Below, in pieces: positions 1-54,912 of a DNA stretch of 54,912 nt. Every line of letters starts with the position of its first letter. The first letter of the stretch is position 1. The stretch covers positions 1 to 54,912 of the forward strand of contig JARGPH010000015.1 of NCBI GenBank assembly GCA_029213065.1. Direction: 5' to 3'. The notes under the pieces are model-generated. The model was given only the letters and a program-made list of their open reading frames with translations, had not been told where the DNA came from and searched no databases. The translations under genes were made by a program, and so were the position numbers. Source of the stretch: Verrucomicrobiales bacterium. Its GTDB lineage: Bacteria > Verrucomicrobiota > Verrucomicrobiia > Verrucomicrobiales > DEV007.

Positions 1-232
1 TGATCTCCAACTTATCTGACTTCTCAGGAAAGACGATACGGGCGAGGTAGTTTCCAAATGGATCCTGCTGCCAGTTGATGAAGTGATTCTTCGGATGAAT
101 CGTCAGTGAATACGAAAGGATCGGAGTCCTGCTGTGCGGGGCGGGGCGAAGCCTCACGACATGCGGATGGATCGTTATCTCCTTGTCGTAGGTGTAACTG
201 GTGTGGTGGTAGAGTGCGACTTGAATCGACAT
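1..232 (-). CDS. Transglutaminase-family protein, N-terminal part (truncated by window edge)
   Basis: Only the first 77 residues are in the window; the gene runs off the left edge. They begin MSIQVALYHHTSYTYD and include the run WQQDPFGNYLARIVFPE (about residues 54-70), typical of the bacterial transglutaminase-like N-terminal domain (Bact_transglu_N), a beta-sandwich preceding the Cys-His-Asp transglutaminase core. The core itself is outside, so activity cannot be judged. It starts 45 bases after the stop of the alpha-E gene on the same strand and completes the well-known trio ATP-grasp / alpha-E / transglutaminase, found together across bacteria and suspected to make or process a peptide-like product. 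I chose the ATG at 232 because it places the domain at the very N-terminus. The long form with a DUF2126 domain is possible. Confidence 0.8.
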   Translation of the reverse strand, partial: MSIQVALYHHTSYTYDKEITIHPHVVRLRPAPHSRTPILSYSLTIHPKNHFINWQQDPFGNYLARIVFPEKSDKLEI

Positions 233-277
233 GGGAGAAAGAGGGAAGAAAGGTTGCCGTTAAGAAGAAAGACTGCT

Positions 278-1261
278 TCAGCCCTGCTTCTGAATCTGCT
301 GTTGAGCCTGCATGCGGCTCGTGACATAAGCTTCGGCGTTGGAAGGCGGTGCATCGCGGCACAAGAGGAAGTATCGCTGCATAATTTCCCAACCGATTTG
401 ATTGAGTTCAACCTGGATACTGTCCACGTAGTCATGGAGCCCCATTTCCCCGATCTCCTCCACGCCGGAGAAGTTAAGGCGGGCGAGAAGCGCTCCCGCT
501 TCGCGCTCGGCTTCATTCAGGTAGTCGCCGGGAGCGGTTCCGGAGATGAAGTGGAGCAGCTCGTCGATTTTTTTAACGCAGTAGCGCACCGACCTCGGAA
601 AGGTGGTTGAAAAAAGCAAGAGGCTGGAAGCATTGGCAGCATTGACTTCACCCCCATAGCGTTGGCGGTGCTCAGCCGTCGCGCTGCTGGCACGAAGCAT
701 CGTGTTCCACGCGGAGGCTGCGTCCTTTTTCGGGAGGTAGTGAGGAAGATCAACGATCCGGCTGGTCTTGTCCGCCCGCTCCAGATACTCGCCAAGCTGC
801 ACGAAGGCCCACACATCAGTTCGCGGCAGCGAGGAATACTCGATGCCCCGGAAAATGAGCGATGACTGCTGAGTCATTTCGCAAATCAGTTTATGCCGAT
901 TCCAGTCCTTGGGATCGATCTGCTTCAGCTCGAGCCACAGTGAGTTCAACTCGATCCACATCTCCTCGGCAATCTGATCGCGGATTGCCCGCGCATTCTC
1001 ACGGGCGAAGAAGACCGATTTGAGAATGCTCTGCGTATTCTCTTCAGAGCTCACCATGTAGGTGAGAAGATCTTCATCCGACTCCGAATCCCCCATCGCG
1101 GTGACTTCAAGAAGCGGATGCCACTCATACTGATCCCCTTTCAGAGACGCAGTCGCATCGAGGAGTTCACTTTGATGAGCGATGACGAGACGCGACAGAT
1201 TGTCGGCGCGCTCGAGATTGCGGCTCATCCAATACAAATTTTCAGCAACACGGGATAGCAT
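278..1261 (-). CDS. Alpha-E domain protein
   Basis: A 327-residue all-helical protein with no signal peptide, close to the usual length of about 310 for the alpha-E family (PF04168). The family signature is clear: MLSRVAENLYWMSRNLERAD at the N-terminus, with a second ERAD at residues 161-164 in a similar context, so the two halves look internally related. Family members have no proven enzymatic activity; they are always found next to circularly permuted ATP-grasp and transglutaminase proteins and are thought to work with them in an uncharacterised peptide-modification or ligation pathway. Its ATG lies only two bases after the TGA of the upstream ATP-grasp gene, so the two are almost certainly translated from one mRNA. 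Assignment is firm; the biochemical role is unknown. Confidence 0.93.
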   Translation of the reverse strand: MLSRVAENLYWMSRNLERADNLSRLVIAHQSELLDATASLKGDQYEWHPLLEVTAMGDSESDEDLLTYMVSSEENTQSILKSVFFARENARAIRDQIAEEMWIELNSLWLELKQIDPKDWNRHKLICEMTQQSSLIFRGIEYSSLPRTDVWAFVQLGEYLERADKTSRIVDLPHYLPKKDAASAWNTMLRASSATAEHRQRYGGEVNAANASSLLLFSTTFPRSVRYCVKKIDELLHFISGTAPGDYLNEAEREAGALLARLNFSGVEEIGEMGLHDYVDSIQVELNQIGWEIMQRYFLLCRDAPPSNAEAYVTSRMQAQQQIQKQG

Positions 1262-1263
1262 GA

Positions 1264-2742
1264 TCAGGAATTTTTACTCTTTTTGAGAACCCAGGTGTCT
1301 TTACTTCCCCCGCCCTGAGAGGAATTAACAACAAGCGATCCTTTGCGCAAAGCGACGCGGGTAAGTCCACCGGGGGTAACAACCGTCTTCTTCCCGGTGA
1401 GAACAAAGGGACGGAGGTCGACGTGGCGACCTTCAAGCTTACCGTCGCAGAAGGTGGGATGCCTCGAGAGAGAAATCACCGGCTGAGCAATGTAGCCCCG
1501 CGGGTTCTCTTTCACCTTGGCACGGAATTCGTCCCGCTCCTCTTTCGAGGCCGCCGGCCCGATCAACATTCCGTAGCCTCCGGCTTCATCGACCGCTTTG
1601 ATTACGAGATCATCGAGATTCTCGAGGATATACTTCAAATCGTCCTCTTTGCTGCCGAGGAACGTTTGAATGTTAGGGAGAATCGGCTCCTCCCCGAGAT
1701 AGAATTTAATCATGTCAGGGACGTAGGCATAGGTAGCCTTGTCATCCGCGACCCCGGTTCCGATCGCGTTTACGAGCGTTACATTCCCCGCGCGGTAAGC
1801 CCTCATCAAATCCGCGACCCCGAGGGTGGAATCAGCCCGGAAAAAATGCGGATCAAGAAAGTCGTCGTCGACCCGTCGATAAATAACATCCACCTGAACG
1901 AGTCCCTGCGTGGTGTGCATGTAGACCCGCTCGTTCTCGACAACAAGATCGCGCCCTTCCACGATCTCGATTCCCATCTGCTGCGCGAGAAAGGTGTGCT
2001 CGAAGTAAGCGCTGTTGTATTGACCGGGAGTCAGCAAGACGCAGACAGGGTCATCCTGTTGGCGGGGGCTCACTGAGCGAAGTGTGTTCAGAAGCTCCTT
2101 CGGATAAGTCCCCACTTTCTCGACATTCATCTGTCGGAACAAATCGGGGAAGGTCCGCTTCATCGCAGAACGATTCTCCAGCATGTAGGAGACACCGGAG
2201 GGACACCGCCCGTTGTCTTCAAGAACACAGTATTGCCCCGTGTGATCACGAATCAGATCAGAACCACAAATGTGGATATAGGTATCATGAGGCATCTTCA
2301 CACCGGCAAACTCCGATCGGTAATGCTTCGATGTTTTCACGAGGTATTCCGGAACGATTCCCTCCTTCAAAATTCTCCCCTCGGCGTAGATGTCTGCGAG
2401 AAACATATTCAACGCTTTCATTCGCTGACGCAGGCCTTCATCGATCACATTCCACTCGTCGTGAGGAATAATTCGCGGAAAGGGATCGAATGGAAAGATG
2501 CGCTCCGTGCCCTGCCCGTCGGAATAGACGGTGAAGGTAACACCCTGCTTTAAAAAAGCCCGCTCAAGGGAGCGGAGGCTCGCCTGCATCTGTCCCGGAG
2601 AAAGGTCAGCAAAAAATTCCAGCGTTGGCAGGTAGCCGTCCCTGGCCTGACACGAATCGTCCACAAAAGCTTCGTCAAAAAACGATTCCGTCTCGTAGGT
2701 TTCTATTAGGGGTTTCACACCCTTCTTATAAGCATCCTCCAT
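1264..2742 (-). CDS. Circularly permuted ATP-grasp type 2 protein
   Basis: A 492-residue cytosolic protein matching the circularly permuted ATP-grasp family (CP_ATPgrasp_2, DUF404/DUF407 type). Diagnostic stretches are YCVLEDNGRCPSGVSYMLEN at residues 171-190, the segment around RRVDDDFLDP, GNVTLVNAIGTGVADDK, and the nucleotide-binding loop VDEAGGYGMLIGP near residue 390. ATP-grasp enzymes join a carboxylate to an amine through an acyl-phosphate, so a peptide ligase role is expected from the family, but the substrate is unknown. It is followed after two bases by the alpha-E gene and then the transglutaminase gene. It starts 30 bases after the iron alcohol dehydrogenase stop, so read-through from the dehydrogenase genes is possible, although the functional link with them is only positional. 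Confidence 0.93.
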   Translation of the reverse strand: MEDAYKKGVKPLIETYETESFFDEAFVDDSCQARDGYLPTLEFFADLSPGQMQASLRSLERAFLKQGVTFTVYSDGQGTERIFPFDPFPRIIPHDEWNVIDEGLRQRMKALNMFLADIYAEGRILKEGIVPEYLVKTSKHYRSEFAGVKMPHDTYIHICGSDLIRDHTGQYCVLEDNGRCPSGVSYMLENRSAMKRTFPDLFRQMNVEKVGTYPKELLNTLRSVSPRQQDDPVCVLLTPGQYNSAYFEHTFLAQQMGIEIVEGRDLVVENERVYMHTTQGLVQVDVIYRRVDDDFLDPHFFRADSTLGVADLMRAYRAGNVTLVNAIGTGVADDKATYAYVPDMIKFYLGEEPILPNIQTFLGSKEDDLKYILENLDDLVIKAVDEAGGYGMLIGPAASKEERDEFRAKVKENPRGYIAQPVISLSRHPTFCDGKLEGRHVDLRPFVLTGKKTVVTPGGLTRVALRKGSLVVNSSQGGGSKDTWVLKKSKNS

Positions 2743-2772
2743 GCCAACTAGAGGAACGGGTTTGGATCAGGC

Positions 2773-3951
2773 TCAGTTAAAAGCTCTCCTGTAGACCCCT
2801 TCGAGATCGCCGGAATCAACCGGAACCGGGTTAAACTGAGCGGTCCACTGCTTGGCTGCTTCTTCGGAAAGAATTCCGAGAGAATCCTCAGATACTCCAA
2901 GCTCGGAAAGAGCCTTGTCCATTGAACAAATTCTGAGGTGCTCCTTAATCCGGGACTCAAGATCGCCCCCTTTGCATAGCGATGCGTAAATCGCAGCAAC
3001 CTCAGGGAGGCGTGAGTTAAAATTGATAACATGTGGCAGCATAGTACCAACTGCCTGTCCGTGGACAACATTAAAATGAGCCGTTAACGGATTTGCACAG
3101 GAATGAGCAATTCCCAGCATCGAATTTTCAATCGCGATTCCGGCGAAGGCCGAGCCGAGCTGCATACGGGCTCTCGCTTCGAGATCATTCCGGTCTTCGA
3201 GAACCCTCGCCAACCCGTTATCCAATAAAATCCATCCGGCGCGTGAATACTCCGACGACATCGCGGTTCGATTGGAGCACACCGCGGTCTCAAGAGCATG
3301 CGCGATCGCATCGATTCCGGTATGCGCGGTTACCGCAGTCGGCATCGTAATCGTAAGTTCCGGGTCCAGAATTGCCACCGCCGCTGCGGCTTTTTTGTCG
3401 CCACAGGCCATCTTGGCATGAGACTCGGCATCAGCAATCAAAGCAAAGCTTTGGCACTCACTTCCCGTCCCGGACGTCGTCGGGACAGCGATCAATGGAA
3501 GCATCGGCTCAGTCGCCTTTCCGACGCCCCAGTAGTCTTTCATCTGCCCGCCGTTCGTGAGGAGAAAATTACATCCCTTGGCGGTATCCATACTGGAACC
3601 GCCACCGAGCCCGACGATTAAATCCACCTCCCCCTCTTTCGCGGCCGCAACGCAGCGATCCACATCCCGGGTCGTGGGATTCTCGTGCACTTCCGCATAG
3701 ACAACAGAGGCAAGACCCGCCGCTTCAATTGACTCAACGACGCGAGCCACTGCATTGGTCCTCGCGAGACCGGGATCGGTCACGACAAGGACCCGCCGCG
3801 CCCCGAGCGCCTTCGCTTCTGTCCCTACACGGGCAACGGTGCCACAGCCGAAAATGACTTTTCCTCCGGGAATATCGGAGAAGCCCTGAACCCGGTCAGG
3901 GATGTCGAATCCTTTACACAAGGACTCAATCGTAAACGGACTTTGTGACAT
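2773..3951 (-). CDS. Iron-containing alcohol dehydrogenase
   Basis: A 392-residue NAD(P)-linked group III alcohol dehydrogenase. The coenzyme-binding GGGSSMDTAK lies at residues 116-125. The expected metal ligands are visible: Asp214 and His218 in TGIDAIAHALE, His283 in LGIAHSCANPL and His298 in VVHGQAVGTMLP, with the spacing of family members such as FucO. An upstream in-frame extension to 4092 exists, but it overlaps the aldehyde dehydrogenase gene and looks non-coding, so I chose the ATG at 3951 (MSQSPFTIESLCKGFDIPDR). It begins 19 bases after the aldehyde dehydrogenase-like gene stop, so the two are likely co-transcribed and act in sequence on an aldehyde/alcohol pair. The substrate cannot be told from sequence. 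Confidence 0.93.
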   Translation of the reverse strand: MSQSPFTIESLCKGFDIPDRVQGFSDIPGGKVIFGCGTVARVGTEAKALGARRVLVVTDPGLARTNAVARVVESIEAAGLASVVYAEVHENPTTRDVDRCVAAAKEGEVDLIVGLGGGSSMDTAKGCNFLLTNGGQMKDYWGVGKATEPMLPLIAVPTTSGTGSECQSFALIADAESHAKMACGDKKAAAAVAILDPELTITMPTAVTAHTGIDAIAHALETAVCSNRTAMSSEYSRAGWILLDNGLARVLEDRNDLEARARMQLGSAFAGIAIENSMLGIAHSCANPLTAHFNVVHGQAVGTMLPHVINFNSRLPEVAAIYASLCKGGDLESRIKEHLRICSMDKALSELGVSEDSLGILSEEAAKQWTAQFNPVPVDSGDLEGVYRRAFN

Positions 3952-3970
3952 CGCAGGAGACCCTAACCGA

Positions 3971-5410
3971 TCAAGCAGTCTCCGCAAATGCGAAGGACCG
4001 GCGCGTATAGAGGAACTCGAAAAGGTTTCCTTCGTGGGGCTGATTCCAACTGATCCGGTTGGTCGGCACATTTCCCACATTGAGCCTCTCAATCTCAGGG
4101 CAGTCGAAGAGCTGATTGATCCAGTCGGCGTCTTTTGTAACCGCGGTAAGGACGAGCGAGTAACCTATCTTATCCAGCACCTCGGCCTGAGGACACTCGA
4201 CAACACTCGCGAACGGGAAAAGGAATTCCCGGAGGGCAAGAGGTTCGTCGAAGGAATCCACCCGGATGATCGTGGGTTGGAGGTAGTTCATTCCGTCCTT
4301 TTCCTGAAAGCGCTCTCCGTCTCGATATCCGGCGGTGATGTCTTTTGAACCACTCGACTCAAGGCCTTCTTCAACCGCTTCGTTGATCCATTCAGCAAAC
4401 TGCGGATTGGCGAATCCGGACAGTTTCGCCGCAGGGTCGTCCTGAGCGAGTGGTTTGATTTCAGCGAGGCGCTTTGAAATGGCATGAGCGATTTCGTCAC
4501 CGTATTTTGGGACAACGATAGAGGAAGTGCAGATACAGCTTCGTCCCGAGTTCGCAGAGACGGACTCAACCATCGAGTCGATATACTGCTCCCAGTTTTC
4601 GATTTCATCCTCGCCGATTACGAATTTCGAATAGCCGGTGCCGTGGACCTCGATTCGCTCATCATTCTCGTATTGTTTCACCGTCGAATCATCACCGAAA
4701 AGCATGACACGACCGGCGCGACGAATGATCGCTCCGGATCCATCGTGTTGCGTAGGATAAAGGTTGAATGCCTCTGCGGGACAGCCTGCTTTAATAAAGG
4801 CTTGAATGATACGCCACGGGGTCCATGGCTCCTCGCGTCCCGGCTTCAGGAGCACGGGCACCTTCATCGCAATCGCCGGAATCCAGAGAGCGTTCACTGC
4901 CGGTGAGTTACTGGGAAGAATCACCGCGAGTTCGTTCGTCGTCGGTGAAAAGCTCACCGGAGCGCCGCCCTGTTCACCGTATCCCTTGTCGAGAACGCCC
5001 CAGGAGAGCCCGCGGGTGAGTCCTTGGAAAATATCGTCGATCTGGCCGAAGATGCCGCCAAGACGGGTCATGTTCATCCGAATGAGCGAGTGCGGGAGGC
5101 CGCTCGTCGAGGCGAGTGCGAGCACATAGTCCTCCGGTGATTGCATCTCCCCTTCGATTCCGATGGGAAGGTCATCGTGCAGGAAGATTTCACCGGCCTT
5201 TTTCGTAATCTCTACAAGCTCTTCGCAACTGAACTTCTTCAGTGCCTCACGGGCATCACCCATCTTGTGCAGATCATATTTGATCATGTCAGAGCAGGCA
5301 AAACTGATCTCGGCGGCGGCTTCATCTGTCCCCAGCTTGGGAACGGTTTGCACATCAAGACTGACATAGGGTTTCCCCTGGCGAAGGATAGGAATGTGAG
5401 GAGCGCTCAT
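3971..5410 (-). CDS. Aldehyde dehydrogenase-fold (acyl-reductase-like) protein
   Basis: A 479-residue protein of the aldehyde dehydrogenase superfamily. The nucleotide-domain run LAVILPSNSPAVNALWIPAI is at residues 161-180 with Lys189 in PVLLKPGREEPW. The catalytic cysteine is very probably Cys292 in SANSGRSCICTS, matching the usual N-x-G-x-x-C pattern. The general-base glutamate of hydrolytic family members (ELGGK motif) is missing: the equivalent place reads EVHGTGYSKFV (254-264). That absence is shared by CoA-acylating aldehyde dehydrogenases and LuxC-type acyl reductases, so reduction of an activated acyl group (or its reverse) is more likely than simple aldehyde oxidation. It sits directly upstream of the iron alcohol dehydrogenase and 103 bases downstream of the kinase gene. 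Fold is sure; substrate is not. Confidence 0.88.
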   Translation of the reverse strand: MSAPHIPILRQGKPYVSLDVQTVPKLGTDEAAAEISFACSDMIKYDLHKMGDAREALKKFSCEELVEITKKAGEIFLHDDLPIGIEGEMQSPEDYVLALASTSGLPHSLIRMNMTRLGGIFGQIDDIFQGLTRGLSWGVLDKGYGEQGGAPVSFSPTTNELAVILPSNSPAVNALWIPAIAMKVPVLLKPGREEPWTPWRIIQAFIKAGCPAEAFNLYPTQHDGSGAIIRRAGRVMLFGDDSTVKQYENDERIEVHGTGYSKFVIGEDEIENWEQYIDSMVESVSANSGRSCICTSSIVVPKYGDEIAHAISKRLAEIKPLAQDDPAAKLSGFANPQFAEWINEAVEEGLESSGSKDITAGYRDGERFQEKDGMNYLQPTIIRVDSFDEPLALREFLFPFASVVECPQAEVLDKIGYSLVLTAVTKDADWINQLFDCPEIERLNVGNVPTNRISWNQPHEGNLFEFLYTRRSFAFAETA

Positions 5411-5513
5411 GAGTATCGGAGGTTACGTTCGAAACCACGCGATAGCTTTAAACTCAACTCGGGAAAATCTCAATAAATTCCCCCCCTCAACCGCGTTCAC
5501 GCCTGCTGAGGCT

Positions 5514-8500
5514 TCAATCGTCCTTCAGGATCCAATCAGGCTCTTCAATGGGAGGAAAATCGAGTATCTCGTAGGCCAGCCGGTGATATTCGTCGGGGCG
5601 ATAATCGGGAGTCTTCGCCCGCTCGCGGATCTGCGCCTCATAGCGCTCACGAAATCGTGATTTCATCTGGTCATACTGATAAACGGCACCCACCTTGGGA
5701 ACCCCGTCCTCAGTCAGAAACAATCCCGCCATGGTCTCCGCTAAAGTTGCAAATTCACTGGCACAACGCCCCTTTCCCGACGGGATCTCCCAGAGGCGAA
5801 GGGTTCCATCTTCACAGGCAGCCACCAGCAGCGGGTATTTCTCGTGAAAAGCGAGATCATTGACCACGACACCGACCTCGAGGGGATCACAGAGAGACTC
5901 ACCGGTCTCCATCAACCATAACTTCACCCTGCCATCGGTATCGCCTGTGGCGCAGAGAACTCCGTCAGACGAACACGCCATCGATACAACAGGCGCGCCC
6001 TCCGGCGGAATAACGACAGGGTCATTCTCACCAGTCGGGGTGATATTCCAAAATTTCACTTCCCCTTCTGCAGAAGCGCTCGCGAAACGTTTCGAATCAA
6101 AGCTGATACAGAGCTTTCGAATCGACGAGGAATGATGACGTGCCGGCCCGTAGGAATGACCATTCTCCAGGGTTATCATTCGTGCGTAGTGGCCATCACC
6201 GCCAATAAGTGAATAACGACCGTCCGGAGTCACTTTCAGATCATGGATCGTCTCGCTCGCCAACCGGGGCCCGTCGACCAATGCTCCCTTTTTTAAATCG
6301 TAAAGATTGTACGTGGCCCGTGGCGACTCAATTGAAATGAGGCGTTCCCCAACCGGAGCAAAGGCGATTTGGCTGATGAAATTACGAAACGGGTTCATTT
6401 CAGCCGTCCCATTCTCCTGATTCCACTGGTAATACTCCCGGGCATGAAGCCCTGCGCCCTCCAACCGCTGAATCTCAGTGGCGACTTCGTTCGCTCCCGG
6501 CTCATCGAGGCGATAAAGCACGGTTTCACCTGCTGTATTGCCCACCGCAAACAATTTCTCTCCGGGATGAAAGGCCAATGCCGTGGGTGAGAAGGCGACA
6601 GGAATCCGGATCTCGGAAAAGTTCCCCCGTCGTCGCACAACCACCTCATCCTCACTCTCCACCGCGGCAAAATAGCGTCCGTCAGCTGACATCTCAGCGG
6701 GAACATTATGACTCGTCATCTCCGGGGTGTGATTGGGCCGGTGCGTCCACTGCCCCAGCTTTTCACCCGTCGGAATGCTGATGACGATGGCCTTTTCGGA
6801 CTTAAATGACGTTGCCAGAATCCGGTTCCTTTCAGAATCAATTCGAACGGCATTCAGAGGCATTCCGCAATTCAAAACGACCGGTTCCCACTGCCTCGGT
6901 TCGACACCCCACATCCTCACATGATTGTGACGCCCCACGAGGAGTTTTTTACCGTCCGGAGAAAACTTCGCCGTCAGAATCCGCTGCCCCCCTTCCAACG
7001 GATGCCCCACCTCTTTCCCCGTTTTCCAATCCCAAAGGCGGAAACGATCCGTCTCGCTTTGGGTCAGTAAAAATGTGTCTTCGGGATTCGTTGAAAACCG
7101 GCTCGCCAATACCCTCTCGCCGTGCTCGATCGTCGCCAATCGTTCACCGGTGTGACTGTCCCAGACCAAGGCCTGCCCCTTCGTCGTTGCCGCCGTCAGA
7201 AATCGATCATCCTCCGAAAATCGACAATTGCGAATCAGCCCCGCTTTCTCCACCGTTTCCGCCCATAGCAGCTCAGCCCCCGATTCGACATCATCCTTCC
7301 AGACTGCGATCTGTCCCGCCAATCCACTCACCGCAATTCGTCCATCAGCGGCATTGTTGAAATGAATCAACGCATAGGGCCGCGCTTCGACCGGTCGCGA
7401 CATAATGGCAGTCATCTCCGATTTACCGGTCCTGACATCATACCGGTAGAGAGAACCTTCACGCCCCGCTGTCGTGTAGTGAATCAGATTTTCATCTTCC
7501 GACATCAAAGCCCAGGGAGACAGGCCATCCGCTAAGACAATCCCGAGACGTGAGATAAGAGTGGGCTTCGGAAAGTCGGAAATATCGAAGACTTCTATTC
7601 CCCCGGAAGTCTCTCCCAACTGCGGGAAACTCAGCACCATTCTGTTTCCCTCATTGGAAAAGTCAAAGTAGGATACAAACTGCGGCATCTCCATTCTCGC
7701 GACGACACCCTTCGCCGGAGTAATGAGCACGAGGGAACCGGAATCCAGATCTTTCCGTGCTTCATTATCGAAATCCCGGAAAGCAGCCACGATGTTACCG
7801 CGCGTCCCCGGAACAAGGCGCATATTAACGACCTTCCCGGCTTCATGAATTTCACGAATCAACTCATTGGTTCTGCTGTCATAAAAATGGATACCAACCC
7901 CCAGAATGGCAACGGCATACCAGTTTCCATCGGGATCAAAGACGACTTCTTTAGCTCTCCCCGAAAATCGGACCGTTGAGGATGCTCTTCTCAAGTTCGG
8001 AAACTGCTGCATCGCGGTCGCCAGTGATGCCCGCGCAATGCGGTTGTCTGGATCCAGTTTGATTGCCTGTGCGAGATACGGTAACGCCTCGGCCTTCGCA
8101 CCTGACTCCCGGAGATCACGGGCAATTCGCACGAAGGATTTGCTCTGGGCCTCTTTCGAGCCTCTCTCTTCGGCCTCCGCTTTCTCCCGCAACCGAACCT
8201 GCTCTTCAACAAAACGCGCACGCTGTATACTCCAGGCAATCGCAGCAAGGATGACTAGCACTAAGACAGAAAGACCAGCGATCCACTCCGTTGAGTGCCG
8301 GTAAATATGTCGCTTCAACCAGTAGGCCGCAGTCAATGTTTGCGCCGTAACCGGCTCACCTTCCAGATAGTGCTCGAGATCACGTCGAAGCTCCCCGGCA
8401 GAGCTGTAGCGGTCGTCGGGAGCAAACGCGAGTGCCTTCATCAGAATTGCTTCCAGATCCGGGGATATTCTCACCGAACTTACGTCTTTAGGTCGCCTGA

Positions 8501-9305
8501 TATTCCCTTCAGCGACCCTGCTGATGACCTCCCAGGTGCCCCCTTTTTCGGAATGGGCGAACTCACCGGTCAGGATGCGAAAGAGAAGCGCACCAAGCGC
8601 GAAGACATCGGTCCTTGTATCTGAAAGCGAGGATTCGCCCCTGGCCTGTTCCGGCGCCATGAACTGGGGTGTCCCGAAAATTTCTCCATTTCTCGAAATC
8701 GTCATCGCGGGATCCTCCGCAAACAGATCCGAGCGAATTTCGCTCTCCTGCAAGGCCCGGGCTACGCCGAAGTCGAGGATTTTCACTTCCCCTTTGTTGT
8801 TCACAAGGATATTGGCAGGCTTCAAATCGCGGTGAATGATGCCGTTCCGGTGGGCATGCTCAACGGCATCACACACAGCCATCAGGAGCGCCACCTTCTC
8901 TTTCTCACTGCAGCCCTCACCGGTGAGGGGTTCGCCCTCGACCAGCTCCATCGTGAAGAAAGGACTCCCACTCGCTTCATCAGTTCCGGTTTCGTAGACC
9001 CGGGCGATTCCGGGATGCTCGAGACGGGAGGCCAGCCCAATCTCACGATCAAAACGCATCGCCGCCTCAGTCGCCCGATCGGAGTCCATCGCCGCATCGA
9101 TGAAACGAAGCTGTTTCAAGGCAACAATTCGGCCGGTCTTCGGCTCTCGCGCCTTCCAGATAAGCCCCATCCCGCCTTCACCTATCTTTTCGAGGAGATC
9201 GTAACCTCCCAGCGACCCGACTGACTCAAGAGGTGAATCAACCGAATCAGCGTCGTCTAAAGTGGCATCAAAAAGCCTCGTATAATTGGGAACGTCCTCA
9301 GACAT
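5514..9305 (-). CDS. Membrane Ser/Thr protein kinase with WD40 propeller
   Basis: A 1263-residue Hanks-type kinase. The kinase domain has the glycine loop KIGEGGMGLIW (40-50), catalytic Lys64, HRDLKPAN (158-165), DFG (178-180) and APE (217-219), so it should be active. One membrane helix follows at about residues 341-360, then a charged coiled stretch, a TPR-like segment (about 393-432), and a long C-terminal region with WD40-type repeats (for example RILTAKFSPDGKKLLVG and the IRKLCISFDSKRFASASAEG region). The topology suggests a cytosolic kinase and an extracytoplasmic propeller sensor. It is divergent from an ECF-type sigma factor at 9539, the pairing seen in PVC bacteria where the kinase is thought to control the sigma factor. 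Targets are unknown. Confidence 0.95.
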   Translation of the reverse strand: MSEDVPNYTRLFDATLDDADSVDSPLESVGSLGGYDLLEKIGEGGMGLIWKAREPKTGRIVALKQLRFIDAAMDSDRATEAAMRFDREIGLASRLEHPGIARVYETGTDEASGSPFFTMELVEGEPLTGEGCSEKEKVALLMAVCDAVEHAHRNGIIHRDLKPANILVNNKGEVKILDFGVARALQESEIRSDLFAEDPAMTISRNGEIFGTPQFMAPEQARGESSLSDTRTDVFALGALLFRILTGEFAHSEKGGTWEVISRVAEGNIRRPKDVSSVRISPDLEAILMKALAFAPDDRYSSAGELRRDLEHYLEGEPVTAQTLTAAYWLKRHIYRHSTEWIAGLSVLVLVILAAIAWSIQRARFVEEQVRLREKAEAEERGSKEAQSKSFVRIARDLRESGAKAEALPYLAQAIKLDPDNRIARASLATAMQQFPNLRRASSTVRFSGRAKEVVFDPDGNWYAVAILGVGIHFYDSRTNELIREIHEAGKVVNMRLVPGTRGNIVAAFRDFDNEARKDLDSGSLVLITPAKGVVARMEMPQFVSYFDFSNEGNRMVLSFPQLGETSGGIEVFDISDFPKPTLISRLGIVLADGLSPWALMSEDENLIHYTTAGREGSLYRYDVRTGKSEMTAIMSRPVEARPYALIHFNNAADGRIAVSGLAGQIAVWKDDVESGAELLWAETVEKAGLIRNCRFSEDDRFLTAATTKGQALVWDSHTGERLATIEHGERVLASRFSTNPEDTFLLTQSETDRFRLWDWKTGKEVGHPLEGGQRILTAKFSPDGKKLLVGRHNHVRMWGVEPRQWEPVVLNCGMPLNAVRIDSERNRILATSFKSEKAIVISIPTGEKLGQWTHRPNHTPEMTSHNVPAEMSADGRYFAAVESEDEVVVRRRGNFSEIRIPVAFSPTALAFHPGEKLFAVGNTAGETVLYRLDEPGANEVATEIQRLEGAGLHAREYYQWNQENGTAEMNPFRNFISQIAFAPVGERLISIESPRATYNLYDLKKGALVDGPRLASETIHDLKVTPDGRYSLIGGDGHYARMITLENGHSYGPARHHSSSIRKLCISFDSKRFASASAEGEVKFWNITPTGENDPVVIPPEGAPVVSMACSSDGVLCATGDTDGRVKLWLMETGESLCDPLEVGVVVNDLAFHEKYPLLVAACEDGTLRLWEIPSGKGRCASEFATLAETMAGLFLTEDGVPKVGAVYQYDQMKSRFRERYEAQIRERAKTPDYRPDEYHRLAYEILDFPPIEEPDWILKDD

Positions 9306-9538
9306 GATCGTCGAGGGGCTACCCTCTCAAACTCGAAACAAACTTGCCAACCTGAAACGGGAAAAATACACCATTCTCCTTAATTAAGGCACTCTCTTTC
9401 ACACAAAAAACCAGCCAGTTACCTACTACGTCATAGTAGAGGGGTAATTACACCGGAAAAAGGGATTTAATGGATTGCATGAAATCTCAAACTTGCGAAC
9501 ATTGTTCTGTCCCTGCGGGCTTTGCAGGATATCTGTGA
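9306..9538. promoter_or_regulatory. Divergent control region between kinase and sigma factor genes, with two dyads
   Basis: This 233-base AT-rich spacer must hold the promoters for both divergent genes. Two symmetric sites are visible. The first is the perfect 12-base palindrome CCTTAATTAAGG at 9378-9389. The second is a hairpin or dyad at 9423-9439, CTACTA and TAGTAG around a 5-base centre. Both are plausible operators, but no promoter boxes can be assigned with confidence, and the second could also form a small RNA hairpin in the sigma-factor leader. Confidence 0.4.
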
Positions 9539-10282
9539 ATGGCGCCACCACTGAGTAATTTTCCAACCACTCGATGGACGTATATACGTCTCTCTCGAGA
9601 CAGCGACCCTGCAATGGCTGCTAAAGCGCTTGAATCCCTCTGCCGGGAGTATCGAGCGCCGATACTCGCCTTCATCGAACGAACCGGCCTTTCAAAGATC
9701 GAAGCCGAGGACGCCGTTCAGGATTTCCTCCTGAAGTTTATCCGCTCAGGCGGGTTCACCAACGTAAAGCAATCCGGCCGCGCGAGAAATTACATACTCA
9801 AGAGCGTTCAGTATTTTCTGATCGACCGCCACCGCTCTGAGAACGCCGAGAAACGGGATCGCTCGAAAACGGAGTCTATCGAAGAGGATGACATTGAAGC
9901 ATCGTTTGAACCGGTCCTCGAAATTTTTGATAGAGAATGGGCCCAGCGAATCATGGATGCAGCAGTGAGAAAGGTTCAGGAATTCTTCGCCTCACAGAAC
10001 AAGGAAGCGTTCGGGGAGGCTCTCTTTGGCATCATTGAGGGTCGAAACGACAACCCGGAAATGCGGTCCGCAATCTGCGAAACCTTTGAGATCACGGAGA
10101 ATCATCTCGCGGTCGCAGCGACCCGGTTTCAAATGCGCCTGAAAAAGGAAATTCGAGAGCTGGTGGCTAACACGGTTTCCAATCCGGAGGAAATCGAAGA
10201 CGAGCTCCGTTATCTTCGCAATGTTATGGCGGAAACAATGAAGGCCGATCAACCGGCCTCGTTGCCGCCTTCCGAAACCTGA
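9539..10282 (+). CDS. ECF-type RNA polymerase sigma factor, kinase-associated
   Basis: A 247-residue sigma-70 family protein. It opens with the FPTTRWTYIRLS motif common in PVC sigma factors of the kinase-linked ECF kind, followed by a region-2 helix around EAEDAVQDFLLKFI (about 56-70) that would bind core polymerase and the -10 element. The C-terminal half (about 150-220) is helical and in the place of region 4, but it is longer and less canonical than in ordinary ECF factors. The ATG at 9539 has a purine-rich GCAGGA some ten bases upstream. It is divergent from the membrane kinase, which suggests control by phosphorylation rather than by a classical anti-sigma factor; that is inference. Its last 34 bases overlap the 3' end of the convergent membrane-protein gene. 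Confidence 0.85.
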   Translation: MAPPLSNFPTTRWTYIRLSRDSDPAMAAKALESLCREYRAPILAFIERTGLSKIEAEDAVQDFLLKFIRSGGFTNVKQSGRARNYILKSVQYFLIDRHRSENAEKRDRSKTESIEEDDIEASFEPVLEIFDREWAQRIMDAAVRKVQEFFASQNKEAFGEALFGIIEGRNDNPEMRSAICETFEITENHLAVAATRFQMRLKKEIRELVANTVSNPEEIEDELRYLRNVMAETMKADQPASLPPSET

Positions 10283-11520
10283 GCGATCAAGGTCCCCTTC
10301 CCGGCCCGCAGCGTTTCCCTGAGCCACGCCTTCATCGCGACGATCCCGCGATTTAAAGCGGTTTCACGTGCCTCTCCCATCCCGAGCGCTTCCGAAATGC
10401 GGTGGACCTGATGACGATGCCGCGGGAGCAGGTGAAAGAGACATTGGGGTGCCCCGCTCTCGCCACCCGACCGCAGGACGGAAGGAAAAAGCATTCCGTT
10501 TCTAATCACGAGAGATTCCGGGTTCGTCAGATTAAGGGATCGCACCGGTCCGAAAAAGCAAAAGCGGCTCTCAAAAACAATCCCCCCGTCATCCGATTGG
10601 CGGAGAGATCCAAACGCCCGTGCCTTGAGCAGTTTTCCGCCTCGCCTGGCTAGAAATCCCCGAACCGATTCGGACTCCCGCTCTCTCCAGAGCACTGAAC
10701 GCAGGTAGTCCATTCCCATAAAGGTGCCGAAGACGGCGAGACGAAAGGCGGAGGGGGCTAAAATCGCGGCCACGAGAATCACCAGTCCAGACAAGATCGC
10801 AGCGAGCACCGGATTGATCGCGTAGGCGACGGCCAAAACGGAAAGAAGACTGAGCCGGGCGGCTTTCAGCAGGGTGTCGAGCAATGCGAAGGGAGACAGC
10901 AGGATTAAAATGTTGATGGCATGGCTCACAATCCAAACGAGAAAGAAGCCGACCAGACAGAGAGGAAGCAGGAACCAGTGAAGGCTCACAGACACTGCGG
11001 CCACCGGGGAAGCCTGTGCAAGGAAGACGCCGGACGTCAAAGCACCGGATCCCGCCGCCGCTCCCTCCGTCGCCGCGAGATGAACCGAAATCTGGTCTAC
11101 CACCAGAGGCACGAAAGCAGCGCTGGCGATCAGGGCACTCGCTTTGTTTTCAAAGAGTTCAATTAGATCGAGAGGCTTCTTAAAAAAGGGCGGAAGCATC
11201 GCTCCGAGAGTGTCTTTGAAAAAGCAGAGTGTAAGGATAAAAAGCCCGATGCCCCAGGCGAGCGGTTGGCAATACCAGGGCAGAGATCCTCTATGCTCTG
11301 CGGGAGTCCGGAAGTAGGTCCAGAGCCCCACTCCGCTCACGCCAAGTAGAGGTGAAATGGCGACCCCGGTAATCTCGGACATTCCTGTGGCAAGACTCAC
11401 CCCCGGTAGATAAACGGCATCAGCCGAAGCGGGGTCGGAGAGAGTCTGAAACTCATCAGCGATGAGACTGCCGTCACCACAGACCCAAACGGCGAGGAGA
11501 ATCAGAAAAAGAAACTTCAT
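10249..11520 (-). CDS. Polytopic membrane protein of unknown function
   Basis: A 423-residue protein that I cannot assign firmly. It starts with a signal-like segment MKFLFLILLAVWVCGDG, then shows about five hydrophobic helices (roughly 86-104, 127-145, 181-200, 202-220 and 226-256), and ends with a soluble tail of about 145 residues rich in basic residues. The first part, ATGMSEITGVAISPLLGVSG, faintly recalls DUF4126-type membrane proteins. An open frame extends upstream to 11796, but it would pass through the opposite gene's start region, and the ATG at 11520 gives a proper hydrophobic N-terminus. It is divergent from the OmpA-like gene, and its stop codon lies inside the convergent sigma factor gene, a 34-base overlap. 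Confidence 0.7.
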   Translation of the reverse strand: MKFLFLILLAVWVCGDGSLIADEFQTLSDPASADAVYLPGVSLATGMSEITGVAISPLLGVSGVGLWTYFRTPAEHRGSLPWYCQPLAWGIGLFILTLCFFKDTLGAMLPPFFKKPLDLIELFENKASALIASAAFVPLVVDQISVHLAATEGAAAGSGALTSGVFLAQASPVAAVSVSLHWFLLPLCLVGFFLVWIVSHAINILILLSPFALLDTLLKAARLSLLSVLAVAYAINPVLAAILSGLVILVAAILAPSAFRLAVFGTFMGMDYLRSVLWRERESESVRGFLARRGGKLLKARAFGSLRQSDDGGIVFESRFCFFGPVRSLNLTNPESLVIRNGMLFPSVLRSGGESGAPQCLFHLLPRHRHQVHRISEALGMGEARETALNRGIVAMKAWLRETLRAGKGTLIAQVSEGGNEAG

Positions 11521-11740
11521 CTCACAGTATTCCCAGATTCGAAATCGATTGTCAATTGCCTCAGGCCATTCCGTTCCGATAGAAAAATATCGGTACGGAA
11601 TCGCGTAATATTCTTTGCAGAATTTTGCGCTGCGATTACCAATATCCATCGGGAAGCACTGTCGCAAGCAGACCGGGAGAATACACCGTCTCAAAGCGAG
11701 ATCGATCGTAAACGCCCATTGCATCAGGCTCCCCACCCCA

Positions 11741-12403
11741 ATGAAAAAATACTCTGTCGAAGTCGTCACTGCAGCAACCTTTACTGCCATCGTCATTCAA
11801 CCCTCCGTCATCTCTGCTCAAGACGGATTCCGGGGTTCAGCCACCTATTCCTCCCGGGCCGGCAGTCGTGAGGTCGTAAGTAACACTATGACCCACCGGG
11901 GAAACTCAATTCCCGGAGAGAAACTTATCTCAGGTTTAGAGAAACAATACACCGTTCTGGAAAAGTCCCTCTTTACCGCCCCGCCCGTGTCCCCATCGGC
12001 CTCAATGCTGAAACTTCAAGGTGTGGAAGCCGACGAGAAAGCACTCGAAGCACGAATTCAGGCAAATCTGGCGACCGGAAACACCCCGGCCATGAATGGA
12101 ACCGTTATCCGGCTTGGTAACAATGAGCTCTTTGATGGCCCCTCAGGAAAACTCAGCGCCCGGGGAGAGGAAACGTTGCAAAACGTTGCCGCGATCATCA
12201 ATCGCCACGCCTCCCCCGAAGTCAGAGTGGTGGCAAACGCTGATTCCACTCTCGAAAAGAAGCGAGCCAATACGGTCCGCAACTATCTGGCCCGATCCAG
12301 CAAGATCACGGTCGATCATGTGAGAATCGTAAAAGCAATCGCAGGCGTTTCGCCGGAGGAATCCCGGTATACGACGAATCTTCAGGTAGTGGATCGCAGC
12401 TGA
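11741..12403 (+). CDS. Secreted protein with OmpA-like C-terminal domain
   Basis: A 220-residue exported protein. The ATG at 11741 gives a signal peptide (MKKYSVEVVT, a hydrophobic core, and VISAQ as probable cleavage site near residue 27). The middle is low in obvious motifs. Residues about 120-215 resemble the OmpA/MotB peptidoglycan-associating fold: LFDGPSGKLSARGEETLQNV matches the usual strand-helix start, and VVANADSTLEKKRANTVRNYL matches the V-x-G-H-T-D...RA-x-x-V-x-x-YL region. The glycine-histidine-threonine part is replaced, so peptidoglycan binding is uncertain. An upstream in-frame extension to 11615 is less credible because it would remove the signal peptide from the N-terminus. 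Role: probably envelope structure or anchoring. Confidence 0.72.
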   Translation: MKKYSVEVVTAATFTAIVIQPSVISAQDGFRGSATYSSRAGSREVVSNTMTHRGNSIPGEKLISGLEKQYTVLEKSLFTAPPVSPSASMLKLQGVEADEKALEARIQANLATGNTPAMNGTVIRLGNNELFDGPSGKLSARGEETLQNVAAIINRHASPEVRVVANADSTLEKKRANTVRNYLARSSKITVDHVRIVKAIAGVSPEESRYTTNLQVVDRS

Positions 12404-12419
12404 GCTGTTCCCATCAAAA

Positions 12420-12443
12420 AAGGCGGGCATTTCGGCCCGCCTT
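12420..12443. terminator. Bidirectional rho-independent terminator
   Basis: A stem GGCGGGC (12422-12428) and GCCCGCC (12435-12441) with a 6-base loop, extended by two A-T pairs. On the minus strand it is followed by a run of six T, making it a good terminator for the acyl-adenylating gene; on the plus strand only a weak T-run follows for the OmpA-like gene. It lies between these convergent genes. Confidence 0.85.
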
Positions 12444-12492
12444 CCCTGCTTCAAAATTCTGAAGGCAGAATCGAATCCTGCCTCTTACGAGT

Positions 12493-13557
12493 TTAGTATA
12501 CGCCTTCGATTACCTTCTTGGTGAGAGCGCCAAACGGACGGACATCACCAACGCCATCCCACGCATACTTGGCGTGCGGTTCGCGACGAATCGCCTCGTC
12601 ACGCTCGAGAAAGCGCGGCATGAAAAACTCGTGAGTGAGCGTAGTCAGCTCAACACGACCATACTCGCCGTATTCCTTTGTGATCTCCGTTTTCTCGGGA
12701 TCCACGATTCGCAAGACAGCCCGTGGTTGCGGCGCGTAGTAGGTCACGCTGTAATTCTTCTCCGGAAGTTCTTCAGGAATCGAAACCGCCAGCCCCATGA
12801 GCGTGTTGCCGTAAGTAGGAACAAACTGCGCTTTGTTCTCCAGCACTTCCTCCTGCAGAAAACGAACATACTCAGGAGTCATCGAGGTGCCTCCGCAGAA
12901 ACAGCCTTTGATCCCGTGATCGGAAATTGAAATCCGCTCACCGATCGAAGCGAGAAGCCGTGGAGTCGTAAAAATACAGGAAATGTCGCGGTGCTTGATG
13001 ATCTCCACCGCCTGCGACATGACGTGCGCCTGATAACGCTCAACCTGATCGAGTTCTTTGCGACCGATGAGTTTCTTTACCCAACGCGGATCAAGATCGA
13101 CGTGATAACAGCTGCCACCACGCACGTTGGCGAGGTGCTCCACAGCGAGACGAAGACGACGGGGGCCGGTTGGTCCCACCATGATCCAGTTGCCCCCCTT
13201 CGGGAAAAACTCGTCATTTAATTGATCAGAGAATTGCTCGTAATCATGCTTATAATCTTCCCAACCGACACGCTGCTTGGGAAGTCCCGTCGTTCCACCA
13301 GTCTCGAAGACGTTGAATGGACGGCCCTTATACGCATTGGGAACGAATCGCTCGTTCTTTTCATCGCGGAGCCACTCATCCTGGAAATGAGGAAACTTGA
13401 TGATGTCATCGTAGCACTTCACTTCTTCGCGGGGATCCCAGCCCGCTTCCTTTTTCCAGTCGAGCCAGAAAGGGCAGCCGGTTTCATCCGAGAAGTGCCA
13501 CGTCATCATTTCGCGGACGCGTTCGTCGAGTTGTGATCTTGCTTCGTCAGCGGTCAT
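12493..13557 (-). CDS. Acyl-adenylating enzyme (LuxE/PaaK-like)
   Basis: A 354-residue member of the ANL adenylate-forming superfamily, shorter than CoA ligases (about 430 or more) and near LuxE acyl-protein synthetase length. The phosphate-binding loop is FETGGTTGLPKQ (84-95). Further marks are PTYGNT (248-253) in the aromatic-G motif place, GVGDVR (335-340) for the T-G-D motif, and RFLERDEA (315-322). The flexible C-terminal domain with the catalytic lysine of classical ligases appears missing or reduced (it ends TKKVIEGVY), so it may make an acyl-AMP or load a protein rather than CoA. It lies 50 bases downstream of a sodium-solute symporter gene. With the acyl-reductase-like and alcohol dehydrogenase genes at 2773-5410 it could form a carboxylate-reducing route; that link is inference. 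Confidence 0.75.
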   Translation of the reverse strand: MTADEARSQLDERVREMMTWHFSDETGCPFWLDWKKEAGWDPREEVKCYDDIIKFPHFQDEWLRDEKNERFVPNAYKGRPFNVFETGGTTGLPKQRVGWEDYKHDYEQFSDQLNDEFFPKGGNWIMVGPTGPRRLRLAVEHLANVRGGSCYHVDLDPRWVKKLIGRKELDQVERYQAHVMSQAVEIIKHRDISCIFTTPRLLASIGERISISDHGIKGCFCGGTSMTPEYVRFLQEEVLENKAQFVPTYGNTLMGLAVSIPEELPEKNYSVTYYAPQPRAVLRIVDPEKTEITKEYGEYGRVELTTLTHEFFMPRFLERDEAIRREPHAKYAWDGVGDVRPFGALTKKVIEGVY

Positions 13558-13606
13558 GAGAAGAAATAAAGTTGTAGAGAAATAAAGTAGTTAAAAATAT
13601 TGAACC

Positions 13607-15166
13607 TTAGGGAAAGAATTTTCGGATCACTGCCTCTGAAGGCTTTTTCGAAAGGAGCGACCCGATAATAAGAGAAACAGCTGAGACAGCGATCATGATC
13701 GTCACCGGCATCATCCCGCCGATGAGCATTTCCTCCTCTTCCATCCCCGGAGGTTTCACCGCGAGAATATCATTGTAGAAAAGAATGCACCATACGATCG
13801 CCGTGGAAATGATACAGCTGTATGCCCCTGCCAGAGTGACACGCTTCCAGTAAACGGCAGCGAAAATGAGAGGGAAAAGCGCTGCGAATCCGGAGAAGCA
13901 CCAGACTCCGAGGTCAAAGACGTGGGCGCTGTTGGCGAGCGCGAGTGACAGCAGGTAAGTCACAAAAACGATCGCGAGAATAAATCCGCGGGCGATCCAG
14001 ATCTTCTGATTATCGGTAAAGCGGTCTTCGCCGAACTTCCGGATCACAACGTCTCTCGTGAACATGGTGCCGAGACACATGAACTGGGAATCAAGCGACG
14101 ACATGATCGCGGCAAGAACGCCGGCACCGACGAGACCGGAGAGAACCGGTGAATGCACCAGTTGAGATATCATCCGTCCAAGGACCGAGTTAGCACTCTG
14201 CCCCGGCCCGAGTGGTCCGAGATAAGCTGCCGCCCAGATTCCGATGAGGATACAGGGAAGCCAGACGATCATGATAAAAACCGGATGGGCGACGACCGTC
14301 AGCTTGAAGCTCTTGGCACTTTTCGCGGTAAGCCAGTGCTGAAAGAGGTGGGGAAACATTCCCACTGACAAAGGGATAAACAGGTAACTGAGGAACTGCA
14401 TTTTCCCGATGAGCCCCTCACGTGCAAGTCTGTCCGCGGCGAAATCACTCGCAGCGACCAGCTCAGAGGCGGATTTGAGACCACCGAGGTTCTTTGAAAT
14501 CATGTAAAAGGCGATCACCCCCGTGATCATGAACACGATCGTCTGAAATGTATTCGCCCAGACAGCACCGCGAAGACCACCGAAGAATACATAAAAAAGC
14601 ACGATCAGACAGATCACACCGCTCCCGAGCCACGGTGGGACTCCCCCGCTGAGCGGATGAGGATTCCCGTTGGGGAGATTAGGCATGGGAAAAGCCTCCA
14701 TGAACAACCCAGCTGTGGTTGGCTGAATGAATTTTCCTGCGGCAATAACACCGACAAGGAGGTAGGGAATCACCAGCAATACCAGAATCGGGAAGAGCAA
14801 ATACCCGAGTCGCTCCGACTCGAAACGATCCCGGAAATACTCGCACTGCGTCACGTAGCCGTAGCGTTTTCCAACCGCCCAGAGCTTAATACCTACGGCA
14901 AAGAATACCGCGGAGTGAATCAGACCAGACCAGGATGCCATGAGCCCGTAGACCCCGATACCACTGGAGAACGCCTTCCCGGTGGAACCGACGAGAGCAA
15001 ATCCGGTCATCGTCGTGCCGAAGATCGACATGAGGAGAAGAAACGACCCAACCGAGCGGCTCACGACGAAGAAGTCGGCGCTGGTTCCTTTGAAAAAACG
15101 GTTACTGATTACGCCGAGTCCAAGGAGCAGGGCGAGGTAACCGACGATGATATAAAATGTAGTCAT
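13607..15166 (-). CDS. Sodium:solute symporter (SSS family)
   Basis: A 519-residue inner-membrane transporter with about 13 hydrophobic helices, the usual size of the SSS family (TC 2.A.21). The first helices carry the expected pattern: STSADFFVVSRSVG-type loop (here GTSADFFVVSRSVGSFLLLM) followed by SIFGTTMTGFALVGSTGKAF, the sodium-site and helix-break region. VFFGGLRGAVWANTFQTIVF in the middle is another family hallmark. It should import an organic solute with sodium ions; the substrate cannot be read from sequence, but the neighbouring acyl-adenylating gene suggests a carboxylate. The DUF3311 small membrane protein lies 63 bases upstream on the same strand, a pairing seen also in Bacillus subtilis yhjC-yhjB. 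A 6-base inverted repeat (15171-15176 with 15189-15194) sits just before its start. Confidence 0.94.
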   Translation of the reverse strand: MTTFYIIVGYLALLLGLGVISNRFFKGTSADFFVVSRSVGSFLLLMSIFGTTMTGFALVGSTGKAFSSGIGVYGLMASWSGLIHSAVFFAVGIKLWAVGKRYGYVTQCEYFRDRFESERLGYLLFPILVLLVIPYLLVGVIAAGKFIQPTTAGLFMEAFPMPNLPNGNPHPLSGGVPPWLGSGVICLIVLFYVFFGGLRGAVWANTFQTIVFMITGVIAFYMISKNLGGLKSASELVAASDFAADRLAREGLIGKMQFLSYLFIPLSVGMFPHLFQHWLTAKSAKSFKLTVVAHPVFIMIVWLPCILIGIWAAAYLGPLGPGQSANSVLGRMISQLVHSPVLSGLVGAGVLAAIMSSLDSQFMCLGTMFTRDVVIRKFGEDRFTDNQKIWIARGFILAIVFVTYLLSLALANSAHVFDLGVWCFSGFAALFPLIFAAVYWKRVTLAGAYSCIISTAIVWCILFYNDILAVKPPGMEEEEMLIGGMMPVTIMIAVSAVSLIIGSLLSKKPSEAVIRKFFP

Positions 15167-15229
15167 GACTAGCGGTAGAAGTGGCTGAACCGCTGCAACA
15201 GGATAACTCCCCGCGCAGCGATAGGTTGA

Positions 15230-15457
15230 TTAGGAATCCGATTCAGCCGTTTCGTCGGCCCACTGTTCGGTTCGATGAGGCCAGGCGAACCTGCTCACGA
15301 GATACCAGAAAAGAGCTGCCACCAGCGAATAGGCTGAGTGGTAGGCCAGGCCTGCTGGAATGAATCCAAAAACGAGGTCCCGATTGTTCCAGTTCCAGAA
15401 ATCCTGGTGGAGAATAGCGAGGATGAAGAAGATCGTAACAACAACTGTCGTTTTCAT
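15230..15457 (-). CDS. DUF3311 small membrane protein, symporter partner
   Basis: A 75-residue protein with two hydrophobic helices (about 3-18 and 34-58) joined by a short loop, NWNNRDLVFGFIPAGLAYH, typical of DUF3311. Members of this family are regularly encoded directly before an SSS transporter and are thought to be accessory subunits or stability factors. Here it precedes the symporter gene by 63 bases on the same strand. The acidic tail (TEQWADETAESDS) is likely cytosolic. It follows the PQQ-like propeller gene by 33 bases, so all may share one transcript. Family assignment is good despite the small size; function is inferred from context. Confidence 0.82.
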   Translation of the reverse strand: MKTTVVVTIFFILAILHQDFWNWNNRDLVFGFIPAGLAYHSAYSLVAALFWYLVSRFAWPHRTEQWADETAESDS

Positions 15458-15490
15458 GATTCCGTATTGAAGAGGCCTGCCAAATCGTTC

Positions 15491-17116
15491 TTATCGGGCA
15501 ATCGCAGCCACTTTCTCCCCTTCGCTCAGCTCGTAAGCGTAGAGGTGAGTCTGAGTCATGATGTAAAGTGTTCCGTTGGCGACGATTGGAGTGGAGTAAA
15601 TCGGCTGAGGATACTCAACGATGTTGAGCTCTTCATACTCTTTTCCAGCCTTGAGAATGACGAGCTCGCCGTCCTCGTTACCGAGAAGCACCTTACCGTC
15701 GACCACGAGAGTCGATCCCCAGATGTGGGAAAGAGTATCATGCTCCCAATATTTCTCGCCCGTCTCTGCGTCGAGGCAGAAGAGACGACCCGAGTAGTCG
15801 GCGATGTATACGAATCCGTCAGCAATTGAAGGAGTCGAAATGGTGCGGCCAATCTCTTTGAACTGCCAAACGATCGCGTCCTGTCCACTTCCTTTTGTGG
15901 GATCAATGCAGGTCACTGCGCCGACACCTTCGCCGTGCTCAGGATCCTGACCGATTGCGGAGTAGACTTTCCCATTGTAAACAACCGGAGAGGAAATGAT
16001 TTCGGAGGGCCCGGGATAGGTCGCGTATTTAATCGGCTCCCCTGCCTCATCAAAGCGATACTCTTTCGGGCAGCAGTCCACTTTCCAGAGTTCCTTCAAA
16101 AGGTTGAAGGTCTCATCTCCATCCTTCTCTTCGTCAAACTCACTGGAGTGAAAACCGTAGGTGAATCCGTCACCTGCGCCAAAAACAACTGTAGGCTCGC
16201 CACCTACGTCTTTCGCGAAAGCGGGAGATGACCAGTTACAGTGCATCGTGCGCTCACCGATGCCACTCGCCTCTTCCGCGACGAGTTCGCCGGTCTCTTT
16301 GTCGAGAGCGACGAAACAGGGACTGTAGGGAGCAGGAACATTGATGTGTGACCAATCCACGCCGTTCGAAGTGCTTGCGAAGACATACTTGTCAGAAATC
16401 GTAACCGAACTCGAGGTGATGTTATGAGGGAAAACACCGAGGTCGCTTCGCATATCATATCCCCATACGATATCGGCGCTCTTGTCATCAAGGGTTGCCG
16501 GCTCGGCCGCATCGAGGCCCTCAAGTCCGCCATTCTGATACTTGGCCTCATCCTGAAAAGGACCATCGTTACCATCGCTCATTCCATAGACGTCAAGACA
16601 GATGATTTCGCCGCGGTTTGTCACGACGTAACCGAATTTACCATCAACAGTGAAAGAGGAACACACTCCGAGAAACTCCCAGTCGGAAACTTTACCGGCA
16701 CCGAGTTTAGGAACTGAAAACTGCCAGAGCAAATCACCTGACTTCTCATCGAAACACATCACGATGCCGTGATCCCCCTGAACCGAATCGATGCGCGGCT
16801 TCTCATTGTTGGTCCCGATGTAAACCCGCCCGTCTTTCACCGTAGCGGTACCATAGGCCTGAGATCCCATTTCGATGACCCATTTGAGATGCTTCGCCCC
16901 TTCCGCGTATGATTCATCAGTTTGCTCACCGGCGGTAAAGTCAACAGGAAGCCCCTTCGCGGGGGACATCATATTGTTGCTTCCATTGCGTCCCCACTGA
17001 GGCCACTCTCCTCCACCGGGAGCACTCTCTTCAGCGTTGACCGGATTGGTGAAGCTGACAGTAGCGCCAACTCCGATCGCCATCAGGCAGGTTAGATTAA
17101 GTATTGATTTCATCAT
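15491..17116 (-). CDS. Secreted PQQ-like beta-propeller protein
   Basis: About 541 residues with an N-terminal signal peptide (MMKSILNLTCLMAIGVGATV, cleavage near VNAEE) and then EWPQWGRNGSNN, the usual opening blade of PVC propellers of the PQQ-repeat type. Repeats of the DxxTGExxW kind follow, for example KTGELVAE, KSGDLLWQF and ETGEKYWEHD, building an eight-bladed propeller. PQQ and metal ligands of true quinoprotein dehydrogenases are not evident, so this is probably a scaffold or binding protein in the periplasm, not a dehydrogenase. I chose the ATG pair at 17116/17113; an upstream TTG at 17134 is less likely. It follows another propeller gene by 44 bases, presumably in one operon. Confidence 0.88.
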   Translation of the reverse strand: MMKSILNLTCLMAIGVGATVSFTNPVNAEESAPGGGEWPQWGRNGSNNMMSPAKGLPVDFTAGEQTDESYAEGAKHLKWVIEMGSQAYGTATVKDGRVYIGTNNEKPRIDSVQGDHGIVMCFDEKSGDLLWQFSVPKLGAGKVSDWEFLGVCSSFTVDGKFGYVVTNRGEIICLDVYGMSDGNDGPFQDEAKYQNGGLEGLDAAEPATLDDKSADIVWGYDMRSDLGVFPHNITSSSVTISDKYVFASTSNGVDWSHINVPAPYSPCFVALDKETGELVAEEASGIGERTMHCNWSSPAFAKDVGGEPTVVFGAGDGFTYGFHSSEFDEEKDGDETFNLLKELWKVDCCPKEYRFDEAGEPIKYATYPGPSEIISSPVVYNGKVYSAIGQDPEHGEGVGAVTCIDPTKGSGQDAIVWQFKEIGRTISTPSIADGFVYIADYSGRLFCLDAETGEKYWEHDTLSHIWGSTLVVDGKVLLGNEDGELVILKAGKEYEELNIVEYPQPIYSTPIVANGTLYIMTQTHLYAYELSEGEKVAAIAR

Positions 17117-17160
17117 GATAGATTGGGGAATCAAGGATTATGAGTTCGATAGAGAAAGAA

Positions 17161-19461
17161 TCAGTTGTTAGGGGTAATTTGAATATTGTCAACGAAGACA
17201 GTTTTCTGGGCCTGGGGTGAGAATCCAAAGATTCCCGGAGCACCTTTGGCATGCGCCTTCTGGTGCTTCACTTCGATTGTCCAGGCTTCGGGTTCCGCTT
17301 CGCCTTTTACCCAGGCTTTGGCACGAACAACACCGGAACCATCCTCGGCGATATCAACGCGCGTTTTCAAACTGTACCACGTGTTCGCTGAAATGCGGAA
17401 TGGGACCGACTCCTTGAGACGCTCGTGGTTTGAGCTCACTTCGAGGATATTCGCATTCCCCACCAGAGAGATGATGTAACGCTGATTGATCAGACCAACG
17501 ACAGACTTAATACGACGGTTACCGTCGGTCATCACATCAGCCTGCGCCGTGTAATTCGAAGAGTCAGGGTGGCCAATGAAGGAGAGTGAACGCTGGAAGA
17601 GAACGCGGTCGAGCGTTTTTGAAAGCGCCTTGTTACCATCGATCTCGACTACTTCCCACTTGAGGCGGGCGCCAATCCATGGAAGCGGAGGAAAATCGAA
17701 AGCACGACCCGCAACCGAACCGCCGGGCTTTGCTTCGAGTTCATAATCTTCAAACCCTTCGCTGTAAGGGAAGCCGGAAATGACACGCCCGCGGAGGATT
17801 CCACTGAGGCCGTCCGCATTGGCCTTCCAGGCGCCAGCAGAGAGGCTTGCCTCATCAGCCGCTGAAATGGTGTTTCCTTTAAAGCCGGCATCCATCTGCG
17901 CCTTCACTCTCGCGGTCGGTGGAACAAAGGCTTCCCAGTCAACATCGACATTGTCGAGTTTTCCAACAACGACACCGTTCGCATCGAGCTTACGGAGGGA
18001 AACCGTGGCGCTTTCGCCGGCTTTGAGAAGGACATCGGAAGGAACCGGAAGGAGCGATGTCGCCTCACCGGCCTCAGGCATTTTCTGCTCGGGAGCAGCC
18101 GCGTAAGTGATTCCGCTGTTCTCGATTTCAAACGCGTAAAATTTCTCGGTCGTGTGAACGTAGACTTTTCCGTTACAGATTGCAGGAGAACCAATGCAGT
18201 TTCCGTCGAGTTTGATCTTGTTCTCTTCGACCGGCTCGTCACCGGAGATATTAATGACGTAAAGATCACCGGGGAAAGTCGGAACGATGAGTCGTCCATC
18301 AACCAATGCAGGAGAGGCGTGCAACTGCGAGTTGGAAAGCTTCTTCTCCCAGAGCTTTTTACCGGTCTTCGCATCCACACAGAAAAGAGAACCGGTTTTC
18401 ACCATCTGGTAGACTTTGCCTTCGTGAAGGACAGGAGAGCTCGTGAACATCTCGAGCGCGGCGCGCCATTCCTCTACGGAATCAGGAAGTCTCGGTGCTC
18501 CCATTTGCTCCTCATCGATGACACCGCCGGTCTCATTGTAGTCAGCGGGAAGAGTCATTGAGAAAAGACGCCCCATTTCCGTGGTATCGAGATTCTCTTT
18601 GCCGTGAATTCCAATAAGACTGTCACCAAAAATGACCGGCATACTGTTGATTCCACCTTTGGACATCTGATAGCGCCAGATTGGTGTTCCATCGAGTATG
18701 TTTACGCAGACGATATTTCCGCAACCCGTTCCCGAGTAGAAAACACGCTTACCGTTCCGCGTCTCCACAAAAGGCTGACTCATTGAGCTGTCGCGAAGAA
18801 AAGGAGGTCCAACCCCGGGTGTCGATGACCAGAGAAGTTCGCCGGTGTTCTTATCAAATCCGAAGAAACGGTCACGTGCAGGACCGTCGGCACCCCAGTA
18901 GCTGGTCACTCCGCGAATCAGAGCGATGTCACCATCGATGACAGGAGCACCGGCGCGGCCGTTGGGGAAAGTGAGGCGACCGAAACGCTCGATCATGGAA
19001 TGCTGCCAAACCTGATTTCCCTCTTTATCGTAACAGGTAACGAGTCCGAAAGTCGTCGCGACGATCACGTTACCGGTCTCAGGATCAACCGCCGGAGCGC
19101 CCACTGAATAGCGGTTGTAGATCGTGTCGGAAATAAAGTCACTGCTTGCGCGCTCCCAGATGATCTCACCTGTTTTTTCATCTCTCGCCTGAAGCACCTC
19201 TTCAAGATCAGGTCCGGTTCCGCGATAGCCCCAGGTGTAGAGACGCCCGTCGAAAATTACGGGGGTGCCCTGCCCTGATATTTCATCCGTCCAAACGGGA
19301 TCTTCACTCAGTTTGAACCCCTCGTAGCTTTCAAGACTCACTCCAGTCTGGAGTGGCCCACGCCATGAGAGCCAATTACCTTTATGAATATCCTCGCCCT
19401 GAATAAAGGCGGGAGTTCCAACAGCGATGAGTGCGAACAAGGCGCGACGTAGAGATATCAT
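17161..19461 (-). CDS. Secreted PQQ-like beta-propeller protein with C-terminal jelly-roll domain
   Basis: A 766-residue exported protein. The ATG at 19461 gives a signal peptide (MISLRRALFALIAVGTPAFI) and then GNWLSWRGPLQTGVS, the start of the propeller. Blades with DEKTGEIIWER, KNTGELLWSS and DAKTGKKLWEK occupy about residues 30-450. A linker with an Ig-like region (about 465-545) leads to a C-terminal domain of some 200 residues ending FVDNIQITPNN, which resembles concanavalin-type (LamG/DUF1080-like) jelly rolls. The fusion suggests a surface or periplasmic glycan-binding role; no enzymatic centre is seen. An open frame continues upstream to 19614 but has no signal peptide at its start. 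It is first in the minus-strand group that includes the second propeller and the symporter. Confidence 0.87.
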   Translation of the reverse strand: MISLRRALFALIAVGTPAFIQGEDIHKGNWLSWRGPLQTGVSLESYEGFKLSEDPVWTDEISGQGTPVIFDGRLYTWGYRGTGPDLEEVLQARDEKTGEIIWERASSDFISDTIYNRYSVGAPAVDPETGNVIVATTFGLVTCYDKEGNQVWQHSMIERFGRLTFPNGRAGAPVIDGDIALIRGVTSYWGADGPARDRFFGFDKNTGELLWSSTPGVGPPFLRDSSMSQPFVETRNGKRVFYSGTGCGNIVCVNILDGTPIWRYQMSKGGINSMPVIFGDSLIGIHGKENLDTTEMGRLFSMTLPADYNETGGVIDEEQMGAPRLPDSVEEWRAALEMFTSSPVLHEGKVYQMVKTGSLFCVDAKTGKKLWEKKLSNSQLHASPALVDGRLIVPTFPGDLYVINISGDEPVEENKIKLDGNCIGSPAICNGKVYVHTTEKFYAFEIENSGITYAAAPEQKMPEAGEATSLLPVPSDVLLKAGESATVSLRKLDANGVVVGKLDNVDVDWEAFVPPTARVKAQMDAGFKGNTISAADEASLSAGAWKANADGLSGILRGRVISGFPYSEGFEDYELEAKPGGSVAGRAFDFPPLPWIGARLKWEVVEIDGNKALSKTLDRVLFQRSLSFIGHPDSSNYTAQADVMTDGNRRIKSVVGLINQRYIISLVGNANILEVSSNHERLKESVPFRISANTWYSLKTRVDIAEDGSGVVRAKAWVKGEAEPEAWTIEVKHQKAHAKGAPGIFGFSPQAQKTVFVDNIQITPNN

Positions 19462-19720
19462 AGGATAAAAGAAATCGATAACGAATACAAAACGATCTGT
19501 GAAGCTAAAAGGTCTCATCAACTCCGCAAAATGTATTTCTCGCATAATTGCGTAAATTAGAAAAATTAATACATAAGGCCGATAAACGGGTCCTTCCCCG
19601 CCAATTTTCGTCATGGGACGATTGAAGCATTAGTTTTTCTAATCCAGAATTTTTAATTAAGAGAACCGAAGTAGAAAAGAGTCACATTTTGCCGCGAAAT
19701 GGTCAACAATCATCGTGCAG
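19462..19720. promoter_or_regulatory. Divergent intergenic region upstream of ECF sigma factor and propeller gene
   Basis: About 260 AT-rich bases between divergent genes, therefore expected to hold two promoters. A small hairpin ATTAG / CTAAT with a five-T loop is at 19629-19643. No promoter boxes can be assigned with certainty, and no start-proximal Shine-Dalgarno sequence is seen for either gene. Confidence 0.3.
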
Positions 19721-20305
19721 ATGCCACGAACATTCACTATCGACCCGACTGATCCAGAAGAGCTCGACCCTAAAAACGCGGAGGATTTCACCGAATTGGT
19801 GAAATTACATCACCGCGATTTGCTGGTTTATGCGCGCGCGCTTTCTCATGATTCGACTACTGCGGCGGACCTCGTTCAGGATGCTTTCGTCGTCGCGTTT
19901 GATAAAGTGAAGACCTTTGATGTGACCCGTGATTTCGCGACCTGGATGCGGGGTATCATTCGCAATAAGTGGCGCGAGTGGTTGAGGAAAAATCAAAAGT
20001 ATGAGCTGACCGACGATCTCCTCGCGCAAATTGACGCCGACATCGCGTCCTGGCAGAACCAGCGCCTCAACGAGTCAAACAGCCTTTTCGATTCTCTCGA
20101 TCAGGGCCTCAAGCGTCTTCCCGACACCTTGCGTGACGCCGTCATCGCCTTCTACTACGAGGGCAGGAATGGTGACGAGATCGCTGAACGCCTCGAGATC
20201 GAACCCGCAGCGGTGCGCAAGCGTCTCCAGCGGGCCCGTTCCATTCTCAAACAATTTCTGGATCAACGCATTGATTCAACAACCTCATCCGAAGCGGAAT
20301 CATGA
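19721..20305 (+). CDS. ECF sigma factor
   Basis: A 194-residue ECF sigma factor (196 if the in-frame GTG at 19715 is used). Region 2 is around TTAADLVQDAFVVAFDKV with the following WMRGIIRNKWREWLRK, which contacts core polymerase and the -10 element. Region 4 is the helix-turn-helix LPDTLRDAVIAFYYEG...EIAERLEIEPAAVRKRLQRARS that reads the -35 element. Length is typical. Its stop overlaps the start of the next gene by four bases (ATGA at 20302-20305), a sign of translational coupling with a membrane protein that is probably its anti-sigma factor. The regulon is unknown; the divergent propeller genes at 15491-19461 are an obvious candidate target. Confidence 0.94.
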   Translation: MPRTFTIDPTDPEELDPKNAEDFTELVKLHHRDLLVYARALSHDSTTAADLVQDAFVVAFDKVKTFDVTRDFATWMRGIIRNKWREWLRKNQKYELTDDLLAQIDADIASWQNQRLNESNSLFDSLDQGLKRLPDTLRDAVIAFYYEGRNGDEIAERLEIEPAAVRKRLQRARSILKQFLDQRIDSTTSSEAES

Positions 20306-21231
20306 AAAACGACTTTCCTAATCACAATGGCCCCCTCCCCGGCGAAGAACGTCTCGTGCACGCCGCTCTCGAAGAGCACGCCCGGCTCGGCTCGAACCGG
20401 AATGACGACGCGCTCATCGAGCGAATTCTTCTGGAAACAGTGAACAAACAATCCGTAACAGAGGTGGTTGCCGCCCGTTCGACCGCACCGTGGAAGAGTC
20501 TTCTCATAGGAGTGGGGTCCGCAGCAGCGGTTCTCCTGCTGGGTTTCTTTTTCCTTCAATCCTTTCAAGTTCGCGATTCCGAAATGCCGCGAAGGGAAGT
20601 GCATTTTGTCGTTCAAATTCTTGAGGATGCGCCAGTGGACGCAAGCCCTCCAACGACTCCTCCCACGGTTGCAGCAAGCCCGAATCAAGGCCGGATCGAA
20701 CCGACCTTTGCGAAAGTGGATGCGGTGGTTCGCCCGATCAACTCCGGCACAGACTACTTTATGGAAACACAATTCGGCAAGTCACTCTCTCAACTCCCTT
20801 CGAAGGCGGAACATCATGGCTTCCTGATTTCTGCCTCGAAAGTGCGGCAGACAGGTCGCGAAACTCAATTCGACGGCGATGTCGTAATCACTCATGATAC
20901 CTGGAAGATCAAAGCGGCAGGAGCCTCCGTTCCCATCGCCGGAAAGGTCGAAGGCGACTCGATGAATCAGTCCCCGTCCCTCACCGCCTTCGATGTCGTC
21001 GTGAATCAGGTCAGTCCCCGGCGCACCGTTCACGCAAAGACTCTTAACTTTGACGCCGTCACCGGAAACCTCATCCTGACAGGCGTGCAATCGATCTCTT
21101 CTCCCGAGGGGGAAATGAAGAAATTCCAGGCAAGTGATCGCCTCACCCTCACAAAAACCTCCTACGCGATTGAGAGCCTCCCGGTTCTTAAATACGCGAG
21201 CCCCCCGCTCCTGAAGCCGGGCCGGAACTGA
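20302..21231 (+). CDS. Membrane-anchored putative anti-sigma factor with OstA/LptA-like external domain
   Basis: A 309-residue single-pass membrane protein coupled to the ECF sigma gene by an ATGA overlap. The N-terminal 60 residues (LPGEERLVHAALEEHARLGSN...) are cytosolic and helical, the place where an anti-sigma domain would lie, although no zinc-binding H-x-x-x-C-x-x-C motif is present. The membrane helix is about residues 66-87. After a Pro/Thr-rich linker, the external part shows two beta-repeats of OstA/LptA character: ASKVRQTGRETQFDGDVVI followed by KIKAAGASV, and VHAKTLNFDAVTGNLILTG followed by FQASDRLTLTKTSY. A role as envelope-sensing anti-sigma factor is inferred from position and topology; the OstA-like resemblance is by eye. 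Confidence 0.75.
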   Translation: MKNDFPNHNGPLPGEERLVHAALEEHARLGSNRNDDALIERILLETVNKQSVTEVVAARSTAPWKSLLIGVGSAAAVLLLGFFFLQSFQVRDSEMPRREVHFVVQILEDAPVDASPPTTPPTVAASPNQGRIEPTFAKVDAVVRPINSGTDYFMETQFGKSLSQLPSKAEHHGFLISASKVRQTGRETQFDGDVVITHDTWKIKAAGASVPIAGKVEGDSMNQSPSLTAFDVVVNQVSPRRTVHAKTLNFDAVTGNLILTGVQSISSPEGEMKKFQASDRLTLTKTSYAIESLPVLKYASPPLLKPGRN

Positions 21232-21275
21232 TTGAATCGCCTGAGGTCTTCAACTCGGGCCGCAACAGCAGCCGT

Positions 21276-23864
21276 TCACTTCGACAGTTCAAGAAATGCG
21301 ATCAAGTCGCGCAGCTCGCGATCGGTCATCGCCATCGGCAAACCAGCCGGCATAAACGACATCGTCAGGTCTTCAATCGTTTTCACATCGTCACGTTTAA
21401 AAGTGTGGTTGCGGCCAAGCGCATCGCGGATCTGCTCGTTGACGTAGGAGCGGAGACGAATACCGACATGGCTGCTTCCGTCATTCAAGGTGATCACGCG
21501 CGGCATGTATTGCGGGGCAATGTCCCGATTGGGATCAAGAATCGCACCCAGGAGCCAGCCATTGTCCTTGCGACCGGCAACATGACTGAGGTCCGGCCCG
21601 ACGACATTGCCGCGTCCACCGGAACGATGACAGTTGGCACAGAGAGCGACCTTGGGATGATGAAAAATGCGCTCACCCGCAACAGGATCGGCGGGCCCTT
21701 CGACCCCGGCGAGTCTCTTTTGCCACAATGCCGTATCGGTCAGGGCGGGACGATCTTTAAGGAGAGAGGCCGGGTCAGTCAAAGCCGCGACCGGGGCTGA
21801 CGATCGCGGGAACTTCCGGGCAGTGTTATCGAGCGTTCTCCTCTGATCCTCAGTGAGTTTCACACCACGAAGAGCACGGAGAGCTTCTTCCCGAACCGCT
21901 GCATCATCATGACTGGCCAGGTTCAAAAGGAGTCCTGTGTGCTCTTCGGCAACAGCGGCAAGTCCGAGAATCGCCTCGCTACGAATCCGGAAGTCCATCG
22001 TTTCATCCCCTGCGATCGCAGAAAGTAGAGTCCGCGTGGCTTTCGGATTTCCAGCGAGGACCCTGACAACCTCCAGAGAAAGAGTGGCATCCCCGGCCTC
22101 TAACAACTGCTCCAAAAGCTCCACGGTGAGGCCGGGAGGGTAATAGGCTTTCTGTGCCATGTTTCCTTCGACGAGACGGGTTGCCGGAACCGGCAAAAGA
22201 CGGAGAGCAAAGGCACGAAGCTTCGCCGAACTTGATTCGTCTTTCACTCTCGCGAGAAGCAGTTCAGGGTTGCGCAGGCCCAGTTCGGGCTTGCCACTGA
22301 GTGCCGTGTGAGCGGCGATGGCTCCTTCAAAAACTTCGTATTTCAAATCACTTTCCGCGAGGAGCGATTCGACAGCGGGAAGATAGGCCTCTAAATCCTC
22401 GTCAGCAATCCAGCGAAGGGTTTCAAACTGCACACCCGCGTTGCTGTCATCAAGCAGACCATCGATCCATCCCTCCGGATCCACCCTTGCTAGTCGGAGC
22501 GCTTGAACCGCCTCAATGCGGTCAGGGTCGGGCCACGACCGCAGCTCTTTCGGACTCCAATTTCCAGCGAGCCCACTCAAAGAGTTGAGCGCCCCACTCG
22601 CGATGAAGGGATCCTCGTCCCGACTCAGTTCGAACAACTTACTTCGTGAGAAGCCTGACTCGCCCTTTCGCAGCCGGGGGGCGAGAGTTGCCTCTTCATT
22701 GCGGGGCTCAAGATCGAGCGGCCCTAACCAACCTGCCTCTTCTAAATCGATTTCCAGCTTCCAGAGCCTCCCGAAGCCGTGAACTGAATAACGCCCATCG
22801 ACCCAGTCAGTCAGGTAGAAAACGGCGGAGTGAGCGTCCTTGTGATGGACATCACGGGCAATGCACGTTGGCCTGAAATAGCGGGAACCTTTCGCCAGCG
22901 TAACCTGCCCGGCTGTGAAACTGGCACCCTGAGGCGTCAGAGGGAAAAAGTCAATCCGGTGATCTCCCCACGACGGGACGAGAAGCCCGCGCCCAAGCGG
23001 AAGCACTCCGCACGGGGCCTCGCCCGAAGGATGTATCATTGGCAGGGTTCCCCTCATCTCTCCGTTCCACCAGACAAAGGGATGTGGAGACGCTCCGCCA
23101 TACTTTCGCCGATAGCCGTAGTCTCCTCCCTCAACGATGTGCAGCAGCTTGCATGGCGGGTTCTCGCCGGGATCATTTTCGGCCGCAAATATCTCGCCAT
23201 CCGCACGCACCGTGACCCCGAATGGATTCCAGAGTCCCTCCGCCACCTTGCTCAACTCCCTACCCGCGACATCCAGCCGAAAAACGCCGCCGCGATCCAA
23301 ACCTGTGAAGGCGTTTCCTCCCCTCGCCTGTAGCTTCCACGCTTTCGCAAAATTCTCACCCATCCCGAACACAAGGTCGCCGTTCGGGGCCCAGGCCAGC
23401 CCTGATAAGGCATTGTGCGGATATCTTTCCTCTGAAATCAACTCGACAATGGTTTCCTCGACATCACCCTTCCCGTCGCCATCATTGTCGCGAACACGGA
23501 GAATACGATCGCGCTCCGAAAGATAGACCCAGCCATCCACTCCGAGTTCCAAATCCATCGTTTGCTCGGTTGCCGCATAGAAAACGTGACGTTTCCCGTC
23601 CGGATCGAAGATGAGTATTTCGTCCTTCTCAGGTCCCTCGTAGTCAGCTTCCCGCATGTGGGTGTGACACGCCACCGCCCAGATCCTGCCATCAGCATCG
23701 ACATCGAGCCCGGTCGGGGTGGCAATGTCAGGGTGCTCGGCGACGATCGTCAGCTCAACGCCCGGTTGTAAAATCTTGATCTCCGGGAGACGATCATCAG
23801 CCCCCCGCGTGATCACCGTAAGCGAAAGAAAAAGGACCGGAAGAAGGCAGCGGTATCCAGTCAT
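21276..23864 (-). CDS. PVC-type haem-binding CxxCH protein with propeller and HEAT repeats
   Basis: An 862-residue exported protein with signal peptide (MTGYRCLLPVLFLSLTVITRGA). Residues about 25-370 form a glucose/sorbosone dehydrogenase-like propeller (GVELTIVAEHPDIATPTGLD, VDGWVYLSERDRILRV, WNPFGVTVRADGEIFA). Residues about 410-690 are HEAT-like helical repeats. The C-terminal domain is a c-type cytochrome: CANCH at 742-746 binds haem, and Met838 in SFMPAGLP is the likely distal ligand. This architecture is characteristic of Planctomycetota and Verrucomicrobiota and is thought to serve in periplasmic oxidation of sugars, passing electrons to the chain. It lies downstream of the DUF1080 gene, but a terminator stands between them. 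Substrate is not known. Confidence 0.95.
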   Translation of the reverse strand: MTGYRCLLPVLFLSLTVITRGADDRLPEIKILQPGVELTIVAEHPDIATPTGLDVDADGRIWAVACHTHMREADYEGPEKDEILIFDPDGKRHVFYAATEQTMDLELGVDGWVYLSERDRILRVRDNDGDGKGDVEETIVELISEERYPHNALSGLAWAPNGDLVFGMGENFAKAWKLQARGGNAFTGLDRGGVFRLDVAGRELSKVAEGLWNPFGVTVRADGEIFAAENDPGENPPCKLLHIVEGGDYGYRRKYGGASPHPFVWWNGEMRGTLPMIHPSGEAPCGVLPLGRGLLVPSWGDHRIDFFPLTPQGASFTAGQVTLAKGSRYFRPTCIARDVHHKDAHSAVFYLTDWVDGRYSVHGFGRLWKLEIDLEEAGWLGPLDLEPRNEEATLAPRLRKGESGFSRSKLFELSRDEDPFIASGALNSLSGLAGNWSPKELRSWPDPDRIEAVQALRLARVDPEGWIDGLLDDSNAGVQFETLRWIADEDLEAYLPAVESLLAESDLKYEVFEGAIAAHTALSGKPELGLRNPELLLARVKDESSSAKLRAFALRLLPVPATRLVEGNMAQKAYYPPGLTVELLEQLLEAGDATLSLEVVRVLAGNPKATRTLLSAIAGDETMDFRIRSEAILGLAAVAEEHTGLLLNLASHDDAAVREEALRALRGVKLTEDQRRTLDNTARKFPRSSAPVAALTDPASLLKDRPALTDTALWQKRLAGVEGPADPVAGERIFHHPKVALCANCHRSGGRGNVVGPDLSHVAGRKDNGWLLGAILDPNRDIAPQYMPRVITLNDGSSHVGIRLRSYVNEQIRDALGRNHTFKRDDVKTIEDLTMSFMPAGLPMAMTDRELRDLIAFLELSK

Positions 23865-23884
23865 GAAGAAACAGTCGGATTAGG

Positions 23885-23913
23885 AAAAAACCGGAGGCAT
23901 CTGACCGCCTCCG
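23885..23913 (-). terminator. Rho-independent terminator after DUF1080 gene
   Basis: On the minus strand CGGAGGC (23913-23907), an 8-base loop and GCCTCCG (23898-23892) are followed after one G by six T (23890-23885). It lies 19 bases after the DUF1080 gene stop and just before the haem-protein gene, so that gene probably needs its own promoter or depends on read-through. Confidence 0.88.
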
Positions 23914-23931
23914 AAGCTATAAACGGCCTGC

Positions 23932-24552
23932 TTACCCGGAAATCCCGGTCACCTTCAGATTCTTCCAGTTCACCTTAATTCCGCCGCCTGAGTGAATTTG
24001 AAGAGCGATCGAGCCGGTCGCTTTACCGATCTTCTCATCTTCGAGATCGATCATTTTCTCACCGTTCAGCCAGGTCGTGACGTGACCTCCGACGACGCGG
24101 ATCTTCATCGTATTCCATTCACCGTATTTGAGGGCCTTCTGTGCTTCCTCGTCCGGCTTGATGAGCCATCCGCGACCGTAGGATTCGTAGACTCCGCCGG
24201 TATTCTTGTTCGGCGGAGCCACTTCGACCTGCCAACCCGAGATCTTGGTCCCATGCAACGAAGAGCGGAAAAAGATCCCGCTGTTGCCATCCGCCGACTG
24301 TTTGAAATCCACTGTCAGTTCGAAATCCTTATACTGCTTCTCCGTCGCAAGATAGCCATACTCCGCATCCGGTCCACTTTCGCAAACCAGCTCGCCATTT
24401 TCGACATACCATTTCTCCGTGCCATGGATCTTCCACCCCGTGAGGTCTTTCCCGTTGAAAATCGAAGTCGCTTCATCGGCTGCAACAGTTACCGGCAGCG
24501 AAGCGGCGAACCCCAGAAAAAGAGAGAGAGCAAGAATCGTGGTTTTCTTCAT
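23932..24552 (-). CDS. DUF1080 (3-keto-disaccharide hydrolase) family protein
   Basis: A 206-residue secreted protein. The ATG at 24552 gives a signal peptide (MKKTTILALSLFLGFAASLP, cleavage near VAADE). The mature part matches DUF1080: SIFNGKDLTGWKIHG at the start, YKDFELTVDFKQSADGNSGI, and ALQIHSGGGIKVNWKNLKV at the end, all in a concanavalin-like jelly roll. Family members have been linked to hydrolysis of 3-keto-disaccharides made by sugar 3-dehydrogenases; in PVC bacteria they are very numerous and often secreted. The neighbour haem protein may act in the same pathway. It is divergent from aguB, with 260 bases between, in which I see no clear operator. Confidence 0.93.
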   Translation of the reverse strand: MKKTTILALSLFLGFAASLPVTVAADEATSIFNGKDLTGWKIHGTEKWYVENGELVCESGPDAEYGYLATEKQYKDFELTVDFKQSADGNSGIFFRSSLHGTKISGWQVEVAPPNKNTGGVYESYGRGWLIKPDEEAQKALKYGEWNTMKIRVVGGHVTTWLNGEKMIDLEDEKIGKATGSIALQIHSGGGIKVNWKNLKVTGISG

Positions 24553-24813
24553 GGGACAACTGAAGGGTAAACCGTCGCTGTGGTCAATCCACGCAACCGA
24601 CTGAGACCCACCGAGATTGCGCCACCAATGACACCGGTTAAACATTCAGCGAATTTCGGTTACCGGAGATTCAACTGCCCCGCCCCTTAAAACCCGCTTC
24701 GAAACCCATTTTGTCGCGACACCATCTCATTTCCCGCCCTGTTTTCCGTCCCCGGCCGCGCAACGAGAAAGTGGACAAACAGCGGATTTTCAGCGATCAA
24801 TCGCTTCTACGTC

Positions 24814-25677
24814 ATGTCCAATCCCGTCATCGCTCTCCTGCAATCGCGCCACTTCCCTTCGAAAGAGGAATCTCTCGCCGCGCATGAAAAGCTCATCGTT
24901 GAAGCAGCCGGGAAAGACGCGCAAATCATCTGCACCCAGGAACTTTTCCTCACCGACTATTTCTGCGATATCCAGAATCAGGACCGTTTTGACCTCGCCG
25001 AACCCATTCCCGGTCCGACCACAAATCGGCTTTGTGAGCTCGCAGCCCGTCTCGGTGTCGTCATCGTCGCCTCGCTTTTCGAGAAACGCGGCCCCGGTGT
25101 TTATCACAACACCGCTGCGATCATTGATGCCGACGGCGCACTCCTCGGGACGTATAGGAAGAACCACATCCCCCAGGATCCCGGCTTCGAAGAGAAATTC
25201 TATTTCACCCCCGGAGATCAAGGATATCCCGTTTGGGATACCGCCTTCGGAAAACTTGGCGTCCTCATTTGCTGGGATCAATGGTATCCCGAAGCGGCCC
25301 GACTCATGGCTCTGGCCGGTGCCGAGATTCTCATCTACCCCACCGCGATCGGCTGGTTGCCCGAAGAAAAGCCCACTCTCGGAGAGGCCCAACACTGCGC
25401 CTGGGAAACCGTCCAGCGTGGCCATGCCGTTGCGAACGGTTGCTACGTGGCGGCGATCAATCGCGTTGGCACCGAACACGGCACCGAGTTCTGGGGACAA
25501 TCCTTCGTCGCTGACCCATACGGCCAAATCGTCGCGCGGGGTTCCGTCGATGAGGAGGAAATCATCCTCTTCGAGTGCAATCAGAAGTTCCTCGAAGACA
25601 CCCGCCGAATCTGGCCTTTCTTCCGCGACCGCCGCATCGAAACCTACGACGAGATCACCCGCCGCTGGAGAGACTAA
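24814..25677 (+). CDS. aguB: N-carbamoylputrescine amidase
   Basis: A 287-residue cytosolic carbon-nitrogen hydrolase that should cut N-carbamoylputrescine to putrescine, CO2 and ammonia. The Glu-Lys-Cys triad is visible: Glu in IICTQELFLTDYFC (about residue 48), Lys in YRKNHIPQDPGFEEKFYF, and Cys in GVLICWDQWYPEAARLMA. The adjacent GAEILIYPTAIGWLPEEKP is typical of this subfamily, and substrate choice is supported by the agmatine deiminase gene that follows after ten bases. Length is standard. Both strands have long open frames across this gene, but they are shadows. No arginine decarboxylase gene is in the window, so agmatine must come from a gene elsewhere or from outside the cell. Confidence 0.95.
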   Translation: MSNPVIALLQSRHFPSKEESLAAHEKLIVEAAGKDAQIICTQELFLTDYFCDIQNQDRFDLAEPIPGPTTNRLCELAARLGVVIVASLFEKRGPGVYHNTAAIIDADGALLGTYRKNHIPQDPGFEEKFYFTPGDQGYPVWDTAFGKLGVLICWDQWYPEAARLMALAGAEILIYPTAIGWLPEEKPTLGEAQHCAWETVQRGHAVANGCYVAAINRVGTEHGTEFWGQSFVADPYGQIVARGSVDEEEIILFECNQKFLEDTRRIWPFFRDRRIETYDEITRRWRD

Positions 25678-25687
25678 TTTCAGGATC

Positions 25688-26710
25688 ATGTCCGACTATT
25701 TCATGCCCGCCGAATGGGCTCCGCAGACTTCGATATGGCTTTCGTGGCCCCACCGTGACGATCAATGGGAAGGTGAACTCACCACCCTGCAGAACAAGTT
25801 CGGAGAGATCGCCGCCACGATCAGCCAGTTTCAGCAGGTCGATATCAATGCCTCTGCCGATCTCCACGCAACCATCGAATCGCAGTTTGTCGCCGCGGGC
25901 GGTAACCTTGATCATTTCAGGCTGTGGGATCATCCCACCAACGATGTCTGGTGTCGTGACCACGGTCCCGTCTTTGTGAAAAGCAGAGCAGACGGATCCC
26001 TCGCCCTCCTCGACTGGGGCTTCAACGCCTGGGGTGGAAAGTTCCCCCCTTACGATCTCGATAATGCGATTCCCTCCCGCATTGCCAAAGCCCTCGACAT
26101 TCCCAAACTCACTCCGGGAATGATTCTCGAAGGCGGGTCGATTGAGGTGAATTCGCAGGGACAGGTTCTCACCACCGAAGACGTCTTACTCAATCCGAAT
26201 CGCAATCCCGAACTCAACAGGGATCAGATCGAAACCCGGTTGAAAACCTTTCTCGGTGTTCAGGAAGTGCTCTGGCTCCGCGCCGGAATCGAAGGCGATG
26301 ACACCGACGGCCACATCGATGATCTCACCCGTTTCGTCGACGAGGACACTTTGATCACCGTCGTCGATCCCGGTGGCGTCAACGAAGCGGTGCTTTCCGA
26401 GAATCTAACAAAACTCGAATCGTTCCGCACTGTCGACGGCAAGCCCTTTGTGATCCATACCATCGGGCTTCCCGAAGCCTGCGAAACCGGGGACTGGAGA
26501 CTACCGCTCCTCCCCGCCAGCTACGTCAATTTCCTCATCATCAACGGCGCCGTTCTCGTCCCGCAATTTCGTCAGCCCGAAAATGATAGCGCGGCCCTCG
26601 AACAAATCGGCAAACTCTTCCCCGACCGCAAAGTCATCGGCATCGACTGCCTCGACCTCGTCAAAGAAGGCGGCTCCCTCCACTGCATCAGTCAGCAGCA
26701 ACCCGCCTGA
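25688..26710 (+). CDS. aguA: Agmatine deiminase
   Basis: A 340-residue cytosolic enzyme of the Porphyromonas-type peptidyl-arginine deiminase family, converting agmatine to N-carbamoylputrescine and ammonia. Its landmarks are present: DVWCRDHGPVFV (substrate carboxylate-free pocket), the run LEGGSIEVNSQGQVLTTED with LLNPNRNP, GDDTDGHIDDLTRFVD carrying the catalytic His and Asp, and GGSLHCISQQ at the C-terminus with the nucleophilic Cys. The ATG at 25688 is preceded by a CAGGAT ribosome-binding-like stretch and begins with MSDYFMPAEWAPQTSIWLSW, the usual start of the family. It directly follows aguB, so the two catalyse consecutive steps of putrescine synthesis or agmatine use. Confidence 0.96.
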   Translation: MSDYFMPAEWAPQTSIWLSWPHRDDQWEGELTTLQNKFGEIAATISQFQQVDINASADLHATIESQFVAAGGNLDHFRLWDHPTNDVWCRDHGPVFVKSRADGSLALLDWGFNAWGGKFPPYDLDNAIPSRIAKALDIPKLTPGMILEGGSIEVNSQGQVLTTEDVLLNPNRNPELNRDQIETRLKTFLGVQEVLWLRAGIEGDDTDGHIDDLTRFVDEDTLITVVDPGGVNEAVLSENLTKLESFRTVDGKPFVIHTIGLPEACETGDWRLPLLPASYVNFLIINGAVLVPQFRQPENDSAALEQIGKLFPDRKVIGIDCLDLVKEGGSLHCISQQQPA

Positions 26711-26816
26711 ATGAGTTGCGGGTCGAAGCGCTCTCTTCGCTATCCGAATGGCCCGAAGGATCGTCGAGAGAATCGGTAACTGGCAGGAACCACGCGGCGC
26801 GTATTTTGCAGATTCG

Positions 26817-27107
26817 TCAGCGTGGTCGCTGGCGCAACAACGAAAGCCCACTGACAAAAGCAAAGGCTAAGAATCCGCTTCCGCCGATAGCAAAGAGGTT
26901 CACGACCTTACTCCTCGCGGGATAGACGGTTTTCGCTCCTTCACATTCACAGTAATCGATCCGCCAAGGTGCAGGCCATCCGTATGCCTTCGTTGTACAA
27001 AACTGAAAGAAGTCATTTTCGGTTTGAGCAAGCGCCGCCTCGATCGCTCCTGCAGCGATGGTTACCACCAGGGCAACTATCAGGCCGTTTTTTAGGGCGC
27101 GTCTCAT
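26817..27107 (-). CDS. Small membrane protein of unknown function
   Basis: A 96-residue protein that I do not recognise. It has an N-terminal hydrophobic helix (about 7-27, ending AALAQ, possibly a cleavable signal), a middle part with Cys37, Cys53 and Cys55 in FCTTKAYGWPAPWR and DYCECEG, and a second helix (about 70-92) ending in a basic tail (LLRQRPR). The cysteines lie on the external side if both helices span the membrane, so a disulfide or metal site is possible. I chose the ATG at 27107; a GTG at 27131 adds eight residues. It follows the glutaminase gene by 27 bases on the same strand. Confidence 0.55.
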   Translation of the reverse strand: MRRALKNGLIVALVVTIAAGAIEAALAQTENDFFQFCTTKAYGWPAPWRIDYCECEGAKTVYPARSKVVNLFAIGGSGFLAFAFVSGLSLLRQRPR

Positions 27108-27134
27108 TGGGAAATTTCTGAACACAACCACACC

Positions 27135-28064
27135 CTAGTGAAAAACCGACCAGCTCATCCGCTTCGCTAACAATTCAAGTGTCGCCGTGCCGACGAGCGA
27201 ATTCCCGTTGATATCAAGACCGGGAGACCACACAGCAATCGAGGCTTTTCCCGGCACGATCGCAAGGATGCCACCGCCCACTCCGCTTTTTCCGGGCAGC
27301 CCGACGCGAAAGGCGAAATCCCCTGCACCATCATAGTGGCCGCACATCATCATGAGAGAGTTGATACGCCGGGCCCGGGACGTCGATACGACGCGGTCCC
27401 CCGTCAGCGGACTGCATCCATCGCAGGCCAGGAACAGGCCCGACCGAGCGAGCTGAATACAATTCATCGCGATTGCGCATTGATGAAAATAAACGCCCAG
27501 GACCATCGCCGGGTCATGGTCGATAACTCCGTAAGACTTCATGAAATGTGCGAGCGCGAAATTCCGATGGCCGGTAAGTTGCTCGGATCGCGCCACGAGA
27601 GGATCGATCACAATGGAATCATCAGACGCGAGGAAACGCATGTAGCTGAGGATCTCCCCGATTGCCTCTTTCGGCAGGTGCCCGGAGAGAATCGCGTCAG
27701 TCACCGCAATCGCCCCCGCATTGACGAAAGGGTTGCGAGGCCTCCCATTTTCGTGTTCAAGCTGAACGATGGAGTTGAAAGCGTTGCCGGACGGCTCGCG
27801 GTCGACGCGGTCCCACAATCGGTCCCCGAACCGACCGAGCGCGAGGCTCAACGTAAACAGCTTCGAAATGCTCTGGATCGAAAAATCCTCAGCCGCATCC
27901 CCCGCTGTGACAAGCTCACCCTCACGAGTCACCACTGCGATGCCATACTTCTGAAGCGGAACCGTAGCCAGTTGAGGAATGTAATCCGCGACCTTCCCCA
28001 GCTCGAGGCGATCCAGCAATTCAGCATGAACCTCAAGCACTGAATTCTGTAGTAGTTCACTCAA
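27135..28064 (-). CDS. glsA: Glutaminase A
   Basis: A 309-residue cytosolic serine-type glutaminase that hydrolyses L-glutamine to glutamate and ammonia. It belongs to the beta-lactamase-like fold family: the catalytic S-x-x-K is Ser65 to Lys68 ([10 protein letters not shown]). The other family blocks are [10 protein letters not shown] (90-99), [10 protein letters not shown] (111-120) and [18 protein letters not shown] near the C-terminus. Length is standard for bacterial glutaminases (about 305-310). A small membrane protein gene follows it, and no other nitrogen-metabolism gene is adjacent except the agmatine genes a few hundred bases away on the opposite strand. Identification is secure. 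Confidence 0.96.
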
Positions 28065-28214
28065 GCCTCACCATCGCCGGAAAACGCAGAATTGCCAAAG
28101 AGCACTGGGCGAATTTGCGAGAAGTTGCGACAGCCAATGGGCTTGAGCAATCTATCCGGATCCATCCCCCAAATCCGCGTGTGACAACTCCCCTGCGCTG
28201 CCTATCTTTCTATC

Positions 28215-28586
28215 ATGAACACCTCCCGTATTCGTATCGCTGCTTTCGTCATGTTTCTTGGAGTCGCGCTGGGGGCTTTCGGGGCGCATGCTCTGGCGGA
28301 CCGTCTCGCGGAGAATGACCGCGTTGCCACGTGGGATACCGCGGTTCTGTATCATCTCGTTCACGGGGTCGCACTTTTCATCATCGCTCTGACAGCAGGA
28401 CGCAGCCGCAGCTTCTGGTTTTTCCTCGTCGGAATCGTCGTCTTTTCGGGGAGCCTCTACGCGCTCTCGATTACGGGAATCACAAAGCTTGGAGCAATCA
28501 CTCCGATCGGCGGGCTCTCTTTCCTCATTGGCTGGATTCTCTGGATCCTCAATCCGGTGAAGCTATCGGCGACGACACCTTCGTGA
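28215..28586 (+). CDS. DUF423 membrane protein
   Basis: A 123-residue inner-membrane protein with four hydrophobic helices, matching DUF423 (YgdD/YwdK type). Diagnostic stretches are GVALGAFGAHALADRL near the N-terminus, TAVLYHLVHGVALFI in the second helix and GSLYALSITGITKLGAITPIGG in the third to fourth helix. The family is widespread and has no established biochemical role. The stop codon lies in a short inverted repeat (CGTG / CACG), and a 7-base hairpin follows before the NIPSNAP gene. No operon partner on the left (the glutaminase gene is divergent). Confidence 0.92.
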   Translation: MNTSRIRIAAFVMFLGVALGAFGAHALADRLAENDRVATWDTAVLYHLVHGVALFIIALTAGRSRSFWFFLVGIVVFSGSLYALSITGITKLGAITPIGGLSFLIGWILWILNPVKLSATTPS

Positions 28587-28649
28587 ACCTTACACGGCTG
28601 CCATCCCTTCAACGCGGTGGCCCCCGGGCTGAATTGATCGTGACTTTGA

Positions 28650-28671
28650 AAAAGGGGCACCCTACCCTTTT
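28650..28671 (+). terminator. Hairpin between DUF423 and NIPSNAP genes (terminator or leader structure)
   Basis: AAAAGGG (28650-28656) pairs with CCCTTTT (28665-28671) around an 8-base loop containing CTA. It could end the DUF423 transcript, using the A/T part as the U-run, but it finishes only three bases before the NIPSNAP ATG at 28675 and would cover its ribosome-binding region. The two uses cannot be separated from sequence alone. Confidence 0.45.
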
Positions 28672-28674
28672 GCC

Positions 28675-29439
28675 ATGAAATCTCTTTCCCTCTGGCTCGC
28701 CGTGGCCGTGACCTCTCTTATCTGGAATGTCAGCCCACTCTCCGCAGAAGAACTGACCTGCTTCGAATTACGCACCTACCACCCCAACGAGGGAAAACTC
28801 GAAGCGCTCCATTCCCGCTTTCGCGACCACACCGTCGGCCTCTTTGATAAGCACGGCATGACCCAGCTCGCCTACTGGGTCCCCGTCGAGAACAGGGAAA
28901 ATGTTCTCGTCTATCTCCTCGGCTATCCTAACAAAGCGGCCAGAGAAACCGCCTGGAAGGCCTTCCGCAGCGATCCCGACTGGCAGAAAGCCTACAAGGC
29001 ATCCACCGCCGATGGAAAGCTCGTGAATCACGTCGACAGCGTATTCCTTCATCTCACCGATTATTCCCCGAAACCGCCCATCCCGGCATCTGACACCGCT
29101 CGTCTCTTTGAAATGCGGCAGTATACCTGCAATCCCGACAAACTGGAGAATCTCGATGCCCGCTTCCGGGATCATACGATTGATCTTTTTGAAAAACACG
29201 GCCTCACCAATCTCCTCTACTTTCATCTCGATGACGGACAGGAAGGCAGCGAGAACACCCTTCTTTACTTCCTCGCTCACGCTTCTGACGAATCGAAAGC
29301 GGCTGGCTTCAAAGCCTTCAGTCAGGATCCCGAATGGAAAGCCGCCCGCGATGCCTCGGAAGCCGGCGGGAAGATTCTCGTGAAGCAGGGAGTCCAGTCG
29401 ACTCCGCTGAAAGCGACCGACTATTCTCCGGTGAAGTAA
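28675..29439 (+). CDS. Secreted NIPSNAP-family protein with two domains
   Basis: A 254-residue exported protein: signal peptide at about 1-24 (MKSLSLWLAVAVTSLIWNVS, cleavage near LSAEE), then two tandem NIPSNAP domains of the dimeric alpha-beta barrel kind. The first has CFELRTYHPNEGKLEALHSRF (about 29-49), the second LFEMRQYTCNPDKLENLDARF (about 143-163), each followed by FRDHT and a KHGMT/KHGLT turn, so they are clear internal duplicates. Exported NIPSNAP proteins are common in PVC bacteria and have no established activity. A secreted propeller gene follows after 46 bases on the same strand. Confidence 0.92.
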   Translation: MKSLSLWLAVAVTSLIWNVSPLSAEELTCFELRTYHPNEGKLEALHSRFRDHTVGLFDKHGMTQLAYWVPVENRENVLVYLLGYPNKAARETAWKAFRSDPDWQKAYKASTADGKLVNHVDSVFLHLTDYSPKPPIPASDTARLFEMRQYTCNPDKLENLDARFRDHTIDLFEKHGLTNLLYFHLDDGQEGSENTLLYFLAHASDESKAAGFKAFSQDPEWKAARDASEAGGKILVKQGVQSTPLKATDYSPVK

Positions 29440-29485
29440 GCTACAACCCGAGGCCTCCTTTTCATTCCCCCCATCGCACCACCCA

Positions 29486-30730
29486 ATGAATCGAATCGTT
29501 CTCTCAACGGCTCTTCTTTTCCTGGTCACTTTCGTTTCACAGGCAGAGAACTGGCCGGGGTGGCGGGGCCCGCGCGGTGACGGGACCGTCTTGAATGCTC
29601 CTACGCTCGCCACGGAACTTTCACCCGGCTCGGGAACGGTTTGGAAAACGGCCATCCCCGGGGCTGGTCACGCCTCTCCCATCATCTGGGAGAATCGCAT
29701 CTTCCTCGTATCGGCCGAAGAAGAAGGCAATACCCGATCACTTCTCTGTCTCGATCGTGAGAGCGGCGAAATTCTATGGAGCAAGGTGGTTCTCGCCTCC
29801 CCCTTCGAAGGAATCCATCGACTCAACAGCCGGGCATCGAGCACTCCCGCAACCGACGGCAAAACTGTCTACGTGAGCTTTCTCGATGAGGAGAAAATGT
29901 TCATCGCCGCTTACGACTTTGACGGAAACGTCCTCTGGGGAAAACGTCCCGGCGGCTTTTCCAGTAAGCACGGCTACTGCTCATGCCCTGTTCTCTGGAA
30001 GGATCTCGTCATTGTCAATGGCGACCATGACGGCGACGCCTACATCGTGGCACTCGATGCGAAAACCGGAGAAACCAAATGGAAGACCGACCGTCCTAAC
30101 AAAACCCGAAGCTACTCCACTCCCATCATTCGTAATATCAAAGGACGCAATCAGCTCATGCTCTCGGGAAGTCTCTCCGTCGCGAGCTACGATCCCGACA
30201 CCGGAAAACAACAGTGGGTCATCGACGGGCCGACCGAGCAGTATGTGGCTTCGCTGGTTTACAATCCGGAGCGGAACATCCTCTTCCTGACCTGCGGATT
30301 CCCCGAGAAACATCTCATGGCGATCCGACCCGACGGAGACGGCAACGTCACCAACACCCACGTCCAATGGCATGAGACCGCCGGAGCCAGCTACGTCCCC
30401 AGCCCGATCGGAATAGACGACTACTTTCTCGTCGTCGCGGACAACGGGGTGGCGAGTTGCTTTGATGCTATGTCAGGTGAGCGCTTCTGGCGGCAACGAC
30501 TCGTCAGCGGCAAACAGGAACCGGGGCACAGTGCCTCCCTCATCTCAGCGAATGGACTTGCCTATTTCTTTTCCGACAGGGGCGTCATGACCGTGGTTAA
30601 GCCGGGCAAAGAACTCGAGATCGTCGCGCAAACCGAACTTGGCGAAGAACTCTATGCTTCCCCTGCTATCTTCGAGAATGATCTCTACCTGCGGGGAACG
30701 GAGCATCTCTTTCGTTTCCGCGGTAAGTAA
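29486..30730 (+). CDS. Secreted PQQ-like beta-propeller protein
   Basis: A 414-residue exported protein with signal peptide (MNRIVLSTALLFLVTFVSQA) directly followed by ENWPGWRGPRGDG, the stereotyped first blade of PVC propellers. Blade motifs include DRESGEILWSK, DAKTGETKWK, DPDTGKQQWV and DAMSGERFWRQR; together they account for the entire mature chain, with no extra domain. PQQ-binding residues of quinoprotein dehydrogenases are not evident, so it is likely a binding or scaffold protein. It may be transcribed with the NIPSNAP gene. It is convergent with the large VWA gene, the gap being filled by the repeat array. Confidence 0.9.
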   Translation: MNRIVLSTALLFLVTFVSQAENWPGWRGPRGDGTVLNAPTLATELSPGSGTVWKTAIPGAGHASPIIWENRIFLVSAEEEGNTRSLLCLDRESGEILWSKVVLASPFEGIHRLNSRASSTPATDGKTVYVSFLDEEKMFIAAYDFDGNVLWGKRPGGFSSKHGYCSCPVLWKDLVIVNGDHDGDAYIVALDAKTGETKWKTDRPNKTRSYSTPIIRNIKGRNQLMLSGSLSVASYDPDTGKQQWVIDGPTEQYVASLVYNPERNILFLTCGFPEKHLMAIRPDGDGNVTNTHVQWHETAGASYVPSPIGIDDYFLVVADNGVASCFDAMSGERFWRQRLVSGKQEPGHSASLISANGLAYFFSDRGVMTVVKPGKELEIVAQTELGEELYASPAIFENDLYLRGTEHLFRFRGK

Positions 30731-30754
30731 GATTCACCAACGCCAACCCCGGGG

Positions 30755-31125
30755 CTCTGCGGAGAAAGGCTCACGCCCTTCCTCTACTTTCCCGATCCAC
30801 GAGCGTAGAGGAATCCGTCAGGATTTCTTTCGCCTGTCCCCACCCCGCCCGGTACGCTCACCAACACCCCCCACAGACCTCTGCGGAGAAAGGCTCACGC
30901 CCTTCCTCTACTTTCCCGATCCACGAATGTAGAGGAATCCGTCAGGATTTCTTTCGCCTGTCCTTAGCCCGCCCGGTACGCTCACCAACCCCCCCCACAG
31001 ACCTCTGCGGAGAAAGGCTCACGCCCTTCCTCTACTTTTCCGATCCACGAATGTAGAGGAATCCGTCAGGATTTCTTTCGCCTGTCCCTACCCCGCTCGA
31101 TACGCTCACCAACGCCACACCGGGG
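30755..31125. repeat. Tandem array of three 124-bp REP/BIME-like units
   Basis: Three nearly identical direct repeats start at 30755, 30879 and 31003 (period 124; the last is 123). Each unit contains two imperfect hairpins placed head to head: the first ends in CCTCTAC, then a 17-base spacer, then GTAGAGG and a second hairpin around AATCC-GTCA-GGATT. The CTAC/GTAG feet next to hairpins match the layout of REP elements paired into a BIME. The array fills the space between convergent genes (propeller and VWA), the usual site for such elements. The remaining bases up to 31241 hold no gene; a weak inverted repeat with TTTTTC/GAAAAA is near 31151. Confidence 0.88.
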
Positions 31126-31241
31126 CTCTGTCTTAAAACACTCAGCCACTGTTTTTCTACACAGATGAAAAAGGTTGATAAGGGAATGATACGGATCAGG
31201 TAGGTTGCGACAGCCCCTTCAGGATGAACAATTGATTCACC

Positions 31242-33857
31242 CTAGGACACCCGAAAAAGCCGCTTAAACTGATCTCCCACGCCCATGACGTTCTCCCAAC
31301 GCCTCACACAGAGATCGACGAGAAAGAGAGCGAGGAACAGCTTCATGAGGAGTGGCCACAACTCGTAATACCTCGCCACGTTTGTGCCGGTGAGTTCAAG
31401 CTTGGCGTAGGGTGAATCGAGGAAAGTCCCCCCGGTCATCTCACAGACTTTGCGGAGCAATTCCTCATCGACGCGACCGGTAGCCACCTCGCTCGACGGA
31501 TTGTGGACGTAGCCTGCGGATACGAGCTGGGATCCCGATCGCGCGCGGACAAGATAGACGCCGGGATCGACAGGTCTGAAATTGGCTTCATACCAACCGG
31601 GCCCTTCCTGATCGAGCGGCAAGGTTGCGAACTCCTTCATTCCCGATCCGAGGGCATTCGCGGGGACGTGGAAAATGTCCGCCTCAACCGTGGCACCATC
31701 TTTCCGGGTTCCCGCATCCTCGGCAAGATCGACTTCGATGTGAACATCCTCACCATCCTGTTCCAGTCGCAGGTCCATGTTCAGGCCCTGCGGTGGTCGA
31801 GCCGTTTCACGCAAAATCTGCGACCAGAGCTGGCTGTAGCCTTCCCAGTCGGAAACCCAGAGCGCGGCCCAGCGGGATTTACAATCGGAGGTGAAGGCGG
31901 TCACTTTCCCCAGCCCGAAGCGCCAGTGCGCGAGCAACGGATCCCCCGTGTCCGTCACCAGCGGGATCTGCGAAGTTGCCTTGCGATTCGTCTTCACATA
32001 GCCGAGGAGAGGCGGAGCAATACCGTCCTCCCAATCGCGGATCATGGGATGCTTCTCAACAATCATCGGCTCAAAGGCGTCTTCGCGAATCATGCGACCG
32101 GTGTGAGTCATCGTATCCTGAGTGAAAATCCGGACGATTGATCCCGGGTCCATCGTCACGTAGCTTTGCCCTCCACCCGCCGCTGCTATCGCCTGGAGCA
32201 AGCCGACCTGCGCACCCGAACCCACCGCCACCGTCGAGATCGTGATTCCCTCGGCCTGACATTGCGACGCGAGCGCCTGATAGCCCTGCCCCGAAGTCTG
32301 GCCATCGGTGAGAACAATCATGTGTTTGATCTTCGCTTTGACCTGATTGAGTTCCTCACGGGCCATCACCATCCCCGGATAAATATTCGTGCCGCCACCG
32401 GAACCCAGCAACGAGATCTGACTCGCAATCGTGCTCGTCGAAGTCACCTTCGTCATCGGGACAATCTCGTGAACCTGGGAATCGAAGGCGTAAATCCCGA
32501 TGGAATCCTTCGGGGAAAGGAGTTCGGCACTGGCGATTGCCGCTGACTTACAAATCTCAATCTTCTGTCCCGCCATGGAACCGGACCGGTCGATCACAAG
32601 AGCGAGTGCCGAGGACTGAAACTCCTCCTGATCGGGCGCCTTCAGCTTCACCGGCAGGATCTCCTCAATCGGAGTCCGGTAGTAACCACCGACGCCGAAC
32701 GAATTCATCCCGCCGATCATGACAAAGCCACCACCGAGCTTTTCGACATAGTCACGAATCGCAACCATGCGTCCCTCCCCGATGCGATGCGCCGGAATAT
32801 CGGAAAGGACGATCCCGTCGTAACCGGCCAACTCCTGAAGGCTGTTAGGCAAACCGTCCGGTGATCGCACATCGAGCCGAATCCCTTCACGGCTCATCGC
32901 ATCGACGAGATAGCGCGACTCGCCTTCTTCCCCTTCGACGTATAGCAGAAGCGGTTTTCCGCGAACGTCAACGATACTGAGCGCCTCGTTGTTCTCGGGG
33001 ATCGCGTCTTCCTCCTCAAACCCTTCAATGACAACGCGGTAGTTGTAGATATTACGTTTCTCAGGAACCCGCTTGAATCGCAAGGTCGTTAATTCCCCCG
33101 CGACCAGCTCGACATCGTTGGACTCGACCTCGATCCCGTTTTCAAAAAGTCTCACCCGTCCCGGCCCTGACAAAGAACTTTCGATCGTCGCCTCCAATTC
33201 AAGACTCGCTCCCTCATTCAAACGTGACTGGGAACTGACGAGACGCGTCACCCGCACATCGGGCTGAACCTCACCGGTGACACCGACGGCGTGAATCTTA
33301 ATCCCCGCGACGACCGCCTCACGCGCCAGCGCCATGAGCGAACCGGCCGTCTCAACACCGTCACCAACGAGAACGAGATGACGCGAAGAACCTCCCGGAA
33401 AAATCCCCTTCGCGAGACGGGCGGCCTGTTCAAAATTGGATCCGGAACCGATTTCCTCCATCAGCTCAGCTCCGCCATCGGCTTTTCCGGTGAAAGAATC
33501 ACTCGTAGGATTTCCGAGCAAACGGGGCTCACGTCCCGCTGCGACATAACCGACCTCAGAATCTCCGGAGAGAGACTCGCGCACAAGCCGCGCCGTCTCG
33601 TAAACCATCTTGAGCCCCTCGGCGCCCTGACTGCGACTGTGGTCGAGCACAAAAATAGCCGACTGATCTTTGCTCGGGAGTAATTTGGCGGGAGAGGCAA
33701 AAGCGATCAGGGCAAGAATCACCAACAAACAGCGAACGATGAGAAGGAAACGCTTCCTCTTCCCGTGCATGGGATGCGTCGACCTGGCATCGAACCAAAT
33801 CAGGAAAGCGACCGCGGGGACGATCAGAAAAAGAATCTGTGGGTAAAGCCAATCCAT
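31242..33857 (-). CDS. Large membrane protein with two VWA domains and a GATase1-like domain
   Basis: An 871-residue protein with two N-terminal membrane helices (about 8-22 and 37-55) and one near the C-terminus (about 838-855). The first VWA-like region carries D72-x-S74-x-S76 (VLDHSRSQ). A linker with a Rossmann-like, glutamine-amidotransferase-like part (GGGFVMIGGMNSFGVGGYY, about 375-393) follows. The second VWA has the complete metal site start D423-x-S425-x-S427 (VIDRSGSMAGQ) and GGGTNIYPGM and IVLTDG further on. This is the membrane VWA partner of MoxR/DUF58 systems, where a metal ion bridges the VWA domain to a ligand protein. It is last in the nine-gene minus-strand cluster, 12 bases after the BatA-type gene. 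Its exact role is not known. Confidence 0.92.
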   Translation of the reverse strand: MDWLYPQILFLIVPAVAFLIWFDARSTHPMHGKRKRFLLIVRCLLVILALIAFASPAKLLPSKDQSAIFVLDHSRSQGAEGLKMVYETARLVRESLSGDSEVGYVAAGREPRLLGNPTSDSFTGKADGGAELMEEIGSGSNFEQAARLAKGIFPGGSSRHLVLVGDGVETAGSLMALAREAVVAGIKIHAVGVTGEVQPDVRVTRLVSSQSRLNEGASLELEATIESSLSGPGRVRLFENGIEVESNDVELVAGELTTLRFKRVPEKRNIYNYRVVIEGFEEEDAIPENNEALSIVDVRGKPLLLYVEGEEGESRYLVDAMSREGIRLDVRSPDGLPNSLQELAGYDGIVLSDIPAHRIGEGRMVAIRDYVEKLGGGFVMIGGMNSFGVGGYYRTPIEEILPVKLKAPDQEEFQSSALALVIDRSGSMAGQKIEICKSAAIASAELLSPKDSIGIYAFDSQVHEIVPMTKVTSTSTIASQISLLGSGGGTNIYPGMVMAREELNQVKAKIKHMIVLTDGQTSGQGYQALASQCQAEGITISTVAVGSGAQVGLLQAIAAAGGGQSYVTMDPGSIVRIFTQDTMTHTGRMIREDAFEPMIVEKHPMIRDWEDGIAPPLLGYVKTNRKATSQIPLVTDTGDPLLAHWRFGLGKVTAFTSDCKSRWAALWVSDWEGYSQLWSQILRETARPPQGLNMDLRLEQDGEDVHIEVDLAEDAGTRKDGATVEADIFHVPANALGSGMKEFATLPLDQEGPGWYEANFRPVDPGVYLVRARSGSQLVSAGYVHNPSSEVATGRVDEELLRKVCEMTGGTFLDSPYAKLELTGTNVARYYELWPLLMKLFLALFLVDLCVRRWENVMGVGDQFKRLFRVS

Positions 33858-33869
33858 TAAAACAGTTTC

Positions 33870-35738
33870 CTAGTAGACGGCGTGACGGTGAAAGAGCCAA
33901 CTCTCGACGACGAGGAAGAGAACGATAAATGAAAGAAACCACCACTTGAGGTTCCCTGTGAACCGGGATGCCACCGCGAAATAATCGGATTCATTCGCGT
34001 CGACCTCACCGCCAGCCGCGATATTGCTTTCGCGCGCCGAAAGGAGATGAGCCGCCCCCTTCATTCCACTGTCAGTTTCCCAGATCCCGATCTGGTTCAT
34101 CTCCACGACATCCGATTCCAACTCAATTCGTCGACTTCCGCCCTGCCCCTCTTCCGCCCCGGTCCAGCGAATCTCAGTTCCCTCGACTTCGGCGAGCTCA
34201 CCTGTGGAAAGAAAATGCGCCCCGAGCTCACGCCCTTCATTCTGACGATCCACCGCCCAGAAAAGAGCATTGCCCATCAGCAATGGAAACGACGCCGTCA
34301 GTGGAAGGCGCTCGGAGAGCCCCGGAGAAAATCCCATGACGACAAGGCGCTGCCCTTCGACTTCGCCGGCGGCGAGAATAGGATCTTTCCCCGCAAACCA
34401 GAGCGGTTCCAACGATCCTTTCGCCTGAAGCAGCGCGGTCTGAGTCAAGGCGAGTCGGCTGCTGCTGATTCGAAAGAGAACCGGATGCTCTTCATTTCCA
34501 ACCCGAACCTGATCATAAGGGATTGCTGCGTCGAGTCTCCGCGCAAAGACAGGACCGAGAGATCCCGGCGGATTGATCACGATCACGGGAATATCGGTCG
34601 GCCACTTTTCGGGAAGCCAGCCATCGAAGATCACAGCATCAACCTCTTCGCTCAGGGGCCACGAATCAGCGCCCCCTTTCAGTAACTCAAAACTTCCCGA
34701 TTCCTGGATCGATGACAATGCAAAGCGGGTGTAGGGATCTTCCGCATCATCGGGACGAATCCAGGCGGCGAGAACCGGCTTGGGATCCGGAAGCGGGACG
34801 GCGACGATGTTGTCGAGAGTGAACTCGTCGCCCTCCGATTTCAGCTCCAGTTTCAATATCTGATCCCGTGAACCATTGATACGGAAAGTGACGCCCTTCT
34901 TTTCACCCGGTTCGAGATCGATTTCGCGGAACTGGCTGGGAATCCCGCCGACACTGACATTGAGCCGTACTTCATCTCCTTCCGGCGCCGCCTCGTTGAG
35001 AGCGACCTGCACATAGGCATCGTAACGCGCGTATTCGAGCGGAACCGGTCGAATCTCAAACGCGGTGATTCCCGCATTGCTGACCGAACCGAGGGCGAGA
35101 TTCAACTCACGGACAGATATGTTCGACTCCTCGAAAGCGGCCGCATCGAGAGCCTTATCGCTGACATGCCAGATTGCGGTGGGCGGTTCGAGACCCGCGA
35201 GCAGCTTTGCGGTCTCCTGCGCGAGATCGGCCCGGTCGGGAATGGGGCGAATCGTGACGCCATCGAGGCGGGAGATGAGCTCACGTCGTTTCGTTGTCCC
35301 CGGCTGCACCACCTCGGGGCGAATGTCATAGGCGACGAGAGAAACCGAAATCTCCTCGGGAACCAACTTGAGTCGCTCCTTGAGAATGCGCTTCCCCGCC
35401 TCCAGCCTGGTCTCACCGTCTTCATCTTTCACCGCCATGGAAGCGGATCGATCGAGGAGCACGACAATGGATCGATACTCATCAGCGTCATTGGAAGAAG
35501 CAACGATGCGGGAAAGCACAAAGACGGTAAACAGGAGAACGAGAAACGTAAGGAGAAAGGAGAGGAGCTTCTTGAGGCGCCGCAGCCAGGCCGATTCCTG
35601 GTGCTCACGCGCGAGTGTCTTGAAGAAAACCAGGGTCGAGACACTGACCTTCTTCGATCGGCGCCTGAAGAGGTACAGCATCACCGGGATGATCCCGAGA
35701 AGCAGAAGCCATAGCGATGCTGGTTGCAAAAACTGCAT
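33870..35738 (-). CDS. BatA-type VWA membrane protein
   Basis: A 622-residue protein. The N-terminus is the BatA domain: two helices (about 8-24 and 58-78) with MQFLQPASLWLLLLGIIPVM and the RRRSKKVSVSTLVFFKTL loop between. A VWA domain follows with D96-x-S98-x-S100 (LLDRSASMAVKD), then a region of beta-sandwich type (DEVRLNVSVGGIPSQFREID) and a C-terminal membrane helix (LKWWFLSFIVLFLVVESWLF). Such proteins stand next to MoxR and DUF58 in many bacteria, and are thought to act as envelope-located metal-dependent adaptors. It starts 11 bases after the DUF58 gene stop and is followed after 12 bases by the large VWA gene, so the three form a compact operon end. Confidence 0.93.
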   Translation of the reverse strand: MQFLQPASLWLLLLGIIPVMLYLFRRRSKKVSVSTLVFFKTLAREHQESAWLRRLKKLLSFLLTFLVLLFTVFVLSRIVASSNDADEYRSIVVLLDRSASMAVKDEDGETRLEAGKRILKERLKLVPEEISVSLVAYDIRPEVVQPGTTKRRELISRLDGVTIRPIPDRADLAQETAKLLAGLEPPTAIWHVSDKALDAAAFEESNISVRELNLALGSVSNAGITAFEIRPVPLEYARYDAYVQVALNEAAPEGDEVRLNVSVGGIPSQFREIDLEPGEKKGVTFRINGSRDQILKLELKSEGDEFTLDNIVAVPLPDPKPVLAAWIRPDDAEDPYTRFALSSIQESGSFELLKGGADSWPLSEEVDAVIFDGWLPEKWPTDIPVIVINPPGSLGPVFARRLDAAIPYDQVRVGNEEHPVLFRISSSRLALTQTALLQAKGSLEPLWFAGKDPILAAGEVEGQRLVVMGFSPGLSERLPLTASFPLLMGNALFWAVDRQNEGRELGAHFLSTGELAEVEGTEIRWTGAEEGQGGSRRIELESDVVEMNQIGIWETDSGMKGAAHLLSARESNIAAGGEVDANESDYFAVASRFTGNLKWWFLSFIVLFLVVESWLFHRHAVY

Positions 35739-35749
35739 AGAAAAGAAAA

Positions 35750-36673
35750 TCAGGCTCCGTTTCCGGCGAGCGCCGATCCGCGCGACAGCAATTCGAGAAA
35801 AAGTTCATCGAACGGGTAATCCGTCCGCCATCGTTGGTAATCAATCTGACGTTCCTGACAAGCCGTTTCGATATCTGTCAGGAATTCCTGATAACGCTCT
35901 TCGTAACGGGCACGGTCACGCGGCGTGAACCAGAGACGTCGCTCCTCTTTCGTTTCTACATCGAACAGTTCGATCTCACCGTCGAGGTCCGGCTTCTCCT
36001 CCCAGGGGTGGTAGACCTGAATAAAGTGTACCTCTCCCGGCCACTTGCTCGCATGACGAATCGCCTCGCGCGCCTCATTGATGTCATTTCCGTAAAGATC
36101 GGAGATCACAAAAATCACCCCGTAGCGACGTCGACTCGGCTGAAAGCGCTCGAAACACTTTTCAAGATTGGTGAGGCCTTCAAACTTCAGCTCGCTCGCA
36201 AAATCGAGAACCCGCTGGAAACTGCCCTGCCCTTTCAACGGCGGCGTCGTATCCCCGACATCGTCACCGATTTCGTAGAGGTTGACGCGGTGATGTCCCA
36301 CCAGGCCCATGTAGGCAAGCGCGACCGCGAGCTTCAGAGCGGTGCTTCGCTTCTCAGCAAACGGCTCCTTCATTGAAGCACTCGTATCGATCACAACATG
36401 AACGTGGAACTCCTGAATTTCCTCGTAGAGACGGATGAAGAGCTTGTCCAACCGCGCGTAGAGACGCCAGTCGATCGACCGGTAATCGTCGCGGGGCGTG
36501 TATTGACGAAAATCTTTGAACTCCCTCGTGTAACCGGTCGCGGGTGTTGACTGAATCCCTTTGCGACGCAGCTGCTTCCGCTTCCGAAGCCGCAGAAAAA
36601 GCGCTCTGAGCCGATCCAGAAAATCGGCGTCAAAAAGTTCTTCGTTATCGGATTTGGAATCGCTGGATGGCAT
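35750..36673 (-). CDS. DUF58 protein with degenerate VWA
   Basis: About 307 residues, cytosolic. The DUF58 signature DYRSIDWRLYARLDKLFIRL (63-82) is followed by EFHVHVVIDTSASM, where D96-x-S98-x-S100 keeps a VWA-type metal site. Family members are the constant companions of MoxR ATPases and may carry client proteins to them. I use the ATG at 36673; a TTG at 36697 would overlap the upstream stop. The upstream TPR/propeller gene ends 20 bases before. The C-terminal part ends FLELLSRGSALAGNGA without extra domains. Identification is strong; the client is unknown. Confidence 0.93.
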   Translation of the reverse strand: MPSSDSKSDNEELFDADFLDRLRALFLRLRKRKQLRRKGIQSTPATGYTREFKDFRQYTPRDDYRSIDWRLYARLDKLFIRLYEEIQEFHVHVVIDTSASMKEPFAEKRSTALKLAVALAYMGLVGHHRVNLYEIGDDVGDTTPPLKGQGSFQRVLDFASELKFEGLTNLEKCFERFQPSRRRYGVIFVISDLYGNDINEAREAIRHASKWPGEVHFIQVYHPWEEKPDLDGEIELFDVETKEERRLWFTPRDRARYEERYQEFLTDIETACQERQIDYQRWRTDYPFDELFLELLSRGSALAGNGA

Positions 36674-36693
36674 AACAGGCGGAAATCCCGCGG

Positions 36694-39600
36694 TCAATTA
36701 ACGGGAGCAGTGACAGGTGCGGGTTCGGCTGCCGGCGGGGCCGGAACGCGAAGACAGATCAGGGAACGCTGCGAGAACACCGTGTAATAATTCCCGTTCG
36801 AAACGAGATCCTCAACGGAAGTAAGAATGGCAAGATCGTTCCGCTTCCGCTGCGTGATGCGACCGCGCCAACTCTCTTCGGAAACAAGGGGCGCATTCTC
36901 CGGCTTCACCTGTTTCAGGTAGGCCTGCAGCGAATCCTCCCACAAGGTCTGCCCGATCACCTGTGCGGTGAGACCATTCACCACTTTGATGCCGATTCCG
37001 CCCCGGACGACGATTTGATTTCCGACGACGACAGCTCTCAGCGGTATCGCCTTTCCCAGATCGTCGAAAGCGAGTCGGGTCGATTTCTTTCTCAAAAAGT
37101 CGGCGTGAATGAGTTCGTTCTTTCTCAAAAACCACGCGTGATTTCCTATCACTCCGAGAAACGCACCGGCTGAGGGAAGTTCCTGAGAGATGAGAGGCAG
37201 TGAAGTCGAGACCCGCCTGACAGAGCCATCCTGAGTGAGCCAGAGATCCCCCCCACTGAGAGCGGCAAAGGAACCCTTCCCGTTTTGCAAACGGACCCCG
37301 GACCAGTAAACGGAGGGGCTCACCATCGAGGTTCCTTTTTCAAGCAGGTCCAGCGGAACAAGCGCCTCCTCTTCAAACATTGGAAACGGCAACATCGCAG
37401 ACGCCTCCGCCACCACTTCATCGCTAATCGAGGCAACTTTCACCGGCACCCCGGCTTCAGGAATGGACTCATCCTTGAATTTTTCCTCCCGAACCGTGAT
37501 CGGGAACCGGGCCTCCGAATCCCCCTGAAAGCTCCAAATCAGCTCACCGGTTTCCACATCGATAATCTCAGATCCGTATCCATAGAGGAAAGCCATCCCG
37601 CCATCGAGGGTGATCCCCGAATTCAGGGAAACCGGTTCGTAATCCGGCTTGTCCGGGATCTCGCCAAGCTTCCGATACCAGTGCAGCTTCCCGGTATTTC
37701 TATCGTAACCCGCCGCCTCCCGGGTTTCCGGTCTGAAAACAACGGTCAGCAAATCATTCGACTCAAACACTGTCCCCGGCAAACTCCCCTTTCTGGGAAG
37801 GCCGGAAGGCTTCGGCGGCGCGAAAGGCATCACCGCAGACCATTTCAATTCACCGCTGAGCGACTCGAAACATTGCAGTGAATCCCCGCGCATCATCAGA
37901 AAGCTGTCAGCACTCGCGTGGAAGGATGGAACGTCCCTCACCTGAAGCGCTCCGGAAGTGCCCTCTCCCGCCGCAATGACCGGACTTTCACCGGGGACCG
38001 CCCAGAGCGAGTCGTCCGCCACCTCGACCAACTTGCCTGAGGAAAACGATTTCTCCCAAAGCAACTTGCCGCTGAGCCGGTCCACGGCGTGAACCGTGGC
38101 AATATCGTCGACAATGAGAACGACATCACCTGACTGGGCAAAGCGAACGATGCGCTGCCTTTCCTCCAACTCGAAGGCCCAGCCTAGCTCCGGCTGCTGC
38201 AGCAGAAACGAAGCATCACCGCCCGAACTCGCGAGGTCGACGACCCTGCTTTGTTCAAGGAGGTCGAAAGCCGCCTTTGCATCAAGGGTGAGCCCGTCGG
38301 GGAAACGGACCGACTTCAAACCCGTTTGCTTGAGCTCTCCTTCAAATTGAAGCCGCGCACCGGCGGCATCAGCAGTCCGACCCAGCTCCCCGAGAATGAA
38401 TGCCCGACTCCAGAACGACCACAACTTTGCCCCCGCCTCCATATCCTCACGACCAATCAAGGAAAGATACGGCAACATCTCTTCCATTTTCTTCGCATCG
38501 CCGTCATGCAGGAGCTCCCCCATGGAGCGGTAGTAGGAAGCGAGGAGATGATCCCGCAAAATAACGTCGGTAGAAGCGCGAAGCTTCATCCCCGCATCGC
38601 CCCCCCTCAGTGAGCGAATCACCGAGCGGAAAATCTTTTCTCTCCCGTTCGCGGCGAGCAAGCCAAGTCGTTTCTCCCAGCTGAACACATCCGAGGGCTG
38701 AAGTCGGTTGATCGTTTCGAGGGCGCGTTCGGCCTCCTCGTGAAACCCATACTCGATCAGCACCGGAACCGTCTCGCGGAGCAAATCCGCCGACTCCACT
38801 TCGCTGTAATCGACTTCGGCGAGAATCTTCTCGGAAAAGTCGAGTCGCAGGCTGCGATGATACGCCATCCCGGTTCGCAGCTGATACTCAAGTTCATTCG
38901 CGGGATCCTCGGACTTCAACTCAGTGAGCAAGTGGATCACTTCATCGACCGATGTGACCTCCTCTTCGAGAACGCTGACGAGAAACCGTTTGAGACGCAA
39001 CCGCAGATCCGCTGCCAGAGTGGTTTGAGCGAGCTGCTCCCGAATACCTGCGGCGACGCGCTCCGTGAAAAGCCGCTGCTTCCCGAACTCACTCAACAAC
39101 ATAAACCGCTCCACTTTCTCCGGTGACCAGGCTCCGTTTGAGAAGCTGTAACGGGCCTGTTCCTGATCGAAGAATCCCTCAACCACTTCAAATTTCGCAC
39201 TCGCACGCATCGCCGTCTCCAGCCATTTCGAATACCGCGCTGAACTGTCGGCGAGCTCCCTGACGCGGTCGATTTGAATCTGCGCCGCACCGCGATCGCC
39301 TATCTCACTTTCCGCCTGAATGAGGAGCAGCCCCAACTCGAACTGCGAAGCGTCGGTCGCAATCTTCTCGCCGAGGATCTGCTTTGCACCGATCGGAAAT
39401 CCCTGAGCGAGGAGAAACTCGACGAAGTCGATCAGATTCTCCAACTCGGCCGCCGCCGCATCGACCCTGCCGACGAGCGAGTTCACTTCATTCGGCTTCT
39501 TGAGCTTCACGTAAATTTCCGCCAACTCCCTCGCGACATCGAGACGCGCCGGGTGATTCCGCAGATAGCGTTCCAGATAAGTGCCCGCCGCGTCGATTCG

Positions 39601-40812
39601 GTCAATCCGGCGGAGATAACGCTGCAATTCGAGAATTTTCTCAGAAATCTCATCCGGCTCCAAACCGGCGACGACTGATTTAAAATCCTGCTGCGCATCG
39701 GCGTCCTCCCCGTTCGCATAGTGAATCTTCACAAGCCGGAAACGAAGATCAGCACGATCCGGCTGCTGCTCCAATCGTGTCTCGAGATACTTTTTGTAAA
39801 GTGCTGTGTCATTGACCTCTTCGAGCAATTCGAGCGCACGAACCTCAATCGCACTCGACTCTGACAAAACAGCAGAACGGTCCACGAGCAACTCCGCCGC
39901 CTCGGCCTGTTTCTCGCTCGCGACAAGAAGCTCGGCGTAATCAATGATCAGCGCCTCACTCTCCGGATTCTCTCTGTAACGATCTGCCGCCGCCTTCAGC
40001 ATCGCTTCGCGTTCCTCCGGCGAAGCGAGCACATTAACCCGCTGGCTCATGATCTCACGGCGCCGCCAGTGATCCGGAGCCAGCTTCGCGAGAACGGCAT
40101 CGAGCCGCTTTCCAGCTGCGGCGCTGTTCCCCAGTTTGTATTCTGCATTCGCGAGCAACACCTCACCCTCGAGCGCAGCGTCAGGAGCCGGCTTCAGCTC
40201 AATCGCTTTGGTCAAGGCCGCAATGCTCAGCTCATAATACTCGTAGCGCTGCATCAAGCGGGCGAGCCCGAGAAGCGCCTCAACACTCTTCCCGTCCGCG
40301 AGAAGTAGCTTCTCCAACTGAGCCTGTGCAAGTTGACGAGTCACGTCGCTTTCCGCGATCTGAAGCAACTCCTCAATCCAGTCACGCCGCTTCGCCGGAT
40401 TCACCTCCAGATCAATGGCACGGGAAAGGGTTTCGGCAGCCCGCTCATCACCTCGTTCACTGAGGAAAAGGTAGAGCAAATACTGCAAGGGAGCGTATTC
40501 GGGGTGCAGCGGAACCGCTGAGGCGATCAATTCGTCCGCGCCGGGGCGATCCACCTTTCGCAAAATCCGAATCAGGGCCGTTTTCGCCCCGCCGTCGTCG
40601 GGATACTGCTCGACATGGGAACGATAGAGACCAATCAACTCGTCGACCCGCTTTGCATCCCGATACAATTTCACCAGTGAATCGATCGGCTGCTGAAGAA
40701 GCGGATCGTAGTGAATCGCGGTCCGGTATTTCAACGAAAGCTCAGTGAACTCCTCTTCCGTGAGTTCCTGAGCCGCTGCCGTAAAGGCGAAGCAACAGGC
40801 AAGCGTCGCCAT
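36694..40812 (-). CDS. Giant exported TPR / PQQ-like beta-propeller protein
   Basis: About 1372 residues. The ATG at 40812 yields a signal peptide (MATLACCFAFTAAAQ). An upstream in-frame ATG at 40872 lies inside a perfect REP-like palindrome, so I reject it. Residues about 25-850 are helical TPR-like repeats (for example ALLGLARLMQRYEYYELSIA). From about 870 to the end is a PQQ-type propeller (VHAVDRLSGKLLWEKSF, GYDRNTGKLHWYRK, DVETGELIWSF). Both parts mediate protein contacts, so a large periplasmic scaffold is likely. Its position between MoxR (175 bases upstream) and DUF58 (20 bases downstream) ties it to this system; I know no described MoxR operon with such a fusion, though I cannot search. 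Confidence 0.85.
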   Translation of the reverse strand: MATLACCFAFTAAAQELTEEEFTELSLKYRTAIHYDPLLQQPIDSLVKLYRDAKRVDELIGLYRSHVEQYPDDGGAKTALIRILRKVDRPGADELIASAVPLHPEYAPLQYLLYLFLSERGDERAAETLSRAIDLEVNPAKRRDWIEELLQIAESDVTRQLAQAQLEKLLLADGKSVEALLGLARLMQRYEYYELSIAALTKAIELKPAPDAALEGEVLLANAEYKLGNSAAAGKRLDAVLAKLAPDHWRRREIMSQRVNVLASPEEREAMLKAAADRYRENPESEALIIDYAELLVASEKQAEAAELLVDRSAVLSESSAIEVRALELLEEVNDTALYKKYLETRLEQQPDRADLRFRLVKIHYANGEDADAQQDFKSVVAGLEPDEISEKILELQRYLRRIDRIDAAGTYLERYLRNHPARLDVARELAEIYVKLKKPNEVNSLVGRVDAAAAELENLIDFVEFLLAQGFPIGAKQILGEKIATDASQFELGLLLIQAESEIGDRGAAQIQIDRVRELADSSARYSKWLETAMRASAKFEVVEGFFDQEQARYSFSNGAWSPEKVERFMLLSEFGKQRLFTERVAAGIREQLAQTTLAADLRLRLKRFLVSVLEEEVTSVDEVIHLLTELKSEDPANELEYQLRTGMAYHRSLRLDFSEKILAEVDYSEVESADLLRETVPVLIEYGFHEEAERALETINRLQPSDVFSWEKRLGLLAANGREKIFRSVIRSLRGGDAGMKLRASTDVILRDHLLASYYRSMGELLHDGDAKKMEEMLPYLSLIGREDMEAGAKLWSFWSRAFILGELGRTADAAGARLQFEGELKQTGLKSVRFPDGLTLDAKAAFDLLEQSRVVDLASSGGDASFLLQQPELGWAFELEERQRIVRFAQSGDVVLIVDDIATVHAVDRLSGKLLWEKSFSSGKLVEVADDSLWAVPGESPVIAAGEGTSGALQVRDVPSFHASADSFLMMRGDSLQCFESLSGELKWSAVMPFAPPKPSGLPRKGSLPGTVFESNDLLTVVFRPETREAAGYDRNTGKLHWYRKLGEIPDKPDYEPVSLNSGITLDGGMAFLYGYGSEIIDVETGELIWSFQGDSEARFPITVREEKFKDESIPEAGVPVKVASISDEVVAEASAMLPFPMFEEEALVPLDLLEKGTSMVSPSVYWSGVRLQNGKGSFAALSGGDLWLTQDGSVRRVSTSLPLISQELPSAGAFLGVIGNHAWFLRKNELIHADFLRKKSTRLAFDDLGKAIPLRAVVVGNQIVVRGGIGIKVVNGLTAQVIGQTLWEDSLQAYLKQVKPENAPLVSEESWRGRITQRKRNDLAILTSVEDLVSNGNYYTVFSQRSLICLRVPAPPAAEPAPVTAPVN

Positions 40813-40843
40813 CGCTCTCAAACACCTGGCACGGGCTGACGAA

Positions 40844-40896
40844 GGAACGAGTTTCGTTCCTCTACGGAGCACTTGTAGAGGAACGAAACTCGTTCC
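40844..40896. repeat. Perfect 22-bp inverted REP pair with 9-base centre
   Basis: The 22-base arm at 40844-40865 is an exact reverse complement of 40875-40896. Each arm is itself a small palindrome (GGAACGA and TCGTTCC around a 3-base loop), and the inner ends are CTAC and GTAG. A hairpin next to GTAG is the signature of REP elements, and two in inverted order form a BIME. It sits in the 175-base gap between the MoxR gene stop and the TPR/propeller start and may shape the mRNA between them. Confidence 0.85.
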
Positions 40897-40940
40897 CCTT
40901 CGAAGCCTAACCGGCAGCCGATGTAAGTTAAATTTGATAA

Positions 40941-40954
40941 GCTTTAGCTAAAGC
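40941..40954. repeat. 14-base perfect palindrome GCTTTAGCTAAAGC
   Basis: Within the same spacer after the MoxR gene, 40941-40954 is a perfect 14-base palindrome. It may be a short operator or part of an RNA hairpin before the TPR/propeller gene. Nothing else in the spacer is recognisable. Confidence 0.5.
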
Positions 40955-40987
40955 AGATGGTTTGAAAGATGCCGCGTTTCCCGAACT

Positions 40988-41995
40988 CTAAGCGGAGACG
41001 TTCGTCGAGATCGATTCGATCACCGCGTTGATGAGAGCATCGATATTCTTCGACTCCGCTTCCCCCTGGAAATTGAGGATGACACGGTGGCGAAGTGATG
41101 AAAGGGCAACGCGCTGAATGTCTTCAACCGAAACCGTGGTTCGTCCATCGAGGGCACAGATGACACGGGCACCGCGCACGAGGGCCTGCATTCCCCGGGG
41201 GCTCGCACCATAGCTGACGTATTTCTCAACTTCGCCGGGGTGCTCCCGCATCTCGGGATGCGTTCCCAGAATAATCTGCGCCGCATAGTGCGTGATGTGA
41301 TCCGCAATCGGAACCCGCGAAACGATCTCCTGAAATTCCTTGATCTCATCGGAGGTGATGATTTTCTTCAGCTCGGGAGCGTCGAATCCGGAAGTCCGCT
41401 TCGAAATCTCAACGAGGGTTTCGCGATCGGGAAACGGGACCCGCAGTTTGAAAAGAAAGCGGTCCGCCTGCGCCTCGGGGAGCGGGTAAGTGCCTTCCAT
41501 CTCCATCGGGTTCTGCGTAGCCATGACGAAAAACGGCTTCGGAAGGACGAGCGTTTCGCCGCCGGCGGTGACCGAACCTTCCTGCATCACTTCGAGGAGC
41601 GCCGCCTGCGTTTTCGGGGTGGCGCGGTTCACCTCATCAACGAGAATGAGATTCGCAAAAACCGGGCCTTTCTCGAAGTGCATGACGCGTCGACCTTCCT
41701 CATTTTCGTTCACGATGTGCGTTCCGAGAATGTCCGCCGGCATCAGATCCGGTGTACACTGGATACGTCCCGATTCCAGTCCCATCACTTTCGACAAGGT
41801 CTGAACGAGGAAGGTCTTTCCGAGACCGGGAACCCCTTCGAGGAGAATGTGCCCTCTCGCAAAAACGGCCACGAGGGTGTCGGTGAGAAGCTCGTCATAC
41901 CCGACGATCGCCTTCTGGATCTCATCCTTCAGATCCTTAAATTTCGCCTGGAAGCGCTCCAGATCTTTTTCGAGTTCGTTACTGTCTGTCATCAA
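40988..41995 (-). CDS. MoxR-family AAA+ ATPase
   Basis: A 335-residue cytosolic AAA+ ATPase of the MoxR/RavA group. Walker A is GVPGLGKT (54-61), Walker B ILVDE (117-121) with NRATPKTQAALLEVMQEG after it, and sensor 1 is ATQNPMEMEGTYPLPEAQAD (159-178). MoxR ATPases act as chaperones that use ATP to mature or remodel protein complexes together with VWA-domain partners, here surely DUF58, the BatA-type protein and the large VWA protein on the same strand. The start has two adjacent ATG codons; the choice changes one residue. A perfect 19-base palindrome at 42006-42024 lies just upstream of the ATG. Confidence 0.96.
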   Translation of the reverse strand: MMTDSNELEKDLERFQAKFKDLKDEIQKAIVGYDELLTDTLVAVFARGHILLEGVPGLGKTFLVQTLSKVMGLESGRIQCTPDLMPADILGTHIVNENEEGRRVMHFEKGPVFANLILVDEVNRATPKTQAALLEVMQEGSVTAGGETLVLPKPFFVMATQNPMEMEGTYPLPEAQADRFLFKLRVPFPDRETLVEISKRTSGFDAPELKKIITSDEIKEFQEIVSRVPIADHITHYAAQIILGTHPEMREHPGEVEKYVSYGASPRGMQALVRGARVICALDGRTTVSVEDIQRVALSSLRHRVILNFQGEAESKNIDALINAVIESISTNVSA

Positions 41996-42005
41996 ATTTA
42001 ATAGG

Positions 42006-42024
42006 GTTAAGTCACTGACTTAAC
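42006..42024. promoter_or_regulatory. Palindrome immediately upstream of the MoxR gene (operator candidate)
   Basis: GTTAAGTCA and TGACTTAAC are separated by one C, forming a perfect 9+1+9 dyad (42006-42024). It lies about 10 bases upstream of the MoxR ATG (41995, minus strand) inside the 91-base gap after the small membrane protein gene. Position and symmetry suit a repressor or activator site, but it could also be a repeat. No -10/-35 pair is clear. Confidence 0.45.
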
Positions 42025-42086
42025 AGGGTTGGGTCCGGCACTAAAGAGGGTTGGAAAGGAGTTGAAAGGTCCGGTGCATATTCTGG

Positions 42087-42494
42087 CTAAGCCCCGAAAT
42101 TTGCTATGATTAATATCACGACCGCAATTGCAACGCCAATCAGCACATACTGCCAGGCAACGGCCATCAATCCTAAGGAAATAGCTCCACCGGATATCCT
42201 TATGTGATCCTTCTTAACCCAGGAGAATATACCTAAGATCATCGCGATAAACCCCAAAATCATGTAGGTCAAATCGACACCATCGTATAAAGCTACAACC
42301 CGAGGCTCCGCTATCGGCTGTGAATCAGATTCCGGACTGAGAAACTTTTCAGTGAGAAACTTCTTTCCTGCTTCAGACGCAACCTCCTTCAGCGTCGGCT
42401 CCGGAGGTTGGGGACGAAGGGCATCTTGGAAAATGGCTAAGCCAAGAGCGATTAACCCTACAACTAACCCGATGATGCCTATTCTATGTTTCAT
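42087..42494 (-). CDS. Small membrane protein inside the MoxR cluster
   Basis: A 135-residue membrane protein that I do not recognise. It has an N-terminal helix (about 4-22), a charged external or cytosolic part (DALRPQPPEP...KKFLTEKFLSPE, about 25-70), and two helices near the C-terminus (about 76-93 and 102-131). The ATG at 42494 is preceded by AAAAAGGA at good distance, a clearer ribosome site than its neighbours have. The gene is noticeably richer in A and T than the flanking genes, so it may have been inserted into the cluster. It lies 47 bases after the coiled-coil gene stop and 91 bases before the MoxR start. Confidence 0.65.
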   Translation of the reverse strand: MKHRIGIIGLVVGLIALGLAIFQDALRPQPPEPTLKEVASEAGKKFLTEKFLSPESDSQPIAEPRVVALYDGVDLTYMILGFIAMILGIFSWVKKDHIRISGGAISLGLMAVAWQYVLIGVAIAVVILIIANFGA

Positions 42495-42541
42495 GGGATG
42501 TTCCTTTTTCTCAACTCGATCAGGTCTCGTTGGGAGCAACG

Positions 42542-44524
42542 TTATTCAGCAGGGTCGGCCTCTTCAAATTGTTTACGAATCGCGGAAAAATACCGCAAAA
42601 CATGTTTACGTCGTGAAAGTGGGAGGGTCTGTCCGTCGAGAGCCTGTTCTTCGGCGGCGAGGTAATCGGTCACGATTTCCTGCCGGGTGCGTTCGACCGA
42701 TTCGTTGCGCACTTTTCCATCAACCGCGCGGAAGGTCGAATCGCCGTTGTCATTGATTTGCGCGACCACTTCCGAGTCGCGGGCTGCCTTCGTGGCTTCG
42801 CTTTGATCGTCGATCATTTCGGCGGTGCCGGAACCGGCTTCGTTGCCCCCCTGCCCGGCCTGACTCATTCCCGCCTGAGACGCGGTCACTCCCTGGCCGG
42901 GTGTTGGCGCTTTTGCATCCATCCCCGGAACCGGTGCACTGAGCATGCCTCCTCTGCCTTTTCCGTCACGGGCGTTTTCGCTCATCTGCATGCCAGAGCC
43001 AGACTGTCCCTGAGGCGGCGCTTCCCCCGGAATCGGTGCCCCGAAGGCCTGCTGGGAATTGGGATTGCTCTCGCTCGTTTCGTCGCCCTCCCCCGGAGCC
43101 TGACCGGGAACAGGAACCTGTTTCGAGCCTTCACCGGATTGCTCGCCCGGTTTTTGCTGTCCCGGTGACGGATTCCCCGCTTCCGGAGACTGACCGCTCT
43201 GAGCCATGTGGGGAGCGGTCATCTTCTTAATATCGTTGGAAACCGGATCGGAATCGAGTGACTGCAAACCGCCTCCACCGCCCTGCTGTCCGGCTTCACC
43301 GGAACTGGATTCATCGGCGATCTGCTCCATTCGATCGAGGTCGGAACCGCTGATCTCGCTTCCCGCCTCGCGGAGAGAGCTGGCCATCTGCTCGAGTTTC
43401 TCCTGCGCCTCCTCGCGACTGTCGATGAGCCGGAAATACTTGGCGAGCTCTTCAAATTCGCGGGCGGCCGTTTTCGTCTGCGCATTGAGTAACTTGATCG
43501 AAGCGTTGCCGACCCGCTCTCCGACCGGCTTGGTTTTGTCCTCGTCCGTCGCCGCTGTCATGATGCTTTCCATGACCCGCGTGAGCCGCTCCTGCGTCTC
43601 GATCTGAATGTCATCGCCGTTCAGGATTCCCTGAAGCGTCATCGCTTCATCCGCAGCACCGGAAGCTGACTTGTCCTTGATCGCGAGCCCCAGATCAGCG
43701 GTATCGGGGTGGCTTCGCATTTCGGTGAGCATTTCTTCAGAGGCCCAACCGTCGTCGGTGAGGCCCAGTTTTTCGGCAAGTCGCTCCGCAGCGCGGGCGC
43801 GGGACTCGAGTGCCTCGAGCATTTCACCGGCAGTGAGGTCATCGGACTCAGCTAAATCCTCCGCAACCGAATCGACCTCGGCACGTAACTTCTCGAACTC
43901 GGCTTTCTCCTCTTCGGTGAGAGCATTCAAATCCTCGAAACGGGCTGCTTCCTTTTTAAGTTCGTCGGCTTCCAGTGCCGCGACTTCTTTCATCCCGTCT
44001 GACAACTTCACATCGGCGGAATCAATCGGAAGTCGTCCGAAAGGACTCAGAGAAAAGAGCAAAGCGATCAACGGTGCCACCCAGATCCAACGCAGGCTGG
44101 GAAAAGGAAGCACACCCGGTAAATTCGAAAGCGCCTCGGGAAGGACCCCGCCGGACTTCTTAACGTGCAGGGTTTGCGCCTCGTTCATCTCGCCGCCGCT
44201 CAGAAACGCCCAGGCCGAGGAAAAACGGTCTTTCCATCCCCCTTTTCGATCGAGAAGAAGAAGCGATTCCATCACTCTGGGACGACCCACCCGGGAAAGA
44301 ATGAACCCGATCACCGCCCACAACACGAGAATGGCTAGAACGAAGGCCCATTCCCCCTCGCGCCACTCACCAAACCGGCGCAGTGCGAGAACGATGAACA
44401 GGGCGGCCGCTGCCGCAATCCAATGGCCCCTTTTCAACCAGCGAAGAAAACGCAAGGCCCCGACGCGACGGCGAACTGCTTCGGAAGCAGCCTCATAGTC
44501 GCTAATCTGTAGGGATTCGTTCAA
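42542..44524 (-). CDS. Coiled-coil, Gln/Gly-rich membrane protein (DUF4175-like)
   Basis: A 660-residue protein with three N-terminal membrane helices (about 34-49, 59-78 and 146-161), then a long Glu/Ala-rich helical region (about 175-400, for example LNALTEEEKAEFEKLRAEV), and then a low-complexity Gly/Pro/Gln/Ser part (about 405-590, GEQSGEGSKQVPVPGQAPGE kind). It resembles the DUF4175 and related proteins that accompany MoxR-DUF58-VWA genes in other bacteria, but this is by layout, not by a conserved motif I can cite. It should be inner-membrane-anchored with a large extracytoplasmic or cytosolic stalk; topology is not decidable. Its ends abut the secreted-paralogue gene (57 bases) and the small membrane protein gene. 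Confidence 0.7.
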   Translation of the reverse strand: MNESLQISDYEAASEAVRRRVGALRFLRWLKRGHWIAAAAALFIVLALRRFGEWREGEWAFVLAILVLWAVIGFILSRVGRPRVMESLLLLDRKGGWKDRFSSAWAFLSGGEMNEAQTLHVKKSGGVLPEALSNLPGVLPFPSLRWIWVAPLIALLFSLSPFGRLPIDSADVKLSDGMKEVAALEADELKKEAARFEDLNALTEEEKAEFEKLRAEVDSVAEDLAESDDLTAGEMLEALESRARAAERLAEKLGLTDDGWASEEMLTEMRSHPDTADLGLAIKDKSASGAADEAMTLQGILNGDDIQIETQERLTRVMESIMTAATDEDKTKPVGERVGNASIKLLNAQTKTAAREFEELAKYFRLIDSREEAQEKLEQMASSLREAGSEISGSDLDRMEQIADESSSGEAGQQGGGGGLQSLDSDPVSNDIKKMTAPHMAQSGQSPEAGNPSPGQQKPGEQSGEGSKQVPVPGQAPGEGDETSESNPNSQQAFGAPIPGEAPPQGQSGSGMQMSENARDGKGRGGMLSAPVPGMDAKAPTPGQGVTASQAGMSQAGQGGNEAGSGTAEMIDDQSEATKAARDSEVVAQINDNGDSTFRAVDGKVRNESVERTRQEIVTDYLAAEEQALDGQTLPLSRRKHVLRYFSAIRKQFEEADPAE

Positions 44525-44581
44525 GGTAGGAGAAATAGAAATTTTTCCGGCGTGGTATCACCTTCGTCCGGATGAAGTGGC

Positions 44582-46639
44582 TTAGTCGAGGTTCTTGAGA
44601 ACCCGGTCAATACGACGGGCGACTTCAACGTCGTCCGTTGCCTGACGTTCACGCCGGAGAACTGAGCCGGCAAGGTAGCCAAATGCGCCTAGTTCCAACG
44701 TGGCGCGTTCGCGTTCAGCCCATGAGGAATTGCCGAGCAATGCGACAAGCTCTTTGATTTTGGCGGTATTCTCCGCATTCAGGGAAGGAAGCGGCATCTC
44801 GATCATTTCGACATCCTGAGCTGGAATACTCATTGCGGCATCCTCTACCGAAACGGAAACAATCCCGCTGCTGAAGGTTCCCTCAATGATGCCCCCGTCC
44901 CAACGTTCGATGCGGAAGTTCGGTTTCTGCGACGAAAGCACATTGGCGGCGAGAGCGCTCCGCGGGGTTTGAAGAAGGCGGCGAATCTCCCGGGCCGGTG
45001 TCGCGATCGGCACTTGGTCGCTCAGGAGAACGATTTCCGAATTTCCGACCGTGCCGATCACTTTCTGAAAACCGGAAAGATGAACAGCAGACTTTCCGGC
45101 CTCCGGTTCAAAGGGAATCGCATTCTCATTTCGATTTTCGGTGACAAAGCTTCGCACCGATGCGTGAGGAATCGTAACCGGTCCCAGTCGGTCGATTTCC
45201 AATTGAAGTTCATCCTCACCCGGGAAAATCCGAAGCTCGCTGCCGTCTACGAGCTGAACCCGATAACCGGGAGAGGTCGCATCAGGGTAGAGACGCGCCA
45301 CCTGATCCAGCGAAACCGGAACAACGCCCCAGGGGGTGATCCCCTCGATGGAAACGCCCGATGGATTTTTAAGGAGAAGACGATCGCCTCCGAACGTTTC
45401 CAGCAGCGTCCGCGCAACTTGTGATGGAGCGACCTGCTTTTTCGCGAGGACGAGTCGGTCGAGCTTATCCATCTCGATGACCATCTTCGTGCCGCTCTTC
45501 TGTTTGAAGACGAAATCCGGAGCGGAAATCGACCCCGAGAGGATCTGGCCGTCGCGTAGATAAAGTCGCTCTTTGCCGCCTCCCTGGAACTTTCCGCCGG
45601 TAATCGCAGCAATAGCTTCCAGCGCCACTTCGGCCTCGCCAAACGGCGTCGTGATGACGATGCCCGGACTCGATGCCGCGCCGGGCAGTCGGGTCGTGCC
45701 GCCCACCGCAAGCGTATCGGACTCACCGGGCTCCATATCGAGTGCTTCGAATCCGGCGATGGGAAAGTGCTCATTCAGCCCGAGCCGGTCGTTGCTCACA
45801 TTCAAGACAAACCGCTCCCACTGGGAATCGAGAACCGTGTCTGACTGGCTCAGGGCATAAGGACTGAAAAGACGGAGCAGGGTTCTGCGATCGAAATTCC
45901 CCGGAATCATGACCTGGGCGACACGATGCAAAATCACACCGGTTTCGCCCGGAGCGAGATCCACCTGATAGCGAAAGGTGAGGCCGTAGCGATTCTGCGC
46001 GGAAACGGTCGGTTTGATTGCACTCCCCGCATCGGCGAGCGAAAAGAGAAACGCCTTCGTCGATTGCGAAGCGCCCGGCAAGACGAGAATTCCGCTTTCC
46101 CCCTCTCCGAGAATGACAGGCTCGCTCGTTCCCCTGTCACTGATAAAATGCTTGTAGTTCCCTGAGAAATTAGTCGTCAGTCCGACCGTGAACGTGATCG
46201 GGTCCGTCGAACCGTTGTAGAAAATTTCCGCGAAGCGAAGTCCGCCTCCGGTATCATCGCCGGAAAGATTGGCTCCTCCCGCAACCGAAGAGGTGATCAA
46301 TTTGATCCTCCGCTGCATCTTCAACCCCGGGATCGATTCGACGGGGCGTCCACGGAGAATGAACTCATTTCCGTCGCGCGACATCATCGGCTGGAAGCTG
46401 GTAAACGCCTCGTCGTTGACCGTAAGGACGAGTCCACTGTTAACCATCGTGCTGCCGATGCGGCCGATCGTTCCGTTCGACTCGATATTCCAGGAGTTGC
46501 CCTGCTTATCGGTCCGTATTCCCATCGCAGCCGGAACCACTCCGGGAGCAGGGGCCTCGCGAGACGCCTTCTCCTGAGCAAACGACACGCCCCCGCCTAC
46601 CAGCGTAACGAACACGGTTACGAGGAAAGTTTTTCTCAT
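44582..46639 (-). CDS. Secreted protein of unknown function, paralogue A
   Basis: About 685 residues with a signal peptide (MRKTFLVTVFVTLVGGGVSF, cleavage near FAQEK). The mature part has beta-rich segments without known motifs (WNIESNGTIGRIGSTMVNSG, FRYQVDLAPGETGVILHRVA, YGLTFRYQ) and a C-terminal helical tail (LGNSSWAERERATLELGAFG, HEAT-like). It is a diverged duplicate of the next gene upstream: both have the W-x-x-x-S/T-x-G start, an SG-x-x-L-x-V repeat and a shared middle with ETGVILHR against ETASLYHW. An ATG at 46663, coupled by ATGA to the upstream stop, is an alternative start but spoils the signal peptide. Members act in the envelope; role unknown. Confidence 0.7.
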   Translation of the reverse strand: MRKTFLVTVFVTLVGGGVSFAQEKASREAPAPGVVPAAMGIRTDKQGNSWNIESNGTIGRIGSTMVNSGLVLTVNDEAFTSFQPMMSRDGNEFILRGRPVESIPGLKMQRRIKLITSSVAGGANLSGDDTGGGLRFAEIFYNGSTDPITFTVGLTTNFSGNYKHFISDRGTSEPVILGEGESGILVLPGASQSTKAFLFSLADAGSAIKPTVSAQNRYGLTFRYQVDLAPGETGVILHRVAQVMIPGNFDRRTLLRLFSPYALSQSDTVLDSQWERFVLNVSNDRLGLNEHFPIAGFEALDMEPGESDTLAVGGTTRLPGAASSPGIVITTPFGEAEVALEAIAAITGGKFQGGGKERLYLRDGQILSGSISAPDFVFKQKSGTKMVIEMDKLDRLVLAKKQVAPSQVARTLLETFGGDRLLLKNPSGVSIEGITPWGVVPVSLDQVARLYPDATSPGYRVQLVDGSELRIFPGEDELQLEIDRLGPVTIPHASVRSFVTENRNENAIPFEPEAGKSAVHLSGFQKVIGTVGNSEIVLLSDQVPIATPAREIRRLLQTPRSALAANVLSSQKPNFRIERWDGGIIEGTFSSGIVSVSVEDAAMSIPAQDVEMIEMPLPSLNAENTAKIKELVALLGNSSWAERERATLELGAFGYLAGSVLRRERQATDDVEVARRIDRVLKNLD

Positions 46640-46659
46640 ACAACTGGGTGGAATCAAAA

Positions 46660-48651
46660 TCATTTTGCTTTCGCTTCGCCGGGCGCAGCTCTGTAGGATT
46701 GCAGATAGGCCACCGGAATCTCAATGGCTTTGCCGTCCAGAGCGATCCCGAAGAGCGGCGATACGGGTGAACCGGAAATACGATCTCCGCTTTTTAAAAC
46801 GATCTCAAATCTCAGCGGATCGCTCCCCGCATCCCTTCCCGGTCGCGTCAGCGAGACAATGTTTTCTGTTGCGACTGAAAGGCTCGCCCTTCCGTCATTA
46901 AAGGCAATCATCTCATCCTCGAAACGGCCTGCGAGAACCGTGTTTCCCGAAAGGAGAAATCCGCCTGCCGGGGCGATTGATTTCGGAATCTCGGCAAACT
47001 CGATCCACTGGCCCGACCGCGCGGAAACCTCCAGGCTCGTCGCGCCTGTTTTCCAAATCGCATCCAGCATCACCATGGGAAATTCAATCGTTTTCCCGTC
47101 GAGCCCCTTGAATGAACCGCTTTCCATCGGGAGGAAGGCATTGAATACCGATCCGGCACCGGTCCGTAAAATGAATCCCGGATTCGGGCTCGAGATATAC
47201 CCCAACTCGACAAGGTCGCTGAGACTGATTTGGCCGGCTCCCCACGAAGCGGTGTAATCGAGAGGCTCACTGCTGCTGCCGTCGACTGCGAGAATCACGC
47301 CGCTGCTGAATTTCACAAAATGAGTCGCTTTCGCCGGAGGCGCCCCGTCAGACACTTCGGTGCCGAGAAGGAGCAGTTGAATTTCATCAATACTCAGAGA
47401 TTTGGTGGATTCGCCAACCTTCCAATCGAACTTGGCCTCGGCGAGATCACCGGTAAGGACTTCCCCGTTCCGCAAGTAGAGGAAAGGCTTCATCTCGTTT
47501 CCTGAGTTGCCCCGGATCGCCGCAATTTGTGCCAGAGGAACGACCCGCTCGCCGAATTCATTGCCGGTTATCGTCAGGCTCCCGGTCCGGCTCAGTTCAC
47601 CGGAAATTTGATTGGTTTGCCCCAGCCAGTGCGCATCAGTGCGACGACGGTGCCATCCGATCTGATCCATGAGCTCATTCAAAGCGAGAAGCTCACGCAA
47701 CCGCGAAGGAGCAGCCGTTTCATCGGGAAAGGCCGAGCGGGGAAAATTCACCACCGAGACGGCCTGCAGACTCGATACGCCGGGATTGATGAGCTGATTG
47801 CGCTGCGAGAACTGAGGGATCACTTCAGCGGCCGAGGCGGGAGACTGAAGATTCCGCTGCATCATCCAATGGTAAAGAGAAGCGGTTTCGCCGGCCTTGA
47901 TCGAGAGATTGTATTGGAAGGTGAGTTCACGGGAATTTGTCGAGGCTTGCAGGGCGGGCTCGCCCCCTTCCGCATCCGTCCCCGTCAGGAAAAGAGTATC
48001 GTGACGACCTTCCGCCGGACTGAAATGGACGGTGAGCCCGTTGTCATTCTCGTCCAGTCGCAAAACAGGATCACTCGAAAGTAGATCGCCCCCGGTATCG
48101 TGAAGACTCTGCCATCCGAACGGGTAGGTCGTGCGCAAGACCACGACGACATCGACGGGGTTCGCCCCTGTGTTTTTGATCGAATCGAAAAAGCGAACAC
48201 CGGACCGTTTCGTATCGATCCAGACATCCCGGGAAATAACGAGGTCTTTGCGGGTCTCGGTGAACACGGCATCGATCTTCGAAACGCCTTCCCCGGGAGC
48301 GCGGACCAGTGCTTCGCCGGGCGCGAAAACCGCGTTATCGACGAGAAGATTCATCCCCGACTGGAGATACTGAGTTTCACCGGAAGTGAGGGCTCCGTTT
48401 CCGGTGAGTTGCCAGAAAAACCCGTCCTGATCCTGAACCTGAAAAAGACTGTCTGGAATATCGACAATCTTCTTCGGTGCGACGTCCTGACTCTGCGCGA
48501 TTGGCATCCCTGCGACCGATATGAGGACGGCAATGGCACCTGCTTGAATCGAAGCGGAAATCGACCGGAAAGGCGTCAAAGGAACCGCCCCGAACGGGTT
48601 AATTTTCTCGGCCAATTGCAGGCTTTTTGAGGGGCGGTGGTTCACGATCAT
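46660..48651 (-). CDS. Secreted protein of unknown function, paralogue B
   Basis: A 663-residue exported protein, first of the nine-gene cluster. The N-terminus is long before the hydrophobic core (SASIQAGAIAVLISVAGMPI, about 31-50; cleavage near AQSQD), so the start could lie further in. The mature part mirrors the next gene: FWQLTGNGALTSGETQYLQS, then a beta-rich middle (LTFQYNLSIKAGETASLYHW) and a segment with PLRFEIVLKSGDRISGSPVS near the end. No catalytic motif is seen. The stop overlaps the alternative ATG of the next gene by ATGA. A promoter for the cluster should lie in the 190-base divergent spacer up to 48841. Confidence 0.7.
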   Translation of the reverse strand: MIVNHRPSKSLQLAEKINPFGAVPLTPFRSISASIQAGAIAVLISVAGMPIAQSQDVAPKKIVDIPDSLFQVQDQDGFFWQLTGNGALTSGETQYLQSGMNLLVDNAVFAPGEALVRAPGEGVSKIDAVFTETRKDLVISRDVWIDTKRSGVRFFDSIKNTGANPVDVVVVLRTTYPFGWQSLHDTGGDLLSSDPVLRLDENDNGLTVHFSPAEGRHDTLFLTGTDAEGGEPALQASTNSRELTFQYNLSIKAGETASLYHWMMQRNLQSPASAAEVIPQFSQRNQLINPGVSSLQAVSVVNFPRSAFPDETAAPSRLRELLALNELMDQIGWHRRRTDAHWLGQTNQISGELSRTGSLTITGNEFGERVVPLAQIAAIRGNSGNEMKPFLYLRNGEVLTGDLAEAKFDWKVGESTKSLSIDEIQLLLLGTEVSDGAPPAKATHFVKFSSGVILAVDGSSSEPLDYTASWGAGQISLSDLVELGYISSPNPGFILRTGAGSVFNAFLPMESGSFKGLDGKTIEFPMVMLDAIWKTGATSLEVSARSGQWIEFAEIPKSIAPAGGFLLSGNTVLAGRFEDEMIAFNDGRASLSVATENIVSLTRPGRDAGSDPLRFEIVLKSGDRISGSPVSPLFGIALDGKAIEIPVAYLQSYRAAPGEAKAK

Positions 48652-48841
48652 AAATGGTAACGAATATCAAAGCGTTGGAAACCCAAATTTTCCTCAGTTT
48701 AATTGCTCATTGTGGCTAAAATGGGGCATTTGGGACGTTTTTACCTTGTTTTGCCACAAAATGAAGACGCCCCCGGCCTTCCCTGACCGCGTGCCACGAA
48801 GAGACTTGCCAGAGCGATCCACAACCGGGTAACTTCAGGCT
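48652..48841. promoter_or_regulatory. Divergent spacer upstream of the nine-gene cluster
   Basis: About 190 bases between the secreted paralogue B (minus) and the isomerase-like gene (plus). TGTGGC near 48711 and GCCACA near 48753 form a widely spaced 6-base dyad. The region is AT-rich in the middle and should hold two promoters, but none can be assigned firmly. Confidence 0.3.
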
Positions 48842-49744
48842 ATGTTGAATCGCAGAAAATTGATCACCAGTGGAGGCCTCGCGCTTGCCGGACTTTCACT
48901 GACCAACCCATCGCTCAAAGCCCAGCTCCTGAGATCTCAGGTCGATCCCGAATTTGTCATCAAAAACGGACGAATCCGGCAGTCGATCATGGGGTGGTGT
49001 TTCAACAAGCATTACAACGCGGTTGAGCTCGCGCAGGTTTGCAAGGAACTCGGTCTCGTCGCGATGGAGGGTATCCCGAGAGATGCCTACCCCGCAGTGA
49101 AAAAGCTCGGGCTCGATATTTCGCTGATCTCCACGCACGGGTTCGCCAACGGCCCCTGCAATCCTGAGAACCATGACGAAGTCGTCACCAAGCTGAACGA
49201 AGCGATCGACGTGGCCAAAGATGTCGGCTGCAAGAACATCATCACCTTCACCGGAATGCGTTTCGATGGAATGGATGACGAAAAGGCCGCTCAGAACTGC
49301 ATCGATACCTGGAAGGAAGTCCTCCCAAAAGCCGAAAAAGCCGGGGTCACCATCGTCCTCGAACACCTCAACTCCCGCGACGACACCCATCCGATGAAAG
49401 GCCATCCCGGCTACTTCGGGGATGACGTCGATTTTTGCGCCGACCTCATCAACCGGGTCGGTTCACCCAATTTCAAACTCCTCTTCGACATCTACCATGT
49501 CTCGGTCATGAACGGCGACATCATCCGCCGCATCCGACAGTATAAGGACATCATCGGGCACTACCACACCGCAGGAAATCCCGGACGGGCCGAGCTCGAC
49601 AACACCCAGGAGATCAATTACCCACCGATCCTCCAGGCAATTCTCGACACCGGATACACAGGCTTCGTCGCTCAGGAATTCATCCCCGAATGGGACGACC
49701 CGCGTCTCGCTCTGCAGCACGCGGCTCAGCTCTGCGATATCTAG
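48842..49744 (+). CDS. Tat-exported sugar isomerase/epimerase-like TIM-barrel protein
   Basis: A 300-residue protein of the xylose-isomerase-like TIM-barrel superfamily, near hydroxypyruvate isomerase. The N-terminus MLNRRKLITSGGLALAGLSL is a twin-arginine-type export signal. Probable metal and catalytic residues are Glu174 (IVLEHLN), Asp216 (LFDIYHV), His242 (HYHTAGNPGR) and Glu279 (VAQEFIPE), placed as in the family. An isomerisation or epimerisation of a keto sugar in the periplasm is likely; the substrate is not readable. An oxidoreductase gene follows 21 bases later on the same strand, also Tat-exported, suggesting consecutive steps on a sugar or its keto derivative. Confidence 0.88.
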   Translation: MLNRRKLITSGGLALAGLSLTNPSLKAQLLRSQVDPEFVIKNGRIRQSIMGWCFNKHYNAVELAQVCKELGLVAMEGIPRDAYPAVKKLGLDISLISTHGFANGPCNPENHDEVVTKLNEAIDVAKDVGCKNIITFTGMRFDGMDDEKAAQNCIDTWKEVLPKAEKAGVTIVLEHLNSRDDTHPMKGHPGYFGDDVDFCADLINRVGSPNFKLLFDIYHVSVMNGDIIRRIRQYKDIIGHYHTAGNPGRAELDNTQEINYPPILQAILDTGYTGFVAQEFIPEWDDPRLALQHAAQLCDI

Positions 49745-49765
49745 AACTCCCCTATCACCCTGACT

Positions 49766-51124
49766 ATGAACAAAAACCCCTCTCGTAGATCTTTCCTCGC
49801 AACCGGCGCCGCCGCGATCGGAGCGCCGACGATCATTCCCGCCTCCGTCCTCGGTAAGAACGCCCCAAGCAACCGCGTCACGATGGGCTTCGTCGGAATG
49901 GGCAACCGTGGCATCGGTGTCATGGAAGCCTTTCTGAAAAACGACGCCGTTCAGGGCGTTGCCGTCGCAGATGTCGAAGAACATCATCAACTGACTCGCA
50001 ACGGCAAAACGAGCCGGGCCTACGGTCGCGCCCCCGGTAAAGCGGCCGTCGAGAAACATTACTCGAAAGCATCGGAATCCGGCAACTGGAGCGGCTGTAA
50101 AGCCTACGAGGACTTTCGCGAAATCACGCAGCGCGACGACATCGACTGCATCATGGTCGCGACACCCGATCACTGGCACGGACTCATCACGATGGACGCG
50201 ATCCAGAACGGAAAAGACGTCTACTGCGAGAAACCGGTCACTCATCTCTACGCCGAGGGCCACGCGATTCATCGTGAAGTGGCAGCGCGCCAAGCCGTTT
50301 TCCAGGTCGGCTCTCAACAGCGCTCGGACAAGGTCTTTCAGCAGGCTGTCGAGCTCGTCAGAAACGGACTCATTGGAAAGGTCTCACGCGTCGAAGTGGG
50401 ACTTCCGAAAGGACACAACGTTCCCGAAGGAGATGCCACTATCAAAACACCACCCTCGGATCTCAACTATGATTTCTGGTGCGGCCCGTCGGAGAAGCTT
50501 CCCTACATGGAAGCCCGCCATCACTGGTCGTGGCGCTGGACAACGGCCTATGGCGGCGGTCAGCTCATGGACTGGATCGGCCACCACAATGACATCGCCC
50601 ATTGGGGCCTCGATATGGATAAAAGCGGCCCGATTTCGGTGGAAGCGAAGAACTGGGTCTATCCCGAAACCGACGTTTACGATTCTCCGGTCGATTACGA
50701 GGTGCATTCCAAATACGCCAATGAGATCGACGTCGTGATCTCATCGAATTTTGCGATGGGTCCCAAGTGGATCGGCGAGAACGGCTGGGTTCACGTGACA
50801 CGCGGCAAGCTCACCGCATCGAATCCGGAATGGGCGGAAAAAGACTTCGTCGCCGGAGACTGGAAGACTTACAAAAACCCCGGGCATCAGCGCAACTTCA
50901 TCGACTGCGTCATCTCCCGCGAGGACACCATTGCCAACGCAGAGACGGCGCACCGCTCGATCACACCGGGCCACCTTGCCTACCTTTCCGAAGCACTGAA
51001 AACCCCGATTCAATGGGATCCAGCCGGGGAAATGGTGGTTGGGAATGATGAGGCTCAGAAACAACTCATGGCGCTTCCGTATCGAGGTGACTGGAAACTC
51101 GGTGAGGTTGAGGCGCTCGGGTAG
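49766..51124 (+). CDS. Tat-exported Gfo/Idh/MocA oxidoreductase
   Basis: A 452-residue NAD(P)-linked oxidoreductase of the Gfo/Idh/MocA family. The Tat motif SRRSFL (6-11) starts a signal that ends near residue 30. The nucleotide fingerprint GMGNRG is at 44-49 (GFVGMGNRGIGV), and the catalytic lysine lies in EKPVTH (155-160). The C-terminal domain has the conserved WHGL, SQQRSD and GGGQLMDW-type patches. Such exported enzymes in PVC bacteria are thought to carry their cofactor along and to oxidise or reduce sugars outside the cytosol. A strong terminator follows 24 bases after the stop. It forms an operon with the isomerase-like gene. Confidence 0.95.
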   Translation: MNKNPSRRSFLATGAAAIGAPTIIPASVLGKNAPSNRVTMGFVGMGNRGIGVMEAFLKNDAVQGVAVADVEEHHQLTRNGKTSRAYGRAPGKAAVEKHYSKASESGNWSGCKAYEDFREITQRDDIDCIMVATPDHWHGLITMDAIQNGKDVYCEKPVTHLYAEGHAIHREVAARQAVFQVGSQQRSDKVFQQAVELVRNGLIGKVSRVEVGLPKGHNVPEGDATIKTPPSDLNYDFWCGPSEKLPYMEARHHWSWRWTTAYGGGQLMDWIGHHNDIAHWGLDMDKSGPISVEAKNWVYPETDVYDSPVDYEVHSKYANEIDVVISSNFAMGPKWIGENGWVHVTRGKLTASNPEWAEKDFVAGDWKTYKNPGHQRNFIDCVISREDTIANAETAHRSITPGHLAYLSEALKTPIQWDPAGEMVVGNDEAQKQLMALPYRGDWKLGEVEALG

Positions 51125-51148
51125 GCGACGTTGTTGCTTTCAATTTTG

Positions 51149-51195
51149 ACGGCGCGAGGTGGATCTTTGGATCTGCCTCGCGCCGTTTCTTTTTG
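51149..51195 (+). terminator. Strong rho-independent terminator
   Basis: An 11-base perfect stem (51149-51159 with 51176-51186) closes a 16-base loop that can itself pair through GATC (51162-51165 and 51170-51173). The T-rich tail TTTCTTTTT follows. It lies 24 bases after the oxidoreductase gene stop and ends the isomerase/oxidoreductase operon. Confidence 0.93.
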
Positions 51196-51219
51196 GTGCT
51201 TGCTACGGTGAGCTGAATC

Positions 51220-51305
51220 GCCCTCGCCCCGGGCGGCGGGAGTCTACCTTCTTCGTTTGAGCTACGAAAGACACCTTGCCGAATCTCGCGGAGCGAGATT
51301 GCCAC
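51220..51305. repeat. Composite REP-like hairpin cluster
   Basis: Three adjacent inverted repeats: a GC-rich one around 51222-51238 followed by GTCTAC, a small one TTCGT / ACGAA at about 51253-51267 with GAGCTA in the loop, and a perfect 8-base stem AATCTCGC / GCGAGATT around GGA at 51282-51300, flanked by GCC on both sides. Two CTAC tetranucleotides lie between the hairpins. The layout is like REP/BIME elements, but of a different sequence family from those at 30755 and 40844. It lies between the terminator and the CdiI-type gene. Confidence 0.6.
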
Positions 51306-51344
51306 ATCCAGAGTTTTTCACGGATTGCCCCGCGCACCATCTTG

Positions 51345-51728
51345 TTAGCCGCCTCTTCGGTCGTCGCGGTTGAACAGCAGAATTTGGAGGTAATCCAGTT
51401 CGTCGAGTTCTTCAAAAGCTCCGCTACTGACAATTGAATCGAAACGCTCTTCACAAACATCGTCAATCTGATTCGATTCGCAGTATTCAAGGAATTTGGT
51501 TACCAAGGCGTCGCCCTTCACTCGTGGGTTTGTCTCTAAAGCCGAAAGAATTGCCGGAATGAGGGCGCTGCGATACCAATCTTGGTCGTATGCCCGAATC
51601 AACTGTTCCGGTGACAAATCAAAAATTGGCGTCTTGCGGATCTGGTGCATGGCGCAAACCTCCTCCGATGGATACAACGGATCATCCCAACGCTTACCGC
51701 TCAGCTTCTCTATGGTCGGATTTTCCAT
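51345..51728 (-). CDS. CdiI-type immunity protein, orphan
   Basis: A 127-residue cytosolic acidic protein. The start MENPTIEKLSGKRWDDPLYP, followed by MHQIRKTPIFDLSPEQLIRA and then a helical LIPAILSALETNPRVKGDAL, matches the common architecture of contact-dependent growth inhibition immunity proteins (the consensus being E-x-L-x-G-x-x-W-G-x-P, then R-x-K-P-L-x-D-F-T-x-E-D-L-R, then L-x-P-x-A-L-x-x-L-x-x-N-P). No toxin gene is adjacent, so it may be an orphan that protects against neighbours' toxins, or a member kept for another use. It stands in the AT-richer pocket between the two carbohydrate operons. Resemblance is by eye. Confidence 0.68.
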   Translation of the reverse strand: MENPTIEKLSGKRWDDPLYPSEEVCAMHQIRKTPIFDLSPEQLIRAYDQDWYRSALIPAILSALETNPRVKGDALVTKFLEYCESNQIDDVCEERFDSIVSSGAFEELDELDYLQILLFNRDDRRGG

Positions 51729-51829
51729 TTCCTCCGGCTAACGTTCAAGAGCACTCAGCCCTGACGGAGAGCGCGAGTTGATTGTGGAAGAATCTGGCGA
51801 ATAAGAAAAGTCATTTCAACTCAGAGCGG

Positions 51830-52297
51830 TCAGGGCTTGAGTGCCTCGACTTGTTCGGTGCCGTTCGTCACCCCTAGCGCGATGTAAAGAAGGATCAGCA
51901 CGACAATAACACCCTGTATAAATGTAATTCGAACAACCCACCGTTCTCGATCAACCGTGTTGTCGTGACGATCATCAGTTCGAAGTAAATCGGCCTTCTT
52001 CTCTTCGTCTGTCATCTCGTCCACAAGACCAAGACCTAGTTGTCCAATGTATTTCGCTATGTCTCGACTCGAACGAAAATTCGCGACTAGGAGCCCAGCG
52101 GAAACTATTGCTAGCAAGATTAGCGGTAGAACAGCAAGTTGAAGGGTCCGGTCCACGTAGTTCAGTGACACAGTGAACACCGAAACGACGATTGTATTCA
52201 TCGTTAGCAGCGCATTCCAGAGAGCATAGTTCCCCTGAATCGTATGCTCCGCCGACCGTTTGATCATAGCGTCGCGTTCGTTATCTAGATTGCTCAT
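51830..52297 (-). CDS. Three-helix membrane protein of unknown function
   Basis: A 155-residue protein with membrane helices at about 28-48, 52-72 and 122-142, and a charged loop of about 50 residues (FRSSRDIAKYI...DDRHDNTVDRERW) between the second and third. I do not recognise the family. The start MSNLDNERDAMIKRSAEHTI is hydrophilic and the gene lies on the same strand as the CdiI-type gene, 101 bases upstream of it. Context suggests an accessory gene of the same insertion, possibly defence-related (small membrane effectors have a like layout), but this is a guess. Confidence 0.55.
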   Translation of the reverse strand: MSNLDNERDAMIKRSAEHTIQGNYALWNALLTMNTIVVSVFTVSLNYVDRTLQLAVLPLILLAIVSAGLLVANFRSSRDIAKYIGQLGLGLVDEMTDEEKKADLLRTDDRHDNTVDRERWVVRITFIQGVIVVLILLYIALGVTNGTEQVEALKP

Positions 52298-52619
52298 TTT
52301 TCACCGAACAGTATTTATTAGTATCACCTCACGAATCAATATCACCTAAGGCCTTCGTGATCGAGAATGTCCTCCGGCCCCCATTTTAGCAAGGTTTCTC
52401 TTAACAAAAAGCCTCCTATCGGGGAGCGCCCCTCCGGAGATCTTACGGTTTCTGTGCAAGCTGATATCGCTTCGCAAAAAAGACGACCATGTCAGCGATT
52501 GATCACCGGTGGCAACACGATTGGGAACGCCCAATCTTCAGGTTTCCCTGCCAATCCAACAGAATTGGCCCTGAACCTGCTTAACCTGTTCTAAGCAATG
52601 ATCTTGAGAACGACCCGAC
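52298..52619. other. Intergenic region without a supported gene
   Basis: About 320 bases between the divergent membrane protein gene and the GH92 gene. A 7-base inverted repeat TCACGAA (52329-52335) / TTCGTGA (52354-52360) and two ATCACCT words are near the left side. A 75-residue open frame at 52367-52594 has no ribosome site or family pattern and is not called. It should hold the promoter for the GH92 gene. Confidence 0.4.
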
Positions 52620-54794
52620 ATGACTAGCCCCCTTCGTGGAAAAACCAAAACGAGCTGGGTCGATCCTTTTCTTGGAAACGCCGCCGCCGATCTCCCCACG
52701 CCTCAGGGCATCGCAGAACGCTGGTGGTGTGCCAAGCCGCCTGTTGGCAACACCCACCCCGGGGCAACCCTTCCCTTCGGCATGGTTTCGGTATGTGCCT
52801 ACTCCGGAGCCTATGTGACCGGCTACGGACAGTATGCCGTTTCCCTTTCCGGAGATCCTCCCGAGATCCTTTTCGATCGGCACGAAGCGCTCGGCCTCGC
52901 TCACTTTCAGCAATCCGGAACCGGTCGCATCCGGATGTATTACAACTACTTCCTCACCACCCCGCTGGGATCGGAGGGACTCGAGGGGCTCGGCAAGCGC
53001 TATCTACTTGAAAACGAATCGGCTACGCCCGGATTTTACGCAGGTTCTTTTCCGGAGATTGAATGTAATTTTGAAGTCACCTGCACGAAGCGAACCGCGA
53101 TTCACACCTACCGCTTTGCCCCGGGGCAAAAGGGAAAGGTCGCTATCGATTTCACATCCGGTGGTCTTCTCATCGAGGAAATGGGAACTTACCCGAACGC
53201 AGCCGAGGCGGCTTTTGCGAATGGAAACACCTGTCACGCTCTCGTCGACATCGAGGGGATACTCTATCACGCCCACATCGAATGCATCACCCCGATCTCC
53301 GGTTCAGGATTCTGGAAAGACGGGGAAGCGATCGACGCGCCCGGCGGATTCAAGCTCGATTCGGAGACCAAGAGCAAAGAGACACCGTTCGGAATCTGGT
53401 TCGAAGCGGAGTCTCCCGACGAAGTGATGGAGATCAGGCTCGGCTTTTCCCTCCATGACAAAGAGCGCCCCACGCAGGCGATAGAACTCAACCGCAGTCG
53501 CAGCGCACCCGAGATTGCCGCCAAAGCGTCCGGCGCCTGGGAGAAGATTCTTTCCAAGATCGAGGTGGAAGGAGGCTCCGACACGGAACGTGAAATCTTC
53601 TACACCGCGCTCTACCATGCCACTCTGAAGCCGGGCGATTTCATGGACGAGAACCCGTTCTCCGGCGAACCGGGACCGTTCTTCTTCGACCTTTCCACGC
53701 TCTGGGATCTCTACAACACCCAACGTCCCCTTCTCCTGACGCTGTGGCCGGAGCTGGGAGCCGACTTCGTCACCTTTCTCAAAGAAGTCGCGACGCGTGA
53801 AGGGTCCTTTCCCATCAGCTACCTGATGGATAACGGCCCGGAACGTTTTGCTAAACAGGCCACCGGTCTTTGTCACATGATCCTGAATGACGCCCACATG
53901 CGCGGAATCGACGGCGACTGGGAGGGCGTTCTCGCACTCCTCTGGAAGACCAGCCTGAGCGGCAAAGGCCGTGGCGGTAAATTTGCCGAGTTCGCGAGGA
54001 ATCAGGTCGTCCAGCCGCTCTCGCACACCCTCGATCTCGCCTTCGCGAACTGGTGTATTTCCCAGCTCGCGAAACGTCTCGGGGACCAGATCATCTACGA
54101 TAAAAGTATTCCCCTCTCCTTTCACTGGAGAAATGCCTTCGACGATTCGACCGGCCTCCTCAGTGAAGACTCCGACTACTACGAGGGTGAATACTGGAAC
54201 TACTCCTTCCGTTTCCTCCACGACATGGTCGGCCGGATCAACCTCGCGGGCGGAGAAGAACGGTTCATCGAACTGCTCGATCTTTTCTTCGGATTTACCG
54301 AACCTGCTCCCGGGCAGACCGTCCACCACTTCGAAGGACTCAACAACGAGCCCGACATGGAATCTCCTTATGCCTACCTCTTCGCAGGGAGACACGACCG
54401 GACAGCGGAGATCGTGCGCAGCGTCATGAAGTATCAGTTCACGACCGGAAAAGGCGGACTACCCGGCAACGATGATTCAGGAGGTCTCTCCTCCTGGTAT
54501 GTCTGGAGTGCGGTAGGCCTCTTCCCTGTCACCGGCATCCCCATCATGCTGATCGGAAGCCCGGTGTTTGAAAAGACGACAATGAATCTCCTCGGCGGGC
54601 CATTCACAATCAAAGCGCTCAATCAGGGACCGGACAATTATTACGTTCAGCGGGCCTGGCTCAACGGAAAGCCGCTCGACCGCTGTTATCTCAAGCTCAC
54701 CGAATTCGCCGCGGAAGCGGAGCTGACTCTAGAAATGGGCCCGACGCCGAATGGCTGGGCGAGCGAAACCCGACCACCTTCGTTTATTTCCTGA
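52620..54794 (+). CDS. GH92-family glycosidase (alpha-mannosidase-like)
   Basis: A 724-residue member of glycoside hydrolase family 92, calcium-dependent exo-alpha-mannosidases. Hallmarks are VGNTHPGATLPFGMVSVC near the N-terminus, STLWDLYNTQRPLLLTLWPE in the catalytic (alpha/alpha)6 barrel, NNEP (575-578; Glu577 probable general acid) and GNDD (616-619; Asp pair probable base) followed by SGGLSSWYVWSAVG. Family proteins are usually secreted, but the N-terminus MTSPLRGKTKTSWVDPFLGN has no hydrophobic segment, so this one appears cytosolic, acting on imported oligosaccharides, or the true start differs. No transporter is adjacent. Exact linkage preference cannot be told. Confidence 0.93.
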   Translation: MTSPLRGKTKTSWVDPFLGNAAADLPTPQGIAERWWCAKPPVGNTHPGATLPFGMVSVCAYSGAYVTGYGQYAVSLSGDPPEILFDRHEALGLAHFQQSGTGRIRMYYNYFLTTPLGSEGLEGLGKRYLLENESATPGFYAGSFPEIECNFEVTCTKRTAIHTYRFAPGQKGKVAIDFTSGGLLIEEMGTYPNAAEAAFANGNTCHALVDIEGILYHAHIECITPISGSGFWKDGEAIDAPGGFKLDSETKSKETPFGIWFEAESPDEVMEIRLGFSLHDKERPTQAIELNRSRSAPEIAAKASGAWEKILSKIEVEGGSDTEREIFYTALYHATLKPGDFMDENPFSGEPGPFFFDLSTLWDLYNTQRPLLLTLWPELGADFVTFLKEVATREGSFPISYLMDNGPERFAKQATGLCHMILNDAHMRGIDGDWEGVLALLWKTSLSGKGRGGKFAEFARNQVVQPLSHTLDLAFANWCISQLAKRLGDQIIYDKSIPLSFHWRNAFDDSTGLLSEDSDYYEGEYWNYSFRFLHDMVGRINLAGGEERFIELLDLFFGFTEPAPGQTVHHFEGLNNEPDMESPYAYLFAGRHDRTAEIVRSVMKYQFTTGKGGLPGNDDSGGLSSWYVWSAVGLFPVTGIPIMLIGSPVFEKTTMNLLGGPFTIKALNQGPDNYYVQRAWLNGKPLDRCYLKLTEFAAEAELTLEMGPTPNGWASETRPPSFIS

Positions 54795-54857
54795 GCTTTC
54801 AAGGGGAGCCCGGGAGAACCATAATATAGCACCAACCACGGATCGATTTCAGCCGAA

Positions 54858-54879
54858 GGTAGGGAGAGGCGTCCCTGCC
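54858..54879. repeat. REP-like hairpin with GTAG after GH92 gene
   Basis: GGTAGGGA (54858-54865) pairs with TCCCTGCC (54872-54879), eight pairs with one G-T wobble, around the loop GAGGCG. The 5' side carries GTAG. It lies 63 bases after the GH92 stop and may serve as its transcript end or be another repeat family; only one copy is inside the window. Confidence 0.5.
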
Positions 54880-54912
54880 GATCCGCGAAGTCCTAAGAGA
54901 GTGCCGAACCAC

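Follow-up and report, generated by a model that had tools for sequence, protein, structure and literature searches.

A cluster of eight genes is conserved in the Verrucomicrobiales and in a minority of the Planctomycetota, and we put at roughly 50% the probability that it is a PVC operon for an inner-membrane MoxR/VWA (Bat-like) envelope machine with an added periplasmic module. The window, by which we mean the whole stretch of DNA that was analyzed, is 54,912 nt long and comprises positions 1 to 54,912 of the forward strand of contig JARGPH010000015.1 (assembly GCA_029213065.1, Verrucomicrobiales bacterium, DEV007). Gene content and order, their conservation, the ATPase and metal-site motifs and the co-occurrence of genes across genomes were observed directly.

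The ORF listing of the window contains a minus-strand run of nine long ORFs at 31242-48651. Read in the direction of transcription these encode protein B, protein A, a membrane protein designated QG, a small membrane protein, MoxR, a TPR/propeller giant, a DUF58 protein, a BatA-type VWA protein and a large VWA protein. The intergenic gaps from B to the large VWA gene are -4, 57, 2, 91, 115, -4, 11 and 12 bp, seven of the eight being below 100 bp. An earlier note on this DNA had described nine consecutive minus-strand genes mostly spaced by less than 100 bases, and this description was confirmed; the gene order and identities which it gave were reproduced by ORF and Pfam analysis, its figure of 1372 residues for the giant corresponding to an ATG start. 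Gene B is the first gene of the operon, and the 190-bp gap (48652..48841) between it and a divergent sugar-isomerase-like gene is the likely site of the operon promoter; a scan of this gap for sigma-70-type promoters returned no candidate. When promoter and terminator scans were compared with shuffled sequence, 2 promoter-like sites were found against 5.0 expected and 26 terminator-like sites against 23.3 expected. As this was no better than shuffles, co-transcription is argued from spacing alone. Sugar-isomerase-like and Gfo/Idh-type genes adjoin the cluster in the window.

The MoxR AAA+ ATPase (40988..41995, minus strand, as are all features of the cluster given below) matched Pfam AAA_3 at 196.9 bits and AAA_lid_2 at 66.7 bits, its closest solved structure was 2r44 (E 4.9e-76), and both the Walker A (GVPGLGKT) and Walker B (LVDEVNR) motifs are intact. 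The DUF58 VWA-like protein (35750..36697; Pfam DUF58, 103.7 bits) has no transmembrane segment. The BatA-type protein (33870..35738) matched the BatA N-terminal family at 35.8 bits and VWA_2 at 32.3 bits, and the large VWA protein (31242..33857) matched VWA at 90.7 bits and GATase1_like at 80.3 bits. The latter two proteins each carry three transmembrane-like segments, two of them N-terminal and one C-terminal, with loops that are positively charged, and from the charges around these segments the VWA domains of both are predicted to lie outside the cytoplasm, in the periplasm for the BatA-type protein. Measurements on BB0173, a BatA-type protein of Borrelia, gave this topology, with a periplasmic VWA domain that matches our charge prediction (PMC5700661).

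The four D-x-S-x-S metal sites pointed out in the earlier note are all real and almost invariant in homologues. They start at D104 in the DUF58 protein, at D96 in the BatA-type protein and, within 31242..33857, at D72 in the first VWA-like region of the large protein and at D423 in the second, which lies with the GATase1_like match. In homologue alignments whose rows include the window, each site of the large VWA protein was retained in 25/25 sequences and that of BatA in 37/37, while in DUF58 the residues D104, S106 and S108 were retained in 40/40, 39/40 and 40/40. The bare D-x-S-x-S pattern also occurs elsewhere in the cluster, twice in QG and once in B.

QG (42542..44524, 660 aa) consists of a membrane anchor, a long region predicted from its sequence to be helical, and a tail rich in Gln, Gly and Pro that bears P[VI]PG motifs, and ends in a conserved LPLSRR..VLRYF block at the C-terminus. 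The P[VI]PG motifs were counted at a mean of 2.1 per QG protein (n=86, whole proteins) versus 0.01 in shuffled tails. A possible resemblance of QG to DUF4175 (PF13779) was considered, and membership of that family was rejected, as the genome of the window gave no match to it at E<=1. A QG profile scan covering bacterial and archaeal species returned 91 relatives, of which 80 were kept, in 77 loci. All 77 loci listed are titled Verrucomicrobiota or Planctomycetota but for L132, which is titled "uncultured bacterium" and comes from a genome (G488) placed in the phylum of the Pirellulales genome; the titles comprise Verrucomicrobiales, Akkermansiaceae, Verrucomicrobium, Prosthecobacter, other Verrucomicrobiota and a few Planctomycetota. 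The system had been proposed to be PVC-specific, and for QG the loci listed agree with this nearly throughout, while the profiles of A and of the TPR/propeller protein were searched in these two phyla only. The small membrane protein (42087..42539, 150 aa) had been counted among the nine members of the cluster. It is indeed present in the window, but among the loci searched it had no homologue in the locus of any other genome, apart from one chance-level match (E 0.99). Within those loci it matched only the genome of the window, was rejected as a part of the system and probably lies outside it, and the conserved unit is accordingly taken as eight genes.

Genes A (44582..46663, 693 aa) and B (46660..48651, 663 aa) encode secreted-type proteins, and neither they nor QG scored above cut-off against any Pfam or NCBIfam family. 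The two proteins had been called paralogues, and by sequence comparison this is indeed what they are: a profile alignment with hhalign extended over 568 columns with 100% probability and an E-value of 3.7e-84, and the single-sequence search gave 26% identity (E 5.1e-17). Export was assessed with an aligned-window test, which replaced a first signal-peptide heuristic that was dropped because it was also positive in 29/57 MoxR proteins. A signal-like N-terminal hydrophobic segment was detected by this test in 70/71 homologues of A, 36/37 of B and 36/36 of the TPR/propeller protein, versus 3/58 MoxR and 1/40 DUF58 proteins, which served as controls.

An AlphaFold2 model of A (mean pLDDT 82.9, pTM 0.55) predicts a supersandwich (galactose-mutarotase-like) beta domain at residues 42-252 (45908..46540), followed by six tandem beta repeats of ~45 aa at residues 316-622 (44798..45718) and a HEAT-like four-helix tail at residues 630-691 (44591..44776). 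The 50 structural matches listed for the modelled N-terminal domain had Z-scores of 12.7-15.1 and rmsd values of 2.9-4.3 over 185-218 aligned residues; they include GH94/GH65-type and mutarotase domains, and the Foldseek list also has YidC. This list barely probes the repeat region, which may have an Sm/LSm fold or another fold absent from it. In sequence searches the repeats gave nothing notable against solved structures (best E 0.17), the repeat profile had no Sm match, and the B profile met an Sm-like protein at E 0.58. The HEAT-like tail module is also common in other PVC proteins. The predicted fold of A as a whole indicates no function, and the supersandwich domain of A and B would suggest binding of glycan or polypeptide, not catalysis.

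The third secreted-type protein is the giant (36694..40872), which comprises 1392 aa if translation starts at a GTG at 40872 and 1372 aa if it starts at an ATG 20 codons further in. It is made up of TPR-type sequence (~46-880; TPR_19, 37.9 bits) and a PQQ/BamB-like beta-propeller (~890-1392; PQQ_2, 38.7 bits). In a tree of this protein with 36 rows, the seven planctomycete sequences separated from the 29 others with an SH-aLRT of 83, although one branch (L221) is very long and many rows are of odd composition; this split is compatible with old shared inheritance or with one old transfer.

Gene order was compared across genomes, this being the test that the earlier note had set for its own proposal. 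In the order Verrucomicrobiales the A query matched 43/141 genomes, and 40 of these 43 loci were examined (the window itself, G005 and G130 were omitted). The full chain B-A-QG-MoxR-TPR/propeller-DUF58-BatA-large VWA was present on one strand in 17/40 loci, counting as complete L041 and L057, in which a contig end cuts the last gene. A further 10/40 keep the order up to the end of the contig or stretch, over two genes (L046) to as many as seven (L050). L042, judged by eye, has every gene except the large VWA. L065, L058 and L067 have only the first part of the chain. In 9/40 loci A, with or without B, is unlinked from QG. In the Planctomycetota the full chain was found in 5/17 loci (L143, which is from Pirellulales, L148, L216, L217 and L221), with L143 and L148 counted as complete though the examined stretch ends within the last gene. 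Seven of the 17 agree up to a cut, L132 among them being judged by eye; L222, L223 and L225 carry A without other genes of the chain over at least 5 kb downstream, and in L220 and L224 the stretch ends just after A. L133 was omitted from this count because its A and B sit at the end of another contig. Taking the 57 loci together, 17 beyond the complete ones agree until they are cut. A, B and the TPR/propeller gene are thus kept with MoxR in both phyla, and the outcome that was to count against the proposal did not arise.

The genes of the operon are dispersed in Prosthecobacter-like genomes, where QG is mostly alone. In one of these loci, L069, A precedes a classical Bat operon by less than 100 bp; that operon includes BatD and a VWA-TPR BatB. 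This is a single case, yet A is again found beside a MoxR system, in this instance a second one. The flanks of 46 loci, excluding the window, were clustered, and no conserved partner gene was seen among the families listed (the 8 largest per side, in at least 3 loci). The largest of these, present in 15/46 loci, might be a shadow reading frame. With up to 12 loci named per family, an FHA-like protein found in 4 loci is the sole listed family that visibly includes one from the Planctomycetota (L147). No description of the eight-gene cluster was found among the titles and abstract openings listed in searches of open-access papers, and the terms VWA, Willebrand, AAA and tetratricopeptide are absent from the main text of the Verrucomicrobium spinosum essential-genome paper (PMC12283558).

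The distribution of the genes separates a core from an optional module. Among the 141 genomes of the order (8 candidates scored per genome for A, 4 for TPR/propeller and 8 for QG; A by a single-sequence search at E<=0.001, TPR/propeller by profile at 1e-30), TPR/propeller was found in 42 and QG in 76. A and TPR/propeller occurred together in 41 genomes, A only in 2, TPR/propeller only in 1 and neither in 97. All 44 genomes with either gene carry QG, and the 32 genomes with QG and neither A nor TPR/propeller all belong to a Verrucomicrobiaceae-like family (f4). Three genomes are discordant: completeness is only 83% for G005 and 79% for G135, and the match to A in G130 is confined to a short stretch interrupted by two stops. 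In at least 11/41 genomes (G011, G016, G023, G031, G033, G043, G056, G066, G074, G082 and G133) the two genes are separated by over 1 Mb or sit on different contigs. In the Planctomycetota group (3 candidates per genome for A, 2 for TPR/propeller), TPR/propeller was found in 13/294 genomes, all 13 with full or partial A. Five others (G648, G508, G525, G570 and G564) had A at E <=2.5e-30 and no TPR/propeller match, and as only 2-3 candidates were scored per genome, TPR/propeller may have been missed in these.

A Fisher test of A against TPR/propeller gave p 6e-32, a value which ignores relatedness and for that reason is not our headline result. A tree of QG was made for 51 genomes, comprising every QG-positive genome of family f4 (42), G005 and 8 of the family of the window; on it A required 6 changes and TPR/propeller 5. 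Only three independent pairs on well-supported branches could be drawn, of which a mean of 2.6 were concordant, 0 opposite and 0.4 undiffering (median p 0.25). Counting the G130 fragment as A gave a concordant mean of 2.4 and a p of 0.5. The tree test is not significant, and the agreement of the two genes is largely shared ancestry.

The core was also found without the module. L227 is such a case, its genome (G004) lacking A and TPR/propeller in the genome search, and L107 is another at the level of the locus. L231 and L232, from the class but outside the order, have MoxR-DUF58-BatA-large VWA and a remote relative of QG (E 2.4e-11 in one and 1.9e-10 in the other), and no A, B or this TPR/propeller was present within the 20 kb examined. 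QG, MoxR, DUF58, BatA and the large VWA protein therefore form a core that can occur alone. Because it does so while A and TPR/propeller track each other, the data support B, A and TPR/propeller as an optional, secreted-type add-on, and the suggestion that the giant and the secreted paralogues make up an "outer" part stands.

Several other explanations of the cluster were weighed. It could be a variant of the Bat-type stress or aerotolerance system (oxidative, heat or envelope stress) in which A, B and TPR/propeller are accessory and no specific complex is assembled. The common MoxR-DUF58-BatA core, the position of A in L069 and the stress phenotypes of Riemerella moxR and batA mutants (from passages of PMC11834572) speak for this, but BatD and a VWA-TPR BatB are missing here, though the same Pfam library detects both in L069 (8e-19 in the BatD control), and the cluster has its own set of further genes; such phenotypes may, moreover, result from envelope defects. 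On balance we consider a stress system unlikely, if still credible. Somewhat more doubtful is the idea that A and B are glycan-handling proteins merely co-expressed with a general MoxR system. The sugar-related neighbors in the window and the modelled N-domain of A, closest among the matches listed to GH94/GH65-type and mutarotase domains, would suit it; against it, the supersandwich fold is found in YidC too, and in two phyla A/B have remained linked to the genes for MoxR and TPR/propeller.

An Mxa-like role, in which the machine loads PQQ or a metal into the propeller protein, appears very unlikely. MoxR is important in methanol dehydrogenase activation in methylotrophs, according to parts of PMC3893208, and the giant carries a PQQ-type propeller. 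By sequence, however, that propeller is nearest tetrathionate hydrolase and BamB, with weaker quinoprotein scores, and neither Pfam nor NCBIfam identifies a quinoprotein dehydrogenase among the nine genes. We give least credence to a MoxR/VWA/beta-propeller "ternary" conflict (immune) system. According to passages of PMC7159879, the bpMoxR class of these systems is reported in planctomycetes and verrucomicrobia, the third protein typically has C-terminal TPR plus propeller, the VWA protein strictly bears a propeller and the P-loop is often GXXXTAKS. The MoxR of the cluster did exceed the bpMoxR cut-off (51.3 versus 27 bits), yet the general MoxR model scored 196.9. No propeller was matched by Pfam in the large VWA, BatA or DUF58 proteins, and the P-loop is GVPGLGKT; membership was rejected, the defining VWA-propeller arrangement being missing. 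PADLOC gave only a weak match to MoxR (20.9 bits) and none at E<=0.001 to the other eight proteins, leading us to reject a defence system, and PHROGs gave two chance-level matches only.

We return to the proposed envelope machine with its added module. MoxR proteins are described, in the relevant passages of PMC3893208, as chaperone-like factors that mature protein complexes. Judged by topology, MoxR and DUF58 would be cytoplasmic, BatA and the large VWA protein would be anchored in the inner membrane with periplasmic VWA domains, and the QG tail, TPR/propeller, A and B would lie outside the cytoplasm. ATP hydrolysis by MoxR, with DUF58 as adaptor, could then remodel a membrane complex of BatA, large VWA and QG, the metal-dependent VWA faces binding and then releasing segments of periplasmic partners. 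TPR/propeller would act as a docking scaffold, and A and B may be the envelope proteins under assembly or subunits that hold substrate; the net outcome would be an envelope complex assembled or maintained. A bolder and improbable version is a PVC-peculiar, ATP-driven trans-envelope machine in which cytoplasmic MoxR/DUF58 would work, through periplasmic VWA "hands" and the P[VI]PG-bearing QG tail, on a TPR/propeller scaffold, and this scaffold would present A/B to envelope glycan or outer-membrane material; in that version A and B may form a new protein class in which a supersandwich is joined to tandem small beta repeats.

MoxR/VWA clusters are, to our knowledge, widespread, with few known clients. 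PVC envelopes are unusual, and a self-contained cluster with dedicated secreted-type partners names genes for finding the targets of such a machine, including two paralogous families, A and B, missed by Pfam and NCBIfam. The module of A, B and TPR/propeller should be open to genetic deletion in a Verrucomicrobium isolate; Verrucomicrobium sp. BvORR034 (L108) is one that carries the cluster.

Compared with known systems, the cluster shares with Bat operons the grouping of MoxR, DUF58 and a BatA-type VWA, a TPR protein and the BatA-type topology. It adds QG, the large VWA-GATase protein, TPR/propeller, A and B, and in view of the absent BatD and VWA-TPR BatB is not classed as a Bat operon. The ternary systems (as presented in part of PMC7159879) likewise have MoxR, VWA and a TPR-plus-propeller protein; here the propeller is off the VWA protein, the P-loop is ordinary and DUF58 and BatA-type proteins are present. 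Structures of BamB match the propeller part of the giant by sequence, but this propeller stands behind ~850 residues of TPR-type sequence and the giant scored 21.8 bits against the BamB family model TIGR03300, far under its cut-off of 285.2. The modelled N-domain of A has its supersandwich fold in common with galactose mutarotase, GH94/GH65-type proteins and the periplasmic domain of YidC. GH94/GH65 enzymes have a catalytic helical barrel after the supersandwich; the model of A has neither this barrel nor the insertase part of YidC, and predicts instead the six beta repeats and one small HEAT-like tail. A further MoxR operon tied to envelope integrity and morphology is RL3499-RL3502 of Rhizobium leguminosarum, known here through citations in PMC3893208 and PMC5700661, the former ascribing to the RL3499 MoxR an important role in membrane integrity and in morphology.

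The P[VI]PG motifs of QG, the membrane-anchored Gln/Gly/Pro-rich protein of the cluster, lie at residues 470-534 of the window's copy (about 42920-43117). Across 86 family sequences these motifs were strongly enriched, with a mean of 2.08 per protein versus 0.01 in shuffled tails, and two or more were present in 56 of the 86. They are a possible binding repeat. In one locus from another genome, a 1.5-kb insertion (L085:11963-13471) separates QG from MoxR, and a corresponding gap was observed in L042. Read by eye in L085, this insertion seems to code for an AbrB-like/PIN-like toxin-antitoxin pair.

Giant TPR proteins also lie beside the MoxR-DUF58-BatA-large VWA core in two genomes that belong to the class but not to the order. 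One, of at least 3221 aa, is encoded upstream of the core (L232:10336-19998) and the other, of at least 1446 aa, downstream of it (L231:2-4339), each on the same strand as the core. As the core is flanked by different giant TPR proteins in these two loci, a large TPR partner may be a recurrent feature. Of 46 loci, four share an upstream neighbour that is FHA-like by eye: a planctomycete locus (L147:152-1975) and L079, L080 and L084, where it likewise precedes the cluster. At the other end of the operon, the gap separating it from the convergent PQQ-propeller gene is occupied by three tandem 135-nt copies (window 30734-31116; spacing 124 nt, 90% alike) containing the ends TTCCTCTAC...GTAGAGGAA.

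The secreted-type protein A has a HEAT-like tail of about 60 residues (630-691; window 44591-44776). One search matched 143 of 294 Planctomycetota-group genomes and, among the matches listed, most were due to this tail. In a Prosthecobacter-like genome (G130, 89% complete), what is left of A is a short stretch interrupted by two stops (C329:9346-9696), and no TPR/propeller gene was found, which suggests that the two decayed jointly. In a Prosthecobacter locus, A is situated beside a Bat operon of the classical type (L069:917-17183). The genes there share one strand and run from a PPC-domain protein through A and MoxR-DUF58-DUF4381-BatA-BatB-BatD to a small GTPase-like gene, with the DUF4381 assignment below cut-off.
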